Under the pieces are notes generated by a model that worked only from the letters and a program-made list of their open reading frames with translations, was not told the origin of the DNA and searched no databases. Both the position numbers and the translations under genes were made by a program. A stretch of 64,000 bases of DNA from Chloranthus sessilifolius (Eukaryota; Streptophyta; Magnoliopsida; Chloranthales; Chloranthaceae): assembly GCA_021018995.1 (NCBI GenBank), contig CM037588.1, positions 35,089,000 to 35,152,999 on the forward strand. The letters run 5' to 3'. Below are positions 1-64,000 of the stretch, piece after piece. Position 1 is the first letter of the stretch, and each line of letters opens with the position of its first letter.

Positions 1-340
1 ACCTTTGCAGAAAAATCGTGAAGAAAGAAGAATTGGGGTGATTGAACCCTTGAATTTGTCAGATTATTTTCCCAACCCAACACCCCAAATTGAACCCTTA
101 GATCTTAGGGCTTATTTCTCATCACCCACACCAGTCAACTATGTGAAAATAAATGCATATCAACCATACACTACGACCCCCATTAATTACCCAATAGCCC
201 ATTGTTCGTGCGCACTTTTTCTGGGTTCCTCTTGGTCCCCATTGAATCAGTGGCCCAATTCTGTCCAAGTGGACTCTAGCGATGTGGCGTTTGGAATGTT
301 AGAAGTAAAAATAAATAAATAAAAATAAAAAAAGGGGGGA
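1..340 (+). pseudogene. Tat/Ogre-type gag-protease ORF fragment at left edge
   Basis: An open frame (5-322) encodes a peptide containing GVIEPLNLSDYFP followed by an EPLDL.AYF block. The same two blocks, GVIEPLYLADYFP and EPLDLGQYFP, occur in the spacer between nucleocapsid and protease of the Tat-type element at about 46460-46550, so this is a relative of that polyprotein region read on the plus strand. After about position 200 the similarity fades and the frame ends in A-rich DNA. It is truncated by the window edge on the left and by the LTR of the minus-strand Tat element on the right, so it probably is the target into which that element inserted. No catalytic motif is present. Confidence 0.6.
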
Positions 341-1981
341 GGTTTTCTAGGAAGATTCCTAATTTATTACGATCGCCAGCTGCAGATATTTAACGATACT
401 GTAACACGTCTATGATCACGCTTTAGAGCGGGTGTGGGTTACTTTTATACTGAATCATCCGCCTGCGAACGTCAGCAGTTATGGCTCTTCCTTATAAATT
501 AGATAGTTAAATTTTTCTTTCTTTCCCTGTTATTATTGTAATTCGAATCGGCTCAGATTCCCTAATTTTATCATGAGTCTAATGGTGTAGGTTTGTTATA
601 GTGATTTAATCTAACGTTATGATTCTATTAGGTGTCTAATTAATTTAGTTTCCTAATCTTATTAGAATTCTAATTAATTTAGTGTCCTAATACTGCTATG
701 AGTCCAATTAATATCAATCTCCTAATTGCACTAGGAATGCAAACATATTCATTCTGGTAAAACTCTAATTAAATTAAGTATGTTGATCGTGCTAGAATTC
801 TAAGTAAAACAATTATAATAATTCTACTGCAATTCTAATTGAAATAGAGAGCTAATTTTACTAGGACTCTAAATTAAGCAATGAATTAATTTTATTAAAA
901 TCTATTAAAACAAATAAACTAATCTTATTAAAAAAAACTAATTAAAATAAATAAACTAATTTTTCTAGAATTATAATTAAAGCAATGCATTAATTATACT
1001 AAAATTTTAGTTAATAAAAAAAAGAAAGGAATTAACTATACTGGAATCTAATCATGCAACGAATTAACTATGCTAGAATCATCTAATTAAAATAGAGGAA
1101 CTGATATTTATTAGAACTTTAATCAAAGCAATTATTCGAGAGATCGAATTAAAATAAAACATGTAAATTAACTATACTAAAAATCTAGGAAAGTTATGCA
1201 CTTGATTTTCTAATCCTAATTAAAGCAATAAAGCAATCCTAAAAAAAAGGGTTTAGGCCCGCTATGCTACGGAGGATTGGCCTTGTTCCCGAGTACCCTC
1301 CGTAAGCTCCCTCGGGCAAATAGGGTGATTGAGGTTAATAATAAATTGGAGTTTTAGATTAAAAAGAGTATTTTTGGATTTTCGGGGTCATTTTCGGGAT
1401 TATAATTAAGGATTAACGTATAAAACTAGGACTATAAAAGACTAAATTAATATTTGGGATTTTAGAAATACTAAATTAAGGAATTAAAACTAGAATTTAA
1501 AATTTTAACGACTAAATTCAGGTCCGAAATAAGAAAATCAGGTCGTATGATTAAGGACTGGTCCTAGAAACTATGAACTAGAACCAGATATTAATGATAG
1601 GACTGGAGATTGAGATTTTAAAATAGAATTAAGTCTATGGTTGGTGAATTGGGCCGTCAGATTAAGGACTTGTTCTAGAAACAAAGAACTAGAACCAGAT
1701 ATTAAAACTACGGTCCGAAAAAGGGTGCTACGGTCTAAGAATCAATTAATATTAATAATCAAAACTAAGGAAATCCTAAGTCTAAGGACTAAGAACTATG
1801 GTCGAGATTAAAAAACTACCTAAGGTCAAGGCTGCGGAGAGAAATCCCGAAGATTCGAAGCTTGAGTCTTGATATCATGGCTAGGTTGCTCTATGGGTTC
1901 GTCCTCAGAGTTCTCTAGTTTCGAAATTCCAAAAAAGTTTGTTCTCTCTCGTTGTGTTCTGTTTGATAGAAATTAAAAAAA

Positions 1982-1991
1982 GCTTTTATAG
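1982..1991 (-). promoter_or_regulatory. TATA-like box of Tat-minus LTR
   Basis: The minus strand reads CTATAAAAGC, about 620 nt from the LTR start and directly downstream of the inverted-repeat cluster. This is the position expected for the U3 promoter. Confidence 0.5.
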
Positions 1992-2060
1992 GTTTTTCTT
2001 CAATTACGCGCCCTGTTTAAGGCGTTTAACTGAATTACTCATTCTAATCACATTAGAACT

Positions 2061-2310
2061 AATTGCGCACTCAGTGTGGAGTGCGCAATTCGATTAAGCG
2101 TTTCATCCGAAGTGCTTGATCGAAGAAGCTTAGGGGTCAAGGACTGTAAGACTAGGTCGGACATAGGCTAATTGCCCGCCAGTGGTGGGGCGCTCAATCG
2201 GATTGCGCGTGCCATGTGGCACGCATAATCGAGTCTCAAGGTGGTATGGGAAAGGAAGTACTGTCTAAAAAGGGGGCTGATTGCATGTGTGTGGTTTTAC
2301 GCACATAATT
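2061..2310. repeat. Cluster of GCGC-type inverted repeats in Tat-minus LTR
   Basis: At 2061-2090 the arms AATTGCGCAC and GTGCGCAATT are perfect reverse complements around a 10-nt loop. At 2201-2230 a second inverted repeat has arms GATTGCGCGTGCC and GGCACGCATAATC. At 2280-2310 a third pairs ATTGCATGTGTG with ACGCACATAAT. A weaker one lies at 2171-2200. The same GCGCGTGAT/ATTGCGCAC vocabulary recurs at 4542-4876 and 6972-7320, ahead of TATA-like boxes on the other strand. Confidence 0.75.
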
Positions 2311-2611
2311 TGGGGCTGCCCGGGTCCGGCCCGGGTTTGAAATGCGAGACTATTATTTCTGCCTGCATTCTGACTATATACTATTATTTCAATATATAGT
2401 CTCCCTACGTCGGGATCAGAGCCACAGAGCTATTGCTTCAGCTTGCGTTCAGCCATGTACTATTGTTACAGTGCATGGTTCCCAAGTTAGGGTTATGGGG
2501 CCTGAGCCACAGAGCTATTATTTTAATATATGGTCCCAATTGGAGTTATGAGGTCAATGGTTGACTAAATAGATTTATATATTCTAAGAGGGAAAAATGG
2601 GAGTGTCTACA

Positions 2612-2626
2612 GATGCCCCTCTTTGG
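2612..2626 (-). other. Polypurine tract of Tat-minus
   Basis: The minus strand reads CCAAAGAGGGGCATC immediately before the LTR start TGTAGAC. Tat-lineage elements prime plus-strand DNA synthesis from such a tract. The tract of Tat-plus at 61691-61707 has the same layout. Confidence 0.8.
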
Positions 2627-2829
2627 GGCGCTCTTGCAAAGTAAGAACGCATCGAAGAAGTAAACACCCCTGATTCGAGGTGTCTTCTCGTTTCTCTTGG
2701 AAAATCATAAATGTGAACTGGGGATGCTGACATGACATGCTTGGCTTTCTTATGTATCAGTGTAAGCTAAAATGGAGCATTCGGGGGCCCAGTGGTAGCT
2801 GTCGAAAGACGTGTTGCATGACATGGATG

Positions 2830-3070
2830 CCCAGGGGCGATCCCGTCGCGTATCGCGACTTGCTATCATAGACAGTCAACGGGGGAAGTCAGTGTTTCCT
2901 ACTTCGCGGGTGTAAGGGGCATCCCGTTGCATGGCGCAACCTACTGCGAGTGATAGTCAAATAGAAAGGAGAAACACCATATCCTAATCTGTGGGTGCAA
3001 GGGGCATCCCATCACATGTCACGACCTACTGCAAGGGGCAGTCAAATAGAGGGATATGACGCAGTTGAGG
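2830..3070. repeat. Three imperfect ~85 bp tandem repeats
   Basis: Three units begin near 2830, 2910 and 2995. Each holds a block AGGGGC.ATCCC followed by a short GC-rich palindrome-like stretch, CTACTGC and AGTCAA. The copies have diverged clearly, so this is an old array in the non-coding 3' part of Tat-minus. Confidence 0.65.
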
Positions 3071-3859
3071 TACCAGGGGGCGTCATACAAATGTCTGTAA
3101 ATAAGTCCAGGGACCAATAATAATACAATGCAATATAATGTCGAAGGCTTTTGTAAGCTTTTAGATTAAATATACTTGTTTGGTTTTCTAGGGGAATGGC
3201 CGGTTTGGGCTGGTAATTGAAGTGAATTTTTGGTAGGTGAGTGAGTCTCTTCATTTATTATTTTTTTGGTTTCTTTTTCTTTTTTTTTGGTTTTGGGAAT
3301 AAGAGATTTTTAGTTTCTTTTTTTGGAAGTTAGAGGTTTCTTATTTTTAAAAGTAAGAAAAATATATATATATTTGGGAGTAAGGGGTTTTGAAATTTTG
3401 GGAATTCTTAACATAAGATTTATTTGGTTGTAAATCTTCAAAATTTGTGGCTTCTGAGATGTCGTTGAGCAGATCCACTGGTATGAGATTTATGAACCGG
3501 ACCATTTATGTGGTTGTCAAGACGACACTTGGCATGCCGGATACTCCGTCTAACCATCTCGACGAATATTGATGATTGTCTCTTATGGGAGGACTACAGT
3601 GATTCATGAGTTGAGAGAGATGGGTTTTGAAAACATTTGATTTAATCATAGCTAATTATATATTTGGGAATAAATATTGAATAATTGAAAAGTGGGTAGT
3701 ACTTACCCGAGGGTGATACTTACCTGGATTATGCATAGCTTGTACGGTCTGGTGATGTCGTAGTGTCGCGAGGGGATTTTGGAGATTCTTTCTTTTCTTC
3801 ATGTCTACTGCGACAGAGCTTGGTGGTTGCCGGTGTGATGAAATGTCTTGGAGAAGTGA
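3071..3859. other. Non-coding 3' region of Tat-minus, no feature seen
   Basis: This T-rich stretch holds short TTTTTGG and TATATA runs. The frames it holds are short and of simple composition, with no recognised family. I read it as part of the untranslated region between the PPT and the first opposite-strand promoter. Confidence 0.5.
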
Positions 3860-4495
3860 TGTCGTGATGGGACTTGGGGATTCTCCCTTTCTTTGGTTGT
3901 GTGCTGAATGAGTCCTGGTGGGACGTGGGGCTCAATTCGGGAGAGAGAGAGCTCCTTGCTTCAGCGATGGGAGACGATCGAGCTTTCTCCCTTTTCATAT
4001 GGTGTGGTAGGTGTTGTTTAAGTCTTTCATTTTCAGGTAGTGATGTTTGTGATGTAATATTGGCTGAACGTAGTTAGCGATGGGACGCTGTTGGATATTT
4101 ACGTGATAAGTGTGTCATGTTTCTTTCTTTGGCAGATCTTGGGGTGTAAGAAAATCACATTGTAGTTGTTGTGATTGGCTTCATCTTTGGGCGATATGCC
4201 TGCATTTTTGGGAGATTTGCTTTTGGCTTTCAACGATGGGATGTGAGGGCATGGCTAATTCATTGCGATGGGACTGGATGCGCGTGACAGGGTTACGCGA
4301 TGGCGTTCTCCCTATGAGGGTGTTATGGCAAGGGATGTATGTCTTGCCACGATGGGACTAGGGGGCGGTAAATTCTCCCCATAGGGTTGCGTGATGGGAA
4401 AAGGGTAAGTGGTTGTGTCATTCTTTTTTCAACAACGTGTGAGGCTACGCAATGGGATAGGAGAATTTTGGTCATGATGGGGTGAAAAGGTATGA
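3860..4495. repeat. Dispersed array of a CGATGGGAC-like 9-mer
   Basis: At least nine variants of (C/T)GATGGGA(C/G) occur between about 3867 and 4480: TGATGGGAC, CGATGGGAG, CGATGGGAC, CGATGGGAT, CGATGGGAC, CGATGGGAC, TGATGGGAA, CAATGGGAT and TGATGGGG. Spacing is irregular (about 40-110 nt). The array sits just upstream of the GCGC inverted repeats and the TATA-like box at 4885 and does not form a coding frame. Confidence 0.6.
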
Positions 4496-4541
4496 GGGTC
4501 GACTAGTTTGAGTATTTCGCACTTGGTACATACCGCATAAT

Positions 4542-4876
4542 ATGATTGCACACTTGTTTCCTAGCGTGTGATCATAGGTTCAAAGGGTTGTTTCCACATG
4601 TCTGAATGTGCGTGTGATTGTATTACGCACTTTCATCATGGCGCGTGATTGAGGAGTCACCAGGTCATTGTGCGGGCGACCTTTCGTATTGCACGGCGTG
4701 TGTGGGTCGTTTGCTAGGGTTGCGCGGTCTATAACGAGAGCGAGATCGGACCATCGCATAGTTGGCATGGGAGATAGCTTATTTGCACACTTCGGTTAAG
4801 GTGTGTGTTTTGAATTGTGTGCTGTATGCGTCGCGCGTGATCAAGTTAAGCACGCGTATCTTAGCGCGTGATTAAG
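4542..4876. repeat. GCGCGTGAT-type inverted-repeat cluster upstream of an internal TATA box
   Basis: Inverted repeats pair ATGATTGCACAC with GCGTGTGATCAT (4542-4575) and TTACGCAC with GCGCGTGAT (4623-4650). A run of GCGCGTGAT, GCACGCG and GCGCGTGATT lies at 4830-4872. These words match the cluster in the LTR of the same element (2061-2310). Confidence 0.65.
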
Positions 4877-4884
4877 TCCATACT

Positions 4885-4893
4885 CTATTTAAG
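4885..4893 (+). promoter_or_regulatory. TATA-like box of a possible internal promoter
   Basis: CTATTTAAG lies just downstream of the inverted-repeat cluster. The following sequence is pyrimidine-rich (CTTCATTTGG, CATTCTCTGG), as plant start sites often are. Confidence 0.45.
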
Positions 4894-4919
4894 CGAGGGA
4901 GCCTTCATTTGGTTTTCAT

Positions 4920-5382
4920 TCTCTGGTTTAGTCTCGAGTTTTACTTTTTCTGGATCTCTTAGGTTCTAAAATTTGTGTGTTAGTGATATCAGATGATCTA
5001 ACCATCCGATTGAGATGTCGCTTCTTTCTATGTTCTTTATTTCGTGTGATGTTCGTCCTAAGGTGATGCTCAACAGCGTCACTATTCTGGGAATGGGTGG
5101 TATTGGGAATGAGGGTGCTAGTCTTTACATCAATCCCTTTTAGGGACCAGTGAAGGATACGTTGTGGAGGCGACAACGGAGGAGATGAAGATGGCGGAAG
5201 AGAAGGAGTAAAAAGTGGAGGGATGTGTTTCCCAACTAATCCTTCCTGAAGCCTTCAATTGTATGCTCTAAGTCGGGCGCTGCTCCTCGCTTGGTATCCA
5301 GTTTTTGTTTTAGGTTGTATGTTAGGTTCTAGGTTTTCGTTTTGGGTTATAAGTTCAGGAGGTATGCCTCCGGTGATACATG
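4920..5382 (+). pseudogene. Possible short opposite-strand transcription unit in Tat-minus, product unknown
   Basis: The stretch between the TATA-like box at 4885 and a hairpin at 5358-5371 looks like a small transcription unit read opposite to Tat-minus pol. An ATG at 5012 opens a frame of 43 codons (start MSLLSMFFISCD) that ends in TAG. The frame beyond that stop becomes Arg/Lys-rich and stops again. I do not recognise a family. It may be the ruin of a second accessory gene, since the Tat-plus element has two opposite-strand genes. It may equally be non-coding. Confidence 0.25.
5358..5371 (+). terminator. Perfect 14-nt palindrome, copy 1 of the GTATGC/GCATGC hairpin set
   Basis: GGAGGTATGCCTCC, followed by GGTGATACATGTAAA. 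The same context recurs at 6492 and 11452, always followed by CGGTG. It probably marks a transcript 3' region; this is inferred from position at 11452, just after a stop codon. Confidence 0.45.
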
Positions 5383-6491
5383 TAAAGATTTTTACTTTAA
5401 ATGAAGAGATGATGTTTTTTTGTCTATTGTGCTTAGTTTAACTTGTTTAATGGATTAATCATGCATATTTGATTTGTATGACTTAGTTTTAATTTAGCTT
5501 AAAGTTTTAGGATTCATTCTGAATTTATTCAGGGCTTATCCAGAGGTTAATTTGCTTTGTCGGGTTTTTTTTAGAGAGTTTACTCAATTTTGTTTGGTTT
5601 GTTGGGGCATTTTTTTGGTCCCGAACAAGTTAGGGTCTCAGTTTAGAGAGCTTTTTTGTTTAAAGTTTAAGGTACTTTGTTTTGGCCTTTGGTTTGATTC
5701 AACTTGAGACTTAAAAAGGTGTGAGTTTTCAAAGGTTCTGGATGGTTGTTAAGTGATTAAATCATGTTGGTTTGTCTAGGCTTGGGGGGACTGTGCTTCC
5801 TAGAGGTAAGTGTTTGGTTTGGATTTAATTTTATTGAAAGGGTTTAAAGGTGTGACACTTGTCATTCTATGGTTTAGGAGGCATAGTTTATGAGCTAAAG
5901 GCTCTGGGTTCTTGTTGTTTTGGGAATTTCATTTCAAGTTTAGGATTAAAAGTTTGGGGCGTTTCTTTTTTTATGGCTTAGGGCATTTTTTTTATTAATG
6001 TCTTTTCTTCCTTTCTCTTTTGTCTCCCGGGTATTGAATCCGAAGGGTTGTGATTATTAAGTGGATTATTGAGAATGGACAAGATTGGGAATGCAAGTTA
6101 GCAGTTGAACTGCTACCATGCTAAGGGAAGAGGTGGAGGAGAAGGTGGTAGAAAGGAAACCCAAGGATAAGGCATGGTCAGAGTTCTCGTGACCGATGCC
6201 TATTTTTCCTCGATAGGCTCTGTGGATCCAGTGTTAGTTGCTCCTCCTTTTTAGGGTTTCCAAGGTGAGCACCCAACGGTAGATCCCGCAGTTCTTAGGT
6301 GGCTTTTCATGAGCCACTTTTTCTTTTCTGCTAGCTCAGGGCAAGGGGAAGAGGCTATCAACGTTAGAATTCGTTCAGGGTGCGTTCCTCCTTCGGGCTT
6401 CTCCAAGATTTCTTGTTTCCCAAATAAATTCAGATTCAGGCATTGCATGAACATGCTGGTTTTAAATTTCTTGTTTTAAGTTGTATATTTA
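5383..6491. other. T-rich non-coding spacer
   Basis: I see no supported gene here. The stretch is T/G-rich with many TTTAGG and GGTTT words. Frames in 6060-6450 are short and show no family. Confidence 0.5.
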
Positions 6492-6505
6492 GAGGGTATG
6501 CCCTC
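6492..6505 (+). terminator. Palindrome, copy 2 of the GTATGC/GCATGC hairpin set
   Basis: GAGGGTATGCCCTC, preceded by GTTGTATATTTA and followed by GGTGTG. The preceding GTTGTA.AT.TA matches the flank of copy 3 at 11452. Confidence 0.45.
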
Positions 6506-6971
6506 GGTGTGTTTTATAATTATTCTTCTTATTTATAAAGTGATTATATTTTTATTTCATTTTTGGTCATTTCAATCTAGTAAATCTTGGTTTGGTTTAT
6601 TTAGTAGCTTGCTTCAACTTGTTTTGAGTGTGATGCTTATTTATTTAAATTTGGTCTGCTCTTATTTATTTATTATTTTGATCTGGGGTGTGCTAGGAGC
6701 AATTTTTGGTTTAATTTAGTTTAGGTTCAAGTGCATGAATGATGGGGGGGGATTTTTTTATTTTTTTTTATTTATTTGGGTCTTAGTTGAAGTGTGCAAG
6801 TGATGGGGGACACTTTTTTTTCACTTTTTGAGGTGTGTATTGTTTTCATCAGAATTGTTTTTGGATTGCTCTTAGGAAGGAGCTTAATTTGGGTCGGTAA
6901 TTAGTGTCGAAAGTCTCCTAATTTGGTCTTGTGATGCTGTTGTTTTGGGCATATTATTTTATGTTTTTGGG

Positions 6972-7320
6972 CGATTGCGCGCTTTACTACGGGCGCATAA
7001 GCTAATTTCGTACCAGCATGGGAGCATGCATTTCGGAGGGTCAGAAGGTCACTGTCGCATCGACTTTCATGCATGGTATGGGGCGCAGGATTAAGGCGGT
7101 GACTGGTCATTGTTGTAGCGACTGATGACATTCACACACTCAGATTTGGGCGCTTGAAGTGATTACACACCTAATGAATGGCACGCAACCAGGTGGTCGG
7201 GTTGGGTTGAGCAGGCGACAATTCGTTTACGCGCTCGGGGATGGGTGCTTGATCCGAATTAAGCGTAGGGACTATGGTGCGTGATTCCATCAAGTGTGTG
7301 TGTTCAAGCACGTGATTCAG
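6972..7320. repeat. GCGC-type inverted-repeat cluster upstream of the opposite-strand gene
   Basis: The cluster contains GATTGCGCGC...GGGCGCATAA (6972-7000), GGGCGCTTGAAGTGATTACACAC, ACGCGCTC, GAATTAAGCGT, GTGCGTGATT and AAGCACGTGATT. The vocabulary is that of the LTR cluster at 2061-2310. A TATA box follows within 10 nt. Confidence 0.65.
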
Positions 7321-7327
7321 CCAGGTC

Positions 7328-7336
7328 TTATAAATA
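7328..7336 (+). promoter_or_regulatory. TATA box of the opposite-strand accessory gene in Tat-minus
   Basis: TATAAATAG lies about 175 nt upstream of the chosen ATG at 7509 and directly after the inverted-repeat cluster. Confidence 0.6.
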
Positions 7337-7508
7337 GTTCAAACACGTCCCATTCATTCCATGCTATCCGTTTTGGTCTTCGATTCTCTAGTTTCCTAGT
7401 TTTCTAGTGCTCTATTTTTTGTGTTTTCATGATATCTCGCGATCCGATCGTCTGTTTGAGGCACCGTTTCTTCTGTTCTTCCCATTTTTTTGAGTTTTTT
7501 GTTCAAGG

Positions 7509-10500
7509 ATGGAGGGTGAGGGTATTAGTGGGCATGATCTTACTATTTATGAGTTGGAGAGAATGATGATGGTGGAGGTAGGTGAGACGTCCAAGGCTCG
7601 GACTTATGTTGTCGTCGGGGAGGATGTCGGGGAGATAGTTGGGGAGGAGTTACCAGAGGTTGACTAGATGGAGGTCTGGGAGGAGGTACTCGAGATTGAG
7701 TAGGGCATAGTTGAGGAGGAGGGTGAGAGGGCTGAGGGTAATAGAGCTGGAGATGAGGGGGTTGAGGAGCACCAGGGTGAGTAGCATTGGGATCGCGGAC
7801 ACTTCCCACTGGAGGATTTCTTTGCTCAAGGCTGGGTAGGTACCCTTTAGCAAGAGTTTCTTCACTTATCTTAGGCATTTAGGTTATGACATAGACTTGT
7901 TAGGATCTGAAAACCCTTTTAATTTATGTCGAACCTACATCGATTATTGATTGTGTGCTCACTCATGCATCATGACGACATGTAGAGATAGGCCATGTTT
8001 CAGTTCAGTGGTTCTTATCATATTTTTTGTATTCGTTATGAGTTATTATTATGTTTTTAGGGCATATCTCATTTTCTTTTAGCTTTACATATGGGCTCGT
8101 CTTTCGTCATGGGTATGCATATTAGTCTTATTTTGTTCTGCTTGTGTTTCGTTTGATTAGAGCCCCCGCAACTGGCTATCAGCTCTGTGTGGACCGAGTC
8201 CCATACTTGGTATTGCATCTTGCCAGAGTTTCAGCGAGTGTAGTTGGTATCTTTTGCCTTCGGGCCGATCCTGGAGCTGGAGCCCTTTCAGGTCGATCGT
8301 GGCTTGATTGCGGTGATTCTGGAGAGGAGGGAGTCGCATCAGGTGCATCTCTTTCTAGTTGGTATGTTGCTACAAACTCCAGAGGACTAGATTTGTATCA
8401 CCAATCTTCGTTTTGAGGGTGAGCCATTCACGAGGCGGATGGCGGGAAATTATTTGGAGGTGTGCGAGGAGATCCTGGGTGTACCATATAGGTCGAGTGG
8501 ATTGGGATCGGGTGTAGTTCGAGTCACCTGATTCTTTGATACGTTCGCTAGCAGTTTCATCCCTCTGAGGTGTCAGTCAGAGGCAAGGGCATCTTATGAG
8601 GCGTGTTGTGTGGTGGTAGCGGGTCGGGAGCCCGTGGTTGAGCCGGGGTTGGCAGCGGATAGAGTGCTCTGAGCTTTCTTGATGCACTTCCTCTGTGCAG
8701 TACTTTTTTGTTCTTCGACTCGAGGTGCATCACCGGGTTGTTTTTTATGGTTCTCTGGGACTTGGATAGGGTCCCTACATACGCATGGGGTGCGGCCGTA
8801 TTAGCGCATCTCTATGAGCAGGTTTATTGTCTGGGATGGGGTGTCATGACGATCGGAGGTTTCCTTCCCTTCCTCCAGGTGAGTTTTAGTTAATCAGTGT
8901 CATGACGTCATTAATTTTTTTTTCTTGTCGTTTATTAGTAACATCTATTTAGCATTTCTCTTTTATGTTATTTATTTTTTAGTTCTGGGCATATGATCAT
9001 TTCCCTTTTCTTCATCTGGGAGTTCTGCTGGAGGTGATGTTCACGTTCCCACGGATGCGCAAGTGGAGGGAGGCATTGAGGGGTCGTCGCTGGTCCTCGA
9101 ATCTTCAGACCGTGTGCGGCCTTTTCAAGGATATGCACACGGGGTAGGTATATATATCATCATGTGTATATTTTTTTTAATTTTATTTTGGTTTTTTTTA
9201 GGCTCTGAGGATTCATTGATGGGTTGGCTTGCTTATTTGGTTAGGTGATTTGGAGGACATACGTGGCCGAGGAGGATGCGTGTATGCCAGTGATCCAGTC
9301 TAGTCAGCCCTTTTTCGACGTGGACATATGGGTCTATTATTTTGAGAGGGTCGAGAGGATCCCCGTATCTCGGGTGGTGCAGCAGCTAGGGCTCGCTCAA
9401 GGAGTCCCTCCGGAGATTTGCCATAAGGTGGCGAAGAGGATGACCGGCCCCCCTAGCCAGAAATTTACAGAGCGGATGGCGCTTCAGATAACAGATTTTA
9501 GAGCTGGGGGGACCAGGGTCACAGGGGCGTGTGACGAGGTGGATGTCCGAGAGTATAGGAGGTGGTTTAGCGCATTGGGTGGTGGGTGCCTTTTCACACG
9601 TCCCTTCCACGGGAGTTGCTCTTTCACGATCGGCGGGTTGTAGTTGGCGCCGACATTGAGGGAGAGGCTGGCTGCATTGGAGCAGGGCCATCTCATAGCA
9701 AGCATGCAGGGGGTGATAGATGCTCTCCATAGAGCTATGGAGCAGATGGGGTGTGCTCCTCTTCTGGATGAGGAGATGTTGCACTCCTTGGTCCTCTCAG
9801 TGGCTCAAGCTAGGGCAGCAGAAGATGAGTTGGGGGCTCGACTGGCATAGACTCGACGGCTCTTGGTGAGTTAATTTATTTATTTTTATATTATGTGGAC
9901 TTGGTCTTCTGGTCGTTCTGACATGGTTGTGGTGTCATGTTTTATCTTGGACAGTCTGAGAGGGAGGCCAAGGTTGCCCGCCAGGAGGCCCTACTGGAGG
10001 TTTATCGCAGCCAGCAGTAGGCTGATTGAGAGGTAGCAGCTAGTCTGTGATTTGAGATTGATCAATTGGTAAGTGTCTATATGAACATGGTTTTGTTTGA
10101 TTGTTAGCGTGAGTTCGCCAACTGATGTGTTTATTATTATTTCTAGAAAGACGAGCTCACTGTCGGAGGTCCCACTCCAGCATTTGATCTGTCTTCAGTT
10201 GCTTCCTCTAGTGGGGAGGATCCAGTGATGGCTTAGCTTCGAGCCAAGCAAGAGCATTGGGTAAGTTTCTTTCAATCTCTTATCTCATTTGTGTTATTGC
10301 ATTAGTTTGTTGGGTGTTATTATTTTACTTTCTTAATAGTTTACTAACATCGCATGGTTACCGAGATCTTCGAGGATCTTAGGAGGCGGCTACTTTGCCT
10401 CTAGTCAAGAGTCGTGTATAGTTTTTGGTATGGTGTTCTTCAATTTTGGTTATTTCATTCTATTTATTCTATCATATTTTGTGTTGGCTTGTTTGGTTCT

Positions 10501-11402
10501 CTATGCAGGCTGTTTCAGACTCTGCTCCCGAGGCTCTCCCTCAGGAGTCTATTCCCATTTCTTCTCAGGTATGTTTTAGTTATTGTATTTGTAGTTTATT
10601 AATCATTATGGTGTTATTTGATGCATTTACTTGTTCTCATTATTGCAGCCGCCTACGTTTGGTGTCCCTTCTATGCCTCCTGCTAATCCAGTGATGGCTG
10701 CGACGATTGAGCGCCTTCTAGAGGAGAGGCTGGATCTGGTATGGTTCTCTCCTTCCCCTTTTTTATTGTTCTTCTTTTTTATGTTCATATATATATGTAT
10801 ATGTTGGTTTTCTGGGACTTGGTATGGTTACGCAGATTTGTTAGCTTGAGGAGGCGTGTCTAGAGGCGACACGAGCGCGCGCCACTCTTGAGGCGAGACA
10901 GATCCTTGGGGAGACAGAGAATCATGAGGACATGTTTGTTGAGATGATGGTCACACAGAGGAATCAGACTGAGGCACTGGAGGCAGTGCATTGGACAACG
11001 CAGGCAGAGATGTAGGTGTCCCTGGATCGCTTGTAGTATTGTCTGACGAGGGGTGAGCTAGGGGTGCGTAGGCTGGCTAATCAGCATGGTGGATCGGAGT
11101 CGAGGGCTATGGGTTCCTCAACTGGGTAGTCTCGTCACACGTCTCGTGATCGTGTCAGGGGTGATGTTCGTGAGGATTAGGTCGTTCGTGACATTCTTGC
11201 GGGGTATGCTCCTCATTCGCAATCGAAGCGATCTATTAGTCAAATGAGTGAGGGGGGTTTTGTAGCGGGGCCACATCATCTAGAGGTTCCTTCGACTTCA
11301 ACTGTCGAGATTATATTTTTCGAAGATCAGTCTACGAACCTCCGAGCTGATGATATTGGGGACAGTAGCGCTCATCCATCCCAACGGCGGCGTAGGGAGT
11401 AG
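7509..11402 (+). pseudogene. Spliced plant-mobile-domain (PMD) gene, opposite strand of Tat-minus, decayed
   Basis: This multi-exon gene is read opposite to the pol of its element. Its signature is at 8730-8878, LFFMVLWDLDRV then PTYAWGAAVLAHLY then IGGFLPFLQ, followed across a canonical intron (8879-8982, CAG|GTGAGT to TTTTTTAG) by FWAYDHFPFLHL. That order is typical of the plant mobile domain of MAIN/MAIL1-like proteins and their transposon relatives. Further GT-AG introns are seen at about 9144-9201, 9866-9954, 10069-10146 and from 10261; small exons lie at 10509-10568 and 10649-10738, and the last exon starts at 10836. The C-terminus is Glu/Ala/Arg-rich, probably coiled coil, and ends QRRRRE before TAG at 11400. 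The 5' exon has stops near 7665 and 7700, and the 8150-8700 part needs frame changes, so it is not functional as read. Host role of PMD proteins: silencing and genome stability; role here unknown. Confidence 0.7.
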
Positions 11403-11451
11403 GGGTGTGTGTATTTATTTATTTTTTTAATGTGTGTGAGTTGTACATATA

Positions 11452-11465
11452 GGGGGCATGCCCCC
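11452..11465 (+). terminator. Perfect palindrome in 3' UTR of the PMD gene, copy 3
   Basis: GGGGGCATGCCCCC lies 50 nt after the stop codon at 11402 and is followed by GGTGATAAATGTAAA, the same tail as copy 1 at 5358. The A/T-rich stretch that follows suggests a 3' UTR and polyadenylation zone. Confidence 0.55.
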
Positions 11466-13021
11466 GGTGATAAATGTAAAGGAAAAGAAAATTTTGATAT
11501 ATATATAGATTTTTAGCTTAGATCTACCTGATCGACTGCCCTTTCTTTTAGTTACCTCTTGCATCTACTTTTGCTTTTAGTTTCTTTAGTGCCGTCGATC
11601 GTCATTGGGACTTGGATACTTCCTAAGCTAGACCGGTGATGGTTGAAGGTTGATTTGTATCTACACATGTAAAGGTAACAATATCAGTAATTTTTGTTTT
11701 CTCCCTTGCTAGTTGTTAAGGGGGTGAGTGTCTTAGACCGGGGCCTGGCAGTAAAAGATGAACATATGCTCCTTTTTTTTCTTTTTTTCTTTCTTTTGTT
11801 TGCTTTGTTTAAAATAAAAATAATGCAACAAGGAAAGTAAATAACTAAGATAGAACATAAACAAATAAATAAAAAATAAAAACTAAAAAATACATCAGTG
11901 TGGGAGCGTGGTAGGGTTGGCAGTATAGTATCTTTGGTGGCATTCTCCGGATGGTGACTTTGTTATCTCACATCTTCTTTGTGGACGAATCGGAGCTTCT
12001 AAGGTGATTCTTCTTCTGACAAAGAAAAATACCTTAGTGTCTAGATGTAATAGAGCTTTTTTGGGTTTTAGATGAGCACTTTGGGTCCATAAGAAGTCAT
12101 GGGTATTTGGTGAGTTAGTTTTGAAGAAAAGGGTTGATTGGTATTGTCATCGAACCGAGGGAGGTCTCTTTGATTAGGTTAGTCGTATGCGGGGGTTTAC
12201 CTTAGGGTGATGGTCATCCTATCCCATGGTTATTAGGGAGAAGTACGGTAAGTATAGCGGGTGATTGCATCAGTCATCATTCATTGGTTTTTGGTTTCAT
12301 TTCTAGGAATATCCTGCAAGGCCTTTGATTTATCGTCTAAAATAAAAATAGAAGAGGGTGATAAGGGTCAGTGATGTAGGAAATAGTTTGTATCTAAGGC
12401 TTTCCAAAAGGGGTGAATAACAGTCTTTTTCTCAAGAGGATATGGGGTGCCATGATCGAGCTCTTCGTCATGTTTCGGTACCATCAAGATCTCACATTCT
12501 GTGGTTAGTAGGGGTTTGTCCTCCTCCCGCCACCTTACGATGACATCTAGTAGTATAGGGACAGCAGGGAGGCCCTCACAGCTTGCTTATACACTTTAGT
12601 AAAGTACCAGAGATGTCCTCACAGCCTGCTTATGCTTCTCTGAGCTCATTGACTTGTTCATTTGTTGTAATGCTCTCGCTCGAAGTTTTTTTTATATATG
12701 TATTTTTGAAAGCATCCTGCTAGTTCAAGAATAATGAGTTTGATTAAACCTAGCATCTTTATTTTTTTTTGCTCTAACATCTCCCCCAATGGCGGGGGAA
12801 GGGGAAATGAGAATCGAGTGTTACTTATTCTTTTGAAAGAGGTTAGATAGGTCACTAGTCCTTCAATCAGATTTCCCTAGTGAGAAAGTAGGCAATAAAC
12901 TAAAAGTCTTAAGGATATTCTGAGAATTGATGACGTACGACCAATGAATGGGTCGTGATGACTACGGGGGCGATAAGTATATGTATTTAACCACGAGATG
13001 TAACAATCACAGAGCTAAAGG
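11466..13021. other. Spacer between opposite-strand gene and end of Tat-minus pol
   Basis: No supported gene. The stretch holds T/C runs near 11770, an A-rich stretch at 11810-11890, and duplicated wording around 12545-12640 (CCTCACAGC.TGCTTAT, twice). It corresponds to the 3' untranslated zone between integrase and the accessory gene, which are read on opposite strands with their 3' ends facing each other. Confidence 0.5.
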
Positions 13022-15850
13022 TAGTATTTTCTAAGGTACATGGTGTTCCAAGAGCTAGGGAGTTCTTCCTGTCTTGGTTCGCCAGTTTGTATGCATTTCC
13101 AGGGTATGCTGTTGTTACAACATAAGGGCCTTCCAAGTTTGTTTCAATTTTCCTTTCGGATGGGCGTGCTTGGAAGGCATGATTTTCTTCAAGACTAATT
13201 CTCCAATATTAAAGGTTCATTCAAGAACTTTCTTATCGTAAGCCCTGGCCACTCTCCTCTGATATACCTGAGTGTGATTAGCTGCCCTTAGACGTGTTTT
13301 ATCAAGTTGCCCTAGCTGTGTGAGTAGAAAATTCTCCTCTCGTCTAAGGATATCTCATCATCGAGTTGAACTCGTAAGGATGGTACTTGTATCTCATATG
13401 ATAAGACTGTCTCCATCCCATAGGTAAGGAGGTAGGGAGTTTAGCTAGTGGTCGTACAAATAGAGGTCCTGTTGGCCCAGAGTGCTTCTGGTAGTCATTC
13501 AGGCCAGTCGGCTCCATTGCTTTTTTCTACTATATGTTTCAAATTTTGAATCAGTATTTTATTTGAAGCTTCTGCTTGTCCATTGCCTTGGAGGTAGAAC
13601 GGTGATCAGTGGCATAGATCGATGTCGAACTTCTTGCATAACTTCTTCGTCTTCTCTACGATGAACTGCGGACCATTGTCGGTAATGAACATTCTGGGTA
13701 CTCCAAACTTGGTGATGATGTTTCGAATGGTAAACCTTATGAGTGTCGAAGTAGTAATTCTGACATAGGATTCAACTTCTACCCATTTGGTGTAGTATTC
13801 GATTGTCATAAGTATGAACGCATGCTTGGGAGTGTTCCCAACTGTATCTATGAAAACTTCGATAATGTCGAAGGCCCACATCGAGAACAGCCATGGTGAG
13901 GTCATAGTGTTCAATGCAACTGATGGAGCTTTGATGAGTTTGGTGTGTTCTTGGCATTGCTTACAGAATTGGACGTAGAGGTGGCAGTCTTATCATTGTC
14001 GGCCAGAAGTAGCCTTGTCATGTGATTTGATTGGCAAGTCTCTGTCTATTGACATGAGCGTCGCAGGCACTTGCGTGTGCTTCTCGGATGATGTATTATC
14101 CTTCGGTGGTTTTGACACATCATAGCAGTACTACTTTGGTGAAGGCTGCTTTGTATAATGTTTCGTCGAGTATGCAGAATCGGGCGCATCGGTTCCTTAT
14201 AGTCTTTCGTTTGATTTTCATGACATATGGGGGGACGTGTTGATGCTTCAAGAAATTCTAGATGTCGAAATACCATGGTTGTCTGTCGTCGGTTGGTAAT
14301 CTTTCAAAACAGAATATAACGACTTCGATTTCTGACTTGATGTGATTTTTTAGAGTGATTGCTTCTTTTGGTCCTATGCCGGTTGGGAGGATTGGTAATT
14401 CTCTTTTGACGGTCCATGCTACCTCGTGGGCGGGTAGTGTTAATTTTTGGATGAAGGTCTTAGTACTTTGTCCGATGGGTATTTGGATGACCAAGGTTAA
14501 CATGGTAAGGGAGTCAGTGAGCTCGTTTTCTAATCTAGGGATATGCGTGAAAGAGATTCATTCAAATTTCTTTACTAAATATTGAGCAGTTTCTAGGTAT
14601 GCCGTCAGTCTCCTTTCCTTAGTTTTCCTTTCTCCTATGACTTGTGAGATTACTAGCTTGGAGTCACCGATAGCTTTTAACTGTTTAACACCTAATTATA
14701 GTGCTGCTTGTAGTCTAGCTATGAAAGCTTCATATTCTGTGACATTATTAGTGGCAGGGAAATCTAGTTGAAAAGCTTTAGGTATGGCAACTCTTTCTGG
14801 GCTTAGGAGGACTGTCTCGATACCTTTTCCTTTATGATTTAGAGCACCATCAAAGGGTCTATGAGGTTTTGTCGGGCTCTTCGTTATGAATTGTGAGCAG
14901 GTCTTCATCGGGGAAATCCGCGTGTATGGGCTCATTGCTCGGGAGTGGGAGATCTTTGAGGTAATCGGTGATTGGTTGTCCTTTGTTTGACTTCTACGTG
15001 ATGTAAGTGATATCGAATTCTTGCAAGAGCATATGCTAGCGAGCGGTCTTTTCTGATGTTGCAAGCTTGTCGAATACATACTTCAGAGGGTCCATTCGGG
15101 CTACTACTAGTATCTTATGTGCTCCGAAGTAGTGTCGTAATTTGGTTGAGGCCCACACGAGCGTGAGGCAGGTCTGCTCCATGGGAGTATATTTTCGTTC
15201 ATACTTGACCATCGTCCTACTAAGGTAGTAGATAGCCATCTCTCCCTTGCCGTCTTCTTCATATTATCCCAGGATTACTCCGATTATTTTTTCGTTTGCT
15301 GAGAGGTATAGGATTAGAGGTCTTCAGAGAACTGGTGGCAATAGTATTGGCAAGTTAAGGAGGTATTTCTTGATGTTGTCGAAGGCTTGTTAGCACTGGT
15401 CATCCCATTTGTACCCAACTCCTCCTTTAAGTAGTCAGTAGAAAGTATCGCATCTATCTAAATGCTGGGAGATAAATCTCCTGATGAATTGTAATCTTCC
15501 TATCAAGCCTCGTAACTCTTTGATATTGCTGAGAGGTGGCATCTCAAGGATGGCTCTGACTTTCGCAGGGTCGACTTCTATCCCTCGCTTGCTGACTATG
15601 AAACCGAGTAATTTTTCGAAGGTGACTCCGAAAACACATTTCTTCGGGTTCATTTTTAGCTAATATTTTTTAGCTCTTTGTAACACCAGTCGAAGTGCTT
15701 CAAATGTCCTGTTCACATTTGGGACTTCACTAATATGTCATCAACGTAGACTTTTACACATTTATACATCATATCGTAAAAAATAGCCATCATGGTGCAT
15801 TGATATGTGGCCCCTACGTTCTTAAGCCCGAAAGGCATGATGACATAACA
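13022..15850 (-). pseudogene. pol: Tat-minus pol, C-terminal part: RT end, RNase H domains, integrase (broken)
   Basis: Read on the minus strand from 15850: RT finger/palm with MPFGLKNVGATYQ and the catalytic box KVYVDDILVKS, then a thumb block LLGFIVSKRGIEVDPAKV (about 15640-15580). Next come the gypsy RNase H (MAIYYLSRTM, LVWASTKLRHYF; 15239-15100), a second RNase H with NNVTEYEAFIARLQAAL (about 14750-14700), and integrase with ITDNGPQF (13680-13650), GNGQAEASNK (about 13560) and a C-terminal end near 13022. The order RT, RNase H, second RNase H, integrase is typical of Tat/Ogre. Many stops and frameshifts separate the pieces, so it is an old, dead copy, although the YVDD box happens to be intact. 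Its 5' continuation is at 17781, past a solo LTR. Confidence 0.85.
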
Positions 15851-15855
15851 GTAAG
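15851..15855. repeat. Target-site duplication GTAAG, left copy
   Basis: GTAAG abuts the LTR start at 15856 and is repeated at 17776-17780. Removing the LTR and one copy restores a continuous RT reading across ..GTYCYVIMPFG. Confidence 0.9.
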
Positions 15856-16866
15856 TGTTGTCGCTCCAAGTGTGCCATAATTATATGCATTATGAATCAA
15901 AAATTAAAGAATTAAAGAATGCTAGGTTATATGGATGTTAACTTATAAAAGGGATATCAGCACATTGGGGCTAACACTGGCCTGCAAGATCAGGGCCAAT
16001 TGTAGCAAGTTTTAAAAGTAAGTATTTCAAGATCGTCCACAGAGAAGTTTGTCTAAACAGAGAGATAAACCTCCAGATCTGTGCTACCAGATCTGGCTCT
16101 ATAATTATCTATAAAAAAGAATAGATAAAAGAGAGTGTTGGATTGTGTCACATTTAACTATAAGCAAATAAAGAAAAGAACTAATTACATGATCCAGATC
16201 CGAGTTGGGGAGATGTTTAAAATAAGACAAATGCAGAAATAATAGCTTCATGTACTTTAGCCTCTGAATTTTAATGGAGAATCTGTAGTTCAACAGAGCA
16301 GATTCAATCTTCATCTGGCTACCAGCACAGATGTAAGAGAAATAAATCCGAATTAAGGAATAGGTTTAAACTTATGGCTATGATCTGTCCAATGGTCACA
16401 GATCATCCAATAGTTGTGGCCTATTCTTTAGTTCAGAACATGAACATCACTGTAAATGCTACTTGAATTAGGTTACCAACGCTAATTCGCACAGGGATGA
16501 TGAATTAAGGGAAGTTGGATGCGGATAAGTGAATCTAAAGAAGTCTAATGCACTAAGGTGATCATTCAGAACCCTCGACATGACTCCAATGGAGAAGACA
16601 CAAATTACAAAGAACCTTTAAAATCCAACGTTACAATTACAGAGCACGGCTTCTTAGAGAGCCCTCGGACTTCTGATCGAGCTTCTCGAGAGCCCTCGAT
16701 TCTGATCTTGAATCGGAACTTGGAAGTACAAATCACTCACAATGGCTCTCAAAGGTAAACTACAAGAAGGGATTACAGGGGGTTCAGATAAGCTATCTGA
16801 CCGGAATGAGGGAAACAGAGATGAAAACTCTAAAATCTGGATACCCAAATTGGGCAAATGGTTCGT

Positions 16867-16876
16867 CTATTTATAG
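16867..16876 (-). promoter_or_regulatory. TATA box of the solo LTR
   Basis: The minus strand reads CTATAAATAG, about 900 nt from the LTR start, downstream of the motif array. Confidence 0.6.
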
Positions 16877-17232
16877 TTTTCCCTAAGCCAGCTCAGATGT
16901 GTATCAACCAATCAGATTTGGATAGATCTGTATCAACCAATAGGAGTCGAGCACCAGGTTCCAGATCTGTTCTGGCCTATCAGAAATGCTTCATCTGGTT
17001 CAGCCAATCAGGAAACAAAGGCATCAATTCTGTTATGTAATTCAAAAATCTGTTTGAGCTTCTAGAAGTTCCCGCCAAGTAATTTCATCTTTGGGTGTTC
17101 ACATGGGGTGGAATATGCCTTTGGTTCGTGCTCAGAATCTTCCGGAATGTCCTTGGGTTTTAAAACGCATTGGGGCGCGTGTAAAGTTTCCTGAAATACC
17201 CTTCGGACGAGCTGCAAATCCCCAGAATGCCA

Positions 17233-17520
17233 TTTCGCATAGTTTAAGGGCTTTTTCGCAAAGTAGTTTGGCTCCAGAAGCTCTCTTCGCAAAGCATTTT
17301 GGCTTCAGGAGATCTTTTTGCAAAGCATTTTGGCTTCAGGAGATCTTTTCGCAAAGGACTTCTCTTCTTTTCGCAGAGTATTTTCTTCTTTTCGCAAAGT
17401 TCAAAGTTCTTTGCGAATAGTAGAAGTTCTTTGTGAATAGTAGAAGTTCTTTGCGAATTGAACTCTAGGCTCCCATTCTTCTTTGCGAATTGACTTTTAA
17501 CTTGATTTTTTCTTTGCGAA
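17233..17520. repeat. TTCGCAAAG motif array in the solo LTR
   Basis: About twelve copies of TTCGCAAAG or its reverse complement CTTTGCGAA occur. Left copies read TTCGCAAAG (near 17233, 17252, 17285, 17315, 17346, 17368, 17389). Right copies read CTTTGCGAA (17409, 17429, 17449, 17480, 17511). The orientation switch at about 17400 makes the whole array a large imperfect inverted repeat. A 30-nt unit with GGCTTCAGGAGATC is tandemly repeated at 17300-17350. Confidence 0.85.
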
Positions 17521-17775
17521 TGGCTCTCTTTCTTGCTTCAGGTCTTTGTCTGCTCTTTTAGACCCTCTTTAGCCATTGTTGAGGCTATTTCTTCACTCCC
17601 TCTTTGAGCTTGACATGCGTTGTCAGCTTTTTGATCATTTTAGGATGGTTTTCGGATTTGGACCTGTCTTTTTGGTTAGCTGCAATATGAACACTAAAGC
17701 ACTTATTTAGTCTTCTCAAGGGTCTTTCAAGGCTCATGTTTAGGGGTGAAAAATGGTATTTTTCACTACTTAACA

Positions 17776-17780
17776 GTAAG
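17776..17780. repeat. Target-site duplication GTAAG, right copy
   Basis: Matches 15851-15855. Confidence 0.9.
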
Positions 17781-18480
17781 TTCCCTATGATATAGTGAAA
17801 GAATCTTATCTTTGTCAGACTATGATAATTTGATCTAATTATACCCAGAGAAATCATCCATAAAGGATAGCATCTCATGTCAAGCGGTGTTGTCGACTAG
17901 AGTGTCAATGTATGGAAGTGGGAAGTCATCTTCTGGGCATGCCTGGTTGAGGTTTCGGAAGTCATTGCAAACCCACACTCTATTATCTTTCTTGGCGACA
18001 GGTACTATATTAGTGACCCACTTGGGTTAGAGGACGACTCGAATGAATTTGGCCTTATGTAATTTGTCAACCTCCTCTTTAACTTGAAGGGTAGTTTGTG
18101 GGTGCATCCTACAGAGTTTCTGCTTAACACGCTTTGCATCAGGTTCCAAGATGAGACAATGCTCTACTAAACTTGGGTCTAAGCCAGGCATATCTTCATC
18201 GGACCATGTAAAGGAGTCGAGGTGGTCCTGTAGGACCTGTACGATTTGTTGATGTTCCTTAGAATTAAGTGTTGTGCTAATTAGTAGCTTCTTGGGTTTC
18301 TCTTCAGTGCCAAAGTTGATTTCTTTTGTGGGTTCCATGATAGCTTGAGTTTACTCATCGAAATGCTTGATAACTTGTTGGCAGTCCTGCGCCTTCTTGA
18401 GGACCGATGTTTCTTTTTCATCTTCGGCAAGCTCATATACTGTAAAATTGTTACACTGGGGATTTGATTTTACGAAACGT
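17781..18480 (-). pseudogene. pol: Tat-minus pol, N-terminal RT part (broken)
   Basis: Read on the minus strand: INFGTEEKPKKLLIS, then LDSFTWSDEDMPGLDPSLVE, then LHKAKFIRVVL, then VTNIVPVAKKDNR, NDFRNLNQACPEDDFPLPYI, and LSFMDDFSGYN up to the solo LTR. This is the RT entry region of Tat/Ogre elements and parallels INLGTEEVPRITKIE and FAWSYEDMPGLD in Tat-plus. Stops interrupt it (after VVL, in ..NTA*HEM and GYN*IK). It joins the RT palm at 15850 once the solo LTR and one TSD are removed. Confidence 0.85.
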
Positions 18481-20234
18481 AGCCCTTTATTGGTACAATT
18501 TATGAGCGAGAGATCTTTGATAAGGTGAAGGTCAAGGCTATTGATCCTCTTCTGAAAGTCTCAAAGTATTTCATCTGGTATGATCACCGGCTTGTTGTTT
18601 AGCTTGGATGCCTTGCGTCATCGTGCGGGAGACGGGGTAGAAGGATTCTCCTTGTTGGTCGTAAAATTGGCTTGGAGCGACGGGTTCTCTATCTTTTCTG
18701 GGGTTTTCTAATTTTTTTAGATTTTATATTTCTAAATTTTTAGGGTTTTCTTCTTTTCCTATTTTTTAAATTTTCGATAGTATATATGGTATAGGGTCGG
18801 TCGCCTTAAAAGGTGTCGAGAGAGTTGCTTCCTCTAATTGAGGGAGCGAGACGGTTGCTAGAGCCGTTCGGGCGATTCTTTGGGAAATGTGGACTTATTC
18901 TGAATTTGACATCTTTTTTTTTTTAAGTCCTCATCTGATGAAACTTTTTGAATAAGCGATGTCAGTGGCAGCGGTATCGACGTTCGGATTTCCTCTATCA
19001 TATTGATTGCCTCCACTTCGAAGAAGCTCTGAAGATCATAATCAGTCAAACTATCATCCTCTGAATTATAATACGGTTGCTCTTCTCGTTGAGGGTGATC
19101 TCCTAAGGGATTCTCAGGGGTAGCGAGCTCTTTCCCCTGAACTTCATAATATGCTAGGATAAGTGTGCAAGCTTGGAAGCAAGGCTAATAGTGGTGAGAA
19201 ATGTAGGGAAACCCCTAGGGCAGTCCCACCCTTCTGGGTCAGATTCGGGGCTAGTATTAAACTCGTCTTCTTGATCTGACCATGCTTGGAGTCCTAGGTT
19301 GGCCTGCTCCGCTAGCTCGAGTGCAGGGAGGTCTATCCAGTAGTCCTCGTCGTGACTCAGAGGTGGTTTCCATTCTTCCATGAGAGATTCCCAAAATATT
19401 TAGAGTTGTGGCGCGTCTGGGGATGGAGGAGTGTCTAGTTCAAGTTCCTCTTCGAAGTCAACAAGGGCGAGGGGGCTATTTCCCCTTGAGTCAACCAGAT
19501 GACAGTTGGAATTTTCTTCTTCTTACGTTAGTAGCCGAGTTGGTGGGTCGTTAGTTGCTTCCGTTGCTATGAGGTTAGAGTCGTTCGATCCTACGATTGC
19601 GAACTGTCAGACCCAGCTAGCAAAGCATTCCAATATGCTAGTGCATACCCTACAACGGGGTTGATATGGGTGAGTGGTACACAGGGAGTCCCATAGGCAT
19701 TCCCATCCTCCAAGGCCAAGGCCGAGGCAGATGCTATGCAAACTAAGATCCCCTTGTGGGGTGTCATCCTCTTCCCATGTTAGATGTAAGTACTCTTCAT
19801 TATCTTGTAAGGCAGCTATGTGGAAATCTTCGTCGTTAGTAGATTCCCAATCTTCTACTTGCGGCCTGAGTTTGGAAGGTTCTCCCTTTCTCTCTTCTAT
19901 AAACCCCTTAGTGTCAAACAAATCTTATTGTTCGAGCGGTTCAACAATATCATCATTTAGATTCGTCAAATCGTTAAATGCTTTAGCTATTCATTCAATT
20001 TCTGCTTCTTAGGATTTAGTGAAGGACACCTCTCTCTGCCTTGGTACATCCGCTTTCTCTGTAGTCCCATAGACAAAGTGGTCATATAGAGACCATTTTG
20101 GTGAGGTAGGGGACAAGTCGGCTTGTGAGCCGTCGAATTGGTAATCTAATCCTATGTGTTTGCGTATTTTCATTAGAACGATAGGTCCTACAAGACCTTA
20201 CTTATTTTTACTAAGTCCTGTGTGGGGGACATAT
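18481..20234 (-). pseudogene. Tat-minus protease-to-RT spacer and upstream polyprotein remains
   Basis: Minus-strand fragments include a block with PPLSHDEDYWIDLPALEL (about 19370-19320), a repeated WECLWD/GWDCPRGF pattern with acidic stretches (19154-19921), and TDYDLQSFFEV (about 19045). Comparable acidic spacers stand between protease and RT in Tat-type polyproteins. No protease active site survives that I can identify. The sequence is cut at 20234 by the Athila-plus LTR. The remaining 5' part of Tat-minus, including its 5' LTR, must lie beyond that element's far end, outside the window. Confidence 0.55.
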
Positions 20235-20508
20235 TGTTAAGTGGTGAAAAATGTCACTTTTCACCCTTTAACCTGACCATTGATAGACCTACGAGCACAC
20301 TAATAAGCTGCTGTCAAGTGTATTTTGTAAACAGTAATGAAAGAGGACACTAATGCAGAAAACCACTCAAGAATGCCCAAAAAGGGGCCATCTCTCAGCA
20401 CAGGACAAACCCAGCAACAGCACACCAGAAGGTAGCACACCACTGGACCCTTGGGGCCCATGACTGCACCAGAGCAAGGCAAAGGAGGTGAAAACAGGCT
20501 GAAAACAT

Positions 20509-20970
20509 CCTATCGATTGGTCACCTGAAGACATCGACAGGAGCTGAAAGCAAGAAAGGAAGAATTCATGCAGTTGAAGAGGTTTCCGATAGGATCTCAA
20601 GGCAGATGAAGGATGGATTCGTGTGGATTAAGAAGTTCGATATGATCCATGAACCTATCGAACAGTTGAAAGGAAGGAAGGAACCATCCTGTCGAAAACT
20701 GCCCGAGGCATCAAGGGAACCTATTGAATGGTTTCTTCAAACCTATCGAAGGGAACTTGAAATGATGGCAGGCATAGCAGAGCCTGTCGAAACGGTTCTC
20801 CAACCTATCGAAGAAGCCCTTCCAACCTGTCGAATACTCCAGGCCAAGGGCTGAGAATGCTGAGAGAAGACTCATCCTATAGGAACCTGTTGAAGAGATC
20901 TAGGAACCTAGCAAAAGGACCAAAATGCTCTATTTGAACCTGTCGAAAGCTTCCTGAACCTATCAAAATC
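20509..20970. repeat. AACCTATCGAA motif array in Athila-plus LTR
   Basis: About thirteen copies of AACCT(A/G)TCGAA or close variants occur at roughly 20509, 20531, 20586 (inverse), 20652, 20687, 20718, 20739, 20782, 20802, 20824, 20884, 20937 and 20957. Spacing is 15-60 nt. The core TCGA is palindromic and CpG-containing. The array lies 270-740 nt from the LTR start. Confidence 0.85.
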
Positions 20971-21177
20971 ATGTGCAGAACTTCTCAGAAATTTAGCTGT
21001 GCACACGTTGTGATTTGGTGACCTGCTGTAGGCAACCCAAGTCACTTGGTGGCCGGCATGATGGTTCCAGACGATGCCCTAGGAAACCCTAACTGACCCA
21101 CGTGCTCTAACAGAACTCTAACAAACTCTGAGGACGTTCTAGAAGGGATTTTTGGCAGGAAAAATAAAGGAGAAAGC

Positions 21178-21186
21178 AATATATAG
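21178..21186 (+). promoter_or_regulatory. TATA-like box of Athila-plus LTR
   Basis: CAATATATAG followed by AGACCCCC, about 945 nt from the LTR start. The Tat-plus LTR has a similar TATA box followed by AGAGACCCCC. Confidence 0.5.
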
Positions 21187-21670
21187 AGACCCCCAATTAC
21201 AATTGGGGGAGATGGAGATCTGAGCAAAATTATGGAGATTAGAGCTTGCAAAGAAATTCCATTTCCCTCCTTTAGCCTAATCATGGTTGGCTAATTCCCT
21301 TAGAGTAGCGAGGAGAGAAGTTAGATCTGTAATTGGGTAAGGTTAAGAGTGCTATTGTAGGTTCCTAGCTGCACTGACTACAAATCTGAGAGTATTTCCA
21401 TTATAGAGTGACCTTGTTTGCAATGTTAATGCTATTTTTAATACTTTAATTAGATCTAAAGTTCCTTTGGTTCCATTTGGTGATCGATCAGATCTGTGTA
21501 GAGGAGTCTATATATCAGCTCACCCAGTTAATTGGTAGACCCTTGGATACCACCTGATCTCCCTGGATCTGATGCTCCTGTGATTCCATAAGTCTGTGAC
21601 CTAGGAATTACAACATCTGTAGTGGTTTTAATTATTCTAATTGGTGCTCTGGCTTTGAAGGAGATCCCTG

Positions 21671-21818
21671 GGATGGTTTGTGACCATTAAAGTGGGCAGA
21701 TCATAACCTTCAGATGAATCTAAGCCCAGGCTCCAATTGGATTCATCTGCTGCAATCCATGGATTCGATAAAGTCTATAGGATGGTCTGTGACCATTAAA
21801 GTGGACAGATCATAGCCT
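21671..21818 (+). repeat. Two copies of a conserved Athila LTR box
   Basis: GATGGTTTGTGACCATTAAA (from 21673) and GATGGTCTGTGACCATTAAA (from 21781) are each followed by GTGG.CAGATCATA.CC. In the same element-sense orientation the box occurs twice in each Athila-minus LTR and once, shortened, in the solo LTR. It contains a GGTC.GTGACC near-palindrome. Confidence 0.75.
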
Positions 21819-22317
21819 TAGGACCAGGTGGATCCTGTGATTTGGAGTGGAATTTATACCCTGCAACTGTGCTTATAGCCATTTGAGGGAATTGTGTGCT
21901 CTGAACCTCTGTAGCACAATTAATTGAATTTGATTTCAGTGAAAACCAATCTCCAAGCTACTCTTCTCCATATTCAGTTCTTTTTACCACTTTTCCCTGC
22001 AAGATCTAAGATCCAAACCTCGATCCAAGTTAGTTTATGTTTAATTTTTGCATTAGTTTAAGTAACAATCCATTTCAAACCTCTCCCCTGTCTTTTAGCT
22101 AAATTAGCCATAGTTAGGGTGCCAGATCTAATACAGATCTGGAGATTTATCATACTTTTAAACTAACCTCCCTGTGGACATTCCCTTATTCACCATTTTT
22201 TGTAAAACTTGCCACAACAGACCCTGATTACTTGTAGGTCTGTATGAGTGTGTTCTGCCTAATTTTAGATAATTTTAGATCCTATTTGAGGGAAGGCAAA
22301 TAACACCAACAAGTTTT

Positions 22318-22335
22318 TGGCGCCGCTGCCAGGGA
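22318..22335 (+). other. Primer-binding site of Athila-plus
   Basis: TGGCGCCGCTGCCAGGGA lies 6 nt after the LTR end. It is the Athila-type PBS (reported as complementary to tRNA-Asp) with a few changes from TGGCGCCGTTGCCGGGGA seen in Athila-minus. Confidence 0.85.
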
Positions 22336-22558
22336 GGCATGTTTAGAAATTGATAGATCTAAGTTTTGATCATAGATTTGTAGTTTTTGTTTGATTTTTA
22401 CTAACTGCATTTGTAAGTTGTGTTGTTTTTCAATATTTTGTGTACATTTTATCAGATCTAAGGCTACCAGTGAGAGGAGAATCGTGCTGGAGACTTCTCT
22501 GTAGCTTGCATCCCTTTACTCCCCTGTTATTTTTAAGATCTGTTGATAATTTTTGTTA
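22336..22558 (+). other. Athila-plus leader, interrupted by Tat-plus
   Basis: This is untranslated leader between PBS and gag. It stops at the Tat-plus insertion and resumes at 63334. No frame is seen. Confidence 0.75.
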
Positions 22559-22563
22559 GAGTA
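22559..22563. repeat. Target-site duplication GAGTA, left copy
   Basis: GAGTA abuts the Tat-plus 5' LTR and is repeated at 63329-63333 after the 3' LTR. Confidence 0.93.
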
Positions 22564-22947
22564 TGTAGACACCCAAATTCGGCCCAAGGCCCGATCAGTC
22601 TGTACTGCGGGAGAAATGCACCCCTGTGCTTCCGATGGCACCCCTGAACCCTTGGAAATCTATCTAGACCTTTAGGAATCACCTAAAACCCATTAGAACC
22701 ATTCCCCCAACCCTTAGAGATCACCCGTAAACCCTTGGATTCCTTCCCAAACTCAATTTAAACCCTTCTGAGCATTTTATGGGAGGAGAGCTACAACTTT
22801 TTATATATACCACTTCTGAGAATGAGCCACATATAATTGGAAAGAGGACTTCTCTAGCTTTCCAACGAGCCAAAGATCACCCAATTTGGAGTTGTGATTC
22901 AAAAGTTATGGCCGTTTGAAGTTTCACATAAAATGACAACTTTTGCT

Positions 22948-23170
22948 TAGGCGTATGTAATACATACGCCTAGCCAATTTGGCCCTAGATTGGTCAGGCG
23001 TATATATTATATACGCCTGGCATTTTTGGGCCAAATTTGGCCAGGCGTATATAATACATACGCCCAGCATAGGTGGCCACCAACACGGGCACCCATATTC
23101 TCAGATCCCCCCTGGTTTTCTTGAGTTTTACTGTGCATAAGCTGGGCGTATGTAATATATACGCCCAGCT
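22948..23170. repeat. Four GGCGTATATA palindromes in Tat-plus 5' LTR
   Basis: Copies lie at 22948-22972, 22995-23019, 23041-23068 and 23140-23170. Each is an inverted repeat with arms such as CAGGCGTATATA and TATATACGCCTG around a single central base. The last extends to 15-nt arms beginning AGCTGGGCGTATGTA. Each contains two CpG and a TATATA core. Confidence 0.95.
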
Positions 23171-23444
23171 TAGCTACAGTATCTATCATTAAATGCTCGA
23201 ATTTCTTCCATCTAGTTTGACCCTTTGGCCATCCCCTTGGTTAAGGTGGGTGTCTTAAGGTTGGTTGCATCCCCTTTGAGCTTATTGGCAACCCTCAAGT
23301 CACCCATGGTCTCACCCCATCATCCACAATTGAAACCAATTTCCCAAACCTCTAGGACCCTAAAAACCTAGAAAACCTTAGATGGAGGATTACCTAATTG
23401 CTAAAACAATTAGCTCTTAACTAACCCTCTAACCCACCTCTTCT

Positions 23445-23454
23445 CTATAAATAG
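23445..23454 (+). promoter_or_regulatory. TATA box of Tat-plus 5' LTR
   Basis: CTATAAATAG followed by AGAGACCCCC, about 880 nt from the LTR start and downstream of the palindromes. The 3' LTR copy (62586-62595) has a changed base, CTATAAATTG. Confidence 0.7.
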
Positions 23455-24189
23455 AGAGACCCCCCTCTTCCCAAAAGGGTTGAAAAAATCAAGGTTGAAA
23501 AGATTAGGGTGAAAGCTTGAGTTAGGAGAGAGAGAGCCCTTGTGAGAGAAAGTTATTTTCTTATATTTTCAACCAGAATTCCAGCATGCATAGATCATTT
23601 TTTAAAACCCTTTTTAACCATTAGATCACCCCTTTTAGTTAAAGCTTAGTCCTTAGCTTCATCCTACACTTCCTATCTACCGAATCCTAGCATTAGAAAC
23701 TGATTCTCCTACCGTTTAAGCCATTCAAAGCCATCGGAAGCACGCCGAAGCGAAGGTCTTCCTCGGTGAAACAAGGGCCCGTGAGCTCCGGCTCTCCCCT
23801 CTCTTCCTCTACCTTCTTGGTGTTTCCTCCGTCCAAGGATTCAAGCCGTTACGCTACCGAAATTTCGGTTTGCCTCAAAGCTTGATAGAACTGCATTGCC
23901 TTCGGGCAAGGGGATGCTCCGCCCAATTGTTTTCATTTTGGCCATAGATAGAGACCGCTACGTGCGGGTTGATTGGGTGCCTAAACCCTTCCCGATCGAG
24001 AACCGAAGCCCCTACCATAGAGCCTTTGGCAAAGACCGATAAATCATAGTCATATTTAGCACTTCGGTGCTCAAAATATCGATTTAAAGGTTTCCCGGGT
24101 CACCAAAAGCTCCGGGTGGCGACTCTACATTTTATTCCATCGCAAGTGCATCGCCGTGACGGGTTTAAGAGGATCCATGCTCGCACAGA

Positions 24190-24207
24190 TGGCGACTCTG
24201 CTGGGGA
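24190..24207 (+). other. Primer-binding site of Tat-plus
   Basis: TGGCGACTCTGCTGGGGA begins two bases after the LTR. This PBS form is characteristic of the Tat/Ogre lineage (reported as complementary to tRNA-Arg). Confidence 0.9.
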
Positions 24208-25727
24208 TAGCACCCAAGCGCTTCCCCTTTTGTTGGCCTTTCTTTTTATTACTAACCATTGCTATTTTTTATTTTATTCCTGCTATTTTTCCTCTATTTT
24301 TATTATTTTTACTAACGTACTCACCCCTACGATTCAGTCCTTTAAGTGCTTTAGCCGATTGGCGGGCCTACGTGCGCCCTTAAATTTCTGTTTTTACTGT
24401 TCTTGTCATTTAAGCCGCCTTAGCCATTTGGCGGGCCCGCTCGCATTTACTTTTCACGTCATTTAAATTTCGATCATTTACGAGCCATAGCCGATTGGCG
24501 GGCCTACGTGCGCTTTTCATTTCAGTCATCATATCTCACCATTGAATGCCGGCCCGTTGAGGCAGCACGAGCTTGTCATCCCCGACCCGATTTTGGACTT
24601 AATTTCACTCCCCTTTAAGAATCTGTAATAAAAAGTGAACCAACAGTGTGGGGACTTAATCAAATCTGTTTTACATATTTTGGGTAATTTTTGGGGGGTT
24701 TAGGCACAGATATAACTTACCTGCTTCCCAGTAAGGCGGTAGTCCTAGTTGTGATGATCCTTAAAAGAACCACCCCTTCCAGTACCTGAGAAGGCGCTTG
24801 CGCCAGAGGTATATCGGTTCGGTTGCCAATTCCGATAAAGTCGTAAAACCCGCATTGGTGAGAGCATAGACAGCCCAAATTCAACTGTTTATCCCTAGGA
24901 AACGGAAAGGAGGGACCCGATAACATACACTGCAGTCCCTGGGAGCATTCCTCCCAGGAAACCAGTTCAAAGACCCATTTTTGGGCTTGTTGTTCACTGT
25001 CAAAATTAATTGACAGAGCTATTTTTGCCAGGCGTATATAATATATACGCCGAGCCAAAATCCTCAAAAAATAGCCAGGCATATATAATATATACGCCCA
25101 GCTAAATCTGCCCCTTTTTGGTCGGGCGTGCATAACATATACGCCCAGTATAAACTAGGTCACAGGAACTCGATCTAAGGCCCAATCCACCACCCCAATT
25201 CCCCGATTAGCGGTATTAGTGCCCGCAGTAGCCTCCCGCATTCTGTAACACCCATCATGCCCCCGCCTAGTCAAGAGAAGGCGACTTCTCATTGATCTGC
25301 TCCGGGGGATCAGGTCGTTTACGTGGATTCCCTCGCCTTCAATAGAACAAAAGGGTTCCCGTTCGCTTCTTCAGAATTGTGCCGGATCCCATCGTGGGAC
25401 CTGTTAAAGGTGCATATACCACCTATGATGGGAATTGACCCTGAGCACCAGGTCATCTTTCATCTAGGTAGAGGGGAGTTAATTTCCATCTAGAAAAGAA
25501 AAATCAATCAAGATAAAAAAAATAATAAAAAAATCATCTTCAAAAACAAAAAAAAAATCATTTTTCAAAAACCAAACAAAAAAATAATAATAATAATAAT
25601 AAAAATCAAAAAAATATATTTTCGTGTGACCGTCACCACAGCAACGTCAAACCCGGCCCGTAGAAGGAGAACCAGGAAGGTATTCGGTCCTTACCCGAGA
25701 CATCGATACAACACTCGTCAACAGATC
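24208..25727 (+). other. Tat-plus untranslated leader
   Basis: About 1.5 kb precede the first convincing gag ATG. A block GGCGGGCC.ACGTGCGC recurs near 24360, 24430 and 24496 (AGCCGATTGGCGGGCC), and three GGCGTATATA palindromes sit at 25027-25149. 25490-25620 is an A-rich stretch. No coding signal is convincing. Confidence 0.6.
25027..25149. repeat. Three GGCGTATATA palindromes in the leader upstream of gag
   Basis: Copies at 25027-25055, 25073-25103 and 25121-25149 have the same arms as the LTR copies; the third is the most diverged (GGGCGTGCATA...TATACGCCC). They lie about 580 nt upstream of the gag ATG. Confidence 0.9.
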
Positions 25728-26355
25728 ATGTCGAGCGCCGATACATCCCCGCCATCATCCCCATCCCATTCCCATTTAGGAGAAGACCCGATCTACAACA
25801 CCTTCACCCAAACTTGGTTCGATGTCACAGGTCCATTTGGGGCACCCATGTTCGCATCCACCCCATCCCCCGTCCTTACATTTTCCCAACATGCCCCTAC
25901 CTCATCCTCTACTGAAACACCTCGCTTCCCAACCAACCCATACATCCCCACCTCCCATCCGTACACCCTTACTGCACCCCCTCATTCCCAAAGACACCAT
26001 CGGGAGCCCCATCCCCCGCCTACCTCCCACATCCTATCCACCTCACCATTCATGCCCCCTACATCTCATATCCCATCCACCTTATCACATGGCCCATCCA
26101 CTTCCCAACATACCCCCACATTTACCCAGGTCATGCCCAACTTTACCCAAGATGTGACCAATAACTCACCATCTTCCTTAGCTGTACATCCACACCCTCT
26201 AATCACAGTCATTCATACCCCTATACCCAGGTCATGCCCAATTTCACCCAACCCCCTCAGCCCTTGAATGGGCCACCACCCTCCAATCTCACACCTAAAT
26301 CCATGCCCTCAATGGAGGACGTGAGAAAGATGTATGCCCTATGGGATACCGCTCG
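25728..26355 (+). pseudogene. gag: Tat-plus gag, N-terminal Pro-rich part (interrupted)
   Basis: The frame starts at ATG 25728 (MSSADTSPPSSPSHSHLG), with an in-frame basic stretch upstream (ARRRRTRKVF). It contains the block DVTGPFGAPMF and is then Pro/Ser/Thr/His-rich. After a TGA at about 26266 the same frame continues to DVRKMYALWDTARN at the Athila insertion. Joining 26360 to 44119 after removing one TSD keeps the frame (..ARN then PTFQTPHLGL). I chose the ATG because the longer open frame upstream has no ATG. Confidence 0.7.
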
Positions 26356-26360
26356 GAATC
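26356..26360. repeat. Target-site duplication GAATC, left copy
   Basis: GAATC abuts the Athila-minus LTR at 26361 and is repeated at 44114-44118. Confidence 0.93.
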
Positions 26361-26878
26361 TGTTGGGCTATTTTTTAAGTGCTTGTTACTGACTTTATTG
26401 AAGACAGTGATAAGAATGGAATGAATGAAAATTGGATGAAAGGTGGATTGAAAATTATGGAGCAACAAGCCTAAAATATGCACAATCCTGCAAGATATTG
26501 GGCCTGTTGTAGCAAGTTTTGATAAGTAAGAGTTTGTCCCACAGGGAAGTTGATCTTAAGCTCCAAGGGATCCATCTTTAGTAGGCCCTCCAGATCTGAC
26601 TACAGATCTGGCAATCCTAAATGGAAGGGGATTTAGGGTCACTAAAATCTAAATTCTAAGGTATCCTAATGTCTAAACTATTGAAAGGGTTAAGAAAGAA
26701 GATGGAGTGAGAAAATAAATATAAAAGGGTGAGAAGTATGCTATTAGGTTCAGATCTGATGGGTTTCATGACTCAAATTTAGATCTGCTGCTATAGAAGT
26801 CCTGCCCAATGGCTACATTATCAACACTAAGGAGAAAGAATCCAACTCATCGCTGTGCCATGATCCAATCCCTTTATG

Positions 26879-27343
26879 GTTATAACCTGTCCACTTAAAT
26901 GGTCACAAACTATCCAATTGGGGAACCACAGTCCAGAGATGGGTCAGAATAAGTTTATCATTTTAGGCACTACTTCATCCAGGCTACAAGCACAAGAATC
27001 CATAGGGAACCTCAACCTCTAAAGTGCTGTGTGGGGCTAGGCCTGTGTGGGAGCATGTTAGCGCAGACACATAGAACCAGCAAGTGTCTGAGTGCAGCCT
27101 TAGATCCAGCTGTCCACTGCTTTAGAGAGACTGCAATGATCTAGTCGCAAGCCTACAATCTCTATAACCAAACCAGATCTGCCATCTGATGGCAGGTCTA
27201 TATACCTACAGGGGAGTTTGTCTCAGCACATTCTCTCACAGGGCTACAAGCACAAGTGCAGAGAAGAACAATCCGTCTTGAGTCTGTGGGTTGGCTTCAC
27301 CCTAAGGCTATAACCTATCCACTTAAATGGTCGCAGACTATCC
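26879..27343 (-). repeat. Two conserved Athila boxes in the left LTR
   Basis: Plus-strand words TATAACCTGTCCACTTAAAT (from 26881) and TATAACCTATCCACTTAAAT (from 27310), each followed by GGTC.CA.ACTATCC, are reverse complements of the box in Athila-plus (21671, 21781). They recur at 42161-42198 and 42591-42629 in the right LTR. Confidence 0.75.
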
Positions 27344-27830
27344 CAGAGGCTATCCTCCTCACAAAGCTCAAGATAGAACAAGAAACATTGCTGCCACCAC
27401 CATGTTCACAAGGCTACAAAAGCTCATTGCTCCCATGGGGACTTCAGATCTAGTGGGTCCTGTGGTGGGGCTAGGCCTGTATGGGAGCATGTTAGCCCAG
27501 ACACACAGGTCACTTAGATCTGAGTAAACCATAAAATCAGTCCTCCATTTCTTGCAATACATCCTAGAAATAGAGGATCTCGAGGTAGCAGCCTTGTACA
27601 GAATAACTCATAAACAAAAATCCCATAAATGTAACACACCCTATCATAAAACTCCATTAATCTATTCCAAATAGTCATACGAAGGCATAGCCAGCAAATG
27701 CTGGACTATGGAGAGAAGAAAAAGTAAAAAGAAATCTACCTAAACCTTACTAGAGATCTACAGCTACTGCGAGAAAAAGATAGACAAAATTCTATTCTAT
27801 CAGGTCTCTCTAAACCTAAACCAGACTTAG

Positions 27831-27840
27831 GTTTATATAG
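27831..27840 (-). promoter_or_regulatory. TATA box of Athila-minus left LTR
   Basis: The minus strand reads CTATATAAAC, about 1,000 nt from the LTR start. It is identical in the right LTR at 43116-43125. Confidence 0.65.
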
Positions 27841-28054
27841 CAGTTAGTTTGGCGGCACATTAGGGTTAGGAAACCCTAATTTTAACGATGCCACACGGCC
27901 TAATACTGTTCCTTGGATGTCTCGAGGTGTGTGCATAGAACTTGGAGCGTTGGAGTGCATGCCCTAATTGCTAGAAGTTCCCAGAATGTCCTCTATAGAA
28001 ATAAGGGAGAGTTAGAGTTCAGAGCCTCACCAGGTAGCACTGGTTTCCAAGACT

Positions 28055-28610
28055 ATCACGTGGTAGCACGGTCTTCATGAGATTGGATTAGCATGAAATT
28101 CTAGCTGTGGCGGGGTTGTCTTAGTTGAAGCTGAAGCAGTCGAGTGATAGAGCATTGAATCCTCGCTGGATTGCTCTAGTCTTCGCGGGATTGCACTTTC
28201 CTTCTGAATGGTGCGGGAATCGTGCGAGTAGTTTGTTTCTCAATGGATCATCGGGAGGATCCTCGTGAGTACGTGATGTGCATTGGTCTCTGAACTACGC
28301 GAGAGGTTTTTTTGAAGTTTTGCATCCCTCGGCCATTGCTCGACAGCTGCGCGCAGAGATACCTGGAGCCCTCTCTCCTCAGCCGATCTGAGTGAACTGC
28401 GCGAGGTTTGAGAGCTGCTTTCTTGAGCTGCACGAGACTGCACAATCATTTATATTTGAGCTTCGCGAACTATGCTGCAGGAGCTCTTCTGTCACTAAAC
28501 TATGCGAGAATAGCGCAAACAATTGGTATGATGTCATGGGAAACTCGTGAGGATTGCGCGAGGCAGGCTTTCTGAGTCATGTGAACCTTGCGATAGCTGC
28601 GCGAGGCTCA
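28055..28610. repeat. CGCGAG motif array in the left Athila-minus LTR
   Basis: More than a dozen short words built on TGCGCGAG, TTCGCGA or close variants (for example GCTGCGCGAG, TTCGCGGG, TACGCGAG) occur, mostly 20-45 nt apart. Several have decayed by C-to-T or G-to-A relative to the right LTR (for example CTGCACGAG against CTACGCGAG). Confidence 0.8.
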
Positions 28611-28839
28611 TTTCTTTCTTTGCTGTTGTTGTGCTCTGCCTTCATGCAATCAGGCTCTCTGTCTTCCATTCTTCTGGGAGACTTCTGGGGCAAAAGTGGG
28701 CTCCTTAGCAGGATTAAGGCCTTATTACAGCTACTGTTTATTACTTGCAGAACAGGCTTAAAATACTTTTATTAAATAATTAAGGGTCCAACAAAGGTTA
28801 AGTTAAGGGGTGAAAAGTGGTACTTTTCAGGTCTTAACA

Positions 28840-28852
28840 CACCCCCAAACCT
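28840..28852 (-). other. Polypurine tract of Athila-minus
   Basis: The minus strand reads AGGTTTGGGGGTG immediately before the 3' LTR start TGTTAAG. A copy of the same 15-mer context lies at about 30505-30520. Confidence 0.8.
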
Positions 28853-30500
28853 AATCTTTGCTAGTCCCTTAGCAAAGCGACACTAAAAATCTACAGAAAT
28901 TAAATGCCACTTTCGTAGGGAGCACGAATTCATTTAGCATATATACCACGCCTTTTAAACCCCTAGGTCATCCCTAGTGGAGGAGTGAAGTCTCCTGAGG
29001 GTTTTCAGTGAAGATACCCACAAACTTCTCAATAAAATAGTTAACAGTAGTGCAAGATTGTCAAGTTAGCAGTCAAGAAACAGAGTACAGTTCACCCTTG
29101 AATCGGTAAAAATATAGGAAATTTAAAATACATTGTCTGCATAGATGCTTAAGCAACATAAACTTCACATGATAGCACAGCAATTCCAATCAGTTCACAA
29201 CAGGAAAACTACACATGTGTGTTAGCACTAAGCTCACCATTAAATTAAAAATTAGGTTGTAGGTCATGCCCAATACATTCAATATTAGACCCAAAAATCT
29301 CTAGGGCGTACTCTCACAAAGAACTTTTGAGGGTTTCATTGTCTTTCAAGCTCAGGAGTAGTTACATCCCCCAAATGGGTCTGTAAGCATGAGCATAGGC
29401 ATAGCATTCAAGTTTTGGCATCATTGGCAAATTTTTACCATAGATTAGACAACTCATTATCTCCACATGACAGCTCATTCAACTTTGGATCACAAGGGCT
29501 TTAACTGGGCTGTAATGTGGCTTATGGTATTGAGTTATAAAAAGAATTGGAAGGTTGAAAAAGGGGTTTGAAATTCAGAAATCAGTAGGTGCAGGAGGTG
29601 TTTCATGACTTCACCTTCTTTAATTCAACTCCTTTCATTTTCTTTCAAATCTTCAGATTTGAAGTGATCAGTTTCTCCTCTTGTTTGATTTTTTTTTTTC
29701 AATGAATGTTTCCTCTTGATTCCTCTCTTACTCTTCATCATTGTTTTCTTTTCTTTCTGGTGCAGTTTTCTTCTTTTTATTTTTTTGTTTTTGCTTTGAT
29801 GAATTGCCACCTTTTTCCTCAGTTGTTACACTGCTAGAACTTCAGATAATTCTTCTCCACTCATCCAATGTACCCTAACTTGTCCATCATTAACTCTTTC
29901 TCCTTTACCTTCTGACTTCTCAGAGTGAGGGTAAGGTTAAATCAGATGCATAGGTTCAGGTACAAGTACTCAGGTGTGTTTTGAAGAAAATGGGACTTTG
30001 AAGCTCAAAGAGTGTATGAACAAGGGCAGTTGCTTTAAGGTTTGGTCTGTTTAGGCTCAAACTGTCCAAGAGAAGGCTTTGATCCTTTCCTAAGTGTCAT
30101 GAGTACTGTCAGTTGTTTCAACTTGGAGTTACCTAACTTTTAGTGAACACATTGACTCAGCCAGTCCTTAAAGCTAGAAGAAATTTGCCTCAATCACTCC
30201 TCAAATAAAAAAAAAATTTGTAGGCCCAATTCTCACTAGTGATGGTCTTCCTTTGAACTTTTAAGTATGTCCTTACCTTTTTCTCCCTTCAATGATTTAC
30301 TAAGTGCTGATTCCAATGAGTTTTCTTGGTGTTCTCATCATGGAAATGTGAAAATTTAGAAATTTATAATGTCTAAAGATCTGCAAAAAGTTTTAAATTC
30401 CTTAATTTTCATAATTCTGAAGTGAACACAACTCCATTTCTATGTTACTCACATGATTTTGCTGCACTTTAAATTACCTATGTTATTGGCAGTCCTACCT
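28853..30500 (-). other. Long non-coding 3' region of Athila-minus
   Basis: About 1.65 kb lie between the two PPT-like tracts. Only short low-complexity frames occur (Lys-rich on the minus strand near 29700). I see no gene. Confidence 0.6.
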
Positions 30501-30504
30501 GCCA

Positions 30505-30520
30505 CACCCCCAAACCTAGG
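30505..30520 (-). other. Second polypurine-tract-like sequence in Athila-minus
   Basis: Plus-strand CACACCCCCAAACCT is identical over 15 nt to the sequence spanning the LTR/PPT junction at 28838-28852. It lies about 1.67 kb upstream (in element sense) of the true PPT. Confidence 0.6.
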
Positions 30521-30803
30521 AGGAGCAGTGTCCTCACTGGTTCAAAGGTGAGAATAAATGGTAGAATCCAAGGAAACATACAGAAACAAAGACAGAAGAA
30601 GAGAGAGAAATAAAAATGCAAAATTAAATAGTATGGAACTAAAAGAATACTTTCATTGAAATAAAAAGAAAATATGACAAAAAGATGGAAAAAAAGAAAA
30701 GAGAAAATGGGGGAGGTTAATGTGTAGCCGGGGGAGGGTTGGAGGAAGATGGAGGGGGAGATGCAGGTGGTGCCATTTTTTTCTTCTTCTTTTTCTCTCG
30801 CTT

Positions 30804-31088
30804 CTATCTTTTTTTCTTTTTCTTTTCCTCCTTGGCCAGGATCCGCTGGACCTCGTCATACTCATCCCAGAGAAATTGCAAGGGGTCCGGCTCCTTAGGC
30901 GGTGGGGGATCTTCCCAGATGGGGTAAAATTTGATTGGGAAGCCAAAGGGGCTGTCATCCGCCATTTGTGTGAGGAGGGGTGGACTTCTAGGGTTAGAAG
31001 AGGAGGGATGAGATGAAAAGGGGCTAAGGGCCAGTTTAAAAGAGAGGGACGAGGGAACATGAATCGGCGGAATTGAAATTGCGCCCAT
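30804..31088 (-). CDS. Small accessory ORF of Athila-minus, function unknown
   Basis: On the minus strand an ATG at 31088 (MGAISIPPIHVPSSLS) opens a frame of about 95 codons, Pro/Ser-rich at first, with the block FGFPIKFYPIWEDPPPP, then LWDEYDEVQRILAKEEKKKKKR. An in-frame ATG at 31184 would add 32 residues. I do not recognise the family. A TATA-like box (31196-31208) and three CGCGAG-type words (31228-31300) lie just upstream, so the ORF may have its own promoter. It is the last frame before the non-coding 3' region. Confidence 0.4.
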   Translation of the reverse strand: MGAISIPPIHVPSSLSFKLALSPFSSHPSSSNPRSPPLLTQMADDSPFGFPIKFYPIWEDPPPPKEPDPLQFLWDEYDEVQRILAKEEKKKKKR

Positions 31089-31195
31089 TTTCACACTTGG
31101 CAATAAATGAGTGTTGTGTGGGGAAAGAAGAAAATTCACAACTAGCTCTTTGGAAAAGAGAAGTAGCATTAAATGAATTTCCAAAGAGAGGCATG

Positions 31196-31300
31196 GTATT
31201 TAAAGAGGTAAGTGTATAGCACGGGGATCCTCGTGAAGAGCAATCAGTGAGGAGTGAAGGACATGTCTCGCATAGCTGAGCTAGGGATCTTCGCGAGGTA
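31196..31300 (-). promoter_or_regulatory. TATA-like box plus CGCGAG words upstream of the small ORF
   Basis: The minus strand reads CTCTTTAAATACC at 31208-31196. Further upstream are the plus-strand words CCTCGTGAAG, TCTCGCATAGC and TTCGCGAGGTAC. The last matches the LTR motif exactly over TTCGCGAG. Confidence 0.45.
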
Positions 31301-31603
31301 CACTACAAAGGGCACATCAATTTGAAGAGGAAGCCATTGAAAATCCTGAGGCAGGTATTGCACAAAACTTATGCAGCCACCAACGACATCTATCCGCTAC
31401 ATGGATTACTAGTTCAATGAAAAATGTCCTCCCAAAAATTCTTCTCCCATGAATGGCAAAAAGAACAAAATCAAAAGTACCAAACAATCAGAAAGAAACA
31501 CATAGAACAGAGCAATAGATAAAACTAGAATTTCTATTGAAGTGTAATAAAAATAGTTACAAGTGGAATTACAAGAAGAAAAACCTAAGATACAATCTAG
31601 AAG

Positions 31604-34600
31604 CTAGGATCTAATCTGAATCAGAATCTGTAAGGAAATCCCAGCCCATCTGTTTAGCCTTTGCCTTAAGGGCAACTCTGTCTTGTTTCTTCTTTTCCTC
31701 CCTCTCCTTCTTCTTTTCGGCTGGTGTTTTTGCCGCATTGGAGCTTTAGGTACCCGCACCCTCATTTTTGGGGCTTTTCCTTTGCGCTTAGCAGGGGGGG
31801 TGGCAGGGGATTTTCCTTTGCCTTTGCTTTTGGCTTCAGCTTCTGCATGGGTGACCACTTGGGATATCTCTTTTCCTTTAACTGTGGGTTCTACAGTGGG
31901 GACCACTGGTGACTTTCCTTTACCAGTGGACTCAGGTTTGGCAGGGGGTTGTGCCTCTTCAGACTGGGCAGCAGGCTCTTTACCAATTTTTAAGGGGACA
32001 ACTTTGGGAGCAGACCTCTTGGCAGTGACTTTCCTTCTTTGAGGATAAGTTTACTTCTGTGGTGGTTCAGCAGAGGCCGTGGTAGGGGTAGGTTGCTTAG
32101 TAGATGGAGGCTGCACCTTAGGAGGTGAAGCAGGAGCTTTGCCTTTGTCTTCTGGGGCAGAGGTGGTGCCTCCTCAGACTAGGTAGGTGGAGCTGGAGTA
32201 GTAGTAGGCGCAGGCACGTGAACAGAGATGGGAGTCGGATGGTAAGGTTCATTACGGGCAGCAGCCAAGGCGGATTCCAATGAGGCTATCTTGATTTGAA
32301 ATTTGAGGGCGTCAGTCTCATGGATCTCCTTTTGAATTTTTTGGATTTCTTGGGCATTGTTAAGGCATTTTTCAAGCATTCTCGCCCGGGCAGTCGCTGC
32401 AGCTGCATTTGATTTCTCATACTCCCAATTGATCTGATGGTAAGTAGTTGTAGCCTTAGTCTTCTGATATTCCTCCAGGATATTTTTCCACCCCAAGGAG
32501 ATGCCCAGTATTTGCTCTCTGTGGGCCTCCGTCATCTCATCAATCTTCTCCAGCAGGGGGGTCTCAATTGATTGGCGTAGCTTGGCCATGCCCTTCAGGA
32601 CATCCTTTCTTAGGTAAGCATTATCCCGCATGTGATGTAGGATGGTGAGGTAAGGAGGGCTGTAGAAATGATGTTTTGGTGCAATTGGCAGATAGGAGGT
32701 GGAAGGAGCGAAGTGTGCTTCGTCCTAGGGGGGGGAAGGGGGAATGATAGTAGGGAAGTCAAGTGGTGGGGGAATGGGGTTAGGTTCTGGGTTTGTTTGG
32801 GTAGATTTGGCAGAGAAGTTGGGAGGGGGTAGGATAAGAGGGGGGATGGAGGGTATAGGGGGGAAGGTGAATGGTGTAGGCTCTACAAGAATTGGGGGTG
32901 ATGGGGAATGGAAAATTGGAATGGTGAAAAGGGGTAAAGGAAATGGGTGGGGAAGAGGTAATGGTGATGGTGGGAGGGGTAATGATTCAGGAGGGAAGTC
33001 TGTTTAGGTGGTCTTGTCAGTTAACAGGACTAGGGGGGTTGAAGTGAATGGGGTAGGGATGGGTGGAGTGGATAAGGTGTGTAGGGTGGATTGGATGGAG
33101 GTGCGCTTAGCCTGCATCTAGTCCTGTTTGTGGTTATTGTTGGATAACTGGACTTGGATGTCTTTGATCAGGGGTAGGATGAGGGTTAGTGTGTCAAAGC
33201 TAGGAGGTGGGGTTTGGGAAGAAGAGGGTACTGGGAAAAGGGGAGGAGGAAGCATGATGGAAAGTGGAGGGAGGGGAAGAGTGGGGTTCTGGGGAATGGT
33301 GCTGTGAGGTAGTTGGGGAGTCTGGCAGAGAGGTGTAGTAGGTAGGCATGGTTTCAAGGAAGGTGGAGATGAAGGCTTGGAAGCCTATGGATGTGTTGAG
33401 GGTTAAGTCAATGCCTGGGAGAGGAGATATAGTAGATATGGCTGGGGTGGTGGTTTCTTCAAGGTGGGGTGGGTCAATGGGGATGGAAGGTATTGAGGGT
33501 GGTGTCTGGGAGATGGTTGGGATGGTCTGAGTAGGTTTTCGTTTCTTGTAGGAGATGAGTAGGAGGCTGGCAAGCTTAGTTGGAATTGTGACTGTGTACT
33601 GAGGTAAGGTAGGGGATGGGGAGTCCTCCCATGGACTAAGCACAGGTGAAGGGGGGAGTGGGCATGGAGAATGGAATCAGAGGGGGGTGAGAGATGGATG
33701 CAAGAGGGGTAGAGGATGCAGGAATAAATGGTGGAGGGGGTGTGACTGGTGCTGCAGGGATGGATGTGATAATCTCTGGAGGCACCTCCTTTGTAGCTGG
33801 GGTAGACCCTGATCCGGCTGCCGCTTCTATTTGCTTGGGCAGGACTTGAGCCTCAGTTGTCTTCTTTTTCTGGCCCCCCATTAAGCTCCTACTGATTCCC
33901 CATTGCCTCTTGGCAAAGGTAGTAGGGGTAAGGGTGGTGGTTTGCTCGGTCCTTCCTATCTTATAGCCCCCCTTGATCAGCAGCAAGGTGATGATTCATG
34001 CATAGGGTAGGGTGTGAGGCTTCTTGTTTGACCCTAATTTTTCCACTGTGTCTTTCATAGCCTCAAAAATTAGCCAGGCCGCATGGAAGCCATGCCCCAT
34101 GTGATAGGAGTAGACAGCATTCGCAATGGGGGTTCTCCTCTCCTGCTGATGTCCTGAGCAATAGATGTTTTTTCGCAGGACTTGGTCAATGAACAGCAGT
34201 TCAAGTTCTAGTTTCGTCCTTCTGATTGAGTCCCTGGTGGCTTTTAATCCTCTTGTTAGGGTCCTTGCAATCAATTGATGCACGCAGAGGGGGGGCCATA
34301 TCGACAGCTAGGATTCAATGTTGCTGGGATGCCCAATACTTCAGCAATAATCTTAGGGCTCACTAACAAATCAAAATTGTCAATCATCACCAGCAAGCAC
34401 TCTTGTCCATCGTTGTCCTTCTTGACCTTGATGTGCTGGTAAAACAGCTGCACTAGCCTTGGGTAGGCTAGTGCTGAAATTTCTCTCATCAATGGCATCA
34501 AGCCCGCTTTGCTTATGAACTGTACTGCAGGGGCAGAGAGAGGTTCTTTCTCAAAAAAGGGTACATCAAAGGCTGTTTCAGGCTCTAATGGGATTGACTC

Positions 34601-34762
34601 CATGAGCTCAGAAGGGGTAGAGAACTTAGTGGTTGGTACCACCGCCTCCTCAACCACTTCCTTTCCTTTTTTAGGGGACTTTGAAGTCTTGGCCTTTTTA
34701 GGGGTGGTCTCTGCAGGGTCCTTATCCTTCCCCTTTCTCTTTTGTGCAATTTTGGGAGCCAT
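31604..34762 (-). pseudogene. Env-like third ORF of Athila-minus, frameshifted
   Basis: It starts at ATG 34762 (MAPKIAQKRKGKDKDP). Order: a Lys-rich N-terminus with PKKAKTSKSPKKGKE; a globular domain (LMREISALAYPRLVQLFYQH, then IDNFDLLVSPKIIAEVLGIP, then IARTLTRGLKATRDSIRR and NAVYSYHMGHGFHAAWLIFE), of the type found in plant retrotransposon ORF3 proteins; a long Pro/Ser/Thr-rich linker (about 33900-32700); a coiled coil (32631-32250, LEKIDEMTEAHREQILG); and a basic tail (GKGKSPATPPAKRKGK). I see no transmembrane segment or signal peptide, so 'env-like' is positional. A 1-nt loss in a C run near 34287 breaks the frame, TGA interrupts near 33990, and further stops and shifts lie in the linker. 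Intact length would be about 1,000 residues. Confidence 0.7.
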
Positions 34763-34949
34763 TTCTAACTTTGTCCTCTAGTATGAGTAATGGAGACTGA
34801 GATCTAGGATTTGGTTTGATTTGATGCACAGGGCACCTCAAGATCTCATAGCAGAGGGCAATGGATGGGGGTGATGATAGGAACAACTCTGTAGATTTGT
34901 GAAGTGAATGATGAGTTGTAGGAGTGATGCTGGACAGGAGAGGGGAGAG

Positions 34950-35405
34950 CGACAGAAGCTACGGTTTCGCAGAGGGAAGAAGGAAGCAGATAATGAAAAA
35001 GGGACAAAGCGCGGGGTTGAAATACTTATCGCGAAGCTCGGCGTGCTTTGGAACATCTGGTCGCGGGGTTGGAAATAAACTTAGAGAGGGTGTTGATTAC
35101 ATCTGGATTGCGCGACAATCTCTAAAGTCGTCCTTGGAGTGCACGACAGAGTGAGATTAATTCATGTGAATGGTGTGAGCGGTTCCTAAGGCTCTACTTG
35201 GATTGCGCGAAAAGCTCTGAGGTTCATTTTGAATCTCGCGACAGTAAATGGAATATTTCTGTTAAATTGCGCGAGCTTCTCCCAGACTTCCTCCTTTAAC
35301 CTCGCGATAGGTTTACAGGCTTCCTCTTTTAACCTCGCGAGAGCATATGAATCTCGCGATAGTCTCCCAGGCTTCCATTTTGGACCCAGCGACAGTAAGG
35401 TATAA
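34950..35405. promoter_or_regulatory. CGCGAG motif array upstream of the env-like ORF
   Basis: About thirteen words of the LTR type occur: TTTCGCAGA, AAGCGCGGG, TATCGCGAAG, GGTCGCGGG, ATTGCGCGAC, ATTGCGCGAA, TCTCGCGACA, ATTGCGCGAGC, CCTCGCGATAG, CCTCGCGAGAG, TCTCGCGATAG and CCAGCGACA. The block sits 190-640 nt upstream of the ATG at 34762 and downstream of integrase. It resembles the U3 array of the same element's LTR. I could not assign a TATA box with confidence. Confidence 0.65.
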
Positions 35406-35736
35406 AACAGAGAGCATGTGCTCTCTGTTCTGCCCTTTTGCATGTTTGCTGTGGTTGAATGCTGGGCATGACCCTCTCCTATGACTGTATTTAGTCATAT
35501 GTAAACTCAATCATACACTCAAGGACAACGAAAACGACCTCCCACATTAGGCATTCAACAGAAGCTATCAATTCAAAAACAGTAGGAGGCAAGCGAAGCA
35601 TTAAAAGTTCAAAAATAGATAGGGAAAAAATTCAGATAAGGTCACTAGCAAATCCTAGAGAATAGAAACTAAAGAGAGCAAGATAAATCAACCAAAAACT
35701 AAGTACATATGCTACAATAATGACACACTTGTGGAA

Positions 35737-38700
35737 TCAGTTTGAAGAAGGATCCCCTCTACAGTGAATGGTGTCCAAAAGGTCGACAGGTTTTTCGAAA
35801 CAAGGCTTAAGCCTTTGACCAATCACCTTCAAGAGTCTCCCAGAGTTAGGATCCTTGATTTCCACAGCACCAGATGGGGAAACATACATGACAATGTAAG
35901 GACCTTCCCATCTGGATTTCAATTTACCTAGAAAAAATTTAAGTTTGGAGTTAAACAACCAAACCTTATCACCAGCATTGAAACTCTTTCTCAACAGCCC
36001 TTTGTCAAAGAAAGCTTTGGACCTTTCCTTATAGATCCTTGCATTGGCATATGCATCCATCCTTAGTTCTTCCAATTCGATACCGCAAAGAACTCGTGAT
36101 GACCAAAGCAGGTTAGATCTAAATTTAAATGTTTGATGGCCCAATAGGCCTTGTGTTCTAACTCCACTAGGAGATGACAGGCCTTGCCATAAACCATTCT
36201 GAATGGGGACATAACAATGGGAATTTTATAGGCAGTTCTGTAAGCCCACAGTGTGTCATTAAGCTTGTCAGCCCAATCCTTCCTATCAGTCCTCACAGTC
36301 TTCTCAAGGATATGCTTGATCTCCCTATTTGAAATTTCAACTTGCCCACTGGTTTGTGGGTGGTAGGGAGTAGCAATCCTATGGGTGACAGAATATTTCT
36401 TGAGCAAGCTCTCAAAATTTCTGTTGCAGAAATGGCTCCCCCCATCACTGATAATGGCTCTAGGGGTACCAAATTTGGAGAAGATATTCTGCTTTATGAA
36501 CTTGAGGACCACCTGATTATCATTAGTTCTTGTGGCAATGACTTCTACCCATTTGGAAACATAGTCCACTGCCACTAGGATAAAATGAAAACTATTTGAA
36601 GGAGGAAAGGGGCCCATAAAATCAATCCCCCACACATCAAACAGTTCTACAACAAGGATTGGCTGTAAAGGCATTGAATTCCGTTTAGACAGCCCTCCTA
36701 GTTTCTAACATCTTTCACAGGCCTTGCAGTGTGTATGGGCATCTCTGAAAAGAGAAGGCCAATAGAAACCACACTGTAACACTTTGTCAGCTATTTTTCT
36801 GACACTAAAGTGTCCCCCACAGGCATTTTCATGGCACATGGCCAGAATACTGGGGATATCACTTTCAGGAACACATTTCTGAATAATTTGGTCTGCACAA
36901 TACTTGTACAAGCGAGGTTCCTCCCAGAAAAAGAATTTGACCTGTGAGAAAAATAGGTCTTTATACATTTTTGTCCAATGGGAAGGGATCTTGCCTATAA
37001 CTAGATAATTGACAATATGTGCATACCAAGGAACTAAAGATTGGATGGCAAACAATTGCTCATCCGGGAATACATCATTTGTAGTGAGGTCATCAACACC
37101 TTTCTCCAACATAATTCTGGACAAGTGGTCAGCCACCACATTTTCTACACCTTTCTTGTCTTTGATTTCGATGTCAAACTCCTGCAACAGGAGTATCCAT
37201 CTAATCAATCTGGGCTTTGCATCCTTCTTGGACAGTAGGTACTTTAATGCTGAGTGGTCAGTGAAGATGACAGTTTTAGACCCAAGTAGGTAAGGTCTAA
37301 ACTTGTCCACAGCAAAAACCACTGCCAGAAGCTCTTTCTCAGTGGTTGTGTAGTTCAGTTGAGCTTCAGCAAGTGATTTGCTGAGATATGCAATGACCAC
37401 AGGCAGCTTATCCTTTCTCTGGCCCAAGACAGCACCTATTGCCAAGTCAGATGCATCACACATTAACTCAAAGGGCAGGGCATAGTCAGGTGTTTGGAGT
37501 ACAGGGGCAGAGGTGAGGCAAATTCTCAAAGTTTCAAAAGCCTTCAGACATTCAGCAGAGAAGTTAAAGGGCACATCCTGGCAGAGCATGTGGCACAATG
37601 GTTTAGCAATTTTACTGAAGTCTTTGATAAACCTCCTGTAGAATTCAGCATGGCCAAGAAAGGATCTGATTTGCTTGACTGTTCTTGGAGGGGGCAGATT
37701 TTTAATGAGGTCAACTTTGACCTTGTCTACCTCAATTCCATCTTTAAAGACTACATGGCCTAACATAATTCCTTGTGTTACCATGAAGTGGCTCTTCTCC
37801 CAACTTAAGACCAAATTGGTCTCTTCACATCTTTGTAGAACTTGATGGAGGTATTGTAGACATTGGTCAAAGCTATCCCCATAGACCGAAAAAGTCATCC
37901 ATAAAAATTTCCAAGAATTTGTCAATCATATCAGAAAAAATGGCATACATACACCTCTGAAAGGTGGCAGGGGCATTACACAGTCCAAAAGGCATCCTTC
38001 TGTAAGCAAAGGTGCCAAAAGGACAAGTAAATGTAGTTTTCTCTTGATCAAGGGGGTGCACAGGAATCTAATTGTACCCTGAGTACCCATCAATAAAACA
38101 GTAAAAAGCCTTCCCAACCAACTTGTCCAAAATTTGATCAATAAAAGGGAGAGGGAAGTGGTCTTTTTTGGTCTTGGAGTTGAGTTTTCGATAATCGATG
38201 CAAACTCTCCAGCCAGTGGTCTCCCTGGCTGGTCTCAACTCTCCAGAGTCGGTTGTGATCATCATATGATTTCTTGGGTACCACCTGGATTGGTGCCACC
38301 CATTCAGAATCAGAGATGGGGTAAATTACCCCAGCATCCAGCAACTTAATGATTTCTTTCAGAACCACCTCTTGCATGTGAGGATTAAGTTTCCTTTGCA
38401 TTTCCCTGGAGGGTGATGAACCCTCCTTTAGATGAATCTTATGCATACAGATTGATGCATCAATTCCTCCTAGATCAGTAATGGTCCAGCCAATTGCTTT
38501 CTTGTGCTTCCTCAAAACTGTTAGCAACTCCTCTTGCTCACTGGTAAGAGAAGAGGAGATAATCACAGGAAGTTTCTCTTCTTTCTCGAGGAAAGCATAT
38601 TTTAATGTCTCTGGCAGCTTCTTGAGCTCCAGATCAGGGGCTTATTGTATGGATGGCAGGATTGGTGTATTGTTGGTTGGAGGAAGGGGCAGCAATGTAG

Positions 38701-38780
38701 GTTTCCAATTGGAATGCTGCACTAAGCCCATAGAAGACTTCACTAGGGGTATGTCTTCTGGCATCAAAGCTAGGCTTCCT
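35737..38780 (-). pseudogene. pol: Athila-minus pol: RT, RNase H, integrase (broken)
   Basis: Domains on the minus strand: RT entry with TDLGGIDASICMHKI and PISDSEWVAPIQVVPKK; WRVCIDYRKLN; FYCFIDGYSGYN then TAG; MPFGLCNAPATFQRCM; catalytic FMDDF (Asp-Asp intact); RNase H with [11 protein letters not shown] and VADHLSRI; integrase zinc finger ([10 protein letters not shown] ... HCKACERC) and core DDE in [16 protein letters not shown] and [10 protein letters not shown]-terminus with WEGPYIVMYVSPSGAVEI, ending at 35737. Frameshifts lie near 38255, 37893 (an extra T in a T run after FMDD) and 36100, and stops near 38640, 38068 and 36705. Family order and motifs are diagnostic of Athila. Confidence 0.93.
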
Positions 38781-38792
38781 TCCTCCACCAAG

Positions 38793-39791
38793 TTTCAAAC
38801 TTTAGTTAAATCAGTGACAATGTTGCTCCACTCCAGCAGAGTGGGCAGTTCTTCTTCAACAATTTCTTCTAGTACATCCACTGCAAAGCATTCCTCATTG
38901 TCCAGCTGAGGGTGCTTTGCACTGTTGTACACATTAAGCTCAACTTTCATATGTCCGAAAGTGACCTCCATGATTCCAGACCTACATTGAATACATGCAT
39001 TGGCAGTGGCCAAGAATGGTCTGCCCAGAATAACAGGTATCGGAGATGTACTCTTATTGCAGCCCATGTCCAAAACAAGGAAGTCTGCAGGGTAGAAGAA
39101 CTTGTCTACCCCCACTAGGACATCCTCAACCACTCCCATGGGTTTGCTCTCAGACCTATCAGCCATCAATAGAACAATGGGGGTGGGCTGGCTCCCCAAA
39201 CCTAGCTTGATATACGTATGGCGGCAAAGAGTTAACACTGGCTCTAAGGTCCAAAAGGGCCCTTCCAATCGTGTAGTCACCAATAATACAGGGAATAGTG
39301 GGTATCCCCGGGTCTTGCAACTTCTCAGGCATTGTCATGGTTAATACAAAATTTACTGTATCAGTCGCAACGACCTTCTCGGACAAATGGCCTCTGGCCT
39401 TCCTTTTCTGAGTACAGAGGTCTTTCAGAAACTTTGCATAGGCTGGGACCTGTCGGATTGCATCAAGTAGGGGTAAATTTATTTTGACCTGCTTAAAGGT
39501 CTCCATCATTTCCTCGATCTGTGCCTGACCCTTATCAAAAGGGGCAGGGCCACTCAAAGCTTGAGGAAATGGCAGCTGAGGTACTGTTGGTTCCTCAACT
39601 GCAAGCCCATGGCTGAACTTTTGTTTTTTTGTTTTTTCTATTTTTATCTCCTGTTGAGGCTCAACTACAACCTCTTTATTTTTCCCTTGTTGAAGGGCAG
39701 CAGGCAGTTCTTTACTCTGTGCCTTAACAAAATCCTTATCACTTTCAAATGACATTTTCTTAGGATAGACCTCTCCGTGTTCCTTTCCCAC
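38793..39791 (-). pseudogene. pro: Athila-minus protease region (active site altered, frameshifted)
   Basis: The frame continues from gag after a TAG near 39789. The retropepsin motif is seen as RALLDLRASVNSLP, where Athila relatives have Asp-Leu-Gly-Ala-Ser; the Gly codon has become AGA (G to A). A shift near 39215 moves the reading to IKLGLGSQPTPIVLLMADRS and the flap/C-terminal block FLVLDM...PVILGRPFLATANA. Upstream lies LSGPAPFDKGQ and a helical linker with KFLKDLCTQKRK, usual in Athila. The Gly-to-Arg change next to the catalytic Asp should abolish activity. Confidence 0.88.
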
Positions 39792-41180
39792 CTAGTTGTC
39801 TACCATCCTACCAGACCTTAGGGCAGTTATGGCATTGGCCCCCTCAAAATTTGAGGAGCCTTCTCCGATGGAATACTGGCCCTTGGGGTTGGCTACTGGT
39901 TGGCTTGGCATCTTGCCCTCGTCTCTCTTAGCCAGAGCATTGGCTATTTGGCCAAGCTGCTCTTCTATTTTCTTAATGCTTTGACTATGAGAAGTCATAG
40001 TTTGATTTAAGGGTCCAAGGCTTTGCAATTGGGCCAAAACCTGGTCCTTGAAGGAAGCACTCCGGGGCTGGGGTGGTGGAACTACCAATTGATTTCGCTG
40101 TTGGGGCTGCTGTTGTTAGAAATTCGACCTTTGACCATAACCCTGGTTAAACTGCTGTTGTGCCCTTTCAGGTAAGGCCAACATCTGCTGTGGCTGCATA
40201 TAATTGTCTTGCCTCCACCTCAAATTTGGGTGGTCTCTCCATTGGTAACCAACATTTTGGTGCTGGTATCCATATGGTTGTTTATTGTAGCCACCAGATT
40301 GTTGCTGTCTAAAAGATTGGGCAGCAACAGCCTGTTCCATTACAAACTTAGGGTATTGCCCCGCAGATAGACATTCTTCTACTGTGTGCTGTGGAGATTG
40401 GCATATCAGACATGCCTCCATCACTTGTGCAGCCATTCTGGGCTGCACCACAGTCAAAAGTTTATCAAATCTTTTAGTAAGATTGGCCATCTGTATTCTC
40501 AGATCATCATTTCCCCTAACTTCATACATTTTTCCTTGAGAAGGTTCTTGAACAGTTCTAGAAGAGGACATCTTCTGGAAAGCATTTTCACTTATGACCT
40601 CGAACAAGTCCCATGTCTCATCAGCTATTTTATGCATGTACGTTCCACCACAAGAGGCATCTACCATATCTCTGCTCTTCTCATCAATCCCATTATAGAA
40701 GCTCTGGACAAGCTGCCAGTCAGGGATCTTGTGGTGGGGACATTGTTTGAGCATCTCTTTAAATCTATCCCAGCATTGGTTAAAATCTTCAGTTGGGGAC
40801 TGGGCAAAAGAAAGTATGCCTTTCCTCAACTGGCTGGTCTTGGTCTCTGGGAAAAATTTAGACAGAAATTTTGTCTGGAGGTCTTTCCAGGAAGTGATGC
40901 TATTGTTTGGGAGAGTAGATAACCAGGTCATGGCCCTATCCTTTAGGGAGAAAGAAAAGAGCCTTAACCTAGTGGCTTCTGGTCCCAAACCAGCAATGGA
41001 GAATGTCGTGCACAGGGCCAAGAACTGGTCAATGTGCTTGTAAGGGTCTTCCTTGCTAAGCCCATGGAAAGAGGGAAGTATTTGGATGATGGAAGTTTTG
41101 ATTTCGTAGTTTCCTTGAACATTAGGGAATTGGATGCTGAATGGAGAATTGTAATCATCCGGAGCATTCAATTCCTTCAA
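39792..41180 (-). pseudogene. gag: Athila-minus gag
   Basis: The Retrotrans_gag domain is clear: YNSPFSIQFPNVQGNYEIK, then LPSFHGLSKEDPYKHIDQF, LRLFSFSLKDRAMTWL and LRKGILSFAQSPTEDFNQCW. A CLICQSPQHTVEECL knuckle-like Cys/His block (C-x2-C...H...C) follows at about 40400, then a Gln-rich stretch. TAA at 40116 and TAG near 39789 interrupt a frame that otherwise continues into protease. The first visible Met (41180) sits just inside the conserved domain, so the true start is probably further upstream and out of frame because of an indel. The sister gag of Athila-plus starts 41 residues earlier relative to this Met. Confidence 0.88.
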
Positions 41181-41619
41181 TGTTGTAGGTTGTTCTTAAC
41201 TGCTATCTCAATTTTAATAGGGGGCTCAACTGTGGTGTGTCTATGCCTTCTCAGTCTTCTACCCCTTTACATCTCAGGGTTAGCAGACTCTAATGTAGGA
41301 CTGAGGGATCTCCTTCCTAACATGCACACACACCAACAACAGGGAAGACTATTTGCATGCACATTGCCCTTAATAAAAATTGCAACTATCCTAATCAACT
41401 GCTATGGAATCTTCAAACGAGAAATAGACTGAGTTTTGAGGGTTAGAGAAGTGCAAACAGAGGTAGCTAGACTCCCAGTGCAATTCTACTCTCCTTCTCT
41501 GCTACGATTCAAATCTGTAAGAAAATTTTCAAATGTAAATCAGTAGTATCAATTATTCACAAGTACAGCTACCAATGAATAAAGAATCAAAAATCTAGAG
41601 TCTGCTAAAAGATCAATAT
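41181..41619 (-). other. Athila-minus leader and lost gag N-terminus
   Basis: This stretch lies between the PBS and the visible gag domain. It should hold the gag start codon, but no frame longer than about 30 codons joins gag cleanly. Confidence 0.5.
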
Positions 41620-41637
41620 TCCCCGGCAACGGCGCCA
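41620..41637 (-). other. Primer-binding site of Athila-minus
   Basis: The minus strand reads TGGCGCCGTTGCCGGGGA, 6 nt from the 5' LTR. This is the standard Athila PBS. Confidence 0.93.
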
Positions 41638-41643
41638 AAAACT

Positions 41644-44113
41644 TGTTGGGCTATTTTTTAAGTGCTTGCTACTGACTTTATTGAAGACAGTGATAAGAAT
41701 GGAATGAATGAAAATTTGATGAAAGGTGGATTGAAAATTATGGAGCAGCAAGCCTAGAATATGCACAATCCTGCAAGATACAGGGCCTGTTGTAGCAAGT
41801 TTTGATAAGTAAGAGTTTGTCCCACAGGGAAGTTGATCTTAAGCTCCAAGGGAGCCATCTTTAGTAGGCCCTCCAGATCTGACTACAGATCTGGCAATCC
41901 TAAATGGAAGGGGATTTAGGGTCACTAAACTCTAAATTCTAAGGTATCCTAATGTCTAAACTATAGAAAGGATTAAGAAAGAAGATGGTGTGAGAAAATA
42001 AATATAAAAGGGTGAGAAGTATGCTATTAGGTTCAGATCTGATGGGTTTCATGACTCAAATTCAGATCTGCTGCTATAGAAGTCCTGTCTAGTGGCTACA
42101 TTATCACCACTGAGGAGAAAGAATCCAACTCATCTCTGTGCCATGATCCAATCCCTTTATGGCTATAACCTGTCCACTTAAATGGTTACAAACTATCCAA
42201 TTGGGGAACCACAATCCAGAGATGGGTCAGAACAAGTTTATCATTGTAGGCACTACTTCATCCAGGCTACAAGCACAAGAATCCATAGGGAACCTCAACC
42301 TCTAAAGTGCTATGTGTGGAGCTAGGCCTGCATGGGAGCATGTTAGCCTAGACACATAAAACCAGCAAGAGTTTGAGTGCAGCCTTAGATCCAGCTGTCC
42401 ACTGCTTTAGAGAGACTGCAGTGATCCAGTCGCAAGCCTACAATCTTTATAACAAAACCAGATTTGCCATCTGATGGCGGGTCTATACACCTACAGGGGA
42501 GTTTGTCTCAGCACAATCTCTCACAGGGCTACAAGCACAAGTGCAGAGAAGAACAATCCGTCTTGAGTCTGTGGGTTGGCTTCACTCTAAGGCTATAACC
42601 TGTCCACTTAAATGGTCACAGACTATCCCAGAGGCTATCCTCCTCACAAAGCTCAAGATAGAACAAGAAACATTGCTGCCACCACCATGTTCACAAGGCT
42701 ACAAAAGCTCATTGCACCCATGGGGACTTCAGATCTAGTGGGTTCTATGGTGGGGCTAGGCCTATATGGGAGCATGTTAGCCTAGACACACAGGTCACTT
42801 GGATCTGAGTAAACCATAAAATCAGTCCTCCTTTGCTTGCAATACATCCTAGCAATGGAGGATCTCGAGGTAGCAGCCTTGTATAGAACAACTCACAAAC
42901 AGAAATCCTATAAATGTAAAACACCCTATCATAAAACTCCATTAATCTATTCCAAATAGTCATATAAAGGCATAGCCAGCAAATACTGGACTATGGAGAG
43001 AAGAAAAAGTAAAAAGAAATCTACCTAAACCTTACTAGAAATCTACAGCTACTACAAGAAGAATATAGACAATATTCTATTCTATCAGGTCTCTCTAAAC
43101 CTAAACAAGGCTTAGGTTTATATAGCAGTTAGTTTGGCGGCGCATTAGGGTTAGGAAACCCTAATTTTAACGATGCCACATGGCCTAATACTATTCCTTG
43201 GATGCCTCGGGGCACGTGTATGAAACTTGGAGCGTTAGAGTGCATGCCCTAATTGTTGGAAGTTCCCAGAATGTCCTCTACAGAAATGAGGGAGAGTTAG
43301 AGTTTAGAGCCTCGCCAGGTAGCACGGGTTTCCAAGACTGTCGCGTGGTAGCACGGTCTTTGCAAGATTAGATTAGCTTAAAATTCTAGCCATCGCAGGG
43401 TTGTCTTAGTTGCAGCTGAAGTAGTCGCGCGATAGAGCATTGAATCGTCGTTGGATTGCTCTGGTCTTCGCGGGATTGCACTTTCCTTCTGAATGGCGTG
43501 GGAATCGCGCGAGCAATTTGTTTCTCAATGGATCTTCGCGAGGATCCTTGAGAGGACGTGATGTGCATTGGCCTCTAAACTGTGCGAGAGGTTTTTCTGA
43601 GGTTTTGCATCCCATGGCCACTACGCGACAGCTGCGCACAGAGATACCAGGAGCCCTCTCTCCTTAGCTGATCTGAGTGAACTGCGCGAGGTTTGAGAGC
43701 TGCTTTCTTGAGCTACGCGAGACTACGCGATCATTTATATTTGAGCTTCGCGAGAGCTGCGCGAACTATGCTGCAGGAGCTCTTCTGTCACTAAACTATG
43801 CGAGAATAGTGCGAACAATTGGTATGATGTCATGGGAAACTCGTGAGGATTGTGCGAGGCAGGCTTTCTGAGTCATGTGAACCTTGCGACGCTCATTTCT
43901 TTCTTTGTTGCTGTTGTGCTCTGCCTTCATGCAGTCAGGCTCTCTGTCTTCCGTTCTTCTGGGGCAAAAGTGGGCTCCTTAGCAGGATTAAGGCCTTATT
44001 ACAGCTGGTATTTATTACCTACAGAACAGGCTTAAAATACTTTTATTAAATGATTAAGGGTCCAACAAAGATTAAGTTAAGGGGTGAAAAGTGGTACTTT
44101 TCAGGTCTTCACA
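41644..44113 (-). mobile_element. Athila-minus 5' LTR (right)
   Basis: The 2,470-bp LTR has the same ends as the left copy. It contains the CGCGAG array (43335-43890), a TATA box (43116-43125) and two Athila boxes (42161-42198, 42591-42629). Its motif array is better preserved than in the left LTR. Confidence 0.93.
43335..43890. repeat. CGCGAG motif array in the right Athila-minus LTR
   Basis: About seventeen words occur, including TGTCGCGTGG, AGTCGCGCGATAG, TTCGCGGGA, AATCGCGCGAG, TTCGCGAGGATC, TACGCGACAGCTGCGC, ACTGCGCGAGG, TACGCGAGACTACGCGATC and TTCGCGAGAGCTGCGCGAA. The array lies 220-780 nt from the LTR start. Confidence 0.85.
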
Positions 44114-44118
44114 GAATC
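44114..44118. repeat. Target-site duplication GAATC, right copy
   Basis: Matches 26356-26360. Confidence 0.93.
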
Positions 44119-46076
44119 CCACATTCCAAACCCCACATCTAGGTCTCCAAAACCTCAATACCCCATTCCCCCATGACCATGCCCAACCACCAATCATTCA
44201 TACCGTCCAAGATCCCCTACCTCAATTCCAGGCCCAGGCCCAAGCTCAACAGACCCATACCGAGGCTCAAGCCCCCCAGACCCATCAAGCTCAAACACTT
44301 CAGACTCAAGCCCAGGCCCAAAATCCTCAAGGCCCATGGACCCAAGCCCAAACCCATCAAACCCAGGCCCATATCTAAAATCCGCAAGGCCCATGGGCCC
44401 AAGCCCAAATCTATCAAACCCAGGCCTAAAATTCTCAAGGCCCATGGGCCCAAGCCCAAACCCATCAAAACCCAAGCCCAAAACCCTCAAGGCCCATGGC
44501 CCCAGGCCCAAACCCCCCAGACAGAAGCCTAGGCCCACGCCCATCAGATCCAGCCCCAGTTCCAAACCTCCCAGGGCCCTTGGACCGAAACCTATCAAAC
44601 CCAAGCCCAAGGCCCATCATCCCACACCCAATACCCACAGGGTCCTTTAGCCCAAACCCAGCCGGGCCCATTGGCCCAAAATCATACCAACCTCCACACC
44701 CAGGCCTAAGGCCCATCAACCCAAGCTTTCCAAAATCATCAAGCTCAAACCCAAGGCCCATCCACCCACATTCATCAAGGCCTATTCACAAACCCCGTAC
44801 CCCTTCACCAATACCCTTCATTCACCTACACCCCTTATGCGCCCATCCCGCCTCCAACGGAAAATCCGGTCCACCCAATGCCTCAAAACAACGCCTACAG
44901 TGTCCCGCCACATCAACCACACCCCCATCACCCCCAGAATATACACCCAGCTCAGCACATCATTCATCCACAAAACACTCATCCATTCACTCCCTCCCAT
45001 CCCCTATAAGCCTTTTGGCCCCACCAGGTCATCCAACCCATCACCGCCCAGGTCCAAATAGCAGATCTCGCCCCTCACTAGTACAATGACCAACAGTACG
45101 AGGAGGACGAGATCCGCAACAATGGAGGAGTTGTCAGCTTCGGCCCCCCAGGCACGTCATTGTCACACCCAAGGTCGAGCCAAGCCAGGGGGAGGCAGTC
45201 CCAACTACGAAAGACTCAGAGTAGCTGAAAGAGCAGATAGACAGGATACAAAAGCAGCCGGCGAAGATGGGAGGGCTAGAACTGCATTCGACAGACTTGT
45301 GTCTATTCTCGGATGTCCCCCTACCACTAAAATTTAAGATGCCATTATTCGATAAATATAATGGCACTGGCAACCCCATCACCCACTTAAAATCTTACTG
45401 TGGGGATATGTGTCAGTACGACGGAGATGAACGACTCCTCATCAAAGTGTTCAAAAAGAGTCTAACAGGCCCGATACTAAGGTGGTTCACATCCCTAGAA
45501 CCATCCATGACCAAAACTTGGAAAGATCTGACACACTTATTCCAAGAATAGTATGTCTATAACATGGACATAGAGCCCAGGAAGTTGGATCTAGCCAGTT
45601 TGAAGCAAAGGCATGATGAAACTTTCAGTGCCTACTTAGGAAGCTGGAGGGCATTGGCCGCCCAGGTGACCCGTCGGATTCTGGATGATGCGCAGATCGA
45701 ATTAATAACCAAGGGAGCACTCCTAGTCATCGCATAATTCTTGGTATATCGGCAATAGTCCAGTTTTGTTGATTTGGTTCGAAATGCCAACCGTTGCGAA
45801 GACGTCGTTAGAGAGGGTAGGTTGGGAAAGAGCATGGCCAACGGGGCCGCTGGGGTTCGAAAAGTCGTCGAACCAAGGGTTGAAAGAAGGCCAGGGGCAG
45901 AGGTGCAGAACATCATTTATCCCCAGGCCAATACCACCCCAATACAACTCCAGGCCGCACACCCACCGCTAGCCTGTTTCGAACAAGCATCGAGGCCGAA
46001 CAATGGACCAAGGGCCCCGTTCACCCAGGAACAGATGAAAGCACGATTCGAATGGGTCTTCACGCGATTAGGATAA
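44119..46076 (+). pseudogene. gag: Tat-plus gag, second part with capsid domain (broken)
   Basis: It continues the frame interrupted at 26360. First comes a Pro/Gln-rich tract with tandem repeats, then QIADLAPH*YNDQQYEEDE, then the gag domain: GLELHSTDLCLFSDVPLPL, KFKMPLFDKYNGTGNP, HLKSYCGDMCQYDGDE, GPILRWFTSLEPSMTK, FSAYLGSWRALAAQV (about 45267-45740). After a stop near 45736 and a frame change it runs to CEDVVREGRLGKS and FTQEQMKARFEWVFTRLG, ending 46076. At least three stops and several frame changes are present. The domain is of the Tat/Ogre type, quite unlike the Athila gag nearby. Confidence 0.85.
44330..44525 (+). repeat. ~51-57 bp tandem repeats in the gag Pro/Gln tract
   Basis: Four units each begin AAGGCCCATGG.CCCA.GCC and code for NPQGPW.QAQ.HQTQ-like peptides. 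They start near 44328, 44385, 44436 and 44488. Length changes of 3n and non-3n between units shift the frame. Confidence 0.8.
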
Positions 46077-46100
46077 TCGTTAAGTTTTTTATTACTAGCG

Positions 46101-48824
46101 TTGTTACAAAAGGGTTTGGTCAATTTACTCCAGCCTCGCCCACCACCCAATCTGATAACGAGAAACTATGACCCGAATCTACATTACAACTTTCACCAGG
46201 GACCAGGTCACCCTACGGATCGGTGCTTCCCGCTAAAGCACGCAATCCAAGATTTAATAGAGGTAGGAAAAATTGTTCCCCAGCTGCTTCCTCAAGGGCA
46301 GAACCAGAATATCCATCAGGCCCTGCTGCCACAACATCTAGGAGGCCCCTGGCCTAACATCCACTGCGTAGAGGAGGAAGAGGAAGAGTTTGATCCCTCA
46401 GATTACATTGGTAATCAAGAAGAGTTTTCATTTACCAGGCTGAATGAGGGTGAGCCAATTGTAGGGGTAATCGAGCCGCTATATTTAGCCGATTACTTCC
46501 CCACCCCGGCATACCAAGAAGAGCCCTTAGATTTAGGGCAGTATTTTCCCACTTCTTCCTGCTTATCAAATCCAAACAGGCCCCACCCCGCCGCAATCAT
46601 ACGCATATCCGCCCCACTCCCAATTTATCCCACAATATGCTCCACCTCCCAATCACCCCTTCCCGCAGACTATCCCACCGTCAGCCACCCCATATACCTC
46701 TCCGTCACATCACCCCGGGCCATACATAACTCCACCATCCCCATACTACCCTACCTCATACACACCCCCAAATCCCACCGCCCAAAGATACTACCCCACC
46801 ACCCCAAATCATCTGCAATACATGACTCCACCATCCCCAAATCACCCCCATGCACTACTCCCCGGTCTACCCCGTTTTATCCACGAGCCCATCATCACCT
46901 CACCATGCCACCCCATTTACAAACCCTTCATATCAAGTACCCCCACCTCCATGCCACTACCCGTCATACCCTTATCACCCCGCTCCACCTGCACCTCCGA
47001 CATTTCCCAGTCACCCTATCCCCATCACACCCCCACCATCCCTGCGTTATTTTGCCCCTAATCCAACTCCACCCCCATCCAAGCAAACAACCCCTCGCCC
47101 ACTCTCCTTATCACTCTCTCCCAATCACCACTGATCTTACCATGCCCCCATAACTTTGACAAACCCCTTGCACCCTCAAATCCAACTCAACTAATACCAC
47201 TCAACACCCTATTGAGTCAACTGGTTGGGTCCGAGAATTCGACATACCCAGCCCAATCCACCCCAGAAACACCAAGCACTCCCTTCCTCATCCTGAAACC
47301 CGCCTATGACCCACATCAAGTACCATTAAGTTCCGAGCAGACTGACATGAATGATGGTCACAACAAAGAAGCGGCAGTCGAATTTATCACTCGGTCGGGC
47401 TGGATTTCTACACAACCGAAAGCATCAGGGGTCATAAGAGGAGAACAGAAGAAGAAAGAGCAGGCTGCAGGGAACCCCTTTGAAAAAATGACCAGAGAAC
47501 ATGTGTTGGAGACACAGCTCAAGAGGACACCTGGGCATATCACTATCTGGGATTTGTTGATCACGTCCCCGCTCCACTTTCAAGCCTTAATGGGAGCGCT
47601 CAAAGACGCACATGTTTTCGCCCACGTGACCCCAGATGAGGTAGGAGAGATAATTGGGCAAGTATTGGCCCCAAATGCCATCTCATTCACTAATGCGGAT
47701 CTGCCGCTCGAAGGGAACACCCACTCCAAGCCCCTGAATATAACAGTGGAAGTAGGAAACCTAGTAGTGCCGTTGGTCTTAATAGACAATGGGTCGGCAT
47801 TGAATGTATGCCCTCTAAGGACGGAAATCAAAATCGGTGCGAACCCCTACACCTTCCGGCCATCAATAACCAGCGCTAGGGGATTCGATAACACTCAGAG
47901 AGAAATCATAGGAGAAGTAGACCTCGACCTGATCATCGGGCCGCAAACCTTCACTGTCCCCTTCCAGGTGATGGACATCAAGTCTACATTTAATCTACTA
48001 TTGGGTCGACCGTGGCTGCATGAGATCAGGGCAATACCATCAACTCTACACCAAAAACTTTGATTCATCTCAGGTGAAAGAATCATCACCATCGTAGGTG
48101 AGAGCAGAGAAGACAGGGAGCGGAGCATTCTGCACATTGAAAATCTGAAAGTGCTTGACATGACGCACACAGCAGATGACACCGATTTCCATCAATTTGA
48201 GTATGACTTTTCAGCCGTCACCCTTGAGTCACCTGAGAAAACCCCTGCTAAAATTGGGGTAGGAATGGACGCGGCAGTGCTCATGCTCCACAAATGGGGC
48301 CACCAAAAGGGGAAAGGTTTGGGCCTGCGCCTTCAAGGAAGAAGAGACCCCATCAGGGCTAAGGGGCAGCAAACCAGATTTGGCCTAGGCTACAAGCCCG
48401 ATGAAGAAGAGGTCGGGGAGGCCAAAGAAAAGATGAGAGCCGCAACAGTCGCCTGGGCTAGAAGAATCAACTTGGAAGAAGAAACTCTCGCCCGACCCCA
48501 CATCCGTCAAACCTTTGTAAGCGCCGGGGTAGTAAAGATTGATCTGAATGGGGAGACAAGGATAACCCCACACAAGCTTGCTTCCGCCCACCCCACTAAC
48601 CCGTACATCTTCCCCCCAGACCTTGAGGTGGACTTGACAGCCCTCTCCTTGTTTGAGCAAGAAATCCCCGGGCCCACCCATCACTCTAGTACTAGCCACT
48701 CTGGGCCCACCCTAACCTTCAAAGACAGGGTCCCAGAAGATCCCTCCATAAACATGCTGAGGGGGGGCTGCAAGAGCCTACTGATGCTATTTCCAATCGA
48801 AAGGGTAAAGGCCAAGCCTCACAA
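46101..48824 (+). pseudogene. pro: Tat-plus nucleocapsid spacer, protease and G-patch region
   Basis: The Cys/His-like block NFHQGPGHPTDRCFPLKHAI comes first, then acidic and Pro-rich spacer with GVIEPLYLADYFP. A frame change leads to the protease ORF (47212-48063): EFITRSGWIS, ITIWDLLITSPLHFQALM, then the active site VLIDNGSALNVCPL (Asp-Asn-Gly-Ser, as in relatives), flap FTVPFQVMD and LLLGRPWLHEIRAIPS. TGA at 48061 interrupts HQKL*FI. Next comes a G-patch-like segment HKWGHQKGKGLGLRLQGRR, which Tat/Ogre polyproteins carry after protease, and then a linker to SINMLRGG. Coding stops at the AAGTAA at 48823-48828, which overlaps a strong splice donor. Confidence 0.87.
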
Positions 48825-49070
48825 GTAAGTAACTGGGCATCGTTGCCCCAACTCCTGGGAGCCGCCAAATGCTGTGAATACGGCACCGGCACTCCAAAAA
48901 AAAACAACCTGTAAGAAGTGAGGTTAGCCTTTGGAACACTCTACCCTGTATATATAGAGATCCACCTCGCCAGGGGCTAACTTTCAAAAAATTACAAAAA
49001 ACCATAAAAATAGAAAAAATACCAAAACAAAAAATATTATCCTTTAAAATTCCTAATAAAATTAAAAAAG
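48825..49070 (+). other. Candidate intron between protease and RT
   Basis: The donor GTAAGTAACT follows CACAA. The acceptor AATTAAAAAAG precedes 49071, with a branch-like CTAAT 25 nt upstream. The interval is about 246 bp, AT-rich at its 3' end and stop-filled. Ogre elements are known to have an intron at this place. As read, the two exons are one base out of phase, so either a later indel occurred or the acceptor is another AG. Confidence 0.5.
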
Positions 49071-50386
49071 ATGTCGTGATACCCGTCTCATGCGAAGCCG
49101 ACCCCTTCCCTGAAGAAATACGAGAAGAGGTTGGAGTCGCATGTCTGGACGAGGAAGGTCAAATCGATGAGCTCCCCCATGAGCTCCTCAAGCAATTTGC
49201 CGATTTTGAGCATGGCCCTACCTCGATCGTCGAAGAGACAGAGGACATCAATTTGGGCACCGAAGAGGTCCCTAGAATCACCAAAATCGAAACGTCGATG
49301 TCCCCGACAGAGAGAAAAAGTATGATAGACTTCCTCCGGTCATACCAAGACGTCTTTGCATGGTCGTATGAAGACATGCCTGGTCTGGATACCGATCTGG
49401 TTGAGCATGAGTTGCCACTCTACCCTAACTGCAAGCCGATTAAACAGAAGCTGAGACGTCTCCGACCTGAATGGATGTTGAAAGTCAAGGACGAGGTCAT
49501 CAAGCAGTACGGCGCGAGTTTCCTCATGGTATCCAAGTACCCGCAGTGGCTGGCCAATATCGTCCCCGTACTAAAGAATGATGGAAAAGTTTGAATGTGC
49601 ATTGATTTCTGAAATCTCAACAAGGAGAGCCCTAAGGATGACTTCCCCTTACCCCACATCGATATCTTGGTCGATAACACTACTAAGCACGGGATGCTTT
49701 CTTTCATGGACGGGTTCTCGGGCTACAATCAGATTAAGATGGCAGAGGCCGACCGAGAGAAGACCGCGTTCATCACTCCCTGGGGAACCTTCTGCTATAG
49801 GGTGATGCCATTCGGGCTCAAGAACACTGGGGCAACCTACCAGAGAGCAATGACGGCCCTATTCCATGACATGATGCACCGAGAGATCGAAGTGTATGTC
49901 AATGACATGATTGCCAAATCGCCGGAAAGGGATGACCATTTGATAAACCTTCAGAAGTTGTTCAAGAGGTTAAGAAAGTATAGGTTGCGATTGAATCCCC
50001 AGAAGTGCGCATTCGGTGCTATGTCAGGAAAGCTATTAGGTTTTATCGTCAGTAGGAGAGGCATCGAGGTCGATCCGACCAAGATCAAGGCCATCACTAA
50101 AATGCCACCATCGTCTATAGAGAAAGAGGTCAGAGGCTTTTTAGGCAGAATCCAGTACATTAGTCAGTTCATCGCACAGTTAACTCTGATATGCACACTG
50201 ATCTTCAAACTACTAAGAAAGGATTCACCAGTTGAGTGGAATGATGATTGCCAAGCTGCATTTGATAAGATCAAGGGTTACCTCCTAAATCCTCCAGTTT
50301 TGGTACCACCTGTACATGGTAGACCCCTGATAATGTACCTATCCACGACGGAGTTTTCCATGGGTTGTGTTAGGGCAGCACGATGA
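49071..50386 (+). pseudogene. pol: Tat-plus reverse transcriptase (catalytic Asp lost, nonsense codons)
   Basis: RT entry: INLGTEEVPRITKIE, FAWSYEDMPGLDTDLVE, then SKYPQWLANIVPVLKNDGK, a TGA, MCIDF, a second TGA, NLN, DDFPLPHIDILVDNT, LSFMDGFSGYNQIKMAE, YRVMPFGLKNTGATYQRAM. The catalytic box reads VYVNDMI where active enzymes have Tyr-Val-Asp-Asp, so the first Asp has become Asn. Thumb: LLGFIVSRRGIEVDPTKI and VRGFLGRIQYISQF. The frame breaks near 50370 before GQHDE. The TGAs and the Asp-to-Asn change are C-to-T/G-to-A events. Confidence 0.93.
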
Positions 50387-51479
50387 GACAGGAAGAAGAG
50401 AGCAGGCCATCTACTACCTGAGGAAGAAGTTCACTGATTATGAGACGCGCTACTCTCATATGGAGAAAGCATGCCTAGCGCTCGTGCGGGCTACCCAAAG
50501 ACTTCGACACTACCTGTTATCCCAAGCCGTCCTACTTCTAGCGCAGATGGATCCCTTGAAGTACCTATTTGAGAAACCTGCTCTCACTGGCCGAACTGCA
50601 CGATGGCAGCTTTTATTATCCGAATTCGACATCACGTACATCACTCAGAAATCGATCAAGGGACAGGCGCTCACCGATCATCTTGCGGAGAACCCTTTAC
50701 CTGACTACGAGCCATTAAGAACCGAATTCTCAGATGAGGATATCCTGTTCATGACGGAAGATGATACAGAAGAAGCGGAAGAATCATGGGTAATGGACTT
50801 TGACGGGGCATCGCATATCGAAGGCCAAGGAGTTGGTGCCATCCTGATTTCACCAAAAGGATCCCATGCACCGATCTCTATTAAGCTCAACTTCCCCTGC
50901 ACTAACAACATGGCTAAGTATGAAGCTTGCACCGCTGGTCTACAGGCAGCTCTCGATCTGAATGTAACTCACCTTCGAGTTTTTGGCGATTCACAGCTAA
51001 TCATATGTCAGACGAATGGTGACTGGAAGATGAAAGATGAGAAACTGATCCCCTATCATGAACAGCTCGAGGATCTAATAGCTTGCTTCCAAGATGTGAC
51101 TTTCTCATACGTCCCCCGGATAAGGAATCTCTTTGTCGACGCATTAACAACTTTGGCGTCAATGATTGAAATCCCCTATGGTGTTGAGATGAAGCCGATC
51201 ATGATCGAGCAGAGGAATGAGTCAGCCTTCTGCCTCCAGATTGAGGAACCTACAAAGCCTGATGATGAGTCACCTTGGTTCTCAGATATCAAGAATTTCC
51301 TCGAGACCCTAACTTTCCCAAAGGGTACATCAGAGACAGACCGAAGAACCATTCAATGTTTAGCGGCAGGTTATGTCATTTGCGGGGAATGCCTCTACAA
51401 GCGATCATATAATAAAATCTTACTTAGGTGCCTCACTGAAAGTGAAGCGGTCAATATTATGATAGAAATCCATGAGTGA
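50367..51479 (+). pseudogene. pol: Tat-plus RNase H and second (archaeal-type) RNase H
   Basis: Gypsy RNase H: AIYYLRKKFTDYETRYSHME, LVRATQRLRHYLL, FDITYITQKSIKGQALTDHL. A second RNase H of the type reported for the Tat clade follows: WVMDFDGASHIEGQGVGAIL (Asp), NMAKYEACTAGLQAAL (Glu), RVFGDSQLIICQ (Asp), IRNLFVDALTTLAS (Asp). All four acidic residues are present. The frame is then open to a TGA at 51477, just before integrase (IHE*VCGAH). The segment begins in frame with GQHDETGRREQ and needs a +1 shift to join RT. Confidence 0.9.
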
Positions 51480-52526
51480 GTATGCGGAGCCCACGTCAGT
51501 GGTCACATGCTCGCTAAGAAAATTCGACGGCAGGGATACTTTTGGACCACCATGGAATCAGATTGCTGCAAACATGTTAAAAAATGCTACAAGTGTCAGG
51601 AACACTCCAGTCTGATAAATGCTCCAGCCATTGATCTTCACTACATGACCACTCCTTGGCCATTTGCTACCTGGGGCCTTGACGTTGTCGGAATGATTAA
51701 TCCGAAAGCATCGAATGGACATCGGTTCATCCTCGTCGCCATTGAGTACTTCACCAAGTGGGTAGAAGCGGTGTCATATGCCAACATCACGGCCATTCAC
51801 GTTGAGAAGTTTCTAAAGAACCATATTGTGTGTCGATTCGGAGTACCCAAGGATATCATAACAGACAACGGCACGAACATTGCAAATAAGCGCATCCGAG
51901 ACTTCTACGAGCAATACAAGATCAAGCATCATCGATCATCCCCGTATAGGCCTCAGACGAATGGAGCCGTAGAGGCGGCCAATAAAACTCTAATCCGCAT
52001 TCTCGAGAAGATGGTAGTTACTTACAGAGATTGGAGTGAGCAGTTACCTTTAGCACTTTGGGCCTACCAAACGTCGTTCCGTACCGCTACAAGGGCAACA
52101 CCATTCTCCCTTGTGTATGAAACCGAGGTCGTCCTCCCAGTGGAGGTTGAGGTACCCTCACTCCGAATCCTCATGGAATCAGGCTTACCCGAAGCAGAGA
52201 AAGAGAGATCATGCTTTGATCAGTTGAACTTATTGAACGAAAAGAGACTCCTAGCCTTGTGCCACACTCAAGTTTACTAGGGGAGGATCGCACGCGCTTA
52301 TAATAAACATGTTCGCAATCGATATCTAAAGGTGGGAAACACTGTGCTGAAGAGGATCTTCCCATCCCTCCATGTTGATCCGAGAGGAAAGTTTAAGCCA
52401 AACTGGGAAGGACCATACGTCATTCGAGAAGTGCTGCCGGGATACGCCATCCACCTCGCCACCATGGACGGAGATCATCTTCCTGAGCCCATCAACGCTG
52501 GATACGTCCGACGGTTCTACTCTTAG
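51462..52526 (+). pseudogene. int: Tat-plus integrase
   Basis: Zinc finger: the His pair in IHE...HVSGH and the Cys pair in CYKCQEH. Core DDE: TWGLDVVGMI, IITDNGTNI and NGAVEAANKTL, all intact, with PYRPQTNGAVE. It then runs on to LPLALWAYQTSFRTATRATP and VVLPVEVEVPSL. TAG at 52278 separates the last part, GRIARAYNKHVRNRYLKVG and WEGPYVIREVLPGYAIHL, ending YVRRFYS at 52526. Apart from the two nonsense codons (51477, 52278), the frame is uninterrupted. It is the last sense gene of Tat-plus. Confidence 0.93.
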
Positions 52527-53177
52527 TCTATCATGATAAGGTAAGTATTGATGAAACAGATACGTGACTGCTTAATAATCACCCTAAAAAGGCCATCATT
52601 TCAAGCACAGTAGCTAAAAAGAATCCCTAAAAATGATGATATCCTTTGCTACCCCATTTGAGCATGGACCTTTCTTTCAATAAACCCATTCCCCCAAAAT
52701 ATATATACATGTCCGTATACAAAAAGAGAGAGAAAAGATGCATGTGTATAGAGTTACTATCAAAATCCAAAAAAAATCGAAAAAGTAAAACCTCAAAAAG
52801 AGATTGCCTGAAATGAAGCAAAAAAGAAAAAAAGAAGAATCATGAGGCATGTATATTAAAACCCCCAAGGAAGAAAGTTTGTTGAGAAAGCCTAAGCCTT
52901 ATCAAGGAAACACTTTTTTTAGCCCAGCATACCTTCAAATCCCAACCTAACCCATGGCCAAGCTACACCCCGAAAGAAGCCCTCTTTGTAGGTTCGCAAG
53001 CAGTCATAATATCTGTTAAGTCAATGTGAGCCGACTCGTAAGACGACACCAGAACCCCATCCAGCCGGTTATGACAGAATCTTTGTCCATGTCGTGGCTT
53101 TCTGGTTCTAAAAAAAAAGAAAAGAAAGAAGAAGAAAAAAAGAAAAGAAAGAAAATTAATTTGAGTTCAAAGCAAGA

Positions 53178-53370
53178 TGGACGTGGTGAAAACCCGCAAG
53201 GGCACCGCGGGTAAAAACAGCGAACTCACGCGAACCAGGTGAAAACCTGAAAAGGAACTTGGGGTAAAAGAGCTAACCCATGGACGTAGTGAAAACCCGA
53301 AAGGGCGCTGCGGGAAAAAATAGGGATGACAGGCATGGCGAAAACCCATCTTGGGCGCTATGAGCAAAAA
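53178..53370. repeat. ~50 bp tandem repeats with GGTGAAAACCCG
   Basis: Four copies, at about 53178, 53234, 53284 and 53334. Core: GTGAAAACCCG.AAGGGCGC.GCGGG then AAAAA. The GAAAACCCG word is familiar from plant Tat/Ogre-type non-coding regions. The CCCG.AAGGGCGC part could form a small stem. Confidence 0.8.
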
Positions 53371-53680
53371 AATGTCAAAAAAAAGAGAGATTAGGAGAGG
53401 ATCTGTTCTGGTTCACCTTTTTAGTCTGGACTCCTTGAGCCCCTTCCCTTTTTGTGATTGGGCCGCTCATGTTAAAATCAGATCGGATCCTAATCAGGCA
53501 TGTTGTCTCCACCACGTCGTCCGACGCATGACCAAAGGTAAGGCCAGAAGACCAATCAATCTCGGGGAAGCTGACCTATCCACGTTCGAAAAGAAGCACC
53601 GAAAACTCCTAAATGGGGTTCGACCATGCTCAAAAAGAGGACCCATCGGTTTACCTTGGAAATACCGACATCACAAAAAG

Positions 53681-53945
53681 GAGAAAATTTCAAACAAAAA
53701 TAAACAAATAATGGATTTTCCTTTCCCATAAAAAGCCTCGCACTATGAGGGAGAAAATTTCAAAAAAAAAAAGAGATAATGGATTTTCCATGAAAAAGCC
53801 TCACACCATGAGGGAGAAAATTTCAAAAAAGATAATATATTTTCCTTTCCCATAAGAAGACTCATCCTGTGTAGGAGAAAAAATTGAAAAAAGATAATAG
53901 ATTTTCCTTTTCCATAAGAAAAAACCTTACGTTGCGAGACGTATG
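53681..53945. repeat. ~65 bp tandem repeats with GATAATGGATTTTCC
   Basis: Four units begin GAGAAAATTTCAAA or a variant (53681, about 53751, 53812, 53876). Each holds GATAAT.GATTTTCC and most end in A-rich DNA plus CCTCACACTATGAGG-like words, which themselves form a short inverted repeat. Confidence 0.75.
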
Positions 53946-54193
53946 GAAGAAAACTCGAATACCAAAAAATATGTGTATATGTGTATTTAGTAGATTTCAT
54001 TTCTTTTCTTACAAGCATTGCGTATGGAGTGTCATGTCCTTAAAAGATAACAACATGACACACTTTCTACTTTCTGCCTTCTGTATAAGTATAAAGCAAA
54101 CAAAAAGAAACAACCCAAAAAGGAAGTAGATCTCTATTAATGGGCATCGGCCCCCCCTCTGTGTATATGATCTATGGTATGTGTAGGAACAGG

Positions 54194-55698
54194 TCAAGGG
54201 CAGGAACCACGCTTCAAAGTGTTGATCTCTGCAAGAAGAGAGTCGTCACGAGCATTTCGATCGGTCAACCACCTATCATGAAGACTCTTCTGCCGCCTCC
54301 GCGAAGCGTCAGCTGCACTGTGAGACTCAGCCAAAAGCCCAATCAATCGAAGGACCTCGCTCTCGGCCATAACAGCTCTCACCTCCGCCATCTCGGCTCT
54401 GGCCCTCTCCTTCCCAAGGTCTCAGTCAAAGCTAGCTTCTCTACAAAAAGAGACTCAATTTTAGTTCGGAGCACCGTCTCCTTGAATGGCCAGGGCCCCG
54501 TCTCTATCGCATCTACCGAAACCGGGTTAGGAGCAGGCAAGCTCTCAGATGCCAGCCAAACCTCGTAATCAGAAGAGAGGGCACCTCCCTGAGGCAAGCT
54601 ACACATATGCGCTGATTGGCGGGTCTCCCAGAGGGCTGCTATGCGATCTAGGTCACTGAGAGAACCCTGAGAGAATATCAAGGAACACAAGGGCAGCCTC
54701 ACAGTGCACAGCACGTGTTGGGTATATCCGAATTGACGAAGCACCCAAGATGGGAAATAGTAAGTACTACCAGTCAACCCCAAAAGTGTGATGCCCTCAC
54801 AATCCCGAGAGCGGACAATCAGAAAGGTGCCGTCCAACCAGGGAAGCTATCGTTCAACTCGCATCGAGATAGCCAAGCTCGCTTGATGCTCCCATGAGGG
54901 CAACCTCGAGCAAGGATCGAAAAAGCCCCGGGCCTCATCCCCTCTTACCAAGCAAAATCTCGGTACGGGCCCCATGATAGCCAAATGCTCTCCTAGCCAA
55001 ATCTGAATGAGGAGTGGACTCCCGCCAAGAATCTCAACCCAGCTCGAGGTCGAGGCATCCAGGCCCCGATACATCTTAGCCAAGACTAGGTGCACCAATG
55101 AGCGGCCTCCCTCCAATTCGGTCAAAACGTTGCATAACCCGAGGTAAAATGTCTCGCCCCCAATAAAGAAGAGAACTTCCGATAGCAAATAAAGGGCAAA
55201 GGCCTTCACATTGAAAGGATCTCAGACCGGCAACTTTCGAAGACTCGAGTCACCAAAAAGTTCTTTCAGGAATTTCACCAAGCACCTAGTGGGCCTGCCA
55301 GCGAAGCCCTTCTCATACCCACCCTTCTTCAAACCAAGAACCGCGTAGACCGCCTTTGCATACCTTGGTTTGGGCATCACTTGGGCAAGCCCCCGATGCA
55401 TTCTCAAGCCAGTGATAGAGGCTAGCTCCTCCAAAGTTGGGGTAAGCTCCCTGGACCTAAATCTGAAGACATGAGCCCTATGGTTCCATGATGCTAAAGT
55501 CGCCTTTAGGAGGTCAGGCAACAAAGGAACAACAAGGAGAGAGGAAAGATGGGATAACCCGAGGTGATCCAGGGCAGCGAACTCGCCCTCCGCAAAGCTA
55601 GCGCACCACTTTTGCCAATAACTGGGCCTCGAGTCCAAACAGGGAAGTACACTAACCCCATCCCCCGTATGAGAATTTTGACCGGGAAGCGGGTCCAT
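54194..55698 (-). pseudogene. Opposite-strand accessory gene 2 of Tat-plus: DUF7745/PMD-like protein, nearly intact
   Basis: ATG at 55698 (MDPLPGQNSHTGDG) opens a single-exon frame of about 500 codons read against pol. Features: LDSRPSYWQKWCASFAEGEF, LDHLGLSHLSSLL, SWNHRAHVFRFRSRELTPTL then EELASITGLRMHRG, a hydrophobic segment AFALYLLSEVLFFIG, YYFPSWVLRQFGYTQ, and a coiled-coil C-terminus (ESEVLRLIGLLAESHSAADA, LLAEINTLKRG). The W.....F.F...ELTPTLEE block is typical of plant transposon-associated proteins of the DUF7745/plant-mobile-domain kind; assignment is from memory of the pattern. Only a TGA near 55222, a TAG near 54840 and a frameshift near 54400 break it. A frame reading further upstream to 55803 lacks an ATG. 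Function unknown. Confidence 0.7.
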
Positions 55699-55842
55699 AG
55701 ACGTACAAAGATGTCCTATATAAAGCTCAGTCAATGTAGGGTGATGGACTCGCTTATCAAAGAAAAAGAAAAAAAAGAAAGAAAAGGAGGGGCAAAATGG
55801 CAAAGCCCGAGTGAACAGTATGACAAAGAGGGCTGGGCGCGG

Positions 55843-55850
55843 GTTATAAG
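55843..55850 (-). promoter_or_regulatory. TATA-like box of opposite-strand gene 2
   Basis: The minus strand reads CTTATAAC, about 145 nt upstream of the ATG at 55698 and 24 nt downstream of the first palindrome. Confidence 0.5.
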
Positions 55851-55873
55851 GAACCCGTCGGGCATCAGTTATA

Positions 55874-55950
55874 GGAGGCGTATATAATATATATGCCCAG
55901 CCAAAAATTCAAATATTTAGCTAAGCATATATAATATATACGCCCAGTAT
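55874..55950. promoter_or_regulatory. Two GGCGTATATA palindromes upstream of opposite-strand gene 2
   Basis: Copies at 55874-55902 (AGGCGTATATA...TATATATGCCC) and 55919-55948 (TAAGCATATATA...TATACGCCCAG) are of the same family as the LTR palindromes. Each has lost one CpG by C-to-T or G-to-A. They sit immediately upstream of the TATA-like box. Confidence 0.85.
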
Positions 55951-56348
55951 AAGGGGCAGGGAAGTGTAGCCCCCCCTCGTGTCATCCCATTCTTTTTACT
56001 TCACAAGAGAAGAGTGGACTTCGCTTAGTCTGCTCTTTTTTACCTCGGGGCAGCCCACGGGCAGGCTCGCTCATGGATGACGTGGCACCTTTGGGACATA
56101 TGTGGGTGGTCACACACGAACTCCCCCCCCATCATTGGAAGGGGCTCTAGCCCGCTTCGTGCAAGAAAACAAAACAAAAAAACAAAAAGAACATCATCAT
56201 AAAGGCAGAGAAATAATTAAATGGAGCATTCATAAACCTTAAAAGTTGTAAGACCATCCAAAACAAAAATCCAAAGAAAATGATTACATATCCCCCAAAT
56301 ATTCCAAAAACCTAAACTACTTCAATGTTCCAAATTTCCAGGAAAAAA

Positions 56349-58606
56349 CTAGTCCTGGGCGGCCCCCTTTGACTTCTTCCGACGTCGGGTCACGCTTTGA
56401 AAGGTACGAGTCTCTCCCACCCGAGTCCATGCCTGAGAGATGCGGCCAAGAAGAGAGCGCGACTCCTTCTCACGAGCACGCTACATAAGCACACGAAGGG
56501 CCATCAATTAGGGAAACAAGCAGAAAGTAAATACGGTCAACATCCACTCACCACCTTGACCTCCCTAAGACCAACAATGTTACGGTAATATTCAGCTTGG
56601 TTTACCGCCGACTCATAATCATGCAGCAAAAAAAAAGGATAAAAAGAGAGGTATCAGTCGCACAGGCCATCAGGTATAATCCAAGGAAACGGGCGGGCAA
56701 GGTAACAAGGGAGAGATTACCCCAGGGATCAGCTTAGGGGGTGGAATCCAGATAGCTTCAGCGGATATACGCGCCTTCTCAGCCATGTCGGCACACATAC
56801 GAGACAAAAAGGCATCATCCAAGCATTTAAAGGTCCCCTGGACCTCAAACCGGAAGCACCAAAGACTCGGAAGGATCGGAAGGTCCCGCATCAAAGATCC
56901 ACTCAGAACAACTGCATCATCTCCCTCATCTGAATCATCACCTTGTCCAAACTATAGAGAGAAACAGTCTTTGTTTAAAAAGTAGGGCAATTAAGGTAGT
57001 CATATGGAAGGAACGATAGGGTAAGGACTCATACCACATCTGATATCCCCCAAGGAAGAGAAGGTTGTCAATGGGGACCCCGTGGTGGAGAAAGAGAGCA
57101 GTGAGCATCTTGATAGAACCTTCGGGAGCCAATACATCGTCTGGAGGAGCTTGGGGCACGGCAAAGAGAGGTTGATACTGATGAACCACCCTCTCCCCTA
57201 AGTAATAGGCCCTAGCCCAGGACCCATAGAAGAAAACAATGCGCCGATCTAACAAAAGGCGAGAGGGGCCCACTGCAGCCAGGTTCCATAAGGGGGATCC
57301 AACGTAGGGATCAAGGATGACCTGCTCAACAAAAGAGAAGGAATTTATACATTTGGTCAGAACCCACAACACAAAAGAGCTATCAAATATTACAAAGAGA
57401 GAAAGTGTTATACCTACTCTAGAATCAGCAGTTCGAACTGAGAGCGTAACCCTAACTCCAAGTGTTTCATACCCACGTCCCGGTGGCGGTTTGCATGCCA
57501 ATTGCTCATAAGGGGGAAGGTGGGGACTTCGGAGAGAAGCAGAGGGCGACCGGGTTGGAAACGCAGATACCCCCACTCCTGAGAAAGCAAACAGATATAA
57601 ACAAATATGCAAAAAAAGAGAAGGGGGGGATGAATTGGGACCAAAAGGTAAATTACCTCAAGAGCAGGCCAGAAGCCCACAGTGGAACTGGAATCCCCAA
57701 GAACGGCTCGCACAAAGCTAGACATGAGCACCGCGTAGCTAGCACCTCCCCAATCGAACTGATGTACGGTGTCCCAGTTCACCATAAGACTGAGTAGGGA
57801 CAATGAGACCCGCCCTCCACTGGTGTTTGAGAGGAGAGTCTTGTCCAAGAGGAACAACAGAGAAATGCGAGCCAACATCAATGCACGCTCTGGCTCGAGG
57901 TAAATGGCCGCATCAGGTTGGCCCAGGTCCACTAGCTCGTGAGACCCGAACAAATCGACCAGCCAAGATAACTTGACTTCAGAGCCACGAACATTCCCGG
58001 AGGTCGGGTAGGCCCCTATCAGCCGAGTCACCTCCTCCCTATCAGGCGTGCGAACAGGTATCACCGGCACCCCTCCAACACGAACCCCAGTGATCATGGA
58101 CCAGTCTGCGGGCATGAGGGCCATCTCAGCCATGGCCATGTGAAATGTCATAGTCTCGGGGCGGAAATGCTCTATCAGGGCCTCAGGTAGGCCGTGTCAG
58201 CCCTCACAGCGGGGCATGAAATGAAGTTCCCAAAACCAGTCTGGGCGAGCAGGTCCTTCACCACCTGGGGAAGATAAAGTACGAGGTGCTGGAGGTCAAA
58301 CCAACCACCCCAGAACATAATGTGTGGTAGGGGCTGCAAACAGAAGGCATCAATCAGATAGGGGCAAGGTGGTATAATGAAGGAAAACAAAAGCAAAAAA
58401 GGGGGGGCTCATCTGTTTACCTGACTGGCGATCCCAAAGTTTGACATGTGGGTATGCTGACAGTGTAGGAGGCCAGTACAAGCGGCCTCACCTTGCATTT
58501 CATACAAAGGCTGAGATGAGCGCTGTGAAACAATGAACTGTTCCCCATGAGGACCATGGGCCATCTTGGGCCCCTCCTGTGGACCTTGCCCTTCGTCACT
58601 AGACAT
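56349..58606 (-). pseudogene. Opposite-strand accessory gene 1 of Tat-plus: spliced plant-mobile-domain protein
   Basis: ATG 58606 (MSSDEGQGPQEGPK) directly follows a splice acceptor. Exons: 58606-58421, 58333-57657, 57578-57414, 57321-57035, 56951-56721, one near 56640-56550, and 56480-56349. Introns have GT-AG ends in the antisense direction and the first junctions agree in phase. PMD signature: LIEHFRPETMTFHM, AEMALMPADWSMITGVRV, RISLLFLLDKTLL, NWDTVHQFDWGGASYAVLM, LGDSSSTVGFWPALE, WGYLRFQPGRP, then RRIVFFYGSWARAYYLG. The C-terminus is basic (VTRRRKKSKGAAQD). Defects: a frameshift near 58185, TAG as last codon of the 57414 exon, and an apparently altered acceptor (AG to AT) near 56625. PMD proteins MAIN/MAIL1 act in transposon silencing in Arabidopsis; here it is element-borne and its role is unknown. 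Confidence 0.8.
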
Positions 58607-59473
58607 CTGAAACTATGGAACATATCAGTATAAGAGGAAGCTGCAAAAAAAAAAGAGAAGGGAAAAAAGAGGATAACACCAAAAAAAAAAAAATGCACTA
58701 ATCCATCATAAAAAAAAATGAATGGTGATGAGTGATGAGAGAAATAAAAAAGGGAAAGGGGAGCATGAGCCAAAAAGAACCACGTATATCTGAAAAAAAA
58801 AGAGAGAAAGAAAAATGTACTACAAAAAGAAAGAACATCAGGCATTCCAAACAAAAAAAAAATAGAAAGAGAAAAGTGACAAAAATGTACAAAACAAAAA
58901 TAAAATAATAACAATAACACATGTGCACTAATCCATCAAACAAAAAAAGAACAAAAAAAAACAAACAACGAAAAAGGAAGGGGCATCACATATGTAATCA
59001 TAAGAAAAAAGACAACAAAAAAAAAAAAGAGGAAAAGGGGGGGGGGAAGAAAAGACAGGAAAAGCATCACATATACAAAAAAAAATAAAAAAAAGAAGGC
59101 ATCATATACAACAAAAAAAACAAAAAAAAGAAGGCATCATTTACAAAAAAAAAACAAAAAAAGAAGGCATCATATACGAAAAGAAACAAAAAAAAACAAA
59201 CAAAAAGAAGCATCACATATTATTAAAAAAAAAAAAAAAACAACCAAAAAAGGGGGCATCACATATCAAAAGAAAACAGCAAAAAAAAAGGGGGAAAGAG
59301 CATCACATGTACAACACAAAAAAAAACTACAAAAGGCATCACATAATAGAAAAAGGAGAAGCATCATACAAAAAAAAAAAACAACACAAACAAAGAAGGA
59401 ACATCCAAAAAATATCTATATATAATAATACAAAAAAAAAAACAACACAAAGTTCGAAGGAAGGGTCGATTAC
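58607..59473 (-). other. 5' UTR intron of the PMD gene, filled with a GGCATCACATAT array
   Basis: Donor on the minus strand: ATTGAAG|GTAATCGAC at 59474/59473. Acceptor: ATAGTTTCAG just before the ATG at 58606. Length is 867 nt. The middle is A-rich on the plus strand (T-rich on the transcribed strand, as plant introns are) with the tandem array at 58970-59370. Confidence 0.6.
58970..59370. repeat. Array of GGCATCACATAT words in A-rich DNA
   Basis: About ten copies of (G)GCATCA(C)ATAT(A)C occur at 20-60 nt spacing, near 58981, 59062, 59097, 59134, 59164, 59207, 59255, 59298, 59333 and 59361, separated by A runs. TGCACTAATCCATCA also occurs twice (58694, 58925). Confidence 0.75.
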
Positions 59474-59640
59474 CTTCAATAGAGAGAAGAAATAGATCCA
59501 ATCGGCAGGGAATAAACGCCTCTTGATCCGCACACACAACCCTCGGTATTAAAACTCAAGAAAAAAATCGAATGCCAAACCCTAAGGGGCTGTCCTGCAC
59601 CAAAGAAAGGAGGGAAGAAGGAGTTTGAAAGAGAGGGGGT
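59474..59640 (-). other. Probable 5' UTR exon of the PMD gene
   Basis: Non-coding leader between the palindrome/inverted-repeat block and the donor at 59473. The start site is inferred only from position. Confidence 0.35.
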
Positions 59641-59657
59641 CCCCTTTGTGCTCGGGC

Positions 59658-59793
59658 TCGGACAGTTTTAAAAACTACCAATTTTTGTCAGGCGTATATA
59701 ATATATATGCCCGGCCATTTTTCACTGCATTTTGGTCAGACGTATATATTATATACACCCGACCAGAAATGGTAGTTTTAAAAAACTGCCCGG
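59658..59793. repeat. Long inverted repeat containing two GGCGTATATA palindromes, upstream of the PMD gene
   Basis: The left arm (59658-59716) and right arm (59733-59793) are imperfect reverse complements over about 58 nt. CAGTTTTAAAAACTACCA pairs with TGGTAGTTTTAAAAAACTG, and the palindrome copies (59687-59716, 59734-59764) pair with each other. The loop is about 16 nt. The block stands where the PMD gene promoter should be. A TTTTTAAAA sequence is the best TATA candidate. Confidence 0.8.
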
Positions 59794-61690
59794 ACATTCT
59801 CTTTGGCTTTGAGGCCCGACGGATGCCCTATGCTATGGACCCTGGCCTAGTCCCCCTTAGGAGCCCATGTACCATCAAGCAATGGTGCATGCATCCCCAA
59901 ACGGCCCTTCGAGCTCTCTTCAGCTGGCCCAAAGGGACCGTGCTACAATAAGCGGATCTAGATCAGCAACCACCCACCAAATGCCCCCATAAAATCATAA
60001 AAATTAAAAAAAAAATGCAACAGTAGTTCTCAAAAGAGTGTCGCAACGCCTGTTTGCCCCACTTCGAGAACCGTGTTATATCAATTCGGAATGGTCGAGC
60101 TCGCCCGAAGGTTCTCGAACCCTATTTTACATAGGGACACCTCAGGCCTGATCCGGCAGGCAAACCAAGGACCCATCACCAGAATGCACACGTCCCTAGG
60201 GGGCGCCGACATGGCAAATTGATCCGCCTAAGGATACATGCAATAAAAAGAAGAAAAAAAAAAGAGATAAGAGAAAAAAATAAAAAAAAAAGAAGAAAAA
60301 ATAATAAAAAAGGAAAAAAAGAAAGAAAAAAGAGAAGAAAGAAAAAAAACAAAAACGAAAAAAAAAAAGAAGAAAAAAGAAAAAAAAAAAAGGAAAAAGA
60401 ATAATAAAAAGAAAAAGAAAGAAAAAATATATATAAACCAATGTAGGTTGACCCCACCTTCCATTCACTCGCTCTGGTCATCCACCTTTGGATTAATGTC
60501 AACCAACTGTGCCCCCGACTTCAGACCATTCGAAAAGTCTATTGTCAGTCGAAACTGACCCATCAAAAATGAAATTACAACCGACCAAACTATGCGCAAA
60601 CATACAGACCGAAGGGCTCATTCCCTTTTATTTCCTTTTACACAGGCTTGAAACCTGTATAGGCACGGTGTCCCTATTGAATGTACGCACTTGCGTCTGG
60701 GTATCCGCAGGATGGTCGTTTGTCCTCGTAAATTGTACCTCAGGGTCGATGCTTCCGTTCGCACCTATTTGCTGCTTATCGCCCCTGATGGGTGTCTGTC
60801 TGTGCATAGTTAGTGAGATGTAATTTCATTAGGGATGGAGGCTAGAATTGACCATCTCTTTCGATGGATGTTTGGTTCTAGCCCAATCTTTCTTAGCTTT
60901 GTCTCGAGTTAAGGCACACCGGTTCATGTGAATTAGGAGCACCTCACCATTGGAACGAGTACATCCCCAAGGTGCACCTATCCCCAGCATAGCGCGCACA
61001 TTCTTAAAGAGTATCAATTGACATCTGATCCACTTAAAGAGTTGTGCAAGAATGAAGTTGCCAGAGGTCCTTGAGCTTTGCTTAGAGGCCTCGAAACAAA
61101 AGAAAATTCAGAAAAGGAAACACAAAAAATTTTACTCTAAAAATGGGCATGCATTCCCAAGAAGTGTTGCGACATCAACATTCGCTCCACTCGGGTAAGT
61201 CATGCTAAAATAACCTCGAGGTTGATGGGTTCGCCCAAAGACTCCGAGCCTTACCTAGGTAAGAGCACCCGTGGCCAATCCAATGGAGCTGTCAGTACCC
61301 CATAGGATTGAATACGTTCTTTAGGCCTTCGCTTTGTGTACTTCGCATCGATCCCGAAGCATAGATCGATCACCCCGTTTCATGGAGCTGCCTGGTTCAG
61401 ATTAATACTCAACATCACCAATTAATAATTTCCCTTAGGAAGTGGACGATATCCTGGCTAGCGGGCATACACTTTTTGTGATCATCGTAGTTATGCCCAG
61501 TAATGTCGCAATGCGCTTGGGGACTGTTAGCTTTGAGGTACGGACGATATCTCAGAATGAGAGGGCTTACGTACACTCACCATCACCATGAATGTTTGAG
61601 AATTGAGTTGAACTAGGAGGACCCATCAAACGTGCTTTGGACCTCTTCGGATGTCTCTTGTCTTTGGCACTCGATCATTAGTGATCGAAT
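59794..61690 (+). other. Tat-plus 3' non-coding region
   Basis: No gene is seen. A purine-rich AAAAGAAG tract lies at 60240-60430. Two diverged copies of an ~85-nt block occur near 60031 and 61159 (GT.GCGAC/GCAAC...TTCG.CC.ACT CG..., each followed by TCGCCC.AAG). An ~95-nt block with GGACGATATC repeats near 61445 and 61540. Long Phe-rich or Lys-rich frames here are products of the purine tract. Confidence 0.6.
60240..60430. repeat. Purine (A/AAG) low-complexity tract
   Basis: About 190 nt of almost pure A and G on the plus strand. It could act as an additional polypurine primer or simply be slippage-generated. Confidence 0.85.
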
Positions 61691-61707
61691 ACCAAAGAGC
61701 GGGCATC
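61691..61707 (+). other. Polypurine tract of Tat-plus
   Basis: ACCAAAGAGCGGGCATC lies directly before the 3' LTR start TGTAGAC. It has one pyrimidine in the core compared with the Tat-minus tract AAAGAGGGGCATC. Confidence 0.8.
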
Positions 61708-63328
61708 TGTAGACACCCAAATTCAGCCCAAGGCCCGATCAGTCTGTACTCCGGGATAAATGCACCCCTGTGCTTCCGATGGCACCCCTGAACACTTGGA
61801 AATCTATCCAGACTTTTAGGAATCACCTAAAACCCATTAGAACCATTCCCCCAACCCTTAGAGATCACCCCTAAACCCTAGGATCCCTTCCCAAACTCAA
61901 TTTAAACCCTTCTGAGCATTTGATGGGAGGAGAGCTACAAATTTTTATATAGACCACTTTTGAGGATGAACCAAATATCATTAAAAAGAGGACTTCTCCA
62001 GCTTTCCAACGAGCCAAAAATCATCCAATTTAGAGTTGTGATTCAAAAGTTATGGTCATTTGAAGTTTCACATAAAATGACAACTTTTGCTCAGGCGTAT
62101 GTATTACATACGCCCAAATTAATTTGGCTCAGATTGGTCGCGATATATTATATACGCCTGGAATTTTTGGGCCAAATTTGGCCGGGCGTATATAATACAT
62201 ACGCCCAACATAGGTGGCCACCAATGCGGGCACCCATCTTCTCAGATCCCCCCTGGATTTCTTGAGTTTTACTGTGCATAAGCTGGGCGTATGTAATATA
62301 TACGCCCAGCTTTGCTACAGTATCTGTCATTAAATGCTCGAATTTCCTACATCTAGTTTGACCCTTTGACCATCCGCTTGATTAAGGTGGGTGTCTTAAG
62401 GTTGGTTGCACCCCCTTTGAGCTTATTGGCAACCCTCAAGTCACCCATGGTCTCACCCCATCATCCGCCATTGAAACCAATTTTCCAAACATCTAGGACC
62501 CTAAAAACCTAGAAAACCTTAGATGGAGGATTACCTAATTGCTAAACCAATTAGCTCTTAAGTAACCCTCTAACCCACCTCTTCTCTATAAATTGAGAGA
62601 CCCCCCTCTTCCCAAAAGGGTTGAAAAAATCAAGGTTGAAAAGATTAGGGTGAAAGCTTGAGTTAGGAGAGAGAGACCCCTAGTGAGAGAAAGTTCTTTT
62701 CTTATATTTTCAACCAGAATTCCAGCATACATAGATCATTTTTTTAAACCCTTTTTAACCATTAGATCTCCCCTTTTAGTTAAAGCTTAGTCCCTAGCTT
62801 CATCCTACACTTCCTATCTACCGAATCGTAGCATTAGAAACCGAATCTCCTATCGTTTAAGCCATTCAAAGCCATCGGAAGCACGCCGAAGCGAAGGTCT
62901 TCCACGGTGCAACAAGGGCTCGTGAGCTTTGGATCACCCCTCTCTTACTCTACCTTCTTAGTGTTTCCTCCGTCCAAGGATTCAAGCCGTTATGCCGCCG
63001 AAATTTTGGTTTGGCTCAAAGCTTGATAGGACCGCATTGCCTTCGGGCAAGGGGAAGCTCCGCCCAATTATTTTCATTTTGGCCATAGATAGAGACCACT
63101 ACATGCGGGTTGATCGGGTGCCTAAACCCTTCCCGATCGATAACTGAAGCCCCTACCCTAGAGCCTTTGGCAAAGACCGGTAAATCAGAGTCATATTTAC
63201 CACTTCGGTGCTCAAAATATTGATTTAAAGGTTTCCCGGGTCACCAAAAGCTCTGGGTGGTGACTCTACATTTTATTCCATCGCGAGTGCATCGCCACGA
63301 CAGGTTCGAGAGGATCCATGCTCCCACA
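61708..63328 (+). mobile_element. Tat-plus 3' LTR
   Basis: The 1,621-bp LTR has the same ends as the 5' LTR and is followed by the TSD GAGTA. Palindrome copies lie at 62092-62116, about 62137-62160 (degraded), 62181-62208 and 62281-62311. The TATA box is changed to CTATAAATTG (62586). Confidence 0.93.
62092..62311. repeat. Four GGCGTATATA palindromes in Tat-plus 3' LTR
   Basis: Positions match the four copies of the 5' LTR. The second has lost its left arm (GGTCGCGATATATTATATACGCC without the AGGCGT), and the fourth (62281-62311) is unchanged. Confidence 0.9.
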
Positions 63329-63333
63329 GAGTA
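63329..63333. repeat. Target-site duplication GAGTA, right copy
   Basis: Matches 22559-22563. Confidence 0.93.
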
Positions 63334-63402
63334 GTTAGAAGAATTGGTTGATTCTGCTTGTTGTGTTGAGGATCGATTCTACATTCAGAATCTGAGTGTT
63401 GT

Positions 63403-64000
63403 ATGTTTGGTACGAGAACTCTGCAACCTCAGATTATTCCACTAAATCTAGATGTTGAACGACTTCTCAGATCCAGACCAACCACAGCCACATCTATTGC
63501 ATCTGATTCTGTAGAAATGGGTGAGCAACAACAGCTGAGAACCCTTAAGGAGTTTAATGTACCAGAGATCTACAATTCTCCCTTCTGTATTCAATTCCTA
63601 GCTGCTCAGAGAAACTATGAGATAAAATCATCCATCATTCAAATGCTGTCGTCATTTCATGGCCTGACCAAAGAAGACCCCTATAAGCACATTGATGAGT
63701 TCTTGAGACTGTGCACTACATTTAATATCATAGGTTTGGGGGAAGAGGCCACCAGGATGAGACTCTTTCCTTTTTCGTTAAAGGACAGAGCCAGGACTTG
63801 GTTGTCCTTTCTTCCACCCAACATCATTCAGTCCTGGAGTGATCTCTAATGTCAATTTCTGGCCAAGTTCTTCCCTATGTCAAAGACCAACCAGTTGAGG
63901 AAGGGTATCATCTCTTTTACCCAAGATTCAACTAAAGACTTTCATCAATCCTAGGAGAAGTTTAAAGAACTCCTAAATAAATGCCCCCACCATCAAATCC
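63403..64000 (+). pseudogene. gag: Athila-plus gag, partial at window edge
   Basis: ATG 63403 (MFGTRTLQPQIIPLNLD) opens the gag of the element whose LTR and PBS are at 20235-22335. The domain matches Athila-minus gag closely: YNSPFCIQFLAAQRNYEIK, LSSFHGLTKEDPYKHIDEF, MRLFPFSLKDRARTWL. TAA at 63847 and a later TAG interrupt it (..WSDL*CQFLAKFF, ..FHQS*EKFKE). The remainder and the 3' LTR are outside the window. Confidence 0.9.

What the first reader, a model, noticed from the sequence alone, without database searches (positions are those of the whole stretch)
2061..62311. Each LTR family carries its own CpG-containing short motif array at the same U3 position
Five LTR families here each have a different repeated word: GGCGTATATA palindromes (Tat-plus), GCGCGTGAT/ATTGCGCAC inverted repeats (Tat-minus), TGCGCGAG (Athila-minus), AACCTATCGAA (Athila-plus), TTCGCAAAG (solo Athila). 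All contain CpG, are repeated about 3-17 times, lie about 240-780 nt from the LTR start, and precede a TATA box. Different sequence with the same architecture suggests recognition by fast-evolving, element-specific factors. A known precedent of this logic is VANC proteins of Arabidopsis VANDAL transposons, which bind short motifs repeated in their own element. For Athila/Tat I know of no such description.
Basis: partly seen in the sequence, partly recalled or inferred. Interest (0 to 1): 0.93.

Follow-up and report, generated by a model that had tools for sequence, protein, structure and literature searches.

The report
Retrotransposon-specific motif arrays at two promoters
Families of these plant jumping genes each carry their own short DNA word, repeated in the main promoter and repeated again, on otherwise different DNA, in front of an extra gene, as if one family-specific switch protein reads both places.

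Summary
The observation largely holds and is wider than reported. Tat-minus fails that test; its motif shows only with a core read from its sequence, and its GCGCGTGAT cluster at 4610-4873 lies outside the LTR. Forty-four Athila LTRs (40 hand-picked, 4 from the window) fall into three word classes, 16/9/16, 3 unassigned. At 44 chosen sites the own motif beats every shuffle in 44, a foreign motif in 2 of 176. In Athila and Tat-minus, LTR and internal arrays share at most 13 bp, so they are not copies. The Tat-plus unit is a 21-bp palindrome on a 47-bp lattice, 8,543 exact copies genome-wide, reversed control 0. Closest precedent: Sirevirus repeated motifs. Best reading: a shared binding-site module for both promoters, perhaps read by the element's own accessory protein; the binder is inferred.

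The parts
22564..24188 (+). Tat-plus 5' LTR (5-bp target duplication GAGTA on both sides of the element)
   Evidence: self-BLAST 93.4% with 61708-63330; flanks read; PBS-like TGGCGACTCTGCTGGGGA follows
22950..23165 (.). Tat-plus LTR array: four 21-bp palindromes, spacing 47, 47, 101
61708..63329 (+). Tat-plus 3' LTR
62094..62306 (.). Tat-plus 3' LTR palindrome array
25031..25144 (.). Tat-plus 5'-untranslated array: three palindromes, spacing 47
   Evidence: 3 against 0 in shuffles
56938..58196 (-). antisense PMD gene 1 of Tat-plus (two open pieces; splicing is my guess)
   Evidence: Pfam PF10536 63.9 bits on 57414-58193; no hit on 56938-57654
59691..59759 (.). palindrome pair (spacing 48) about 1.5 kb upstream of antisense PMD gene 1
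   Evidence: found at the matching place in 8 of 12 copies
54379..55830 (-). second antisense PMD-like gene of Tat-plus (three open pieces)
   Evidence: three PF10536 hits in profile order, all below cut-off, E 0.069, 0.00031, 0.0086
55877..55944 (.). palindrome pair (spacing 47) just upstream of PMD-like gene 2
205..2611 (-). Tat-minus 3' LTR (low end approximate)
   Evidence: matches its 5' LTR in L090 (89% and 77% in two pieces); start GTGTCTACA at 2603
2002..2180 (.). Tat-minus LTR array, core GYGCGYRATT
4610..4873 (.). Tat-minus internal array before a TATA-like box at about 4884 (+), upstream of the antisense region
   Evidence: same cluster in 8 of 8 relatives
6973..7317 (.). Tat-minus second internal array, upstream of the antisense PMD gene
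   Evidence: matching cluster in 3 of 3 relatives (L099-L101)
9245..9640 (+). Tat-minus antisense PMD fragment
   Evidence: PF10536 E 0.0025, below cut-off; a relative's piece in L101 scores 49.2 bits, over cut-off
41646..44111 (-). Athila-minus 5' LTR
   Evidence: element nested in Tat-plus, target duplication GAATC
43506..43860 (-). Athila-minus 5' LTR array, CTCGCG[CA]AG
   Evidence: CpG o/e 1.04 and 1.15 in the two 250-bp bins, in a CpG-poor element
26363..28837 (-). Athila-minus 3' LTR
28294..28605 (-). Athila-minus 3' LTR array
34950..35363 (-). Athila-minus internal array (TCGCG words), between integrase and accessory ORF
   Evidence: 15 and 12 CpG per 250 bp; 3 strict words, 0.1 expected, shuffle maximum 1; tied with the shuffle maximum of 3
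34271..34762 (-). Athila-minus accessory ORF, lysine-rich start
   Evidence: no Pfam hit over cut-off (Transposase_32 E 0.076)
20235..22310 (+). Athila-plus 5' LTR; Tat-plus is inserted about 250 bp downstream of it
20507..20967 (+). Athila-plus LTR array, ACCTATCGA
15930..17775 (-). solo Athila LTR (low end approximate; target duplication not established)
17232..17521 (-). solo Athila LTR array, TTCGCAAAG, orientation flips about halfway

Best explanation
Each of these Athila and Tat families uses its own short, mostly CpG-containing word as a repeated protein-binding site. Arrays of it sit in U3 before the LTR TATA box (driving gag-pol RNA) and, separately assembled in most families, at the promoter of the family's accessory gene (antisense PMD genes in Tat, the post-integrase gene in Athila). 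Shown: the anatomy, family specificity, recurrence across copies, and lack of shared flanks in Athila and Tat-minus. Inferred: one sequence-specific factor per family reads both arrays and couples genomic and accessory transcription. My best guess for that factor is the element-encoded accessory protein (PMD in Tat), acting as activator or anti-silencer on its own copies and changing together with its sites, as VANC does in VANDAL.
For: Own motif above all 30 shuffles at 44 of 44 sites; foreign motifs at 2 of 176 site-motif pairs. Athila LTR classes hardly mix. In six LTR-against-internal comparisons within Athila and Tat-minus elements, three gave only 13-bp matches and three none; one internal-against-internal comparison gave none. 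Tat-plus palindrome: 8,543 exact copies, reversed control 0; of 99 neighbour distances 25 at 46-48, 8 at 94-101, 3 at 141-148, none at 49-93, 102-140 or 149-1800. In the Tat-plus LTR array, motif columns vary less than spacers (0.129 against 0.246, 12 sequences). In Athila-minus, 250-bp bins with 10 or more CpG occur only at the LTR arrays and the internal array; yet after insertion array CpGs decay about as fast as others (16 of 42 against 9 of 21), so the words seem kept by the propagating lineage rather than by protection of dead copies. PMD proteins are linked to a promoter motif in Arabidopsis (PMC7156037, PMC9899485, passages).
Against: No binding, expression or methylation data. Direct DNA contact of PMD proteins is unknown (PMC9899485). 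The Athila accessory ORF pieces scanned gave no Pfam domain over cut-off. Motif columns (0.129) are no more conserved than the LTR flanks (0.143, 0.109), only more than the spacers. Internal Athila stretches: with 60 shuffles 5 of 7 exceed all shuffles, the Athila-minus one ties and also holds 3 words of another class, and L087 lacks its class word. Tat-plus: 8 of 12 copies show the PMD-upstream array and 10 of 12 the LTR array. Tat-minus relatives: LTR hits are clear in 3 of 8, one or two hits in 3, none in 2, though not all pieces were known to reach the array. Tat-plus 5'UTR and PMD2 arrays are partly copies of each other.
Confidence: 0.5

Rival explanations
1. Host transcription factors bind the words. 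Different families have hired different host factors, and both promoters of an element simply use the same one.
For: LTR cis boxes are often sites of stress-related factors in small arrays (stated in PMC2829016, passage). The Tat-minus word contains CACGCGC, which I recall as the FHY3/FAR1 site (no call).
Against: One host factor per family does not by itself explain words that differ between related families yet match between an element's two promoters. No survey of host promoters was made.
Confidence: 0.33
2. Tandem duplication or copying of the LTR into the interior, without function.
For: Some arrays are partly tandem (31-bp and 20-bp units in solo Athila); Tat-plus 5'UTR and PMD2 arrays share 73 bp at 86%.
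Against: Athila and Tat-minus internal arrays share no flanking sequence with their LTR arrays; spacers diverge faster than words in Tat-plus; the same word at both sites in five families.
Confidence: 0.06
3. The arrays serve silencing or RNA processing instead: tandem palindromes feed siRNA and RdDM, or form hairpins.
For: The Tat-plus unit is palindromic; tandem repeats can be siRNA sources (passage in PMC10398659).
Against: LTR arrays lie upstream of the TATA-like box, so outside the expected transcript; the words of Athila-plus and Athila-minus are short and not palindromic. No small-RNA data were at hand.
Confidence: 0.08
4. Chance or base composition.
For: In 3 of 12 control stretches the top word was also reached by no shuffle of 25 (Tat-plus ORF 46200-47100, 19 against at most 14; Tat-plus LTR 720-1620, 11 against 10; Athila-minus LTR 900-1800, 10 against 9). 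In Tat-minus 3400-5000 the top word was within shuffles.
Against: 40 of 44 Athila LTRs had no shuffle of 25 reaching the count; 44 of 44 sites for the own motif.
Confidence: 0.02

Closest known systems
Sirevirus repeated motifs (Ty1/copia), PMC2829016
   Same: Element-variable palindromic motifs, nearly all with a CpG core, many copies in the LTR before a TATA box, forming CpG islands, and again upstream of the env-like gene (passages).
   Different: There the motifs, except that of Tnd-1, share one CGG-CCG signature. Here the elements are Ty3/gypsy Athila and Tat, words differ between families and are often not palindromic, and in Tat the second gene is antisense and encodes PMD.
VANC and its target motifs in VANDAL DNA transposons, PMC5735166 and PMC10398659
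   Different: Retrotransposons here; no VANC homologue was looked for beyond Pfam scans of some ORFs; binding and demethylation not tested.
Retand and Ogre antisense or extra ORFs with tandem repeats, PMC11963269 and PMC6317226
   Same: Tat-lineage elements with antisense ORFs between pol and the 3' LTR (TRP28 in Retand), PMD in 57% of Ogre elements, and family-specific tandem repeats; a regulatory role was proposed (passages).
   Different: In the passages I saw, nothing links a repeated word in the LTR with the same word at the extra gene.
U3 tandem boxes of Tnt1 and Tto1 (recalled, no call)
   Same: Repeated short activator boxes in U3 that differ between subfamilies.
   Different: Host-factor responsive; no second array at an accessory gene that I recall.

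Membership tests
Sirevirus-type repeated-motif architecture | motif array in LTR before TATA box | tested here: met
   TATA-like boxes read by eye
Sirevirus-type repeated-motif architecture | extra array upstream of the accessory (env-like) gene | tested here: met
   L087 and 4 of 12 Tat-plus copies are exceptions
Sirevirus-type repeated-motif architecture | palindromic CGG-CCG core | tested here: not met
   words seen; none has CGG-CCG as core
Sirevirus (Ty1/copia) | copia-type pol (integrase before RT) | tested here: not met
   RT/RNase H domains precede rve in Tat-plus and Athila-minus
VANC/VANDAL anti-silencing | family-specific short motifs repeated in non-coding regions | tested here: met
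VANC/VANDAL anti-silencing | element-encoded protein binds the motif and removes methylation | not testable with these tools
   needs DAP-seq, EMSA and bisulfite data
Tat/Ogre lineage (Tat-plus) | additional RNase H (RVT_3) and extra ORF with PMD | tested here: met
   PF13456 61.1 bits; PF10536 63.9 bits
Tat/Ogre lineage (Tat-plus) | placement in an RT tree | not tested
   no lineage reference set was used; Ogre is suggested by PMD frequency in PMC6317226 (passage)
Athila lineage | TGTTAAG... LTR start and TGGCGCC primer site | tested here: met

The most novel reading that the evidence does not exclude
Plant Ty3 retrotransposons of the Athila and Tat groups run private regulatory circuits: each family encodes an accessory protein (PMD in Tat) that reads a family-private word at its own LTR and at its own gene, and word and protein change together, a retrotransposon counterpart of VANC-VANDAL. 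Domesticated PMD proteins (MAIN, MAIL1), whose targets in Arabidopsis carry a promoter motif, would then descend from, or parallel, such self-recognition proteins.
Probability: 0.35. Interest if true: 0.92.

Novelty: new variant of a known kind. Interest (0 to 1): 0.74.

Why it matters
What the extra genes of plant Ty3 elements (PMD, TRP28, Athila ORFs) do is an open question. Finding the element's own repeated word at both the LTR and the extra gene's promoter, without shared flanks in most families, gives a concrete, cheap test: does the extra protein bind the word? A yes would extend sequence-specific self-recognition from one DNA-transposon group to abundant plant retrotransposons, and would suggest where host PMD proteins got their promoter-linked role.

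Tried and rejected
'Same U3 place only' was dropped after internal arrays were found. Chance is made very unlikely. LTR-to-interior copying is disfavoured for Athila and Tat-minus. Protection of array CpGs after insertion was rejected for Athila-minus; Tat-plus is inconclusive (2 of 11 array CpGs decayed against 19 of 51 elsewhere). A third PMD element family with arrays was looked for (L102-L104, three of the 128 matches): L103 and L104 hold other CpG palindromic arrays, but L102, which resembles L103, has no such array, so nothing is claimed. Structure prediction of PMD was considered and not run, because only close copies were at hand. The internal array of the window's own Athila-plus was not found: L089 covers its 3' part and 3' LTR, and C5:35153000-35157499 was not fetched. 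In Athila-minus, loose two-mismatch hits of its word also gather weakly elsewhere (4 at element 12750-13000).

Literature searches behind 'not seen in print': (ten; most subscription journals are missing from the library). Papers: passages only of PMC7156037, PMC5735166, PMC2829016, PMC11963269, PMC9289625, PMC6317226, PMC10398659, PMC9899485; others only in search listings. Tnt1/Tto1 boxes and the FHY3/FAR1 site are recalled.
Full report
ANATOMY. The window is a nest of plant Ty3/gypsy elements. Tat-plus sits inside Athila-plus about 250 bp after its LTR, and Athila-minus sits inside Tat-plus; Athila-plus appears to sit inside Tat-minus, whose other end lies beyond it. LTR pairs are 22564-24188/61708-63329 (93.4%) and 26363-28837/41646-44111 (92.5%). 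The flanks show 5-bp duplications GAGTA (Tat-plus) and GAATC (Athila-minus). A solo Athila LTR lies at about 15930-17775. The Tat-minus 5' LTR lies outside the window in L090, and the Athila-plus 3' LTR in L089. The genome is a held 2.17-Gb assembly without name.

WIDER SAMPLE. The Athila LTR start pattern TGTTAAGNNNTGAAAARTNNCANTTTTCACC occurs 7,037 + 7,025 times, reversed control 0. I fetched 40 of the first 100 places listed, all on one contig and chosen by hand for variety of start, so this is not a random sample. With four window LTRs, 40 of 44 had a commonest word that no shuffle of 25 reached; the exceptions were L055 (3 of 25), L057, L081 and the Athila-minus 3' LTR (1 of 25 each). By word, at least five hits being asked, they fall into three classes: CTCGCG[CA]AG 16, TTCG[CA]AAAG 9, ACCTATCGA/GAACCTCTC 16; L050, L055 and L081 are unassigned, and L053 and L054 join the first class with only 5 and 6 hits. 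Classes follow the LTR start variant for the most part, and the second-best class never has more than 4 hits in any of the 44. Hits are densest at 200-600, 200-500 and 400-800 nt respectively, with none in the first 100 nt. L050 and L054 carry CCT[AC]GCGAGC-like words, and L060 (CAG start) ACCT[AG]TCGAGAGG-like words (read by eye). CpG o/e in the zone 200-760 is 0.97, 0.90 and 0.67 in the three classes, against 0.33-0.39 in the rest of the first 900 nt. With words masked it is 0.70, 0.56 and 0.35, so in the first two classes CpG richness goes beyond the words I can call.

THE SECOND ARRAY. This was not in the finding. In Athila-minus, 250-bp bins with 10 or more CpG occur only at the two LTR arrays and at 35363-34950, between integrase and the accessory ORF, where TCGCG words stand. 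In other Athila elements I looked at the same place. Against 60 shuffles the word of the element's own LTR class exceeds all of them in L084 and L085 (12 and 13 hits), L086 and L088 (4 each) and L083 (7). The Athila-minus stretch ties (3 hits, shuffle maximum 3) and also has 3 hits of another class, and L087 has none above shuffles. In Tat-plus the 21-bp palindrome recurs in the 5' untranslated region, about 1.5 kb upstream of antisense PMD gene 1, and immediately upstream of a second antisense PMD-like gene. Among 12 copies chosen for PMD identity of 77-93%, out of 150 scored, the PMD-upstream array is found in 8 (in two of them one unit only) and the LTR array in 10; L033 has an array that I could not place, and L039 has one weak unit. 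In Tat-minus, 8 of 8 relatives hold the internal cluster. Hits in their LTR part are clear in 3 (L095, L097, L098), one or two in 3, none in 2. A further cluster upstream of the PMD gene is present in 3 of 3 pieces, and the PMD gene passes the Pfam cut-off in L101.

TEST OF SPECIFICITY. Five motif definitions against 44 stretches (LTR and accessory-promoter sites of the five families): the own motif exceeds all 30 shuffles at 44 of 44; other motifs do so in 2 of 176 pairs, both the Tat-minus core in Athila-minus-class stretches (L044, L086). Caveats: the definitions came from these families, so the window LTRs are circular, and the stretches were placed where arrays had been seen. The table therefore tests which word sits at a site, not how often sites have arrays. 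Left out of it: L033, L034, L037, L039 and L087, which had no clear internal array, 34 of the 40 fetched LTRs, and L102-L104. Of 12 control stretches from LTR 3' parts, gag and pol, nine are reached by at least one shuffle of 25 and three are not, including a proline-rich coding stretch.

NOT COPIES. BLAST (word size 7, E 0.01) of internal against LTR array within one element gives only 13-bp matches in three Athila comparisons, and none in two Athila and one Tat-minus; the two internal Tat-minus arrays do not match each other either. So these arrays were built, or have diverged, separately around the same word. In Tat-plus the LTR and PMD arrays share about 25 bp, the palindrome plus a few bases, while the 5'UTR and PMD2 arrays share 73 bp.

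TAT-PLUS PALINDROME. Exact GGCGTATATWATATATACGCC occurs 4,305 + 4,238 times, reversed control 0. Among the first 100 places, all on one contig, neighbours are 46-48 bp apart 25 times, 94-101 bp 8 times, 141-148 bp 3 times, and never 49-93, 102-140 or 149-1800 bp apart. In 69 copies from 13 sources, 22 are perfect dyads; changes are commonest at the CpG pairs (3 and 4) and at pair 8/14, where 8 copies changed both sides symmetrically and 17 one side only. Motif columns differ less between copies than spacers in the same array (0.129 against 0.246), though not less than LTR flanks (0.143, 0.109).

MECHANISM. The same word, separately arrayed at two promoters of one element and different at both in other families, is what a shared trans-acting reader would produce (inference). 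For the element-encoded reading: arrays sit at the accessory gene's own promoter, as expected of self-regulation; PMD-dependent promoters in Arabidopsis carry a motif, though direct binding is unknown (PMC9899485, passages); VANC proteins do this in VANDAL elements (PMC5735166, passages). Against it: no Pfam domain over cut-off in the Athila accessory ORF pieces scanned, and no biochemical data. Array CpGs decay after insertion about as fast as others in Athila-minus (16 of 42 against 9 of 21). So the CpG richness looks like a property of the propagating lineage, kept by selection on the words, by local hypomethylation when active, or both.

COMPARISON. The architecture is that of Sirevirus repeated motifs (PMC2829016, passages), which lie in the LTR before TATA and upstream of env in CpG islands. 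It is here found in Ty3/gypsy elements, with words that differ between families and with antisense PMD genes in Tat. PMD in Ogre and antisense ORFs in Retand are known; the shared word was not seen for these lineages in the ten searches listed.

On recounting I corrected the position ranges, the names of unassigned LTRs, the internal Athila counts, the Tat-minus LTR counts and the number of comparisons.

Noticed in passing
window 54379-58196 (-): One Tat-plus element carries two antisense PMD-like genes in tandem, each with its own palindrome pair upstream.
   Followed up: partly
window 28840-43000: Athila-minus body is CpG-poor (o/e 0.06-0.32 in most 1-kb steps), more so than most of the rest of the window.
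   Followed up: partly
G000 C1:88186324, 88192433, 88198552, 88204664: Four Athila LTR starts spaced about 6.1 kb on one strand, looking like a tandem array of a short Athila derivative.
   Followed up: no
L103 3547-3782; L104 2780-3187: Other CpG palindromic arrays (AGTCGATATCGACT; ATCGATTAATCGAT) a few kb upstream of other PMD copies; origin unclear, not seen in L102.
   Followed up: partly
window 17232-17521: In the solo Athila LTR the word TTCGCAAAG runs in one orientation and then flips to the reverse complement about halfway.
   Followed up: no
window 44306-44515: 51-bp tandem repeat rich in GGCCCA words beside the Athila-minus insertion, inside Tat-plus.
   Followed up: no
G000 C2:182456779, C2:182470824, C6:2320605: Three full-length, high-scoring PMD genes without stops, perhaps host genes of the MAIN/MAIL1 type (judged by score only).
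   Followed up: no
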